Origin: Clytia hemisphaerica
Lineage: Eukaryota > Cnidaria > Hydrozoa > Leptothecata > Clytiidae
Direction of reading: 5' to 3'
Length of the DNA stretch: 64,000 nucleotides
NCBI GenBank assembly: GCA_902728285.1
Contig: CACVBU010000738.1
Coordinates: 972,186-1,036,185, forward strand
This document shows, piece after piece, positions 1 to 64,000 of the stretch. Below the pieces are notes generated by a model. It was not told where the DNA came from and ran no database searches. It saw only the letters and a program-made list of their open reading frames with translations. The first letter of the stretch is position 1; every line of letters begins with the position of its first letter. The position numbers and the translations under genes were made by a program.

Positions 1-93
1 CGTTCCAAAAGATTCAAAGATGATTCAGTCAAGAAACTTTTGTTTATCATCACGGATGGTGTACCCACAAAACCACGCCTCGCTGATGCATCG
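1..93 (+). CDS. Exon 1 (5' partial): vWA domain 1, central part
   Basis: 31 codons, phase 0 at the donor gtaaaa. It encodes the FIITDG strand, whose Asp is part of the vWA metal-ion site, followed by an ADAS end. It is nearly identical to the 3' part of exon 16 (17536-17628). The start of the exon and of vWA domain 1 is left of the window. Confidence 0.9.
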
Positions 94-3000
94 GTAAAAG
101 TTTCTTGATTTTAAAGTAGAGTAGTTTTATATTATTTTATTGGACCTACCTGGAGGTCCTATAAATTAACCTCTGTCCGTCCGTCCGTCCGTCCGTCCGT
201 TCGTCCGTCTGTTACCAGCTTTTCTCAGGATTGGCTCATTAGTTTTTTCTGATTTTTGGCACAATGATGCAAAATGGCAATGCCCAAAATGTGACGGAGC
301 CCGATTTTCGAAAAAAAATCATTTCCGGTCGAAAATGCCGGAAATATGCCGGAAAAACCGGTTTTTTGGCATTTTCTCAAGATTTCATCATTAGTTTTTT
401 CTGATTTTTTGCACAAAGATGCGTATTAGCAATGCCCAAAACTTGGCCGAGTCCGATCTTTGAGAAAAAATCTTTTCCGGTCGAAAATGCCGGAAATATG
501 CCGGAAATCGCCGTTTTTGCAGATTTTCATCGAACTTTTTCCTTATGTTTCGTTGTTTTTTCACACAAAAACATTATTAATAGCAATGTCCACGATCAAG
601 CATGATTCAATTGTCAATAAAACCGATTTTTGAAGCCGGAACTTTCTAAGAATCGCCGGAACAGCCGATTTTCGCCGGAAAAACGGTATTTCTTAAATTT
701 CTTGAGCTGTATATTATATTTTTTTATGAAATTTTGCACACTGATGCAAAATGACAATACCTAAAATGTGACAGAGCCCGATTTTCGAAAAACATTTTTC
801 CCGGCCGAAAATGCCGGAAATATGCCGGAAAAACGTTTTTTTGGCATTTTATCGAGATTTCATCATTAGTTTTTTCTGATTTTTTGCACAAAGATGAGTA
901 ATAGCAATGCCCAAAACATGGCCAAGTTCGATTTTTGAGTAAAATTCTTTTCTGGCCGAAAATGCCAGAAATATACCGGAAATCGCCGTTTTTGCAGATT
1001 TTCATTGGACTTTCTCCTGATATTTCTTTTTTTTTCACGCAAAATCATTATTGATATCAATGCCAACCATCAAGTATGGTTCAATTGTCAATAAAACTGA
1101 TTTTTGATGCCGGGACTTTCTAAAAATCGCCGGAACAGCAGAATATCGCCAGAAACCTGGTTTTTCTTGAATTTCTCGAGCTGTACTTTATATTTTCTCA
1201 TGAAATTTTGCACACTGATGCAAAATGGCAATACCTAAAATGTGACGGAGCCTGATTTTTGAAGAAAAAGATTTCGGCCAAAAATGCCGATAATATGCCG
1301 TCAAAACCGGTTTGTTGCCATTTTGTCGAGATTTCATTAATCGTTTTTCTCGATTTTTGCTCAAAGATGTGTATCAGCAATGCCCTAAGTGTGGCCGTTC
1401 GGATTTTTGAGAATCATGTTTTTCCGGCTGAAAATACCGGAAGTATGCCGGAAATCGCCGTTTTTGCAGATTTGAATTGGACTTTTTCCATATATTTCTT
1501 TGTTTTTTTCACTTAAAAAGTTATTGATAACAATGCCACCATCAAGCATGATTCAATCGTCAATAAAACTTTTGCAATTTTGCAACCGGAACTTCGCTAA
1601 CCGCTATATTTTCTTAATGATTGTTTTTCTCCTTATTGCTATCTAAGTTTCATCATCAGGTAGGTCCATTCAGCATGTTGCTTGTTTTATATTTTATTTT
1701 ATTTATAGTTTTTTCATGCTCGCATCTATTTTTCAAAACAATAATGTTTTTCTAAATTACCCATTGCTAACCATCCATCGTCCTGCGCGTGCTTGAAATA
1801 GTGCTAGGTCTTAGTAAGAAAAACATCCCAAGAAACGTTCTAAACCTTACACGTTTAGCTGAATAGTTTTACATTGATAAGGATACACATGGTTTGTGTA
1901 ACCAAGGTATAGTTAAGAAGACATTATTTTTGAGGCCGATTCGCATTCCTGATAACAAAACAAATCAGATGGATGTCGGCTGGAGGCTAGGTTCGAGCAT
2001 CAACCCTCTTCTTTAGGGATACCGAAGAACATGGTTCAACCCATAGATTTATAAAGGCCGAAGGGCTAGATGTCGTGCTTCGGCTGAAAAGTGTTAGGTA
2101 GGAAATCCTACATAGGTCACGTGACATTACATTTCAGCGCTTGGCCAATCAGAAGCTTCGCGGGTTTTCGAAAACAATAGCAAAAATATTTTTTCTGATA
2201 TTCAATTTTTTTATCCTGTGATGGCACGACATTTAGCCAGGGCTTTATAAATCTGTGTTTCAACCTTCCACAGTGTTAACACGTGCTATAGCCCGGGAGC
2301 TGGGTAGGTCAACTATGACAGTCGTTTTTATATCGCTATTTTTGCATTCTGGTCCGTAAAATAGACACCTACAAGAAAATTTCGGACAGCAAACAAGTAA
2401 ATTCGGAAACTTCAACAGGGTGGCCACGCATGCTGGAAAAACTGGAAAACCTGGAAAAACTGGAAAAATGTCTTTTTTCTGAAAACTAACTGGAAAAACT
2501 GGAAATAAGTACATTTTCCAAACAGGAAAGCTGGAAAAACTGGAAAAACTTTTTTGAAATTTTGATTTTAACTTTATGTCAGGAATTGGTTAGAATCATT
2601 ATGTGATTATACATTAATATTTTTCATAAGATGTTATCTAGTATGAGTTTTACCATTTTCAGTTTAGTCCATCAGACATTCTTTTGTCAAAGCATAGATC
2701 TCTATGACCGATTTGAAAGAAATGTCTTTTGAAAATCTAGAAGTAGATTTGAAAAACCTACAAAGATGCACTATGGGCTCTGTTAGCCACCAAACTTAAT
2801 TTAATATTGTTTAGTTCACTTTTTTACAACCTCTTATAAATGTACTTTCATAAAATACCTAATTTCGAGAATTTCAATTATCGCAAAGTGTTATAAAATT
2901 CAAAGTCATCTAAATTTTATCAAGAATCCCTTCAAAAAATTAAGTTTTTCGGGGACCTAGAAATTACACATTTGAATTTAAGGTCATTAAACCTATATCT

Positions 3001-6000
3001 TCCGGTACCTATACTTATAGTAGGTATGAAAAAAATAATTTTTTTCTTCTTGGTTAGACCCCCAAACAAATCTAAGGCCCTCAAAGTTCTAATTTAGGAT
3101 TTAAAGTGTATTTTGATTTTAACGTACAGTTTTGAAAATATTTAGGTTCCAATAATCTAATTGCAACACTAGTTACTTTGCAGTGAATCACTGCTCGAAA
3201 TTGGAGACCAAAAGGACTATTTCATAAAAAGTTATTGGAGAAAAACCATTTTGTAGGAACCACAGACAGCGTACTTTCAACACAAAAAGTTTCGGCCTAA
3301 AATTCCACCTACATTTTCAGATAGAGGGTACCTCTATTTTTTGTAGGTTTTGAGGGGTATCCGCTGGTAATAATTTTGCACTCGCTTATAGCTGGAAAAA
3401 AGTACAGATTTTTGGGTGAAGGCTGGAAAAAGGTGCATTTTCCAACTGAAAATACCTGGAAAAAAGGATGTTTTTGACCCAAAAAGCTGGATTTTTCATC
3501 TAAAATAAGCGTGGCCACCCTGTCAGACATAGTGCTACATGATGGTATACATTTGCACGCGCCTCTACGACTGTCATAGTTGACCTCCCCAAGCTCCCGG
3601 ACTATATCTTAGTTTGCTTTCACGGCTTCTACTATATTTTTATTCCATATTTTTACTTTAATAATTTTTTCATCCATCGCAACTTAAGGTTCGTAAATTC
3701 AAAGAAAGCAATTGGGGTGTGATGACTCTTGGTATTGGAAAATTTGACACTAAAAAATTGAAACGATGGGCAACGAAACCTAGTTGGTTCTTTGCTGCCG
3801 ATTTCAAAGATTTTGCAAAAGTGTTTTCAGAAATGAAAGATGATCTTTGCAAAGGTAGGTGACCGTTATTTTACCAAATGATGATGTATTTCTGCAATTT
3901 TTCATATTTTATACCTCGTTTATGAATTTCTATAGATCGAATGTTTGAATGGCTCTTAAAAGTGTTGTCCGGTCTGTTGATTATTTGTCTGTAAATAGAC
4001 CCGATATCTATGGAAATTTCAACAAAATTCATTGCTGTGGAGGAACTTACAGACAATCACAACAACTTGTGCTCTAGTACAGAGTAACTGATTATTTATT
4101 GTTTTACATTTTAGTTGCTAAAGACGTCGAAGAGCAAGAGTGTAAGATTTTCTTCATTTCCCATTTACAGCCAACTGCTTTCAATCTTTGCATTTGAAGA
4201 AGACATTGCATAACACGAGTAAAATGTAACCCTTAGTTTCCGAGTGCCTAGAATTTCAGCCTGACCAAGGGGTAATGTTCCGGGGGGGCACACGATTTCG
4301 AAACGACGGTATGTGCCGCGCAAAATCTGCTTTTCAAAATCGTATCCTTACAGTGCAGTTCAATATGGCTGAAAAGGTACCCTTTCAGTGCATTTTCTCT
4401 TGATTTACCCAACCCTTATAGTGCACTGTATTTCTCAGCTGTAAATCTGTGTGAAAAAAGAAGCTTGGGAAATTTTCTGTTCTAGAGAAAAACTGAGAAA
4501 AATATTCTTGTCAGCTGTAACTATCAGACATTAGAAACTTTTTCAAACAAACGAGAAGTAAAAACCTTTCTTTTTATTATTTGCTTTAAAATTCGACCCT
4601 TGCAGTGCAATCTCGCAGAAACACACCCTTACAGTGCATTTTGAGATGCTGAAAAACCCCACCCTTAAGCGCGGCATATGACGTACACGTTTTTTTTTAT
4701 AAGGAACCTTAACTTTGCTCTGAGCCTGGAGTTCCTTATTTTTACAGAGAATTTCAGCCTCAAAGTTTCTTATCGAGTTCCTTATTTACATAGCTGCTAA
4801 GTTTGGATTCGCAAAAATTGGATTCCTTACCTTAAAACTTTTTTTCTTTCTGAGCAGCTCCTTAACAATTCCTTATTTTTTGGACCATTTTCAGCCTCGA
4901 GTTCCTTATAAACGTGATCCTTATAAAAAAAAACGTGTAGGCCAAATCATATGAGTGCCCCCCCCCGGGTAATGTCATACCCTGTCTTAGTTTCGGAGTT
5001 CGAACATGCTAGAAACGGTTATATCGACAGAATGATTACACCCCTGTCTCACAGCCCCGGTGGAACTTTTTTCTCATCAGGGATAAAAATTCCTATTGAA
5101 ATCCCAATGGGGATAGAAATTCTATTGTTCCAAGATTCTGTGGGGATGGATTTGATGTGCAATTTTTAAAAATTGAATTTCGAATGGGATTAAATAAAAG
5201 TCGATTTCTCAGTGGGGCTGAAATTCTAGGGTTTTTTCCCACCGGGGACAAAATGTTTGCAAAATTTTCCAGTGAGGCTGGGGTCCCTGCGGGTTTGTGA
5301 CACAGGGTTGTAAGACTATTCGACTTTTTATGAATTTTTGGATTCCCTATTTTTTCCAGTGATGGTTGCGGAAGTGGAATATTGTAAATTGAAATACGCA
5401 AATGCAAAACATTGTTATGCTTTCGAAGAATCCAACAAGAATTATGTTTTTGATTCCATCACCTTCAATAAAGCTATCATGAATTGTGTAAGTAAAAGTT
5501 CATTGTGTATTCTTTGTACGTTGTAATAATCGGTACCATGTGATAATTCTACAGGGTGGCCAAAAAAATATGGTCAGCCAAAATTGTTCTACTTGTAGAG
5601 CAATTAGTGCGATAGGAATTATATTTCTCTTTTGTTACATAGTTGCGTTGGAAACTTCATCATAAGCGCTCCCACTAGACACCTTTCTCGTGTCAGATAC
5701 ATAATGCATTCCACAATAATTTTTCATTGTTTGAGGCATTTCATTCAGATACTTCACTTGCCTTAATAAGAGACCATTCCCTTATAAATAACATTTTGAA
5801 CAATCTGGTTACGTATAATGAATGTAGTCTGAAAATTGATAGAATGTCTTCTTCTACCCCAGCCTCCAACCTCGTTCCCTGGGCCCGGTTGTTCAAAAAA
5901 TCGATTAGATTAAATCCCGATTAGCGCTAATCGCGATTTAATCTGGACTTATGCTAATCGGCCGCTAATCCACTTTTGAACAACCGGGCCCTATGCATTA

Positions 6001-6299
6001 TCTGCTTTTGATGCTTACGCTGGCACTTGTTTTGAGAACTAGCATCAGCCAACACCAGGGTTTTCTCTGGCGTCAATCAGTAACATAAATAAAGCCTGGG
6101 ATACACGGGGACGAGGTTGCCCAGCCCATGTTAAGCTTAATATCATTTTACAATTCTTCCGATTCTGTGAAATGACTTTCCATTAATTCATCTACTGTGA
6201 TGCTCATGTATTAGCGAGATAATTACTTCGATAACGAAAACAAATTTTCGGAAAACAAGCAGTACCCATCTATCTTCTTAGTAGAAAGAAAAATTCGCT

Positions 6300-6352
<53 letters not shown>

Positions 6353-9300
6353 AATTGCGCCACGGAAGCTTGAAGTCCTAGAAAAGGCATATAGAAATGT
6401 TTTTTAATCATTTGTATAAGTGTTTGTCAAAGAACATCAATCAAAATAATGACGTCATATTGTCAAATCTTATTAAGCAATTGTTTTTGTGGTTTTTCAT
6501 ATCAAATTGCATATCTCTCAATGAGATATAAATGTCCTCCTAGATGTAATTTCATAGGCCTTTCACCATGTCCTGTTGTCGTCCTAATCTACTTTTAACT
6601 ACATTTATATGTTTGTTTTACGACTTCGAGATTGTATTTCCCAAGGAAAGTAGACTAAATCAATGTTTTTCAAAACCATTTCTTGTTCTTCTTGAAATTG
6701 TTGAAACCATTTGCCAAGGGTAATAGGCTGAGAAATTATTCCTTGTTTTTTTCAAGGAAAATTAACTAAGCTGGTCTACTTGTATACTTGTATTAGCCAA
6801 GGATATGAACTGAAACAATTTTTATTTCAATAAGGAAAATTTACAGAAACTTCTATTTCCAAGTGAAAACCCAAGGATAATAAACTAAACCAATTTCGTG
6901 TATTTTTCAAGGAAAATGAACCAAACCAATTTCGTGTAATTTCCAAAGAAAACCAACTAAGGCAATTTCGTGTATTTCCCAAGGAAAATGAACTAAGCTA
7001 CCAAGGAAAATCAACTATAAACCACTCGTGTATTTCCTAATAGACTGGAGTCGTTTATAATGCATGTAATACTAATAATAAACACAAATAATGATACGGG
7101 ATTTACTTTGTATAAACGACTGGAAGAATCCGGTGTTCCAGCCTTATAGATACCGGGCCTAGCTACGCAGAAACTTGCGTAGCGAGAAAACAATTTATTA
7201 AGCAAAAACAAACTCTCAAAATAAAATCAGCTCAAATGAAACATTTTTAACACACAAATCCACACAAATTTTATTTTCAAGAATTTTTTTTGAGCTGGAA
7301 AAAATTTTAATTGCGATATTGACACTTTTTTTTTGTTTGGAGTTAGTGCACAAAGGTTTCTAGACGACTAAAATTTACTTTTTTTGCTTTATTTCTAATA
7401 TGTCTGAATTAGTCGTCTAGCTTGCTAGACTAATTTCCTAAGGAAAGTGAACTAAACCATTTTTTTGTATATTTCCGGAGGAAGATTATTTTTGCGAGTG
7501 ACTTACTTTGTTGAGATAGTATCTTTTTGACGAGAACTTATTTCTGGCGAATTTTTGCCAAAGTTAAGCGCTCGTGCAAGGTTATATATTATTGTATGTA
7601 TTAATTTTATATTTGCAGGGAGCGAAATTAGTGTCGGATGAGTTCAGAGGGTTCAAAGGACGTGTTCTTACTTTGAACGATAAAGATGATAAATGTTCAG
7701 CAAACCAATTTCCTTCCGTTGATTTGGGACCTTTCAAAGGTATGTATTTTTGACCTCTGAAATCTCCCCTTCCGATATTGTTAGATGTTGGTAACTTTTT
7801 TAAAGAAAATATGTACTCTAAAGGTTCTTATTTTCGTTGTTTTCGAACCTGCGTGATTAGCCTTAATTTTAGACTCAATAATATTAATGAGTTATTAGAA
7901 ATAGAAAAAGCTTAAAATAGTTATACTTGTCGCCAGGAACCATGGAAGGCTGTTATATTTTTCTAATTTTCAAATTTTGCATTTATTATTTGGTGGCATG
8001 TTACCGCTAGAATCATTTTATCACAGCTCTTGCTAAGGTTTCAGCGCCACAAGTCAGGTGTTCCTGCCGCCTTCCTATATTTCCAGTCAATTCGCAGATT
8101 AGCGAGTAGGTAGGCTCTGCCGTTAAAGCCATTAAAGGACTGTCTAAAAGATTCCTGTACTAACCACTTGAAAGGTCGATTCTATCTATATGTCTGTTTA
8201 GAGTCTATGTCAATTGTCAGAGGGTTGATTATTTTTATTTTGAAACTCATTACCAGGTGAATGCAGTGCAGATCCAACACTTTGCACAAATGGAATCACC
8301 ATTTCTTTTTGGTTGAAAATGGAAGAAAATGTAATCGCAAAAATGAAAAGCAAAGGATTCAACGAGTTTTACGTTTGGGCCAGTGGTGGTCTTCAAATCA
8401 AAAACAGGTACGGGTACGGTTGTCAGATTTCTTTATTCATTGTCGTTCCCAGTTCTTGGGGAATTGCAAGGCCCGCGGAATCGGTCAATTGATATTAGAC
8501 TTTGTCAACTTATCTGTCTTAACAATCGTGGGAGGATTTCCTCAAATATAGATGGAAAATAACCTGTTTTTTTTTAGGGCAGAAATTTGTCAATTACAGC
8601 TTTAAACCCTATAGATACTTTCATAACTCAAATGTCTTCTATTGGGGATAGGAGTCTTCTTTGAGATAAAGTTGTCTAGGAAACTTTTTAGGGCTCAATA
8701 GAAATAATTTACTGCTTCACTTTTTAGAGGTTATGCACTGGTTTACCGAAACGGTGGCTTTGAGTTACATTTACAACACAGTGAAGGTGGTCACGTGATT
8801 AAAATGACGTCATTTGTTTATTCAAAATGGTTCCACATCTCTTTCACTTGGTCAGGTAAGAGATGCATATTTTCTTTTGGTTAGGTTTTCGCATAGAGAT
8901 TTGTCATAGCAACGCATGTATGTTGGAATGACGCAATGGCGGGAGGGGGAGTTTAGGGGGTAGCAACTCCGCGCGGCCATTCCGTCAATTTTTCCGCAAT
9001 TTTCTTCACACTGTTAAAATGAAAAATGAAATTTCTTTTCAGTCGAAAATTCTGAAGATTTTGACTTTTTGGTTCCAATTCCGAAATGTCGGAATTCCGA
9101 TCGATTTTTTTCGCTTGAATTCTCCTGTATCCCCAGTTTTCTATCTTTGATAGTGCAGCTAAAGTCAGCGATTTTGTTCAAATTTTCGGTGATTTTCGCA
9201 CAAATACCCGTTCCTCCGCCAAACGCAAAACCTCTCCAGCTATTAAAACTCAAACTTAAAAACTTGTCAAGTTTACCTAATAATTCCAGGCAACTGGTGT

Positions 9301-9681
9301 ACTATCTACATTTCATATTAGTTTAAGTATTTTCTTTATTTTGATTTTCAATTACCTCCATGATATTGAAAACTTTAAATATCTTTTATACAGCATCAGA
9401 AGGCCTCCGTTACTACCAAGATGGTGTTTTAAGTGGATCATCAACCTCCTACAGTAAAAAATTTGCTGCTTCTTCGCAAACATCGATGACTATTGGGAGA
9501 CTCAATAACGGTGTAAAAAATGCAAAACAAAATTCATTTGCTGACTTCAGAATGGACGACTTGGTGATTTATGAACGTATTTTGGCTCTCAAGGAGATCG
9601 AGTATATGGCTGGGAAGCGTAAGACAAAATTAAATCTTTGGGAGGAGAGTACTATTTTGGTGACAGCGGGGTATAACGTAG

Positions 9682-9713
<32 letters not shown>

Positions 9714-12700
9714 TGCCCTCCGATGCATCGGAATGGGTCCTACCCACGGTGGAGTAGGAATCACAGCGCAAGCAGACATTGCAACCCTGCAGATGCGAGC
9801 TGCAGAGCCATGGTGTATACCACGACACTCGAACTACACGGGAGAACGGATGTCCTCGCAGGTGTAGAACCTCCTGAGTGTCACGGCACACCACAATGTC
9901 TGAAATATCTACCCATACTCTTGTATCAGAGTTATGGTACCCAATTCCCCTCAAATGGCATGGGTTGACCCGGGCGAAGGAGCATTCACTTGCCAAGTGA
10001 ATCGTAGTGCCACGGTGGGTATCGAAATCGAGCCTCCTGGACAGAAGTCAAGCACGATAACCACTACACCACTACGCCTACACGGGGTATAACGTAATGA
10101 CTTGATGAAGTCTAAATGAAGATTAAAATGCACCCTTTTTAGCAATTATTCTATTACGCTGACACTGTGTCAACATTTAAAATAGAGTACTTAGTGTGAA
10201 CGGACCTTTTTTATGTTATTGTATTGAGGGTCAAGATTTTTATTATCAACTAAAATCTAAAAAGTTGAAATTTGTGTCTCCAACTAGAATTTAAATCTTT
10301 CAAATAAATCCATAATGAATTTTCGAATAAATCCTCATTTCAAACCGTTAAAATTTATTAATTAATATAATCTTATACGAACTTAAAATTTGGGATCTGT
10401 TCAAGACTTCAAGGTTACAAACGAAGAAATCACTTCTCATTTCAGAATACGCATTGACTTCGAATATTTATTATTACGCACGATGGTTTTGGGCATGGAA
10501 ACGATTATGGCACCACCACGAGGGTAATGGAGAAATCATGTACTCGCCAATGTACTTCCAACAAGATTCCATCAATAATGCCGGAATATTAAAGGTACAC
10601 CTTTCATTTAATGTCTTAATGAGATAATATCAATGTTAATACTAAAACAAACTTTTTTATCAGTAAAATTATTATTAAATCAGAACAATCCATCACCAAC
10701 ATTATGAAAGACTTTCTTATTTCCGAGGAAACATTTTAGGTGCATTTTCGGGGAATTTTCCGCTTTTTCCTCCGGCGGCATATCGGCAAAAGTTTTTTTC
10801 CTGCTTATACAATAGTGTAGAGAAAAAGCAACGACCGAGCGAGAACGTTCCTCTTGTACATAACCAGAGTGTTGGCTATTTTTCCGTTGTAAAGTGGAAA
10901 TTGGAAAATTTGCCTGAGAATGAGAAAGTTAAACAATTTCACCATCTTTATTTTGATATTCCCGTGTGTTTTCCCTCTCTTCGTTATTATTTGACTATTT
11001 TACAGAACAAACCACGACTAGAGTTTTCATCTAAGAGAGGGTACCATTTACGGATCAGAGAAGCAACTTATGCATACATGGGCGATTACAAAGGTACTGA
11101 AAGGTTTTATTTTTACAAAGTGTTCAAAATATGTTTCATATCAGGACGGTGTCTCCCTATTGCTGTATTATGCTGATATAAGCAAAAAATGTTTTTCTTC
11201 TCCTCTTTTTGACCAATCTTGCTCCACATCCGTGTCAATTCAATGTGAAAAAGCTTGTAAATTAAAATTGATGAGTAAGCGAACGATATCACTCTATTTT
11301 AAAAACAAAACCTCTAAAGTTAGACGTTTATCATCCTTGTATCCAAAAAAGACCATTTACCCACATACATAGAAAGTTATGATTTCTAGAAAAAGATCAG
11401 GGTCTGGCCTTGAACTTGAATTGAATTTTTTTTTCATTTTAGTTCTGATAACACAGAGCCAGGCAACGTAATTTCTTTTACCCAAATCCATATCCTAATA
11501 AAAATTTCTCATATAGGTCTTAGTACATATAATATTTATTGGACAATTTCCCTCTTAAGCCTTTAGTCTGGTGGAGATACATCGACGATGTCTTTTTGCT
11601 TTGGGAACACGGGCAAGAGTCTTTAAACGAATTTCTGACATATCTGAATGCCGAGCATCCTTCTATCAAATTTACGGCAGACTTTCCCGACTCAGAAATC
11701 AATTTCTTGGATGTTAAGGTCAGTCGTAAAGGGGATAAGTTAGAGACCGACCTCTATGTAAAACCAACTGACACGCACCAATATCTTGATGCAACATCTT
11801 GCCATCCGGATCATTGTAAGACGTCTATACCATATAGTCAAACATTAAGGCTAAACCGTATCTGTTCGAAGCCCGAGTTGTTTGACAAAAGATGCGATGA
11901 TTTGGAAAAGTGGCTACTCAAGCGAGGATATTGCCAGAGATTGGTGCGCAAGAAGGTGATACAGGGTCGGAAGTTCGATAGAAAGGATCTGTTACAGCAG
12001 GAAAAGAGTGTAAAGAAATATAAGCTCACTCTTATGATAACTTACCATCCTGCGTTCCGGAACCTTTATAGGATTGTAAGGAAGGCACACTCTATTTTAG
12101 CTTTTGATAAAGTACACCAAAAGGTTTTCCAAGACGTGCCGTTAGTGGGCTTTCGCAAGGGCAAAAATCTTAAAGATATGTTGGTTCGCGCGAAAGTCCC
12201 TACCTTGGGGGATGATAACAAAGGCCAGAGTGAACCATGTCTTGGAAAACGCTGTGGTGTTTGTCCTTCAGTTAAGAATACATCAGAGTTTGCTTCTAGG
12301 AATGGAAAGATATACAACATTCGTGGGTTATCTATGAACTGTAGCTCATCCAATGTTGTATACCTTCTTAGATGCAAAACCTGCGGTATTCAGTATGTCG
12401 GTAGTTGCACGACTCCTTTTAGAACTAGGTTCAGTAATTATAAATCGTGTAACAAATATCACAAGGACAAAACTGTGCCACAACAAGAACTTCACGAACA
12501 TTTTGACCTACCTGGTCATTCCGGTTTTGCAGATTTTGAATACACTCTTATTGACCAGGGAAATAGCCTTGAAGATGTCAGGAAGAGAGAACGTTTTTGG
12601 CAATATAAACTTAATACGTTCCTTCCTCACGGGTTGAACGATAGTGAAGTTGTTGTTCCGGATTAGGCCATTTTTTGAACTCCTCAGTTTTCTGGGGATA

Positions 12701-15700
12701 ACTGATGCTAGTATTGAGCTTATACTGCGGTCATACTGCGGTCATTTGGTTATGACCGGTCGTTTTTGGGAGAACGCCCTTCTTTGGACTGCTTGGTATG
12801 ACCTACGGGCATGCCTACAGCACAGTTATGTGCTCTACTAGTATCAGGTGTTCCCATGTTTTGTTCCGTAATTTCTTTTTGTTTTGCTTTTTGTCCTGAA
12901 TAAACCAGAAGGGGACACGAGCATTTAATTTTCCGTTTTAATTTCCACTGCGTTTACTGTGCTAATTCGAAACCTTTTTTGTTAAATTTTTTATTGTTTT
13001 CGACGATTATTCCCCACGGGGTTGTTTTCATCAATTTTATTGTACTGTTTTAACGTTGTAAATATTATCGCTACGCACCTATTTTTATTAAATCTTTTTA
13101 ACATTTTCTTTGTTTTATTCCCTATAGAATTTTTTCCTTTGTTCATTAGAATTTTTTATTTCTCGCCTTTTTTACGCATCACTGATTTTTGTAGCATTTA
13201 AAAATGTGTTAACGCTTGTGCAGTATTATACTAGCCTGGATATCCAAGCTCAAAATTTAAGAAAAAACTAAATTTACCTCAACATACAAAGTTCTTAAAT
13301 TATAGAGCTTGGTCTCCCTAGAGAATGAAAGTGAAAACCCATGTTTCCTAGCCAACCCAGGGCAGCAAAACAGAAATTAATAAAAAGCAGTCTTACAAGA
13401 TCTAAAACTATTAAAAACATCCAAAGATTACACCATAAGTCCATAAAAAAGTTTGCATGCATTATCATGACCAACCATGTTTTCTTGGAAAATGAACTTG
13501 CCTCTGTTTTCTTCTTTTTCATGTTTTCGTGTAACAGAAAGCCCTATCTTTACTAGCAGCTGGAGGACTATCCTATTTTTGCTTTAGAATTGCTCAACAC
13601 CGTGTAGATTGGCCCTTACGGTTTTAGCGAAGTGAGCGCAAGCAAGCGGACTGCATTCTCTTAAAGAGAATGCAAATTGCTCTAGGGAGACCAGGCTGTA
13701 AATCAGAACATAAAATATCTAAAACTAGACTGTGAAATAATTTACAGCCTGGATATCCAGGCTAGTATTATACCTGATGAAGTTCTGAAAATAGAACGAA
13801 ATATCGTAAAAAACAAACTGTGTTGATTTTACTTTTTTGTTCACTTAATAAGAAAGACTATGTACTATGCTTTGGCATTAAATTGCGTCAAGAAATCAAG
13901 ACTCTTCAACAATTCAATGTTTGATACCTTAAGTTAAAAATATATCTTTTTTTTCTTGTATTTCTTTGAAGGAACTTGTATCAGTGATCCAGACCTTTGT
14001 TTACAAGCTTCTGATGGAATGCAAAATTTACCGAGTACAATGCAAAAGAAAACTCTTCAAGCCGGTCTGACCGTCTCCTTTTGGCTGTCCAGCTACCAAG
14101 GGTCAAATGGAAAAGGCGGTGCAATTAAAAAATATTATTACATTTCTAGCGGTGGCAAAATGAGCAAAGGTGAACATTTTAGTAACCCAGTTTTGGATGA
14201 CCTAAACTCTTCATAAAGCCTTATATATCTAAACTTAGTGCTTTTTCTTTGGAAAAGTTGAATAACGAAAATGCACTATTTGAAGTTTGGGCTTTTGTAG
14301 GGACATCTTTAAAGTCCATAGAGTCCTATAACTTTTCGTTCAAAGATATTTCTAGGTGAGCAAGTAGGAGTGGGCTCATATGGAGCTTTTTTAGCCGCGA
14401 TTGTCTTAAATTTATACCCAAATACTCATTTTCCTCTTCATTTCAATTCAAGGTTTCTCGTTATATTATGATGGGAATGCACAGAAATGGTATCTTTTGC
14501 TTCGAACGAAGTCTCACTATTACGAAATAGCCTTCACTGGAATTACATTCGCTACGTCAAAAGAAGAACAATGGGTTTTCTTCGCTTTCACTTGGTCACT
14601 TGAAGGTATGGTCTTGTAACATTTTAAAATCAGAGGCCTTTTACTAATAAAATCACTGTTTTAACTTCACACGAAAAATCTAAACTTTTTAATTGACGAT
14701 GGACGTGACTTTTCGAAATATATCTTAATTTGTTTACACATTGCAGTTTAAGTTTTTCTGTAAAAAATCTTAGTTACATCCTAAGGTATTTGGACTTAAA
14801 ATCATGTTGCGTTTTTTTGGGTCACCCCGGTAAAATCTTTGCTGGAAAAAGGACATTTCCCGGGGGGGGGGGCAGCCAAGAAAAATGACTGACGGGTATG
14901 TGCAGGCACTAAGGGTGTGTTTTCAAGGCATCCGAAATGCACTGTAAGGGTGGGTTATTTGCCGCCTGCACTGTAAGGGTACGAATTTCTAAATTCTAAC
15001 AAAAATGAAATTGTCCAGTCAAAGTTTTTTTAAGAGATTCAATCCCCTTTACCTGATTCTTTTCAAATATTGGATCAAGTACGTATTGGATCTCTTTTTA
15101 GATGCAAAATTAAAACCCCCAAAAAAGCTAGACTACACTGTAAGGGTATTCAACTTGGCGAAAAATGCACTGTAAGGGTGTATTTTTCGGGAAAAACCAC
15201 TGCACTGTAAGGGTGCGATTTTGAACGCTAATTTTTAGCCCGCACATACCGTCAGTCAAAAATCCGACTGCCTCCCCGGGGGACATTTATAAACGTCATG
15301 GATACAAACTGTGAATTTGCTACGAATAAATAATATTTTCCTTCCATTAAATTTGATTTTAAATAACAATGAATTTTACGAATCCAGATCGTTAAAAGCC
15401 ATAAGAATAAAGTTTTAAAGTCTTGACGCAGTATTATTGACATTTAACACTATCAAGTCTTTAGCAACACGGCAAGAACTTAGTCTACTATTTCATTGAA
15501 ATGAATAACGAGGAGAAACTTTTCTTTAACATTGCAGGTGGCGTAAAGGTGTATGTTAATGGAGAAAACATCCAATCAATGACCCCGAAAGAAGCCAAAG
15601 CAGAACCCACCTCAAAGGACCAATTCACCAAACTTTACATTGGCACTAGAAATGATGAACCGCAATTCCTGAAAAATGTTTTCTCAATGAACTTATTGGC

Positions 15701-18700
15701 TATTTATTACTATGAACTACCCAAAGAACTTATCGTCAAACTTTACAATGATGGTATGTCAAGTGCTTAGGATTATCTTATTTGCGTAATAAGGGCTGGC
15801 GTTAGGGATCGGAATTAAATTGAGCCCGGACTAAAAATGGAATGAAATGAGCTTTGGCGTATTAAGAATATTAAGGGCCGGCTTAAAAGGGATCGGCGCT
15901 AAATTATGGCCAGCGTAAAAAAAGCCGATAAGTTAGTTATTTTCGTTAAACGATCGATTTTTGTGGAAACGTGTTTAAGATTTCCAGTCAAGACAAACAT
16001 TATCATGTCAATGAAACAACTGAATTCCACTTCTCATTAACCCAACTAATGTTTTAAATATTTCCATGATTCTTTCTGTAGAAGATGATAAGGAAGCTGA
16101 AAAACCGGAAGTGGTTGCCCCTCAACCTCAAAAGCCTGTGCCAGGTAAAGCATCTAAAATATTCAAGTACAGTCGACTCGCGTTTATTGGAACTTCTATT
16201 ATTCGAATCTTTCTATAATTCGAACTTATTCTCAGTTTCCATCAGTGAGAAACCTCTCTTACAATACTTTCTAAAATTCGAATTTCTCTGTTATTCGAAC
16301 AAATAAGATTCCCCGTTTCAGTTCGAATTATAAGAGTCAACTGTGTATGAATTAGTTAAAAACATCTAAATGTCCCGTTTACACCTTCTAAACCATCAGA
16401 AAGTTTCTGGAAAATAGGTAGTAGTACAGTGGAGTCTCTTTAACTCTAGTTTGCTGGTCGAGTAGAATTTTATATACAAAACAACGGTAATTGATTCGAT
16501 ATGACTTCTCTACAGTAAGTACTAAGTAATAGTCTTATGCCGTACTATATTCAGCACGAGAAGGGGGTTTATAATAATATTTTAGTGAAAGGATTAATTT
16601 TGGATATGATTTTTATGTAGCGAGAAAACGTCATAGAATCGATGTTCAGAGAGCTTCAACTAAACTTTGAACAAATGTTCCATTTCCATTTCATCCTTTA
16701 TTTTAGCTCCTGGAACCCCAACGAAAGATTGTTTAGTGAAAGCAGATATTGTTCTCCTTATCGATGGGTCTGGATCCATCACCAATTTGGGTAAAAAGTA
16801 TGTCGGACCGCAATTTTATCTCCGATTCGTCTATCCAGCCATCCAGAAGTTGATCAAAAGTTTACCGATCAGTGAGGATAATATTCACCTTGGATTTGTT
16901 TTCTTTGGTGCTGACAACCTGGAGAAAGTTGTCGAAGAGGAGGTATGGTAATTTAAATGGTCTTGACCAAAATACAAGCGTTAAAAATTTTTGAATTTGA
17001 GCAGCGTTCACTGGGTGTCCACAAATCAATAAATATTGATAACCTTTTGAATCTAGCTTTAAAGCTTCATTTGAATTTCTTTTTAACTGTAGTAAAGTAA
17101 TAACGAATTTGGGTAATTCTGAAAACAAGGTTGCGTAACCCATGCTGTGATGATCAGGAAGGGAACTACAAGGATTTCCAGCTCCTAGCGCTGCTCATTT
17201 CTCTCAGTTTACTGACATCAATTGTAAATCGTGTGCTTACATTTTACCGCGTTTATTATCCCTAACGTACGATAGCACCGTCTATCCCGGTTACTGCCGT
17301 TTCATTAGTTGCTCCACTTGTGCTACTTAAAATGCACTTGTTTCTCTATTCAATATTTTGAAAAATTTCGTTTTTCTCCTTTCTCTTTCAGGGTTGGTAC
17401 CAGGAATTAGACAGTGCGTATTCTTCCAAGGAGATCAGTACATGGTTCACCGAAAGGAGTAAAAAAGGAATTTTCCCAAGATTCAAATCAACCTTCACGG
17501 ATGAAGGAGTCGCCTATGCAACTAAAATGTTGCAACGTTCCAAAAGATTCAAAGATGATTCAGTCAAGAAACTTTTGTTTATTATCACGGATGGTGAACC
17601 GACTGTACAAAGCCGAGCGGATGCGTCGGTAGGATTGGTTTAAGATTGTCATTTTACGGATTTTTTATTGAAAAACTCGGAAAATTCTTGTTTGGCACAG
17701 AAATTTCGAGATTCAAAAAGTTCCGTGTTCTTTTTACCAGTATCCTTTTTTATTCAATGTTTTTAAAATTATTTTTTGGGTATTTTAGATCAGTAAGTTC
17801 AAAGAGAACAATTGGGGCGTGATGGCTTTGGGAATAGGTCAATTTGATGATGAGAAATTGAAAGCTTGGGCCACCAAACCAGAATGGTTTTTCAAGACAA
17901 GTTTCAAAGAGTTGACGAAAGTTTTGTCTGGAATGAAAAATGAAATTTGTGAAGGTATGTACACGTTTCTGTTATAAGAGCAAACTAAGTTGGAAAGGAA
18001 AGAGCACAAGGCGGCTTCGATGACCAAAATATCAAGAACATTGCTAAGGCTCTGCAGACAATAAAAAACCGATTTCTCAGAAAATTGCACAAAAATACTC
18101 ACAAAATGTTGCAATTAAAAAGCTTAAAACTCAAAAATTTAGGAATATTGAAATATTATATTGTTACGGAATGATATTTTGGAAGATTGGTTAAGATGTT
18201 TTTTTTTACGAAGATGATGTTGTTGGTGTTCTCTGCAGCAAAGCAAGCAAACCATGAAATACAAACCCTCCATTTTGAATGTGGATTTTCTTTTTCTGAC
18301 TTAAATATAATTGCAATCCGTCGCCATTGGTTATAAATAAAAACTAACCCCACTCATTTGAAAGGACGAAAATCAAGAACTTTGTCTTTTGGTCACCACC
18401 TTGTTAATAAAACATGGTTTAACCAAGTTTCGTAGGAAAGGCTCTAAAACTTTTTGGATTTGCTGGGAAAAAAGTTGACGCTCTCTAATTCGAATTTTCA
18501 TCGTATAAGGGAGCGCATCGAATAGTAGAACGTCGAATTAGAGAGAATCAACTGTATATCTTAGCTCAAAAACCGATAAATTTGATATCAATTATTTGAA
18601 ACAATGTTATTATTCATTTTTAGTTGCTGAACAAACCGAACAACAAGACTGTAGGTTTTTGTTTCTTTATTTTAATGTTTGTGATCCCTTATGATTTGGA

Positions 18701-21188
18701 AGGACTTACCTACCTGATTTTCTTTATTCCAGTCAAGAAATCAAGAACTCGCAAAAAGTACAAGTTTTATTTTCTCATCGAAGAAATTTTTAATTATGGA
18801 AAAATTCAGTCCCAGCCCAAAACTTCCTTATCAGCCCCACGACTTTACCAAGTACGGTGTATGACATCATTGTATTAGTGGGGCGTACGAGGGCTCTGAT
18901 TTTCGAAATACCGAAAAAAATTTCTTAGTTTTCAAAATTTAGGATTAAAATGTTTTTTATTCATCACTGACTTTTTGTTTTTGAGCCAATTTGCCAAAAT
19001 TCTGGAAGTTAAGAATGAAATCGTCTCACTACCGACTTAATAGCGAGGTTAAGCACGGGTTTATTTTGACCGTAAAGTCCGATACCGTAGGCCTGTACAT
19101 AACTTGCCAAAGCAAACCATGCAAGTGAAATCTTATGTACAGGCCTACGGTATCGCATTGAACGGTCTAAATAAACACTTGCTTAATATCGCTAATGAAG
19201 ATCTAATTTCGATACCGAACCAATTTTAGGATTTCAAAATTGCGAAGTAAAACTGGTCGATTTTTGCAATACCCAAATCTCGTACGCCGCGTACGTTTAA
19301 CGGAAAGATTAACTAAAATCGATCAGTTTGTCTCACAATAAAAATCAACCAGAGAGAACCTAGCATAATCTTATTGGTCGTTGAATTTCCAATTTTTTCC
19401 AGTGATGGTTGCGGAAGTGGAATATTGTAAATTGAAATATGCAAATGCAAAACATTGTTATGCTTTCGAAGAATCCAACAAGAATTATGTTTTTGATTCC
19501 ATCACCTTCAATAAAGCTATTATGAATTGTGTAAGTGTGATTTATTTGCCCTTTGACTCGTATGGAAAATTACAGTTTTGCTAGGCTCTGGTGTCGCAAG
19601 GAAAAAAGTTGTTCTCAATTTTCTGGTCGACCACTATACGCTACTATAATTAGTGGCGGGTATATCCGGCCCCGGGGGTACTAGGTGTGGGGTTAGGTGA
19701 TGGGTTTGTCCGAGTCAAAGGTCGAAAATCGACCCTTAGAAAGACCGAGTTTCGAAAATTTTGCGTCCATTTTTAGATGTTTTGGCCATCCTTAGAGAGG
19801 CTTTTTCCCCTAATTTCCAGCCAACATTTTCAAATTTGAGTCCATATTTCAAGAATTTATGACACTTTGAGGGATTTGATTTTTGATTTCCATAATTTTG
19901 GAACCCTTACAGAGACTCTATTGCTTTTGAATGGTTCTTTTTACCTCTTTGAGGGACTTTCGAGTGTGTTGAAAAGGGAGCCTTTATGGTTTGTACACCC
20001 GGCACCCATTTTGCCTAAGTATCCCCCCCCCCCGATCCGGCTAATTCGAGAGGAAAAAAATTTTTTTATGAGGAATCAGTGCCGTAGGAAGCATTTTCTT
20101 ATTGGGGGGCTGAAGTTTAGTGACACCGCGGGGGCCAACCATGGTTTGGCCCGAGGGGGGAAATTTTGAAAATTTAAGATCTAAATTGCTTGAAAATGCA
20201 CTCAAAACAAAATGCTTTCAAGAAAAAACAAGAAAAACTTTGCATTTAGCAAAATAACCATTTTTGAAAAAATTATTGGGCATTTTGCTACGGCACTAGG
20301 AATTGTCTAACTGTATTTATTGCAAAAATCGATCCTGTGAGATTTGTACTGATTTGTACTGAATTCTAAAATTTTTGCTACTTTTTTGATGTTTTTACGA
20401 CCCCTTTGAGAGCCTTTTCCCCCACACATCTTCCAAAATCTTCATACTATTGTCTAAATTAAGTGAATTTATGACCCTCTGAGGGAGTTGTTTTTTAATA
20501 TTTCTTAATGTTTGGCGGGACCTTTTCAGCCCGGGCAAAGGGACACTCAAGGTAAGTGCACCCTGAAGGTAAGCAACTTACCGCAACTTAAGCTTTGAAA
20601 TGGACCAATATTCTCAAGAAAACGCCCAAATCTACTCAAATGGGCCTGATTTTGGGCGGCACATACGGTCGTTTCAAATCGAGCCCCCCGTTTTCAGAGA
20701 CTGATTTGCTGTTTTAGGGTTTTTGCAACCTCGTTTCCTGTGTACTATAAGCTTTTTGATGCTTACTGAATGATTGCGCCTGATAATACCATAATACCCT
20801 GACATTGTCTGGTTTTCGAACGCGTAAGATTACGTAATTCAAAAACAAAACGTCAGATTTCATTCGTTCTTCTTTTTTGAAGCCGTTGCATTGAAGTGTA
20901 ACTTTGTAACGTCAGAATTTGTTATGACGTATTATTTTGAGAAGTTCCCCCTCTGAGATCAGCATCAGCCAACATCAGGGTATTCTCTTGAGTCCGTCAG
21001 TAACGTAAAATAAAGCCTGGGATATACGGGAACGAAGTTGGGGTTCTTGTACCCCTATAAGGACTATGAGAGACACTTTCAACCTTTGTGGATTTTGGAA
21101 TCTCAACATACCGCGTCATGGATAAGTGAGGAAACTGAAGGGCTCTCGGATGTCAAATCTGATGAGAAAAATGTCAAACAATTTCGCT

Positions 21189-21228
<40 letters not shown>

Positions 21229-24200
21229 AAACGCGCTAACCAATTGCGCCGCGGAAGCTGAAAGTTTGTGAGAAAGATATTTTTCAAAACAAAAAGCTTT
21301 TAAAATCTGCCAAATGACGTCACACATTTGTATTTTACAAATCAATTTAACTTGTCAATCAAATCAGATTATTTTAATATCACGAACGAACTGTGTTTTA
21401 TTTTGTGCCGATTGGGCAGATCAAAAATGATGAAACGAGAAATCATAGAGTAAAAGCGAGACTGAGCCTTCTCAAAAACTTTTCTTTTCATTAGAACGTC
21501 TTGATACACGTTTTTTATAAGAACAAAATTATTAAGAACACGATAAGAACATTTTAAGGCTTTGCGTACTATAAAATATGAAGGAAAATAAGAAGATTTT
21601 TAGGCTTAAGACTCAAAAAGTTAAGAATATCCCAAGGCTTCGAAAATTTTGGATGTTCTTATACAAGAAAAACATGTACACCCAATCAACTCTTAACGGT
21701 CGGCTTTTGAGGAGTCAGGTAATAAATTTGCAATGAAATGACGTCAAAGTACGTCAAAAATATTTTGTTCTTGGTCTGAGTCTAAACCAGATGGTCCACT
21801 AGATCATTTTGTTCGAATTGCAGATTTCACGATAGATTGACCGCACCACCTCCTCCCTGGTTAGCGAGTATTTTGAGAGCAGTATTGATTTTGCCCATGA
21901 AAACGAGTTTAGCAAACGTCTTTGAGAATTGTGCATTACACTGTTTACTGGAATACGTCTTGAGAGCTTTTTTGATGGTTCGCGACTCTCTCATTAGTGC
22001 GTCAAAATCACCCTCGTCCCATAAACAAAACGTTCTTTCAAGACACAAGCTGTGTTGCTTAGCGGTTGATTTGTAGCTGGGTTTCTAGAGGAGCAGTGCT
22101 GGCATGACCATTACGGCAGTGAATGTCAATACAACGACGAGTTCAGACGTCATTCTTCCTGGTAAAATCAAACTCAGCCTTTTCACGTTTTAAAGGGGTT
22201 ACTTAGACAAAATAGGTGCCGTCGGTTATGTGCGAGCCGTAAGGGTCCCTTTTTTCTTTATACCCTTGCAAGTCTCGCACAGTACCCTGAGTATCAGAGG
22301 TTGAGTTTTCAAAGAACATATTAACCTCTGAAGACCAAGTAGAGAAATTTTGTGTCAATCTAATCACTGTAGAAAGAATCAAAAATGAAGAGCAAATATT
22401 GCCATATTAATGTCTAGCAGACTTCATCAGTATGCATGTTTACTATTGGCGAATTCCCCAGAAACCTCAAAGCCCCTCCAAGTGTAATTGAAATGAGTTT
22501 CTTTTAAAAGAAATCTTCTACATGATTCCCAAATATATAACAGTAGGTACAAAACTATTAATTGTGGTATGTTGCTTCAATTGAATCGAAACAATAGACA
22601 AACCTTTATATTATGGTTCTCTATCGCTGACTCTTTTTAAAAAGCGTTGATGACATTTTTGAGTTGTGTTTTCAACGACGCAAATACAAATATCAACTTT
22701 GAACTTAAGGGCTCTGACCATAGTGAATTTTTCATAATTGCCGTGTTTAAAATGTGTTTTCTGATACTGATGTAACCAACAAAACTATGGCATGTTATAC
22801 ATTTTCTGTTAGACAAACTATTCCTGAATCTGAAAATTCAAAAGTTGCATTGGAAAATTCGACGAAGAAGAAAATGAAGACTTTTGCGAGGAAGAGTATT
22901 TCAACTTTGAAGAGCTTAGTTTCGGCGAAGAAAAAACATTTTGAAAAAATTTTCGCAGTAGATGGTGTATCTTTTACCGAACAATTAAAAATTTTTGCGG
23001 AAAATCTTTGTAAATGCTTCTTTGTCTCGAAATCTTCAAAATAGTGGTTTTTCATCAATTTTTGGACCTACCCCGGTGGGGTGAAGGTCCTATAAATTCA
23101 CCTCTGTCCGTCCGTCTGTCCGTTCGTTACCAGCTTTTCTCGAGATTGAATCATAGGAATCATTTGATTTTTGGTACAGTGGTGGCAAAAATGTGACGGA
23201 GCCCGATTTTCGAATTTTTGGGCAAATTTGGGCCAAAAAACGGCTAAAAAACGGGTTTTTTGGATTTTGTGAAAAATTGGATCATTAAATTTTTTTGATT
23301 TTTTGCATGAAAGTAGGGTACTATCATAGGTAAAAGATGGCTCAAGCAGATTTTTGCAAAAAAAATTATTTGGCTTAAAAAACGCATGTTTATCTATAAG
23401 AATCACTATTAATAAGCATACATCAATGTCCTTAGTCAAATTACTCAATTTCTTTATGAGATAGAAGTTTTTTTTGCTCATGAGGGCTTACTTTTGAAGA
23501 ATATGTGTGTTTAGACATGAAATTTTGGTTGCTTGTCGTGTTTTTATAGGAAAACTGGCCAAATTCGATATCTTTTTTATAAGCACATTATATTAGGTAT
23601 TAGCTTTTCTCGAGATTGGCTCTTCCATTCTTTATGATTTTTTGCACAAAGATGCATAATTATAAACCCTCGAATGTGACTGAGCCCGATTTTCGAAAAA
23701 AAATGTTTTCGGGCAAATTTGGGCCAAAAAACGGCTAAATAAGGGTTTTTTGGACTTTGTGAAATATTGGATCGTTGTTTTTTTTCTGATTTTTTGCATG
23801 AAAGTAGGTAAAAGATGGGTCAAGCAGATTTTTGTAAAAAAACTTTTCAGCTCAAAAAACGCATCTTTATCTATAAGAATCACTATTAATAAGCACACAT
23901 CAATGTTCTTAGCCAAATTACTCAATTTGTTGATGAGATAGATGTCTTTTTATGCTCACGAAGTCTTGAATGTGAAAGAATATTTCAAGAGCATGAAATT
24001 TTGGTTTCTAAACGTTTTTTTTTATAAGAAACAAACGACTGATTTTAATAAATCGTCACTATTTTTGTTCTGAATGATTGTTTAACGTTCATGCTCACGT
24101 AGATAACAATTATATATGTGTTAAATGCATTACCAGGTAGGTCACTTGTTCATCTGGATTTTGCTTAAAAAAACAGTCATAACTTTTGACACATCGTTTT

Positions 24201-27200
24201 AGAAAAGTTTTCCGCAAAATTTCAAATAGTTCAATTCTTTGCAGACAGTGTAAAGAAATTTTGAAACAAAAAAGTTAATTACCCATTAAAACTAAGCACT
24301 TTTTGTAAAAGAGCAACATATTATTAACATCTTTTCAAAGTTCATAACGTCATTTTTACAATTAAATTCTTAGTTACTCTTAAGGGGTTCGATTAAAAAG
24401 CAATTTATAAAGGCAATTCTTTGTTAAAAGTGTTAAGGAACCTGAAATATAACTTTTATGTTCAAATACCAAAATCCATTTTTTGACTATGGTCAGAGCA
24501 AAGATTTATTATACACTGGATAAACGACTCATAAAACGATGGAGAGCGGTCATTGTACTTTCATTGTTTCAGAAAACAATTGATGTTCTAGCTTTGTCCG
24601 CAAAGGACAACTGTCATGGCGGCTCGAAGATGTCCGATTTTTGAAAATGTTTATCAGTCTTATTTTAAAAAGTTCTCTAGCTCTTTCTTTTTGTACATTT
24701 GCAGAAAAAAAAGTTTGAAAGTAAGGCTATCATTCCAAGCTGGATACATTTGTGAAATCTAATGTGAGAAAAACATCATTAGACAAGAAATTCAGACAAA
24801 ATGCTTATAGTGACACGAAATTTGCAATTGGAAATATCTTTCCAAGACTGTCCCTAGAAGAGCTGAAATTAAAATACATAAGACTTGAGTGTCTTGGCTC
24901 CACTTTGGTGTGAAAATCCTTTGGAGGCACGTGGTGGCAAGGTGGTTTTTCTGAGGTTAAAGTTTGAAAATTTCCGGTGTCAATATTAAATTTCTTATAC
25001 ACAACACGTCTTTTGCATCTTTCTCACAGCTTGAAACGTCATAACGACTTTATAATTAGCAATTAAGTGGAAGAATCTAACTCTCACAGGAAAGTTTTAA
25101 TTCTCTTTTGGGAACTGGATGAGTGATTTTCGATAAGAAATGCAATAAAAATGCTTCGAAAAATCATTTAATGAGGGAAGGAGAGTGAACAATAATATCA
25201 TTACTGCGGACACAGCTAGTACACGAGAAATCGGCAAAAATCTGTTACTTGTATATCCAGTGTATAATAAATCCTTGGTCAGAGCACTTCCAAGATCTTG
25301 GATGGTCGTCATGGTTACTTTTCTCTGCGTTGATTGCGCGCTAAATAGAATCTTGATTGGTCGGCGCAGATCGATATATCACAGGGGTACAAAACCATAA
25401 ATTAGCAATTGAGTCTCTGAAAGGGTCCCAAAATTACTCTCTTGAAAAATTGTGTAATAACTGTTGCGGCATATATAATATATAGTCGCTAGTGGCTTGT
25501 ATTATCCCCTGGGGGGGGGGTCACTTGGTCTTGTTTCAAAATTTATTTTATTATTACCAAAATGTTCATATATCACAGGGAGCGAAATTGGTGTCTGATG
25601 CGTTCAGAGGGTTCCAAGGACGTGTTCTTACTTTGAACGATAAAGATGATCAATGTTCAGCAAACCAATTTCCATCCGTTGATTTGGGACCTTTCAAAGG
25701 TATGTATTTTTGACCTCTGAAATCTCCCCGTCCAATATTGTTAGATGTTTGTAACTTTTTTAAAGAAAATGTGTACTCTAAAGGTTCTTATTTTCCTTGT
25801 CCATGTATTTTAACAATTTAAAACTGTCGCCCATTTCGCGCGAAAGTGGAGTCTGGCCTTAAGAGGTAACTCTGAAGCGAGTTTTAATGTCCTTCTTTTT
25901 AACTAATTTTTACTACTCAATTACCCAATTAAAAAAATCATCAAAATTCATCTTTGATTAATTAACAATTTATTTTTTATCACCAGGTGAATGCAGTACA
26001 GATCCAACACTTTGCACAAATGGAATCACCATTTCCTTTTGGTTGAAAATGGAAGAAAATGCAATCGCAAAAATGAAAAGCAAAGGATTCAACGAGTTTT
26101 ACGTTTGGGCCAGTGGTGGTCTTCAACTAAAAAACAGGTAAAAGCATTTGTTGAGTATGCCGTAGTGTACCTTTATTTTTTTTCGGGAATTGAAACTGAA
26201 TCTTTCAATCAATCGTTTAGGTGAAACGTATTTTCAGATTTTCGTCAGCTCGGAGATTGGTTTGTTTACTTTACCATGATTGAGATCAAACTGTCTTATG
26301 CTGCTTTAGGATAGAATTTTTTTCAATTTTTTTCTGCTGTTTTTTTATGACAGTTTGGTCAGGAAACGAATCTGTTTAGAAAATATCTAATCTCAAACTA
26401 AAACTTAATCTTGTTAGTAATTACATATGACTCTCTTTCTCTCTCTCTAATTTCATTTTCAGGGGACCAAATATTTTATTCGAATAGATTCGAATTACAG
26501 AGAGTAATTTACATTATTTTTTAGCTGAGGGGACCAATATTTTAGTTCGAATTAAAGAAAAATTTGAATAATAGAGATTCGAATCAGAGAGAGTTGATTG
26601 TGACTCTCTTTAATATAATAATAATAATTTTTTCAGGGGTTATGCATTGGTTTACCGAAACGGTGGCTTTGAGTTACATTTACAACACAGTGAAGGTGGT
26701 CACGTGATTAAAATGACGTCATTTGTTTATTCAAAATGGTTCCACATCTCTTTCACTTGGTCAGGTAAGAGATGCATATTTTCTTTTGGTTAGGTTCTCA
26801 CATAGAGATTTGTCATAGCAACGCGTGTATGTTGGAATGACGCAATGGCGGGAGGGGGAGTTTAGGGGGTAGCAACTTCCGCGGCCATTCCGTTAATTTT
26901 TCCGCAATTTACTTCACACCGTTAAAATGAAAAGTGAAATTTCTTTTCAGTCGAAAATTCCTAAAACTTTGACTTTTTGGTTCCAATTCCGAAATTCCGA
27001 AATTCCGATCGATTATTTTCGCTTAAATTCTCCTGTATCCCGGGCATATAACACACAGGTTTCTCTCTCTGATAGTGCATCTAAAGTCAGCAATTCTGTT
27101 CAAATTTTCGGTGATTTCAACCATACCAGACATTAAAAGGGTACAAATACCCGTTTCTCTGCCAAACGCCAAACCTCTCCAGCTATTAAAACTCAAACTT

Positions 27201-30200
27201 AAAAAATTGTCAAGTTTACGTAATAATTCCAGGCGACTGGTGTACTATCTACATAACGATTCTAGTCAAGCTTAAGTACTTCTTTATTTATTTTTTTTAT
27301 TACCAACATGATTATTGAATACCTTAAATATCTTTTATAAATAGCATCAGAAGGCCTCCGTTACTACCAAGATGGCGTTTTAAGTGGATCATCAACCTCC
27401 TACAGTCAAAAATTTGCTGCTTCTTCGCAAACATCGATGACTATTGGGAGACTCAATAATGGTGTAACAAACACAGAACAAAATTCATTTTCTGACTTCA
27501 GAATGGATGATTTGGTGATTTATGAACGTATCTTGGCTCTCAAGGAGATCGAGTATATGGCTGGAACAAGTAAGAAGCTTTGAGTCGTTAACTACCAGTA
27601 TTTGCCAAGAATGGGATTTTTGATTGTGGAATTTTAGCTCTGGCGGTCTCTGCATAATGTGAGGGATGGGGAAACTTTTCTCTTGAAACCCCAGGGTACT
27701 GGCTTTAACGGCCTTAGGATCTTTACTAAGGGATACAAAATGACTCTTCATTCCTGTTCCTGACAGGCGAAGTCTGGACCATGTCAGATAAAAAAATCTA
27801 GTATTTCAACATGAAAAGATTTGAAAATTTAAAGCTATTTTGCGACCCTGTCGGATATGTTTTTGAAAAAACAAAAAATCTCTAGGCTGTGCATCCCCTA
27901 GCGAGCACCTCACCAAAACCCGGGGTTTTTCATCTCGTTTCTTAGTGAGTTCCTCTTTGACGAATTTCTGAAAAACGAAGCCTTTCAAGTGTCCTGACGC
28001 AAATTCGATTTTTTTCATACTGCAATGGCTTCAAAAGTTTAAAGTGACGTAAAAAAATCGAAGGCTCTGGGCCCGACAACCTGGGCTCCAATCAAAGTCA
28101 TTACTTTGGCGTCAAAAGAAGCCATCAATAGACTTAAGAACTAGACTTGTCCCTCTCAGATGAAAAATTAAAGTTTACAGTGATCACAATATGTTCAAAA
28201 ATTACCTATGTGTCGAGGAGACTTTCCAAACATTATTTCCCATTTCTTCCAGAATACGCACTGACTTCAAATATTTATTATTACGCACGATGGTTTTGGG
28301 CATGGAAACGATTATGGCACCACCACGAGGGTAATGGAGAAATCATGTACTCGCCAATGTACTTCCAACAAGATTCAATCAATAATGCCGGAATATTAGA
28401 GGTATGTTTTCTAAACGGCGCTTAACAGTAGATCTTGTCCACCCTCAATCTCAGAGCCCTCCTCATAGAGGGGAATTTTTATTTAGTTAATGCCAGGGTC
28501 AATGGTCAAATAAATCAAAAAAGAGATTGTGCCTGGGTAAGGGGTTGAGTCTCTTCGTCAAAGCTTTTAATGAAGTAAAATTTTGTAAAAAGTTACGGTC
28601 CCAACCTAGAAGCCTTTTATCTGTTTTCTTTAGGAAGTTTACCAAATGGATAAGATACTTCCTGGCTCGTACCTGTCTATGTTAAAAACAATCTCAAAGA
28701 TTGACACTTTATTCATGACTCAGAGCGAGCGAGTGCGATTCTTTTGGCAAAAGCGCGGGAGAAAAAGCTGATATGCGGGGTGATAAAATTATTTTTCAGC
28801 TTTTTCAGCTTCGTTTCCATTCAGACTTTCGTCGTCGTGTGCAACTGTCTTAACTCAGAACATGGAGAATTGCACCCGACTGTCTGTTGTTTAGCAACTC
28901 TACAGAAACAAACAAAGAGCATTTTGGCGTAACAGCGAGACACTAGACTTTTTGTCGTGGTACGTCGATTCAATTGTGAAACTTCTTTGATGAGCCGTAT
29001 GTTCAAGCAAGCGAATCTGTAGGCTTTCTGAAATATTTTTTTGATATATTTATTTTCATATTTTCAGAACAAACCTCGTTTGATGTATTCAGCAACGAGA
29101 GGGTATCACTTACGCATCTTATCGAGCTCTTACGCTTATATGGGAGATTTTGCAAGTGAGTATAACAACAACCTAATTTTGATACTTAACGTTGCATTAA
29201 TCACATTAACCCTTAGACCACGAGGGACGCGTATATGCGTCCAAAACAAGACAAAATACTGAGTCTCAGAGTTTAGGCCATAGCTCCTGACCACTTGATT
29301 TAAAGGGGTATAAACCGAATGCTTTTAGAAAGTATAAAAATAGCTTTCCAATGGTACCAAAACCATCTTCTAAATCAAAAGCTACAAGCTTTTATGGCAC
29401 TTTAAAGTTTCGAGTTTCAAAAAAAAACCAGCACGCACAAAGGGTTAATAATCATGTCGATACAACGTTGCAACGTTAGATAACGCTTTGTTTCCAGTTA
29501 AAAGAATTCGGTCCAAACTTTTTTTTATATTTCCCTTGTTATGCAATTTTTTAATGAGAACCTATTTTTTACCCATTTTCGGGGTTCACAGTTTTGCCTT
29601 CATTCTTAGTCTTTTCATCATATCCAGGCTACTTTCAAAGTAATCACATGGGAATGATGATTCGTATCATCCAGGGTTGGCCGGCTACTATAAGAAACCC
29701 AACTTTTATTACATTAGTTGGACCTTGCGCGGTATAAAAGTGTGCATTTCTAAACAAAATATGTGCGTTGTTATTTGGACGATTTAAGCTACAGTAAGAT
29801 TGATTGGATAGCAGTTTCAGTTTCTTAAATAAGTCACCAAGTCATATCTTTTATAGAAACTTGCGTCAGTGATCCAGACCTTTGTTTGCAAGCTTCTGAT
29901 GGAATGCAAAATGTACCGAGTACAATGCAAAAGAAAACTCTTCAAGCCGGTCTGACCGTCTCCTTTTGGTTGTCCAGCTACCAAGGGTCAAATGGAAAAG
30001 GCGGTGCAATTAAAAAATATTATTACATTTCCAGCGGTGGCAGAATGAGCAAAGGTGAAAATTTTAGTACATAGAGAGAACATTTTGTTTGAGCTTATTG
30101 TTTAAAAGGAGAATCATTCTTAAACTTTTCTTGTCAATAATTTAAAGTGAAAATGCTTAACCAACCACACCCACTGATCTGGAAGATAAATCGTCCTACT

Positions 30201-33200
30201 CTAGAAGGATATAAGTTCAAACTGAAAATGTGTTTTAGCAATCACTTGGTGTGGTTAGTAGTAGGCTGCGCGCATCCCCAGAATTTATTTTGTTATAGGG
30301 GATGCGTATCGTGCATGAAATTCTCGTCCGAGAGTTACCTCAAATTTGGGGTAACCAAAATTTGCATAAATTTACATAATTTCGTCACATCCAATCAAAG
30401 AAAGAAAAAAATGAAGTCATTGTGCTGTTGTTTTCATAATTATCAATTTTCATTCATTGAACAAAGAAAATAAGAAGTCATTGTATTGCTATGACGCATA
30501 ATCAAAAAAGAAAAAAGAAAAGACGGGGGTAAGTTGGGACAGAAATATTTTAGACGATACGCATCCCCTATATCAAATCATATCAGAGGGGATGCGTGCA
30601 GCCTAGGTTAGCAGTAGCGTAGACAGGAGGGGCGCAAAATTTGTGTAAGAGAGCAGATTTTTATGACACACTTATTATCTTTTCATAATGTAAAAAGATA
30701 ATTAGAGTGTCATAAAAATCTGCTCTCCTACAAAAATTTTGCGCCTCTCCTATCCTGTCTACGCTACTGGTTTAGCCTTTTTGGACCTACCTCCGGGTAC
30801 CCCGGTGGAGGTTCTATAAATTAACCCATGTCCGTTCGTCCGTTCGTCCGTTCGTCTGTCTGTTACCAGCTTTTCTCAGGATTGGCTCATTAGTTTTTTC
30901 TGATTTTTTGCACAATGATGCAAAATGGCAATGCCCAGAACGTGACGGAGTCCGATTTTTGAGAAAAAATTTATTTGGGCAAATTTGGGCCAAAAACTAC
31001 CTAAAAATAGGGTTTTTTGGACTTTGTGTGCAAAATCCTGTCATTATTTTTTTCTGATTTTTTGTACAAAGATGGAGGGCAAGATTCTTTAAAGAATGGC
31101 TGAAGTGGTTTTTCCCGAAAATTCTTATATGCCTTAAAAAACGGATTTTCGTATTTTGGGGAAATTCCCTTTAACCAAATAAGAAAATATAGCTTTTCTC
31201 AATGTTGACTCATTATTTTTTTCTGATTTTTTGCACAATGATGCAAAATGGCAATGCCTAAAATGTGACGGAGGCCGATTTTCGAAAAAAAATATATTTG
31301 GGCAAATTTGGGCCAAAAACTGCCTAAAAGGTTTTTTGGGCCTGAATTGTTTAAGTGATTTTCGTTTGGGGAAATTCATTTTTAGCATTTTACATTATTC
31401 AACACACAAGCTTTATTTTTCCATTCTGAATTTTTGTACAATTATTGTCACTTTTTTCTTATTTTCATCTTATGTTAATCATTAGGTAGGTCCATTCAGC
31501 ATGTTGCTTGTTACTTTTTGATCTACAATTTAAAACACACTTAGCTCTCTCTCTAATTCTATCTTCAATGGTCTAAGACTTTTTTTCGAATGATAGGATT
31601 AATCGAATTGTAGAGAGCATTTTTAAAACTACTTTCCAGTTGAGGAGACTGATGTTCAAGTTCGAATTACAGAAAGATTCTAATTACAGAGATTCGAATC
31701 AGAGAGAGGTGACTGTAACATCAACCGCTGCCTATTCTCATTAAGGACGATACACGTCTTTTATGAGAACAAACTATATAAGAACATAAGGTTTCGATGG
31801 CCAAAATGTTAAGAACAGCATTTTTAGGTTTTGCAGACTCTAAAACACCGAATTTCTTAGGAAAATAATTTATCAAAAAATAACAAAAATAAGAACATGT
31901 TTAAAGAACAATTTTAGGGTTAAAACTCAAAAAAGTTAAGAACATCCCAAGGCTTCAAACATTTTGGATGCTCTTATAAAAAACGTCTAGCAGAAGCTTT
32001 TCTTCATCAGAAAGGAACCATACCCTACCTCATTTTAATTTTCATTTCATTAAAAAGAAAGACAGAAAGCAAAACTTGATTTCATCAGTCACTTCTAATA
32101 ATAACCTTCTTTGGAGTTTTGAGTAAAAAAATCTAATTCTTTTTAGGTTTCTCGTTATATTACGATGGGAATGCACAAAAATGGTATCTTTTGCTTCGAA
32201 CGAAGTCTCACTATTACGAAATAGCCTTCACTGGAATAACATTCGCTACGTCAAAAGAAGAACAATGGACTTTCTTCGCTTTCACTTGGTCACCAGAAGG
32301 TAGATTTTCTATTGGAAATTCTTTTTATCATCAACACTTCTTAAGGCTGGTCTACACTGCGATTGCATATTTTCGAGCAAGGCTTCAACACTATTGGTCA
32401 AAAGAAAGATGAAACAATTCCATTGGCGCGAACTGACGTAACGGTTGAAAAAAGTTGAAATGTATTCCTATTTTCGAGCGCGCGCTACATTTTTATGACG
32501 TAATCTTTTTTCCAAGCAAAAAGGATTGAAGCGAAAATGTGCGAACGCAGGACGGCAAGTGGAGACCGGCCTTTACAAACATTTATTGGGATCAACTAAA
32601 CTTGATGGTTTCCTGTATACTGTGTAACTTTTTAACTTAAAATTCATTGAAACTTAGTGGCTATTATTTTTGTGATCAACTTTTGCCCCTTTAATAAGCT
32701 AAATTCCTTTTGTTTTTCTGAACAATTATCCTTAAATAAATAGCTCTGGAATACTGTAGCTTTTAATATATGTGGGTGTGTTTTTTAAAAGATCAGAAAA
32801 AAATTCTCATTTCAAATTATAACCCTTGTTCGGTAGTTGGCGTGAATATTTATGTCAATGGCAAAATGATCAAATCAATGACCCCGAAAGAAGCCAAAGC
32901 AGAGAGTACTGATTCCGACCAATTCACCAAACTTTATATCGGTACCAGAAATGACGAGCCAAAATTCCTGAGGAATATGTTCTCGATGAATTTATTGGCT
33001 ATTTATTACTACGCATTACCCAAAGAACTGATCGTCAACCTTTATAAAGAAGGTAGGTTACTGAAATATAGTTTTTTTTTGTCGTTTTACAACTGTCTGA
33101 TTGGTTGATTGACTTTCTCCCCGGTAGAGTTATTTCTCCGTTACATTATGGTGCTACAGTAAGAAACATGGTGGCATAACCTAGACTTGGTAAGGCAAAC

Positions 33201-36200
33201 TTAATGAAATATGATTTTGGCGCTCCCTTTAACTAGGAAAAAGTTAATTACAGTAGTAAAATATGCGAGCAAAACATGCGCGGAATTTCTGTGTATATTC
33301 TCTTTTCGGGGTCCAAAAGCGCCAATTGCCTCTGGGAAAGTGTTCCTCGAATGCCTGTGGGGGGTAGCACTAACACAAAAGTTAGCAACAAAGAGCCCAT
33401 TTGGATTTTCGGATTTTAAATCTTTATTTCTGATCATTTATTATGACAACATTTATCTGCCATTTTCAACTACAGAAAACTACAGAATATTTTAAAAACT
33501 TGAAATTAATCGAAATTACAAGCACACTTGTAATTTTCTTCGTACTTTAATTTCTGAGAATCTCAAACGCTCGGTGCAAAGCCATCGTTCACGTGAAATT
33601 CTTTGAACTCATCATAATACCCATTGATGTTGACCCAATGACAGCTTTTGTACCAAAATGCCCCTCTATGACGAGTAGCACAATCAACAGAGGGCTGGTT
33701 GTCAAGGTCTTTATCATAAGAAGTCTTTGAAAGTCACCCACTGCAGTCTAACCGCAAGGGCAAACCACAAGGGCTTTTTTGCTTGTGGTTCCCTCAAAAG
33801 CAATTCAAAAGCAATGCAACGACTTCAAAAGTGTTTTTCTTAACTTCCATCCCCTTTCAGACACATTGAAGAGTCATTTTGCTCTATTTCTCATCATTTT
33901 TCATTGAAATTTCATTTGTCTACAACCTTTTGTCCAGCATTGGAGAATACCATGTTATTCCTCGTTAATTATATGGTCAAAAAAAGAATTGAAGAACAAT
34001 CAATCGTTTTTTTTTGTTTTTTTTCGAAACTTATAAAAACATTCGAAACTATAAAAAACATTTGATTGACACTCTTATCTAGATTTGCTTAAAAATTGTG
34101 TGCGATATTTTGTCAACCAATCAAAATGCTCTGAAGATATCGTACGTTACTTTTCAACCAATAGAAATTCTTGTTTACATCAGGGCGATTACAAAAAAGC
34201 GGGGTTAGTACGGATTTATCGCCCCGCTCGTCCCTTACAAATCTAAACTAAATGTAATCAACCATATAATTATTACAATTAATACATGTATGAAATGAAA
34301 TTGATGAATATTCACTTCCGGCGTATTTTGATTTCGGAAAATCTCAATCGATAAATAACACCCCATGTAATAGAATCCGCGATTGGAAGTAATGCAAACT
34401 TATCATAAGCGCCATTTACATTTACACGGTGACATTTTACGAACCAAAATGCTCCTTTATGAAAAGAGGCGCACCCAGACGCTGCACCCCTATCATAGGT
34501 GGAAAATTTTGCTCCATTATGATAAGTCATGTGATCACCAGCATTTCCCGAATATCCCGATATGTGTAATTCGTATCCTGTAGATTTACTGGTTAATTCA
34601 AAATTGGAATATTTTGCCCACGTCAAAGAACTACTTCCCCTCTTTTGCATGTCAAATCGAACTTCGGAACCTTTCATAAAAGCTTGAGCTGTTAAACGAT
34701 ATAAGTTCTCATTACCAAGCCAGAATTCCCGATTGAGGCGTCCAAATCCGATTTCATATTCCGTCCAATTCCGATAAAAGTTTTCGGACCCGTCGACGCG
34801 TCTCTGGAAGACGGTCCAGCCACCACCATCTGTCACGTGATCACAATACACTTGAACAGCCAATGAATAAGCGTTCTTATTAATGACATACAGTCCGCTT
34901 ATTCGCTCACCTTGGTCATAATGCTCCTTGCAGTCACGTCTGATGGGCTGAGCTCGGCAATCACAATAGTACTTTTCCACCATGCTGTAATCTTCAACGC
35001 AAAAACACGGTTCGCATGGATTTGTACTGAAATGACAAACTCCATTTTGCACTTGATCTTTCATGGTCAAATAACGATTCTCTTGCGTGACATGGGCCAG
35101 CTTCTGGTTGGTTTCAGCGATCTGTTTCGACAGAGCTTTAACTTGTGATTTGAGTAGACTAATATCGTCAGTGGTTGTCGATGCTTTCAAAAGATTCGGC
35201 AAAATTGCCGTCAGCACGAGTATGATTAAAGACTTCATTCTTCTCTCAATCTCTCGATAGCTTCTTTATGATTTCCTTCGATATGAAAACGGTCATATTT
35301 ATACCGTCTAGTATTTCGCAAAAAAACAGAAAATATTTAGTTATACGTATTGATGTTTATAAAGCTGTGCTACATATCTCATAATAAATATCTTGAAGAG
35401 ATCGAAGAGAAATTGTATCGGATGTTTGAGAAATTCTTTAAGAAAATATTTACCGTCTATTAAATTGTGATCGCAATATATAATTTTGCAAGGGTATAAC
35501 TGTTTTGAAATTACCCCGACGTTTACCTAATGTCTGTCCAGTAAGCTATTTAGATAGTTAAACAACGTAGGTCGTCATTGAGTTTAAAGAGTTAAAACAG
35601 TTATATAAACTTAACTTTTGCCCATACATATATGTGTGTTTGGTCGTTAATCAGTTTTTCGGCATTCTCATAATGCGTAAGTCAAGATTTTATCATTTTT
35701 CCTATCGAAAACACCCGAAAAATCTGGAAGAAATTTGATCTCTGTTTTTCTATTTTTAGTAATACACAGGGGTTTTACACAGAGTTTTTTTGGGTGTTTT
35801 CGATAGGAAAAATGACGTAATCTTGACTTATGCATATCAAAAATTGTTGGACAACTGGTCACATCAAAGGGCACCGGTTTGAGAGCTGAGGTATATTTGA
35901 GTAAATTGACAAAGCCCACCATGGTTGGATAAAGGAGAAAATTTTTGAATTTTGAAGGGTTCAAAGTGCTATTTTGGACGGGCAGGTCTAAAACGCCTAA
36001 TACTTACTACCTAATACTTACTACCTAATACTTAATATTTACTAATTATACCTCAAAATTGTTCGAAAATACCTTTAAAATAATCAGCATGCTAAATATG
36101 ACCAAATTTGAAATTTTGGTGTTAAAAAAATTTCAAGTTTTTGTCTTACTTACAGCGTTTCAAAGACATGAAAATATTTTCTCTCTTTTTTTCTCTTCAC

Positions 36201-39200
36201 TTCATTTTCCCGCGCTTTTTCTATGAAGTTTACAGACTACACACATTTTGTCGAGACACACTTTTTCGTAGGAGAAAAATTTTTCGCTTGCTTATTCATA
36301 TTAGTTTTATTTATAAGAATCAGTTGAGATGATAAAGATAAAGCCCTAGAAACCAATCTCAAAAAGTAGTATGACACTTTACTCGATATGATGCAGATAA
36401 ATACAAAAGGATACAATTAAATGACCTATATATTTAATCTCAAATAACGTTTAAATAACGTTTTAGCCATTTGGATCTTTATAAAGGAGACAGGGGTGTA
36501 TAAGAACTAGGTCACAGTGTGGATGTAAACCACACTGAAACGACCGCCTTCCATCACGCATCACGCTCGCAAAAGAGCGCGCGCACATTATTAACGCTTA
36601 CATGTCATCTGCAGTACATTTTAGATTATTCATTGAAAACATATTACAATATAGTCATTTTTCTTGTCTCGATTATTCAATTCCGAATAAAAGACATTCA
36701 ACGAAAAAAAAGAGAAACACCTGGGTAATCTAGTTAAAAAAACCGAAAGTAAATGGTAGACAAAGTAACGAGCCAAGGCAAAACGAGATTAGCGTACCAC
36801 TATGAAAGAAACCGCCTCCGGCGGTCGATAACTGATTTTAGATATTTGCACATGTGTTCTTATAATTAAATCAAAGTCATAATAGAGAGAGCAGTAAAAG
36901 GAAGAAAAACTAGATAAAGATAATAACCTTTTGCTTTCAAATATTTACTTTAATATTCAAATATTCTTTTAGATAACACATTCCACGAAACTAATTTTCT
37001 TAGAATATAAATTTCGAACAGGCGAAGGAGAGCCAGGGCCTGGAAGTTCTGGTCTGTAAAGTATCCAAACGGATTAGGTAGTCAGTATTAAGTATTAGGT
37101 AGTAAGTTACGGTTGGTTCGAAACGCAGGAGACAGGACGCAGGAGACAGGACACAGGACGCAGGAGACAGGACACAGGACGCAGGTCATACAAACTACAG
37201 ACCGGAAAATTGTAACACATTCGTAACATATAATTCATAAAATGTTTCTAAAAACATTATACGCAATGGAAAATTATACCATATAATTATACAAAATACG
37301 CTATTTAGAAGATTTTTAAATGACAAGCCATCAATCCCAAATATTGACAAAATGACATTTAAATTATGTAAATGATGACGCTATCACAAAATACAAGGTG
37401 TGTACATCAGTTTACAACAAAATATTTTTTCATGCTACAATCCGTCTCATAATATATTTGCACTTTTGGCTAATTTACCATTTTTCGAAAATTGAAGTTC
37501 GAGCGAGAATGTCAATTTTAGGCCCTCAACTTGATTTCATCGATTATTTCGATCTGGGAGGGATTTATTGGTTTCTAGGCTATATTTCAAGCCCTACTGG
37601 ACCATTTTTGAACTTTTGGATCCTCAGATCCTAAGGTCCTAAGTCTTAAGTCTAGCGTTAAAACTCAGAGTTAAAACTCTACCCTTCGAACCTACTTTAG
37701 AGCACTTACAAATCGATTGTGGTTTCAAAACACCCCGGTGAATTTCCCTTTTGTGCCAAGTATTTTGTCCTTGATTGTAAATAGGATGCTGACGGTGCAA
37801 GTAGATATAGATTTAAATATTTTGAATACATTAAATGCTCCAAGAGAGCATTTTTAGAGATATGAAAATAGTGATGTCATTTTCATCAAAAATACGAGAT
37901 AGGGAATAAAAATATTGATATATTAATAAAATACAAACCTTTGACGCTATTTTAGTCAACTTTTGTTATCATACCCAAGGTGATGCAGGAGATATAATGA
38001 GATATGATAAAGTGATTGTGAAATAGCTATTTTCCTGTCAGGGGCTGTTTAAAGGGTTTAAAGATGAGATAAATATTTTTAACACATGTATTTTGTATAT
38101 AACATATTATGTAACATGCCAATGTGAAAAGATAACTGCTATTATAAATGCATGATTTATGTGTAATATATAATACAAGTATTACAGGTCCGTGTTATAC
38201 ACGGCACAAAATGCAAAAGCACGTGGCAAGCATGTGGATAGATTTTGACATTTAAAAAGGTTCTAGACCAATAAAATACCTTCAGAATGATATTTCTAAC
38301 AATTACAAGTGTTTTTCAAACATTTTCTTTGTCTTTTACATCAATTAAAGCTGACCTGTCAGCACTGTCCTGCGTCCTGTGTCCTGCCTCCTGGGTCCTG
38401 TGTCCTGCGTTTCGAACCAACCGTAGTAAGTATTAAGTAGTAGGTATTAGGCGTTTTAGACCTGCCCATTTTAGGACCCATTTCAATTCAATTTGAAAAA
38501 TAATTCATGTAAAAATAATGGAAATCTTTTAAAAGTACAAGCAACATGAGGGGCCATACCCCCTGGTCCCCCGTTGACGGGACCCATGGGCATTAATTGT
38601 GAATTAGCGTGAATAGTTTTCAAAAGGGGAACGAGGAGGCGCAACCACGGTTTGCGCCGACGGGCGAAATTTTCAATTAAGTATGGATAAAATTGCCCTC
38701 ATTTACTCTCTTTTTTCCAAAATATGGTTTAAACATCATTTTGAAAATTTTGAAATTTAAACCCTCCTAAATTGGCTAAAATAGACATAAAAATACGATT
38801 CAACTAATAAATATAATTTTCACGATCACGCTGAACTGCAAATTTCACGCCATCACGCCTAAAAAAACTCGATTTCACAATCACGCCGGCACTTCATTTT
38901 CACGCCATCACGCCGTTTTTTTCAAAATTTCACGCCATCACGCCACAAAAAACCCTCCATCACGCCAACCGCTGGGGGGGGCCTCCTTAATAAATTACAA
39001 GTGAAAGAAGAAATTCACTTCCACAAAAGTGATGATATTTCTTTCTCGGTATTTAAGGTATTAAGGGTCATTCTTCCAAATCTTTGCGTTGCATTGAATA
39101 TGTATTTGTTGGTATTAACATTAATTGACAAATGTATATATTTCTGCAATTGACATAATAATTGCATTAATAACAAAATGTAACAAAAGTAGACGAGCTT

Positions 39201-42200
39201 ATTCTGGTTGGTAATTGATAACTTCTGGTTGGTTTCAATCAGCTTTTTCGAATTTTGTGCTATTAGTGAGGTGGCTTGAATTAATTTGTTTGAGTAGAGT
39301 AATGTAAAATGTCATCACTAGTTGATGATGCATTTAAAACAAAATTACCATTAATATGCAGATGGCTAACTTCATACCTCTCATTATCACAGCTTATGTC
39401 ATAAAATAATGACTTTTTAAAGGGGGTTTGTACTTTTAGGGTGTAATGGGATTGGCCCTATTTTAGTACGGTATTACGGGATTTGACAAAAAAAGAGACG
39501 GTATTTTAAAATCAGACGGTGACGGTATTTATCCTTAAGTTTGTCATTATGCCGGTATTTTAACCTCTACAACCCGGTGTGACGGTGTTATTTTTTTTCT
39601 TCCAATTTTCGGGATTCCGGGACTTTGACGGGAAAACGGTATTTCGAACTAGTACAAACCCTCCTTTTTTTAATACAACACTTTTTGTGTCAAAATATTT
39701 ATTGACTTTTTCGAGAAAAAAAGTTAAACCCTGACATTAACCAATATTCATGAAGCTGTGTTTACCTCAGAGCAAATTTCTTTCTGTTAAATCAGGTTTG
39801 CCTATAAAGTATTTGTGAAGTACACTTTTAACGTTTGCAATTACAAAATATGTTTTCGTTTGACGTCACACGGAGAAATAAATATTAGGGAGTTTGCCCT
39901 CCTCTCAAGCTTCTTCTGACCCAGGGGATAAACTCTTCACTGTGATTCCCGATTTTAATATGTGTTATTCACGCCCACGGGAGGGGAGCACCTCTAGGGG
40001 GGGGGAGTTCACTTTTACGGTATGACGGTATTGGACCTTTTTACCCCCGGTAAATCGGTATTACGAGAAAAAAACGACGGGATTACGGTATTTCATTTTC
40101 TTCCGGTATCGGTAAATTGCCTGTTTTTTTGTCGGTATTTCGATATTTTTATCAATAAAAAACGGTATTTCGGTATAAAACTATTTACCTTTTAGTTTCT
40201 TCATGAGTTTCATGCAGAAAAATTTTCAAAAAAGATATGTCTATTCCCCTATTTTAACCAGTAAAATTTTCTTGCTCGCTTCGCTCGCACAATCTTCGAT
40301 TTGCTATTGACTTATTGTCATGGTGAGGTTATTCAAAATAAGCAAAACTTTACGATATTTAAACAAATATTTTCGTTATTTTTCTGCGGGCGCATTTTTT
40401 AATGACAACTTTTGTGATGCAAATACTGCATCCAACGAATGAGTCCAGATAAAATTTTCTCCGTCAGCACTAAATGATATGGTCGTCTCTCCGTATTCAC
40501 TTATATTGCTACTACAATACATTACACTGATACTGCAGTAACTTAGAGACAGTGAAGGCGGTATTTACTCCTTCAATAATTAGTAAAAGTAGGTAGTTCT
40601 AAAAACATCTTGTGCAGCATCGAACGATTAAAAAATAATTCACATAATGATGCACATGATGAGTTTTCAGGCAATCTAGGCATTCTAAATTTTAAATTTT
40701 TTCTTGGGCGAAACTCTTGGAACGCCGCACCGGGTACGGCAGGTACGTCGCTCGCCGTACCATATTTTTGCCAACAAATGGTCAGTGTTAAATGAAATCA
40801 AAAATTGTTTGGCCAAACAAGGCATACTTGGCTAACAATAGCGTATTACGGCCGTTTTTCAATAACAAAGGAGAGCGAAAATTGTCGGAAAATTTTTCGC
40901 GCGCGCTTCGCTCGCGTTCTTAATTTCCATTTATTTTATTTCCTCCGATAGGGGGGGGGTTAAACTTTATAATTCGCGTCCTCTAGTTGCACCACCTCTA
41001 TGAAGCCTGTGTTGAAGTCTACGGCTTCTCAGACCATGATTGGCCCAAACCTCGATTTTAAATTAATTCTCAATATAAAAGAAATCTTACGGTTCTGCGA
41101 GGAAGAAATTATTGGGGGAATGTCTCAATCTCTTAAAGTTCTCTTAATTATGCATTTGCCTCCCGTAACAAGTAAGTAACTTTGGCGCGGCAGACCTAAA
41201 ATATTGCTTTATGAAAGCTCAATTAGCTGTAAAAGAGTCCTTAAAAAGTCGACGATATCGAGAATAAGGTCACAAAACTAGCAAAAAACTTTATATATTG
41301 GCGAAAATGTTTGGTATAAGAATAGGTCAATCTGTTTAAAAGAGACCATAAAAAGGTTAAATTTAGCCCAATAAGGTCACAATCGTTTAACCAAAGATGT
41401 AAAAGCAAAATTGGTGCGTGAACGTGAAAATGTTTTTTTTCGCGCATGAATACGTGAATCGGCAAAGATTTGTGCGTGAATACCTGAATTGAGGGTTGAC
41501 TGGGGGGCCTCATAAAGTACAAGACTTGTTTGTACAGTTTCTAATTTGTTACTACACAATAGATTTGATAACTGAAAAATCATTATTTTCCAACAAAAAC
41601 ATAAATATGATATCGGTATCGGTATTAGGCTTCCTTCACCGACGGTATTACGGTATTTGGCCCAAAATTTTGTCGGTATGAGGGTATTTAAGACCCCTGA
41701 ACCCCCCCCCCCCCCCTCTAGGTGCCTAGAGGCAAAAAAAACAGATACTGTGTATGTGTGGACGGTGGTTTTTTTACCTTTTCCAAGGGTTACAAACCAA
41801 AAAAAGTTAAAATAGTCAAACATTCTCTCTTTTTTCGCAAAAATTTATTCTCTCAAAGGACTTACCCGACACTCTCCAACCCTTTTACCCCCCCTCCCCG
41901 CGGGAATTCAAGTCTACGTCTTTTGTTACTACCGTCCGAAATTGTCATCATTTCTCTCACAGAACATAAGTGAAATTGTAATTTCCAGACTCAAATATTT
42001 TCGTTCACAGAGGACGGCAAAGAGCCGGAGAAAGAACTACCCAAAGCGAAACCGGAGAAAAGATATTGTGACATCAAATATGCTGGTGCGGAGTATTGTT
42101 ATGCTTTCGAAGAATTTAATGGCGTTCGAATCAGTGATTCAATGAAAACAAAACAAGGGACAATGCATTGCGTAAGTTGCCAGAGATACCGGTCATTCTA

Positions 42201-45200
42201 TTTATGGTTAAAATTGACGTAGTGTCCTGGGACTCGGACAAAAGGAGGTTTCTGGTATGTACCCTATTAAAGGTGTTTTTATGTACGATCCATTGCTTGA
42301 GTCGGGAATATCCTAATTTTGTTCTCTTCAATTCGAAGAGCAGCGCATAATGAATGCACCTAAAGTTCCAAAATATTTCATGACTTGTGAATTAGTCAGC
42401 AGAGCATAATTCTTTACTTGAGAGACATCCGTAGTTTAACCCTTTAACTGCCGTGGCATTTTTTTACACCCTCGACCTATTTGCCCATGTCGGCATATGC
42501 CGGTAGCGATTTTCACTTCATTTTCTGAATAATATATGAAGTATCATCCAAGGACTATAATTTTGAGTTGAACATTGTAGAATAGTTATTTTTCAACATA
42601 GAAAAGTTTTTAACTAATCATTTTTTTCATTTCAAACCATCAGATGGAAAAATCTTGTAAAAAATGATAAATTTCCGGCAAATAGGTCGAAATTTTGCAT
42701 GTCGGCAAATCAAAGACAATGGCAAGGAAATCAAAAATGCTTTTGTCGGCATATGCCGACATGGGCACGGAAAGGGTTAAGAGCGAGAAGTATCTATCGC
42801 TTTGGAAACTATTTTCTTTATTGCTAGGGTGCTAAATTGGTCGATACGAAATTCGAGGGTATGGAGGGATTTGCATTATCTCTGTTGGAAAGAGACAACA
42901 CGTGTGCTACTGGTGATAATCCTTGGGTTGATCTCGAAGCTTTTAGAGGTAACAGTTTTCACTGTAAATGTAGGATTTATGGTCGAGAAGTCAGGGGTTT
43001 GTATTTGTCAATTTTGAATTATACGTAATTGTGCCATTCCAAATCTATTTAGAGTCCTCTGGGCTAGCTAGTCGAAATAAGCTATCATCGATATGTAAAG
43101 GTAGTACTATCAGGCTCCCAAATTTATCTTGTATTGTATTGTATTGATGTTATTGAATGCTTTTGAATATCAGTTGAATTTATTCTCTCAGCAGAGGATT
43201 TTGATCACACTAGTCTATGATGTTTGTTTTTTCAGGAACCTGCATGAAAGACCCTGATTCTTGTCGTACCAGTGGGTTTTCCATTTCACTCTGGCTGTTA
43301 TTTGCTCGCTCAGATTTTGAAATGTCTAACAGTAGAATCAAATATGTTTTCACAAGCGGAGGAAATTTCAAATCAAGGTGAATAACATCCTTTGTTATTG
43401 TCTTGCCTTTTTTACAAAAATTCAGACTGCTTAAAATACCGGGTGTTTCAAAAAGAAGTGTACAAGTTTGAAGTCAGTTTGTCAGAAGTTTCTGAAGCAA
43501 ATTTGAAGTATGATGGCTCGAAATTTAAGTTAGCCTTTCCTCTTCCGGATGGTGAAAAGTTTAGATTTATAACATTTTTAGTTTTCTCACAACTTCATTT
43601 CAAACGTGTACACTTTTCTTTGAAACACCCGGTACCATACTATCCAAATTATCCCTAATGGAGTGTAGGAGATCTAATGCAAAGAATGGTACGATTTAAT
43701 AAAATATAACATATTGATCCCGTGTTTTACTTCTTTTACGGCAACGATCGAACACATAGAATGCTAGCTTATATAGAAGCGTGTTGCACTAGTTGTTGAA
43801 GAAAGGGAAAAGTTTCCAATAGTTCCCGTATAGCAATGTTGTTGATTCTTTATTATCATTTAATTGTTATCATTTTAGGGGGATAATGATGTGGTTTGAA
43901 GGTTCCAAAGGATTTATGTTTCGTATTCAAACATCCAAAACTTCATACACTATTTCATTGGGAAGTTTACCTTTCGATTCTTGGTTCCATTTGGTTCTTG
44001 TTTGGCCAGGTTTGTAAATATTCTTAGTGTATCAAATTGCCTTTACAAAATACCATATTGTTGTTAGTAAGAACCTTTATAATGAAGACAAGAAGGAATT
44101 TTTTTACTTTTGTAAAACTAAAATCATCTCGATATTTCCAAAACCTAGCTTCACAGGAACTTCAAACCTTTATTTTGGCTGGTTTGTTTATTTTCTGTAA
44201 AACAGATGCGATATCTACGGAAATTTCAAAATCACAATTATTGGTGTTAATGCTATATATTGTGCTAAATTTTACGGAAGATACACTCTGGTACGGGTTT
44301 TTTCGCCGAAATTTTAATTTCTGTACGAATACTTTAGGCGTACAAACTTTCGCGAGCAGAAACTTTCGCGATTTTCGCGAATTTTGGCCCTTTTCGCGAA
44401 AGTAAATGTATTTGAAAATTCTAAATAGGGTAAGTCGCGAAAGTTTATGCTCGCGAAAAATTCTCAAAAAAGTGGAAATCTATAAAAACCTCGAAATCGT
44501 AATAAATATCGAATTTTCGGCATATTTCTATCCTTTAATGCCTTTTTAAAGTCGAAGAGCAACCGTCTTTATCAGATTTAAGGAATATTTCTCACTTTTG
44601 AGGCAATTTTCATTCGAAAATTCTCATTTTTATCCAACGATTCGCGAAAGTTTATGCTCGCGAAAAAATTTTTTTCATTAAATTCGCGAAAGTAAATGTC
44701 GTACATTTCGCGATTTTTCGTCCTCGCGAAAGTTTCTGTTCGCGAAAGTTTGTACGCCTAAAGTACCTTGCAATTTTCTTAATAAAGGCTCGAATGTGAT
44801 ATTGAGTTACGTCAATGGGGAAATCACAAACAAAGTGACGTATAAACAAACACAAGTGCTTACTGGTGAAGAAAAGGGTGAATCTTTTGAACGATTAGTG
44901 ATTGGTAAAATCAACAGTAACGAAAAGATGGGATTTGGACGTTTCCTTATGGACGATTTGGTGATTTACCAGAAAGTGATGACTATGATTGACGTAGAGT
45001 ACTTGTACGGGCGAAGAGGTGAGTTTGATCAGAAGAAGGGACTCAATAACAATAATCTTTGTAACATTAAAGACTCCGTCACTTTTCCCCTTCTAGGTAG
45101 CTTGGAAACTTTCAGTAAAGAGACTCTAAAGAGATAAGTTATGTTTGCTTTGCATGCAAATGGCAACGAACTAATAAGGCAGGAGCAGACATTGTTGCCA

Positions 45201-48200
45201 CTTTGAAACCCTAGGCTTCGCATAGCGATAGATAAATAACAGTGATTGTCTCGATGTTGTGTCGGTATCCCATTTCAAGCGAAAAACCCATAAGAGTGCT
45301 TTTTCAACATTATGTTCTTGGGAAAACTCCGGGTAAGACTTTGGCCAGAAAGCACAAAGCTCACTTGTTGATATTACTCTCCTCCCTTCAATTTAAGATG
45401 GCCAGATCATTTCGAATGTTTATTACCTGTCACGTTGGTTGTGGGCCTTCAAGAGAATGTGGCATCAACATCGACGCAAGATGAGAGGAATCATGTATTC
45501 ACCTCTCTATTTCGATAACGAAAATACTGAACACGCCGCTGTTTCTTATGTAAGTCTTCAATCCTAAATTGATGATAATCCTTAATCAAACTTCAAGATT
45601 TTCTAATCAAGTTTACTTTGAAGTTTGGTAAAAAAATCAAGATTGCAAGTCCTATAATAAGGTATAAAGCTATAAGAGGGTGATTATTGAAAACACGAAC
45701 AAACTCGACCTTGAATTTGTTTATGATACAGTCTCCATAACCAAAACTCTTAAAAATTTGTGTTTCTCGTGCGTTTTTGAACCCGGCTTTAGTAACCCGG
45801 TGAGACTTTATCTTATCTGAAAAATGGGCCAAAAATCGTCTATGGTGATGAGAAAAACGAATTTGATTTCCAACTGAGAAAGTTTTGATACTTTCACTAG
45901 ATTTCTGAGATTAAGTTTAAAATCCAAATCATTAAAAACCCTATGTTTTGGTATTGTTACTTCCTTATTTCATCTCTTTGGCTAAAAAAATCTTATCTTA
46001 ATCTTATCCTGAAAGGCTGGCTCCACTCTACTGTTTTCTCCTTAAGACATTACAGAAAACTCATACATTGAAGTCTCCATAACTCGAACACGCACGGGAA
46101 ACACAAATAAATTTGTTCGAGTTAAAGAAATTTCGAGTTAAGGAGTAAGGTTTATAATTGTTAACTGAAGGGATGATAAAATTTGTTCGAGTTAAAGAGA
46201 CATTCGAGTTATAGAGGTTCAAGCTGAAAAGACTCTACTGTAAAACATTTATCGTATTGCACACGAATTCAAGCGATGACTTGTATAATACGTATTGTTT
46301 GAATTGTCTGTTTGATTGTTTTTCTAGGGTAATGCGAAACTGGAATTGATTTCAGATGGGGGAAATCCGGAAAGTCTCTCCGTTGGGTACGTTTTGACCT
46401 TGTCGGCTTTTGGTGATTATATCAACTTTGGAAATTACGAGAGTAAGTTTTAGATGTTTTAAATTGTTACACCTCACATTTGACTATTTCCCATAAAAAC
46501 CTCTCTAAAGTGACTTTGCACCGTAAAAAAGTTAAATTATCTAAATATTATAAATTCCAGATCTTAGATTATTAATTGACTTTTTTCATTAATCTCTAAA
46601 CCAATTTAAGAATATTTGCATGAAAGAGGACATTACACTAGGCTTTTTAGAATCAGGGAGAAAGTATGTTCAATATTCGTGTTTTGTTGGGACTAATAAC
46701 AGAGCATTTGTTTAGAAACGTGCGTTTCCGATCCCGACCAATGCGATAGCGCTACGGATGCGTCAGAAAACAACAAAAACAACGAGGTCTCAGACAATGA
46801 TTTAGAAAGAGGTCTATCCGTCTCTTTCTACATCTCCATGATAACTGCTAAAAAACAAGATGGAGGTGATCGAAGATATATCATTTCCAGTGGAGGACAA
46901 AATGAAAATTCTCGAGGTTTTGCGATCTTTTATGTGGTATCAACGGACAAATACAGATTCCAACTTCGCACAAAAGATTATTTCTATGATGTTGAATTCA
47001 CTCTTTCAAATCACTCTGATGACGTCATGACTTTCTTTGCTTTCTCTTGGTCCGCAAAAGGTAGGTGTTCAGAATACTGTTTGGAAGACCATATTCTCCT
47101 CAAGAATCAATGAATATATTAATTTCATTAACGATTTCTGCTGAAAATAGGCCTTTTCATAAATTACGTTGCGAACATCACTTGCCTCGTTTTGAAATTA
47201 TTGCTATGGTGATTAACTACCAGCGGATTTTATTAAAACTACTTCCTATTCATAAAGTTCATTTAATGTCTCAAGGGACATAATCACCATGGTAATTGTT
47301 TGAATACGAGGCAAGTGATGTTCTTGACGTAATTTATGAAAAGGTCAATTGCTCCAGAAAAGTAAAAGGATAAGATATGAAAAGCTTTGATTTTTAAACC
47401 CTTCTTAGACGAGTGGCCTACCAGTGTGTGATCTGTACGGTAGACTTCAAATAGTCTTACGTCAGAAACGAACTTTTCCCAAGAACTCTTTCTGTTTTCC
47501 AGCTTATCTTTGTTAAGTAACAAAGGGCAATATTCTCACTGGGCGTAGGCGTAGTGGTATAGTGGTTATCATCCTTGACTCCCGCCTGGGAGGCCCGAGA
47601 TCGATACCCACCGTGTCTCTACGATTCACTTGGCAAGTGAATATACCTTCGCCCAGGTCAACCCATGCCATGTGACGGGAATTGGGTACCATTACTCTGA
47701 TACAAGAGTGTGGGTAGATTAGACAGACAGTGTGACGTGCCGTGACACTCATAAGGTTCGGCCTCGCGTGAGCATCGCTCTCCCAGTGTCGTTCGAGTGT
47801 CATGGTACACGCCATGGCTTGGCAGCTCGCGTCTGTCAAGTCGCAGTGTCTGTCAGCGCCGTGATTCCTACTCCTTTGTGGGTAGGACCCATCCCGAATG
47901 CATTCGGAGGGCTCATATCTATCTATCTATCTATATTCTCACTGAAAAGTATATTGTTCTTATCATCAAATTATTGTAATGCGCATTATGTATAACTTCA
48001 ACTTATCTTTTAACAGATGGTTTACGAATTTACATCGACGGAAAAATAGCTGTCCAATCAAAGGGCAAAGAAATGAAACATTCTACGGACCAGAACACTT
48101 TGCTGACTGTCGGTAAACCGAATGATGAAGACAAAAATTTCGGCATCTTCAGAATGGACTTGTTGGCGATTTATTATTACCGATTGACATCAAAATATAT

Positions 48201-51200
48201 TTTGGCATTGTATAATAGAAAAGGTAAAAATCAATTTCTTTGTAATCATAATAATTATAAGCATAATTAGGCTCATTAACCTTTCCAGCGCGCAACATAT
48301 TCTGAAAAGTGTGAAAATTTCCAACTTTCTTTTCTGAAATCCAAAATTTCAAATTGGCATAAAAGTTTGTACCTTGAGAGTTAGACAATGGTTTTGGTAT
48401 TCGAAAAAGGTATTTTTATACTATTTTCTAAGACCATTCGGTTTATGGCTTTTTAAATCAAGTGTTCAGGTCAGGAGTTAAAGCCTGAAGCCTGGGACTT
48501 GGTATATTGGCTAATTTTAAACGAATATGTGCGTCTTTCGGGTTTGAAGGGTTAAGATATTAAAACAATGGCTCTTTTGTTAAAGAATGATATAATCATA
48601 AGCATGTGCCATACACTTACCTAAGAAGAGAAAAACACATGTTGACGTGTTCTAGCTAGGCTTTTGCTCATCCTCTAGCGAAAATAGTTTCTTATAGGAA
48701 GCATACCTTAGAGGTCTGCTATTCAAACTAGGAGGAAAATAAAGAATTTATATCACGTTGGAAATATAGTTTAAAAAGGTAATAATTTCAAAAAATCGAG
48801 AATATAAAGAATATTTTACATTGCTCAATTAGCTTCAGTAGTAATTTCTGCCGGTTTTTGATCTACCCGAACACTGTCTCATGCACTCTTTAAAATCTAG
48901 ATTACATCGAACCGTTCAAATCAAATCAACGTTACTGCAAGTTAAAGTATGGTGGTTCAGAATTCTGTTATGCTTTTGAAGAACGAAAGAAAAACCAAAT
49001 TTCTGATAGTATGAAATTCAATCAAGGTGAACTACACTGTGTAAGTGGTCTTTTTTGTTTGGCTGGGTTGAATAATTAAATTCAGATTTGACTCTCTATC
49101 CAATTTCTTGAGCAGATCTGGTTTAATCGAATATGACACTTTTAGAGGAGCATATCCAATGTGGCTTTAAAGCAGGGAATATATGGGGTGGGGAAGAAGA
49201 TGGGTGCATCGTCTGACTTGATTTAAGATATTCAAGATTTTTTTGGAATATTATGTTTGTAACAAGGTAAAACTTTGTCTCTGCTTGCAACTGACAAAAA
49301 ACAAGGCCATTGTATAATGGTTAATGTTTTGATCATTCAGGGAGCCAGACTGACTTACAACAAATACAATGGACACGAAGGATCGGTATTATCCTTGTTG
49401 GAGAAGGATGCTTCTGATAAATCGTGTTCAGCAGATGAAAAACCATGGCTACAGTTGAAGAAGCTGGAAGGTAAGAAAAGTGATGGGAAACAACTCCCAC
49501 TATTTTAAAACCCGATGTTCAGATCTTAAACATTAGTTCAGACTGATAGATTTTTGGACATTTGTGAATGTAGGATTTTTTATGGCCCCCTTCCCTTGTT
49601 TTGCTGCATGTTTTATAGACAGGGAGAATTTATTCCGACTTTGTAGCATCTCACCTGATTTCCAAATGTATATTTATTTGAATCCTGCCTCTTCCTTCTT
49701 TATTTCAGACAATTGTTTGAGTGATCCAGATCTGTGTCAATCAAACGGTTTCTCCATTTCAATGTGGTTGCTTATCAATGCTAAAGATTACCAAAAGACA
49801 GATTCGTCCACCAAATATATTTTCACCAGTGGTGGTAATAATGTTGCGTCAAGGTAATTTCAAATTCACCTTTTTGGCCCTATTTACACCAGCCCCTTAT
49901 TGGCGTTATTTCTTGTCGCTGGCGTATTAAGGGCCAACGTAAGGAATTGGAATTAAATTAGGGCCGAGCTAAAAATGGAAAAAAATGGGAATTTGGCGTA
50001 ATAAGGTCCGGTAAACGGAGTTGGCGTAAAAAGGGTCGATAAAGTACTTAAACATGTACTCAGACATCTAATTCGCAATATATTTTGGCTTGCTAAAGAA
50101 TGATTCTTTTGGCCTAAACTATATCACAAACATACTCAGAAACAGTGCTACCACAATCAAATTATAGAAATCTCTTTTTCACATTTATATTTATTGTTGC
50201 TTTTTCTTTGAAAATTTCAGAGGGATCGCAATGTGGTTTGAAGGTTCCAAAGGATTTATGTTTCGTATTCAAACATCCAAAATTTCATACACTATTTCAT
50301 TGGGAAGTTTACCTTTCGATTCTTGGTTCCATTTGGTTCTTGTTTGGCCAGGTATGATATAATTCTTGTTTTATGCGTCGAGTTTGGCTGTTGTCAAACT
50401 CAAAGTTAATAACCCAATCAATAGTCAATACAAGCTTTTCTTTTTCTGAGGAATACTCTTGTTAAAACAAAAAGAAAATTTCATTGAAAAAGTCTGAACG
50501 CATGAATCAATTTTAAGGTTGCTTTTTACAACTTCTCACCCGATTATTTTTCAACCTTGCTCGACCTGTGTCGCTAAAAGAAAATATTAGACTGTGAAAT
50601 GTTACGGTGTGGCAATCCCTAATAGCCCTGCTTGACTGATAATCTTTTCTTCTAGAGAGTTCAGGCTCATCCAACGATCAAATCTTGTATTATCTGAACG
50701 GTAATTACATGCGGAGAGTGACTAACAGGATATCTCAGACTTACCAAAAAGGGAAAGATTTTGATGTGGTTGTTGGTAAACATGAAAATAAGAAGATTGG
50801 TTTCGCACGTTTTATGATGAACGATTTGGTTGTGTATTACAGACGTCTCACTCTCCTGGATATCCAATTCATCTATGGTGCACGGAAAGGTATAATATAT
50901 CTCAAAATCCATTAACCAAAAAATAATTTTTTTTTGATTTGAAGCCTAAAGGTTAACGCCCTTTTTGTAAATGACTCACAAAAAGGTGTACATGACTTTT
51001 AGGGTTTCTGTCTAGGTGTTTAATGAAAATTCGGGATTTTTGTGATATATGTATATCTTTAGGATTCGTACTTTTCCTAAGTATTCGAGAGATTTTTGGA
51101 ACTTTTTGGAAAATATTTTTATCAATATTATCTTCTGTAAAATTGCATCTATTTACTTGCTTTGATTCTCTCTTACTTTAGCTTACCGAGTGAGGTCGAA

Positions 51201-54200
51201 TTTCTATTATCTTGCCCGCTGGTTTTGGTCCTTCAAACGATTGTACTACATAAAGAAAAGCGAAGATTCAGAAATGAAATTGTACTCACCATTATATTTC
51301 GATCAAGATGATATTTCACGAGCTGCTGTATCATATGTAAGTCTTTTACACAGATTCTTTTATAAGAACCAGTAAATTTTGGCTCAGATTGGGCTGTTTT
51401 TAATTTTTTGAAATTTTCAGGCCTCTTACGATGCTCTTAATACGCTTAGCTTCTTTACTTAAAACATTTTAATGGGTTTAATATCTGTTAAAATCAGTAC
51501 TCTCTGAGTAATCTCTGAAATCTGAGGCTTAGAATTGTTCTTAATTTGTTCTTAGGTTTTGGGTTACTTTACTTTACTTTAAGGTTCGTGTTCTTATAAA
51601 ATTGTTCTTATAAAAAAGTGTGTATACGTTCGGGACTCTCAAAAAATTTATTGCTGTCCAAAAAAAAAATCTTTCAAAGTTATTAATCTTAATGAATAGG
51701 GCTTAAAAATTTACAATTTTAATTTTAGAATCTAAAATGGAGATTATTTAAGTAGTTAGTATAGTTAAGTTAGGGGACAGACCAAAAGGAGAAGCCTTTT
51801 CAAACATCGAAGACAACCGCTTTTTCCTATATGCTAACAATTGAAATCTTTCTTACTAAAGTCTGTTCTTTCCTTCAATTTCATCTTTTAGAACATGGCA
51901 ACAATCAAGATGAACACATACAGGAGATATGGCTCAGGTTTAGAGTATTCGTTATACTTAGAACAGATGGGTGATTATCTTGTGCTCGGTGATTACAAAG
52001 GTATTTGAATATTCCTTGATTGAATACACATCTTATATACATCTTTCCAACCGTCAGTCGGAACCACTACATAGAAATGGCAACTATTGCCTTAACGGGA
52101 AATATTTTCATATTGAAAATTTCATCACTTTTCTGTTTTCCGTTTTGGTCAAGAACTTTTCATTGTCTCCGAACGGAAAATATAATTTTTATTTTTGTAA
52201 ACAAAGCAGATTTTTATTTCTCGATCGAGAAAAAATATTCCAAATAGGGAAGCTTTTGATTGGGAATGGAGAAAGTAGAATTAAGAGTGATTACCCGGTA
52301 GATTTCTTAACTACCTGGTGAATATTATTTATTTTCCCTCCTTTACAAGAGGGACACGTTTTAAACTTTCCACAGGCATTTCTGGAGTGCTCAGAGGCCA
52401 CTTTCCCGATCGGGGAACTGGTTAACTTTCTGCTTCAGAAACTCTATCCATTTCGGGAAGTTTTTCATCGTCCCGTTCGGGAAATATTTCCCGTTAAGGT
52501 AATAGTTGCCATTTCTATGTAGTGTTTCCGACTGACCGTTATGTCAGTTTGTATCCTCTAGAGGTGATTCCTGGTGGGTAGAAAAATATAATACCTCTCG
52601 TGTTTGCAATCCGAAATATTATAGCTCGCCTGAAATTCCTAGGGATGTTAAAATATCTTGCTGTTTCTTCACAGCCATTCTACACGTTTTTTTTATAAGA
52701 ACACCCAAACTTTTTGAAGCCTCTTGATGTTCTCACGACCATTCTATAAATTAAGACCTCAAAGTCTGTCAACCAAAACTTTGAAAAGTATTAACTCCTT
52801 GTATTTCATTAATGATATCAAAATTTCAGGATCCTGCGTTTCCGATCCCGACCAATGCGATAGCGCTACGGATGCGTCAGAAAACAACAAAAACAACGAG
52901 GTCTCAGATAAAGATTTAGAGAGAGGTCTATCCGTCTCTTTCTACATCTCCATGGTACCTGCTAAAAAACAAGATGGCGGTGATCGAAGATATATCATTT
53001 CCAGTGGAGGACAAAATGAAAATTCTCGAGGTTTTGCGATATTTTATGTGGTGTCAACGGAAAAGTACAAGCTCCAACTTCGCACTGGAAGCATCATTTA
53101 CGATGTGGACTTTGACCTTTCAACGACATCTGATGACGTCATGTCTTTCTTTGCATTCACGTGGTCTTCTAAAGGTCAGTTTTGTTTTGATTGTTTTCTG
53201 TTTGTTCCACGAATACCCCTCTCTTCCCCCTTTTTGCACCATATCAACTCTAATACCGTAGGATCACTGCTGTTATACCAATTGGAAGTGTTTTCTATCA
53301 AACTTGTAACCTATAACCGTGTATTAAGTCCAATTCTGTATTTAGATAATTTCCAGTAATTTTATGTAAGAAGATACCTTTATATTGAGGGACCAACCTT
53401 AAGACCTGTGACAACAATTGCCGGAGTGAAAATTTTATGGTCCATCCGAAAGAATAATATATTTAGAGACTTTTTTAAGAGGGGGACGCGAATTAAGCCT
53501 GGCAAATTCTTTTATGGCCACACAACTGACGTTCCAAGCAAAACTGTAATGAGGAAAAAGTGCGTAAAAATCAACATTTTTCAAAATTTGACAAAGAAGA
53601 TTGATACCATTAGAAAGAGCATTCGAAATTGTTGACACGGGTTCTAAGGAATAGCCACTTAAGGCCGGTCTCCACTTGCGCGCGCTATGATTGCACTTTT
53701 TGGCTTCAATCCTTTTTGCTTGGAAAAAAGATTACATCATAAAAATGAAGCGCGCGCTTGAGAAAAAAGTTGAACACATTTTTTCAACCGTTACGTCAGA
53801 TCGAAGCTTTGCTCGAAAAAGTGCGATCGAAGCGCGCGCAAGTGGAGACTGGCCTATACTACCAGGAACTCTTTCTGCATTTTTGTAATAATATTATATA
53901 AATTTTAAACAGATGGTTTACGAATTTACATCGATGGAAAAATGGCTGTCCAATCAAAGGGCAAAGAAATGAAACAATCTACAGACCAGAACACTTTACT
54001 GACCGTCGGTACACCGAATGATGAGAACAAAGATTTCGGCATCTTCAGAATGGACTTGTTGGCGATTTATTTTTACCGATTGACGTCTGTTAATATCATG
54101 TCTTTGTACAACGAGCAAGGTAATTTTGTATAGTTTTTTTTGCCTGGAGCCTGAAGAAAAATTTTTTTCAGAGATTCACCTTGACGTGTCATTATCGATC

Positions 54201-57200
54201 CCCCCTCAAACTAGCGTAATTTTTTTTAATTCGTAATTTTCTTTAGATGCACCGAAAATAGTTGCAGATAAGCAGTACTGTAATATCAAGTATGCAGGTG
54301 CGGAGTATTGTTATGATTTTGAGGACCAGAATGGTAACCAAATTGCAGACTCAATGAAACAAAAACTAGGGACAGTCCAATCAGTAAGTTTTAATTGCGT
54401 GTTTTTCTTTTGTAATCAACAAAGTTTCTCACATCCCTTCACTGTTCACTGTATTATTGCGAATCTAAGTTTCTACTAGCTGTAGAAAACATTGTGAAAT
54501 GGGACGAAATATCAAACTATAACGAAATAACTTGGTAGAAAACTACCGCTCACATGCATTTCAAATCGAAATTTGTTCCGAAAATTAAGTCTGCTCTAAA
54601 GTTTTTATTCCAAAAATAGAAATTGCTAATCCGCATATTTTTTTATACTACCTACAGTTTGCAATTCTGACCAAGATGGGACATGATTTAGAAGAAGAAT
54701 GTTAATTTTTGTTTCATTCTCTTCCCTAGGGTTTATATTTTCATTTTATTACTATAGGGTGCAAGATTGACGGAAAGTTCGTATGAGACTTTTGAAGGTT
54801 CTGTTTTATCGCTGATGGGCAAAGAAAATGATGACTCATCAAACGCACAAGCCAATGAACAACCGTGGATTGATTTGAAGAATTATGCCGGTAAATATTA
54901 TGTTTCATACAAAGAACTTTTTTGGCTTCCTATAATGTGATGCGACCCTGGGCTTGACTATTCAATGAATTATGAAATGGTCTATTGTTGTTATATTTCA
55001 TTTAATTTTTCCCATTATATTTGAATTTCTATACTACAAATACTACATTTTAAGGGCTAAAAACTTAAAAGAAAGACACATTGGTCGGAAGGCCAGGTAA
55101 ATACGTACAAATTATTTTCAATAAAAAAAATACAAAAAAATATTTTGTTCTTCTTAATTCTTCAACATTCTATCTAAAATATTGACACTTCTACGGATAG
55201 CCTTACTTCTGAAAGTAGTGACAAGTAACGCATAACTTTGGACATCGAAACATTTTGTAGACATTCAGTATGAAGATTGTCTACGTGACTGCATTGGAGG
55301 TCTTGGAGAAAGTAGGAACTTGACCAGGATCCCGATTTTTGCCGCTGACACCTTAGACCACTTACTCAGAAAGTGCAAACCTCTTCTTAATTTATGCTTT
55401 AGATACTTGTTTGATGGACAAGTTCAAATGTGATGCCATGACCATTTCGTTTTGGTTGTTCCTTAAACAAGAAGATTTCAAGGGAAATTCAAAGAAAACT
55501 ATCTTGTCCAGTGGAAAGTTGAAAACAAGGTACAGCTGTGATTTATATTGCTTTTTACATGTTTGTATGTAAATCAATTTTCCATTGCCAATACAGGCCC
55601 GGTGGAACCACCGTAAAAGCAGGGAGGCTGAAGGCTCAAAATGAGATAAAACTCGCTAGGAATTTGAGAAAAAAATCTCATTTGTCTCCCCGCTTCCGCC
55701 GAGCCTGAAATAAATTCTATGATGTCTATAAGCTTAGAAAATTTTTTAAGAATGGCTTGACTATAATAGTTTAAGCCCTTTTTAAAACTTTAAGAACACC
55801 ATCTTCCACCTGAAAATCACGGAAAAGTTCATTGTTCTTCTATAAATAAAAGTGCAAATTTTTCTGTTTATTTTTAACAGACATTTGGCATTATGGTTCA
55901 ATGGAGTCTCAAGTGGATTTGTTTTCCGTTTCCAGTCATCACCAAAGAACGTTCAAGAAATCAAATTCAAATCAATTCCATTTAACACATGGAATCATAT
56001 GGTCTTTGTTCAAAAAAGTAATGCTGCTTGAATCGAGAAATTAAAATATAAAACGAGACGTTTTCTATGAGACGTACTGTCAGCTTTATTTCAACGCCTT
56101 AAAGGGTCAATCTAACGATTGTCCTGTTTGTTCAGCCAAAATATTTAAAGCCACGTTGCCATTAACGTAAAAATGGAAACGAAAGCGAATGGTGAAAGTG
56201 ACGTTTTATTGCTCTAGGCAACCACAGCGATAAAAAGCCCCTTCTCATAGACCTGGTAGGATTTTTTCAGCCAGTGGGGATAAAAATAATAAGATAAAAA
56301 TAACAGACTGAAATTCGATGGGGATTGATATTTCCATATTTTTTATGACTGGGGATTTCTTTTGTTAGAAAATTCAGTGGTGGGGATGGGAAAAATAGCA
56401 TAATATTTTTGCAGCAAGGATTGGTTTATATTTGATATTTTGAGTGGGGACAAAAATTGGAGTATAATTTTCCACCGGGGACGATAATTCTGGTCAATTT
56501 TTCCAGTGGGAAGGGGTCCCAGTGGGTCTGTGAGAAAGGGGTGTATTAGTAATCATGGTCTGCGAGGTTCGAGGGTCAGTCCTTATTTTGCCAAGACTTC
56601 CTTAATTGAAATATTGAGTATACTCTTTATACTCTAATTTATGAAAGAGTTTATGAATCTAAATCCAAAATTTAATCGCTTTGCTTTAGGTCAAAAATGT
56701 ATATCAATTATTTATATTTCAAATACCTCTTTTCTTTACAGGCGCCACAGAATGGGTATATTATTTGAACGCTAAGAAAACTAAAGGAAGCTCCACTATC
56801 AAAGAAGACTCACAACTCACAACAGATGTCGAGTCTGTTGACTTCTACATTGGGAAATCTCATGAAAGGACTGGGAATTATGGACGATTCTTAATGAATG
56901 ATTTTGTGATATATTATAAAGCACTCAGTGACAAGGAAATCAGTTTGATTAATGGTCAAGTCACTAAAGGTATTGATAAGAACTCTCGTTTCAGCTTGAA
57001 ATGGAGAAAGTTTATCCCCGTTTTAATTTGCTCTACTTTGGGCAGGTATCACAATCTAAGAGAACACTCTACAGACTAAGTTATCCTCTTGCCAATTCCT
57101 TCCTTCTACCCCTTGCTTTTGTCTCTCTTGTGTGAAAGATCTTGACCACTGGCACATTCCTGTGCCACTTTTTGGACCTACCTGGAGGTCCTATAAATTA

Positions 57201-60200
57201 ACCTTTGTCCGTCCGTCCGTCCGTCTGTTACCAGCTTTTCTCAGGATTGGCTCATTAGTTTTTTCTGATTTTTGGCACAATGATGCAAAATGGCAATGCC
57301 CAAAATGTGACGGAGCCCGATTTTCGAAAAAAATATATTTGGGCAAATTTGGGCCAAAAACTGCCCAAAAATAGGGTTTTTTGTACAAAGATGGAGGGCA
57401 AGATTCTCTAAAGAATGGCTGAAGTGGTTTTTCCCGGAAAATTCTTATTCGCCTTAAAAAACGGATTTTCGTATTTTGGGGAAATTCCCTTTAACCAAAT
57501 AAGAAAATATAGCTTTTCTCAATGTTGACTCATTATTTTTTTTGATTTTTTGCACAATGATGCAAAATGGCAATGCCTAAAATGTGACGGAGCCCGATTT
57601 TCGAAAAAAAATATATTTGGGCAAATTTGGGCCAAAAACTGCCTAAAAATAGGGTTTTTTGTACAAAGATGGAGGGCAAGATTCTCTAAAGAATGGCTGA
57701 AGTGGTTTTTCCCGGAAAATTCTTATTCGCCTTAAAAAACGGATTTTCGTATTTTGGGGAAATTCCCTTTAACCAAATAAGAAAATATAGCTTTTCTCAA
57801 TGTTGATTCATAATTTTTTTTCGGATTTTTTGCACAATGATGCAAAATGACAATACCTAAAATGTGACGAAGCCCGATTTTCAAAAAACATTTTTTTCCG
57901 GCCGAAAATGCCGGAAATATGCCGGAAAAACTGTTTTTTTTGGCATTTTCTTAAGATTTTTTGCTCAAAGATGCGTATTAACGATGCCCAAAACATGGCC
58001 GAGTTCGATTTCTGAGAAAAAAATTTTTCCGGTTGAAAATGCCGGAAATCGCCGTGTTTGCAGATTTTCATTGGATTTTTTCCTTATATTCATTTCTATG
58101 TTTTTTACACAAAAATATTATTGATAACAATGCTCATCACCATCAAGCATGATTCAATTGTCAATATAAAACTGATTTTTGCGACCAGAACTTTCTATTT
58201 ATTTTTTCCCTACAACCCTTCCCTCTCCCCCCATCAACAATCAATGATGAATTTATTGCGTTATGCATTTTCGCTAAACGCTATATTTTCTGACTGATTT
58301 TTTTTCATTTTTCTCCTCGCATTGCTATCTAACTTTCATCATCAGGTAGGTCCATTCAGCATCTAGCTTGTTTGCCTAAGTACCCACCCAACATGAGATG
58401 CAAATGTATAAAATGGTTTTTTATTGTTTGAATCTCATGTCTACACAGGATCTCTTCCCTTGATACCAAAGTCAAAAGTACTTAATTCTCTAAATTTTGT
58501 AAGAATTTCAAACCAATGTCTTCATTAGATACCGTTGTACCATCAAATGCTTACTATTATGCACGATGGTTATGGATGTTCCATCAGGTGTGGTATATGA
58601 ATACTGTACCCTCTTCACAAAGATTGATTTACATTCCAATGTATTACGATATCATGAAGAAAAAGAAGCCCTCGTCGGATATTGATATGAAACACGTCGC
58701 AAGATTGCATGTGAGTTCAAAAGTTTATCGAAAGTTGTCTCTCTCTAATTCGATCTTCATGGGACCAATTTAATCGAATTAGAGAAAGATTCGCTTGAAT
58801 TACAGAAAGAATTTGAATAATAGGTTCGAATAAAAGTGAGTTTGATATTAATATGAAACACGTCGCAAAAATGTTCTTCGAATTAGAGGATTTCGAATTA
58901 CAGAGAGTAATTTTAACCACTTTCCAGTTATGGGGGCCAATCTTTTAGTTTGAATTACAGAAAGATTCAAATAATAGAGGTTCGAATTAGAGTGAATTGA
59001 CTGTACTTTATAATAGGGGCCAAAAGAATCGGAACTGCGCTAATTTTCTATAAAGATTGCCAGTCTCCTCCGCCCCCTTTTCCCATTTCCCATGTCGAAG
59101 GAAAGGCTTTAAAATGTTTCAGCAACAGTAGACTGGGAAAAAATCTATGTACTTTTGACCAGAGCTGTAGATAATTTCTCAAGTGCTAAACGTGATATAA
59201 TCGAGTTAGGAAATTGGACAGTACTAGATCAATTTTAACCGAACTTATTAATGCTCATAGTTCTATCTAAATATTTCATCTTTCGTCTTTATATGTGTTT
59301 TCTAACAAATAAAACTTCAAAATACAGTTCTATCAATCAAATCCCACAGGTTTTTCAAATACATTTTTCAATGGCCCAGTCTTAACCCTCCCGAAATAAA
59401 TCATCGAATTTTCATACTTTGAAGGGTTCAGCGAGAGTGATTGTCAGTAAACGACGTTTGATTGGCGATAAAGGATATCATTTGCTGCTTCAAAATGTCG
59501 GTGATTTTGTTGTGCTTGGTAACTACAAAGGTATTCTATTCCATTCTCATTCACAACATTCAAAAACGGTTTTTGCGGTAACAGATCTGATAACTCATGG
59601 AATTTCCAACTGTTTCAGTTCGGACGAAGAACTGGCTTGAGGTTTTTTGTATTGGTCTTAACACAATCAAAAATTGCTTTCGTCTAACAGGCTAGCTTGA
59701 GGTGCACTTCAATTAAACTTGGACATACTGCGTCTTGCGAACGTAAACTCCTCCCTCATGTTTGCTCGTCTATGTTCAAAGGTTTATTAACTTATAAGAA
59801 TGCAATAGCGTCATAACCTCGTGTTTATGTCCTATGATCAACGGTTCCTTTTTATAAGAATGCGTTAACGTATAATTAGATTAATACTGGTTGCAAAATT
59901 ATATCAATGCAGCCAAAACATGCGATTACTCGAAAAATTCACGTGATTTCATTCCAATGTTACTTGCCTTACAACTTACAGTTAATTACTTTATCAGTGT
60001 CAATAAATTCGAACCAATCGTAAATAAATGTCATGTAACAAGCACATCAAAATTTCGAGTAAAAGTGTGATTTGTCTTCAGACTTTAATTTTGCAACCTG
60101 TGTATTTGTTTTTTATGGTGATCTTTTTTGGTGTTTTTTATGTTTTATCCACAGTGTTTGAATATTGATTCCTATACTAGGATTATATGCATTTAGTAAA

Positions 60201-63200
60201 TTTAAGATGAGCAATATATTCATTGAAATGCACATTAATTTTCACCAGGAACTTGTGTCAGTGATCCAGAGATATGTGATTCAACAACAGAGAGCAATCA
60301 GAATCTCCCGAACGATCCTTCACTGAACGATCATAACATGGAGAAAGGATTGTCTGTCTCCTTCTGGTTATCCATAACCACTGATGACGTCAATATTGAA
60401 GGTTTGTCTATCTCTTTTGGCAAAAACTCAGACCGCCTGCCAGAATTTTTGAAAATCCATTTTTCTCAAAATCCCTTGAATACAATATGGCTAACAATTT
60501 AAACAACAGACAAACGAATTGACTTTACACAATAGATAGGATAACGGCTTTCAGATTTTCCGTAGAAGCGTGTCCAGTAATGAAGTCGACTAGTCTGTCA
60601 TGTTGTTTTATGTTTACATCAGATTTTCGAATGTTTTAATTTCAAAATATTCGAATCTAAGCCCGATCAAGTCAAGTAGTTAGAGAGTAGTTAGAATGTC
60701 AAGGGTTGACTGACGACAAATGTCTGTATAGGTGATTGTAATGATGCAATGACTTACATACATTTGTGGCAATATTTTACTGTTGTAGATTCGAACGTAA
60801 TCCTCTATCATGCAGCTTTTGGCGCAAGAGTTGATAGGTGTTCATTGCTTTTTGTACATGCGTCAGTTCCAATTAAATGTAAATTCACATTATAATAGAG
60901 ATTTTCCATGTTTTGTAAAGTTACGTAATTTCTGCCATTATGGAAGTGAACGTTCGATTTGCGTAAGGGGTCGCCTCTGCAGATTTGAACGGTTTTTTCT
61001 ATAATGGCGGAAATTACGTGAATTAACAAAAAATGAGAAATTATTCTTGATTTTTTCGTTTCACAGGATCACCAGTAGACCGCAAACACCAATACATTAT
61101 TTCCAGTGGTGGACAGACAAGCAATTCTCGTGGATTTGCAATCTTGTATGATGCTGAAACAGAAAAATTCAAACTTCAACTCCAGACATCAACGAAAGTG
61201 TTCAATGCAGAGTTTGATATTCCATTTGCTGACTCACCTGATTCTAAAGGATGGGCTTTCATCTGTTTCACCTACTCCAAAAAAGGTGAGTGTTTTGATA
61301 CACCAACCCTTACTTACAGCTTCTGAAAGAACTGGTAGTGAATTTAAAAGGCAAATTTGTTCTCGGTGCACGTGATTTTCTGTTTAAAAGTCTTAGACTA
61401 CTTGGCTACCTACGTTAAATATCGACTCTATCTATCTACTTGCAACCGTCAGCTGATTGAAAAGTGACATTAGGTCAGAAGACATTGTGGGAGTGCATAG
61501 CCTTAATTAACCAGACACTTATCAATGTTTTTTGAACTATCCTTTTTCAGACGGTGTCAAGATATACATTGATGGCAAAATGGTTACCGTGGCAACAAGT
61601 GAAGATAAATCACATCCAACAGACATCCACACTAAACTGACGATTGGTATTTCAAACTATGTATCAACAAAACATTTCGGGCGCTTCCAAATGGATTTGT
61701 TGGCAATTTATTACTACAGATTGGTACAACAGCAAATTGAAAAACTTTCAAAAGACGAAGGTATGATATCTTGAACCATAATATTGGCACGGACATATTT
61801 TCATCAGGATTCGCGCTAAGTAATACTTTAAGGGCAGAAGCGAGACCGAAAAGTCGCGAAATTTCGCGGATTTAAGTTTCGCGATTTTTACTTTTTGTAG
61901 AAAATTTACGGAAGAAACTTTCGCGGTTTATTGTGAATGTTCAATTTTAGTAGCAATAACTTTCGCGAGTGTCTAGGGAAAGTGAATAAAAAATTATTTC
62001 AAATCTAATTTTTTTCTTCAATCGAAAGAGTGATATGCTAATAAATGAAAAATAAACTATTTGCACTTCTTCCTCCCATTCCGAATCCTAGGTCAGTGCG
62101 ATAATATCGATAATATCGACTCTCCTCGGCTTTTAGAACTTGGAAAAAACTTTAGCGATTTTTAGGAAAATTTCATTTTTCGCGAAATTAACTTTCGCGA
62201 ATTTCTTGTTTAATTTCTTACCTGGCAGAAACTTTCGCGAAAAAATGCCAAAAACGCGAAAAACGCGAAAGTTTCTGCCCTTAAAGTAGTTATCGGACAG
62301 TTGCGAGTACAATATGAGAAATATTTTACGAGTTCCGAGATTTTTCCGTACAATATTTTCCGAGCCTTCAGGCGAGAAAAATATACGGAAAAAATCCGAA
62401 ACGAGTGAAATATTTCTCATATTGTACGGTCTGATAACTGGTTTATCGATGACCCAAAAAATACACTTTTTGTGTTGGAAAAAATCGCAGGGTACATTTG
62501 TAACATCTTTTCGTCAATTTATATTTTTACATGTAAATTACAAGATATATTGTACTCTTTTTAACCAATCAGATTGCAGATAATTTTTGGATCGTCGATA
62601 AGGGAACTATTTAATTTTCAAAAGTGAAGGAAAGAAAGAATTGTTTGACTAGACTCGCAATCTTCATTCCACAGTTATAAGATACCATCGAATTTTCAAA
62701 ATAAAGAGAAATCAACCTTTTCAATTCTTTTTCATTTAATTAATGGTGTGAAGCTGTGTGAAGTCAATATTACGGTAGATTGACCAATAATATCTTAATG
62801 TCATATTATATTCTTTTAGCATATTCTGGAGATAACACCGATCCCATCACGACCACCACAACGACAACTGAAGCTCCTACAACAAGCACCACAACACAAG
62901 AACCAATCATCCCTCTTGAAACAACTTCAACAACTCCTACGACAACCACAACAGTCGCTGGTGAAACAGAGGAACAATCTGATACTCTTACAACAACAAC
63001 AACTACAACAACGACAACGACACCATCTCCAGTAGAAGTCCTGTTGAATCAAGGACAACCCACGACAAGCACAACAACATCAAGTGATGATCAACAACAG
63101 CAACTTCCTGACATACAACCCACGACAAGCACAACAACATCAAGTGATGATCAACAACAGCAACTTCCTGACATACAACCGACTATGTCAACGACCACAA

Positions 63201-63698: not shown

Positions 63699-64000
63699 GT
63701 AAAAGCTCATTTGAATTTTCCTATATTGCCAATGATAGATTTAGCTTCGATTTATTTGGTTCCAAATAATTCTCTTTTTCTTGATACCTGAACAATGGCT
63801 TCTTACGATCTTTCTAAAATCAAGAAGTAGATATATTTTATAATTCCTTCCCAACCTCCACCCCGTGTGTGCCAGACCTTTTTTACGTTACTGACTGGCT
63901 GATGAACAACAGAAAACATCTTGGTGTTGGCAGATGCGAGGGCCCTCTCTCAGAGGGAGATTTTCTCAAAACAGTACATCACAAAAAATGTAGTACGAAA

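Follow-up and report, generated by a model that had tools for sequence, protein, structure and literature searches.

A run of exons fills a 64,000-nucleotide stretch of the Clytia hemisphaerica genome (the window; C513:972186-1036185 in our contig labels), which raises the question of whether these exons form a single gene and, if so, what kind of protein it encodes. A preliminary description made from the sequence alone had joined 57 exons into one stop-free frame of about 3,280 codons, and had suggested matrix, mucus or recognition roles for a product whose two ends lay open. Here the window was scanned together with 70 kb on either side (204 kb), and searches were run against the genome, which comprises 417 Mb in 951 contigs. 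Coordinates count from the first letter of the window, with negative values upstream of it.

Extent and exon structure of the gene

The exon model was built independently of the preliminary description by combining splice sites with coding statistics and a comparison of module copies, using confident exons and a higher exon penalty, because a low penalty gave hundreds of false short exons. Within the window it comprises 57 exons of 9,841 nt, or 3,280.3 codons, free of stops and with GT-AG borders at all introns, reproducing the earlier count and length. Adding the exon just upstream of the window gives 58 exons and 3,400 aa, and the full model, on the + strand like all exons given below, extends over ~72 kb from -1306 to 71086 with 71 exons, 70 introns and 4,135 aa. 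Both ends, left open in the preliminary description, thus close in the flanks. The first exon (-1306 to -1234; 73 nt, 24 aa) encodes the predicted signal peptide MLILRCISLILTFILLVNVQEAKQ, which has a hydrophobic core; its ATG is preceded by an in-frame TGA, it is in phase with the first vWA exon, and it scores 3.39 for hydrophobicity and 4.8 for the donor. Downstream, the frame is closed by a TAA at 71084-71086, followed by an AATAAA at 71179, 93 bp past the stop.

In the model frame each of the 71 exons is free of stops, compared with 11 of 142 exon readings in the other two frames; openness was itself a criterion of the model, which makes this count supportive rather than independent. Some borders have alternatives (9394 or 9400; 27345 or 27351), the donors after 60401 and after 64415 (GTTTGT, following the first exon of the third vWA domain, vWA3) are weak, and the linker exons at 4115, 16082, 18624 and 65496 (27-63 nt) are uncertain, several linkers having been placed from coding score and phase alone. 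A further predicted exon, 69662-69713, was discarded, as the SEA-like exon at 69941, which is common to a second gene downstream, directly continues the phase.

Might the locus instead hold two or more genes, namely a vWA/LamG gene that ends at the Thr-rich exon, followed by an independent gene for vWA, CAP, lectin and CRD? The two halves differ in domain style and no transcript links them, and the donor after the first vWA3 exon is among the weak ones. We nevertheless consider such a division very improbable. The intron between the halves (63699-64130, from the Thr-rich exon to vWA3) is only 432 bp long and its phases agree, and a shorter paralogue downstream keeps the order LamG, Thr/Pro-rich, vWA, CAP, lectin, CRD. 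Signal-peptide-like first exons fitting the phase of the next exon were also sought in the introns of the model, at self-chosen thresholds of at least 2.6 for hydrophobicity and at least 2.0 for the donor (the lowest donor score in the gene model being 2.02). No candidate passed both thresholds in any of the 70 introns, including 33053-42010, where the preliminary description had considered an alternative start; a looser scan of that intron gave four hydrophobic candidates, none of which passes both. The claim of a single giant gene therefore holds on this test. One signal-peptide candidate (71976-72018) does pass in the stretch from the stop to the next module, where a looser scan gave two more; the candidate at 71976-72018 fits a second, separate gene downstream.

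Two of the introns carry frames of other kinds. On the - strand at 34315-35265, antisense inside the 9 kb intron 33053-42010, lies an intronless, complete-looking frame with a hydrophobic start and a Fibrinogen_C match (E 2.1e-55). On the + strand at 11533-12663 lies a 377-aa open frame with a GIY-YIG match just below the cut-off (E 2.7e-4), which we take to be probably a remnant of a Penelope-like retroelement.

The vWA and LamG array

The encoded domains follow in the order signal peptide, vWA, LamG pair, vWA, four LamG pairs, Thr-rich tract, vWA, CAP, C-type lectin, SEA-like stretch, two CRDs and basic tail. The first vWA domain (vWA1), assigned by Pfam (VWA, E 4.4e-17), starts at -801 to -584 and continues through -143 to 93 (of which 1-93 lies in the window) and 3689-3854 to the linker 4115-4141. 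It is followed by module A, which is made up of a Cys-pair segment, a LamG domain, an aromatic linker and a second LamG domain, and which is encoded by ten exons (5360-5487, 7619-7739, 8257-8407, 8728-8855, 9394-9618, 10446-10594, 11006-11093, 13972-14169, 14453-14605 and 15538-15753). After a linker exon placed by coding score and phase only (16082-16144), the second vWA domain (vWA2: 16707-16942, 17392-17628, 17789-17954 and linker 18624-18650) is recognized by its likeness to vWA1, to which it is 74% identical; the Pfam scans covered vWA1 and vWA3, both of which match VWA. Module B then follows (19403-19530, 25579-25699, 25987-26137, 26637-26764, 27345-27569, 28253-28401, 29068-29155, 29857-30054, 32147-32299 and 32837-33052).

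Beyond the long intron lie module C (42011-42171, 42828-42948, 43236-43377, 43879-44009, 44788-45018, 45398-45549, 46328-46442, 46716-47060 and 48017-48223), module D (48901-49040, 49341-49470, 49709-49853, 50221-50351, 50656-50889, 51182-51336, 51892-52000, 52830-53174 and 53913-54119) and module E (54247-54383, 54758-54890, 55403-55529, 55881-56017, 56742-56969, 58529-58710, 59425-59530, 60249-60401, 61067-61285 and 61551-61760), all five modules being defined by comparison with one another and by Pfam. The proposed alternation of vWA domains with LamG pairs is therefore correct for modules A and B but not for C, D and E, which have no preceding vWA. The array does run, as described, into a Thr-rich tract, a single exon (62820-63698) encoding 293 aa of which 94 are Thr.

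Ten LamG domains had been proposed, together with a Pfam search to check them; in that search 10 of 10 exceed the cut-off for Laminin_G_3. Three of them (A2, B2 and E2) also match PF07953 above its cut-off, less strongly than they match Laminin_G_3. This family is named after a receptor-binding part of neurotoxins, and we take the match to reflect the shared ConA-like fold; it is not a sign of a toxin. One whole module compared with the PDB gave no match at E <= 1. All three vWA domains retain DxSxS and TDG (DGSGS in vWA1), which we regard as a MIDAS-type motif and which would be consistent with metal-dependent binding.

The module copies are under purifying selection. Module B is 91% identical to module A, and dN/dS between copies is 0.21 for A-B, 0.26 for vWA1-vWA2, 0.29 for C-D and 0.21 for D-E (the A-C comparison is saturated and gives no value), so the repeated modules diverge as coding sequence does. 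The vWA1/vWA2 pair has a dS of 0.60 as against 0.24 for the adjoining LamG modules A and B, which hints at gene conversion among modules or at separate duplications.

The protein is also strongly depleted in N-glycosylation sequons. Its 4,135 aa hold 3 sequons, compared with a shuffle mean of 33.7 (0 of 2,000 shuffles had 3 or fewer), and the reversed motif occurs 29 times. Within modules A-E (residues 241-3132) there is 1 sequon versus 22.0 in shuffles, with 26 reversed motifs, although the modules are copies of each other and the sites are therefore not independent. Nearby protein, taken as six sets of complete or partial frames, sums to 20 sequons and 18 reversed motifs, which is no depletion (5 and 3, respectively, in the pieces of the downstream gene that are among them), and each of eight short frames taken from other vWA loci in the genome has one sequon. 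Selection against N-glycans would be the simplest reading of this depletion, which predicts a protein almost without N-glycans despite its expected passage through the ER.

The C-terminal tail and its neighbours

Past the window end the gene continues into a 709-aa tail in which three Pfam families lie above the cut-off: VWA, matched by vWA3 (64131-64415 and 64969-65259); CAP (PF00188, E 2.1e-13; 66250-66391 and 66946-67262), reached through the linker 65496-65558; and, after CAP, a C-type lectin (Lectin_C, PF00059, E 6.1e-16; 67731-67956 and 68432-68610). The following SEA-like stretch (69019-69131, 69441-69499 and 69941-70086) is weak: it matched SEA, below the cut-off (E 0.001), only when a piece of 105 aa was scanned by itself, and the full-tail scan did not report it. 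The last two exons carry one CRD each. CRD2 (70926-71086, with the basic tail and the stop) reads CASSCHVVCANTCPNQCC and has exactly the spacing CX3CX3CX3CX3CC, while CRD1 (70442-70591) reads CX4CX3CX3CX3CC, its first spacing being one residue longer. The exact spacing is the CRD pattern of minicollagens (PMC4863159), in which a C-terminal CRD with a basic tail is common (PMC4195985).

When the 204 kb were searched for this pattern with 3 or 4 residues allowed in the first spacing (a range widened once CRD1 had been seen), 10 matches were found, of which 9 are exact; all lie on the + strand and in three genes, and 20 mononucleotide shuffles gave none. The three CRDs of the giant gene and its downstream paralogue have a Pro after the fourth Cys and lack a Val or Ile before the second. 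CRDs with only one of these two features have been described as a 'bridge state' (PMC4195985). When the tail was compared with the PDB, the best match was the CRD of Hydra NOWA (2hm4, E 0.26); an unrelated tRNA ligase came next at E 0.41, so the NOWA match is not significant by itself. No collagen domain was found by Pfam in the 709-aa tail, nor any Gly-X-Y run by eye in the printed protein.

The CRD genes of the 204 kb lie on both sides. The downstream paralogue, shorter than the giant gene, is described from individual exons; its LamG domain matches Pfam at E 8.5e-14, a second LamG is partly resolved (E 0.0056, below the cut-off), and its CRD, CPSTCGVICSSTCPASCC, has the exact pattern and is followed by a basic tail. 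The SEA-like exon and its adjoining intron (69930-70124 versus 92424-92618) are 95% alike in translation over 65 aligned residues, far exceeding most of the two tails, and this likeness of the two tandem genes suggests recent gene conversion. Upstream, from -26.6 to -24.5 kb on the + strand and ~23 kb before the start of the giant gene, a Pro-rich frame holds seven exact CRDs and a basic end; its first exon may be a signal-peptide-like frame that lies ~0.7 kb farther upstream. Whether this gene is a canonical NOWA was checked by searching 69 kb upstream with the tail of the giant gene and the pieces of the second gene as queries, and the idea found no support, as no convincing CAP or lectin match appeared there (best E 1.4). 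Farther upstream (-35.9 to -31.7 kb, + strand) lie four predicted exons with 30% Gly and 15% His. These are reminiscent of spinalin, which is rich in Gly and His and belongs to the spines of Hydra nematocysts.

Elsewhere in the genome, contig C851 carries an open frame of 334 aa that is Pro-rich, contains three exact CRDs and has a KRKRR tail; an overlapping frame adds a fourth CRD. A CRD query against the genome returned only this contig and the giant gene's own exons; it missed the seven-CRD frame and the CRD of the second gene, and is therefore insensitive. With the tail from lectin to CRD as query, matches on other contigs fell in or around the lectin part and reached at most 29 residues beyond it, and the part from SEA to CRD matched only the giant gene's contig (both among the 22 matches listed, in a search insensitive to CRDs). 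A collagen family search of the genome gave many matches but did not by itself establish minicollagens. A further locus, at C402:149-169 kb, combines vWA and LamG_3 with a long charged stretch, and the 20 kb read there held no CRD. C273 and C402 score identically and are probable near-copies, and C508 and C276 hold tandem arrays of vWA open frames, several of those on C508 with identical scores.

Relation to nematocyst proteins

The CRDs, the basic tail and the CAP and lectin domains support a nematocyst reading, as do the seven-CRD and C851 frames in the same genome, and because ten lectin-like domains and several binding domains are here combined with a tail like those cross-linking the capsule wall, the product is probably a giant building part of the capsule. 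We put at roughly 70% the probability that one ~72-kb, 71-exon gene encodes a secreted, 4,135-residue giant NOWA-like structural protein of the cnidarian nematocyst; its nematocyst location, CRD cross-linking and ligands are predicted from sequence. LamG_3 domains are present in the nematocyst-specific proteins NSP1 and NSP2 (PMC6134521).

The protein would be secreted into the capsule vesicle, where its C-terminal CRDs may become disulphide-linked into the minicollagen/NOWA network, CRDs being known to cross-link by disulphides in the capsule (PMC4863159). By analogy with NOWA, the tail would then anchor the protein while the ten ConA-like LamG domains, together with the vWA domains, extend away from it as a long rod, with the Thr-rich tract as a spacer that is probably O-glycosylated. 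The CAP-lectin tail and the LamG/vWA rod could bind glycan (for example capsule chondroitin) or protein ligands at a distance; the lectin domain of NOWA has been proposed to bind the chondroitin matrix during inward turning of the tube (PMC10014300).

The matrix, mucus or recognition roles suggested in the preliminary description stand as far as the product is extracellular, but they are too general, and the tail, which lies outside the window, points to the nematocyst. It is conceivable, though we think it unlikely, that the gene encodes a giant matrix or mucus protein secreted at the cnidarian surface (an adhesive, a mucin-like or a mesogleal protein) whose CRDs are merely borrowed. In favour of this, vWA, LamG, SEA-like and Thr-rich regions typify proteins of the matrix and mucin types, and the Nematostella collagen NvNCol-7 mixes minicollagen and ECM features, yet it is expressed in nematocytes (PMC12549020). 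The co-occurrence of CAP, C-type lectin, CRDs and basic tail, and the seven-CRD and Gly/His-rich neighbours, better fit nematocyst proteins. The least probable of the readings weighed here is a venom-type or immune-recognition protein, to which CAP and C-type lectin domains, known from venoms, and LamG and lectin domains, known from recognition, might point: CAP proteins are released by Nematostella nematocysts (PMC3627010), and C-type lectins and CRISPs are given for myxozoan nematocysts (PMC8773148). Against it stand the CRD tail and the very large modular rod, the dN/dS of 0.2-0.3 over whole modules (averages rather than site tests), and the tendency of Nematostella CAP proteins to be short, with a single CAP domain only (PMC3627010).

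Returning to the proposed nematocyst protein, we tentatively suggest that it may represent a class of giant nematocyst tethers not described before, in which a NOWA-type cross-linking tail is combined with a lectin-like rod kept nearly free of N-glycans by selection, encoded inside a cluster of capsule-structure genes (a Gly/His-rich gene, a seven-CRD gene and a tandem pair of NOWA-like genes). Nematocysts are reported to hold ~150 bar and to fire on a nanosecond scale, and a protein several-fold larger than minicollagens, NOWA and cnidoin with a like tail would qualify as a candidate scaffold or ruler of the wall or tube. It would also illustrate how capsule genes can grow by module duplication.

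In NOWA, CAP precedes the lectin domain and eight CRDs are present. The giant protein is called NOWA-like because CAP, C-type lectin and C-terminal CRDs make up the NOWA layout: NOWA is a C-type lectin that carries minicollagen CRDs C-terminally (PMC10014300), and it contains a CAP domain, called highly derived (PMC3627010). Like Hydra NOWA, the giant protein is predicted to be secreted, from its signal-peptide exon, and has CAP, C-type lectin and C-terminal CRDs of minicollagen type, the CRDs being compared by pattern. It differs in size (4,135 aa versus 88 kDa) and in the added vWA/LamG array, Thr-rich tract, vWA3 and SEA-like stretch; it has two CRDs, one of them off-pattern, and a Pro after the fourth Cys where a K14P mutant implies a Lys in the NOWA CRD (PMC4863159). 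The distribution of NOWA is given differently by different sources: it was reported in no cnidarian genome except Hydra's in 2014 (PMC4195985) and has been called 'medusozoan-specific' (PMC3627010), whereas 'four NOWAs' are listed for Nematostella, where cnidocyte-specific 'vWFA domain proteins' are mentioned separately from them (PMC12549020).

The CRD pattern is shared with minicollagens and cnidoin, and the basic tail with minicollagens (PMC4195985, PMC4321713); CPP-1 is a CRD polymer protein too, grouped here by description only. Unlike these three, the giant protein has no collagen, poly-Pro or silk-like core. Like it, the nematocyst-specific NSP1 and NSP2 have a signal peptide and LamG_3, but they contain one LamG, with or without TSP1, and no CRD or vWA is given for them in that source (PMC6134521). 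Polydom/SVEP1 is likewise a giant secreted protein with an N-terminal vWA and a ConA-like domain (in Polydom, pentraxin); it has Sushi, EGF and HYR domains, and no CAP, lectin or CRD is given there (PMC12549020). Sushi, EGF and HYR had no Pfam match in the stretches of the giant protein that were scanned (vWA2, the Thr-rich exon and several B-E linkers lay outside the scan). The preliminary description knew of no named protein with this architecture, and none was found among the literature matches listed, preprints and database gene models being outside their scope. We describe the protein, from its predicted domains, as probably of the NOWA kind, sharing NOWA's tail domain set rather than its size, and new in its size and its added domains.
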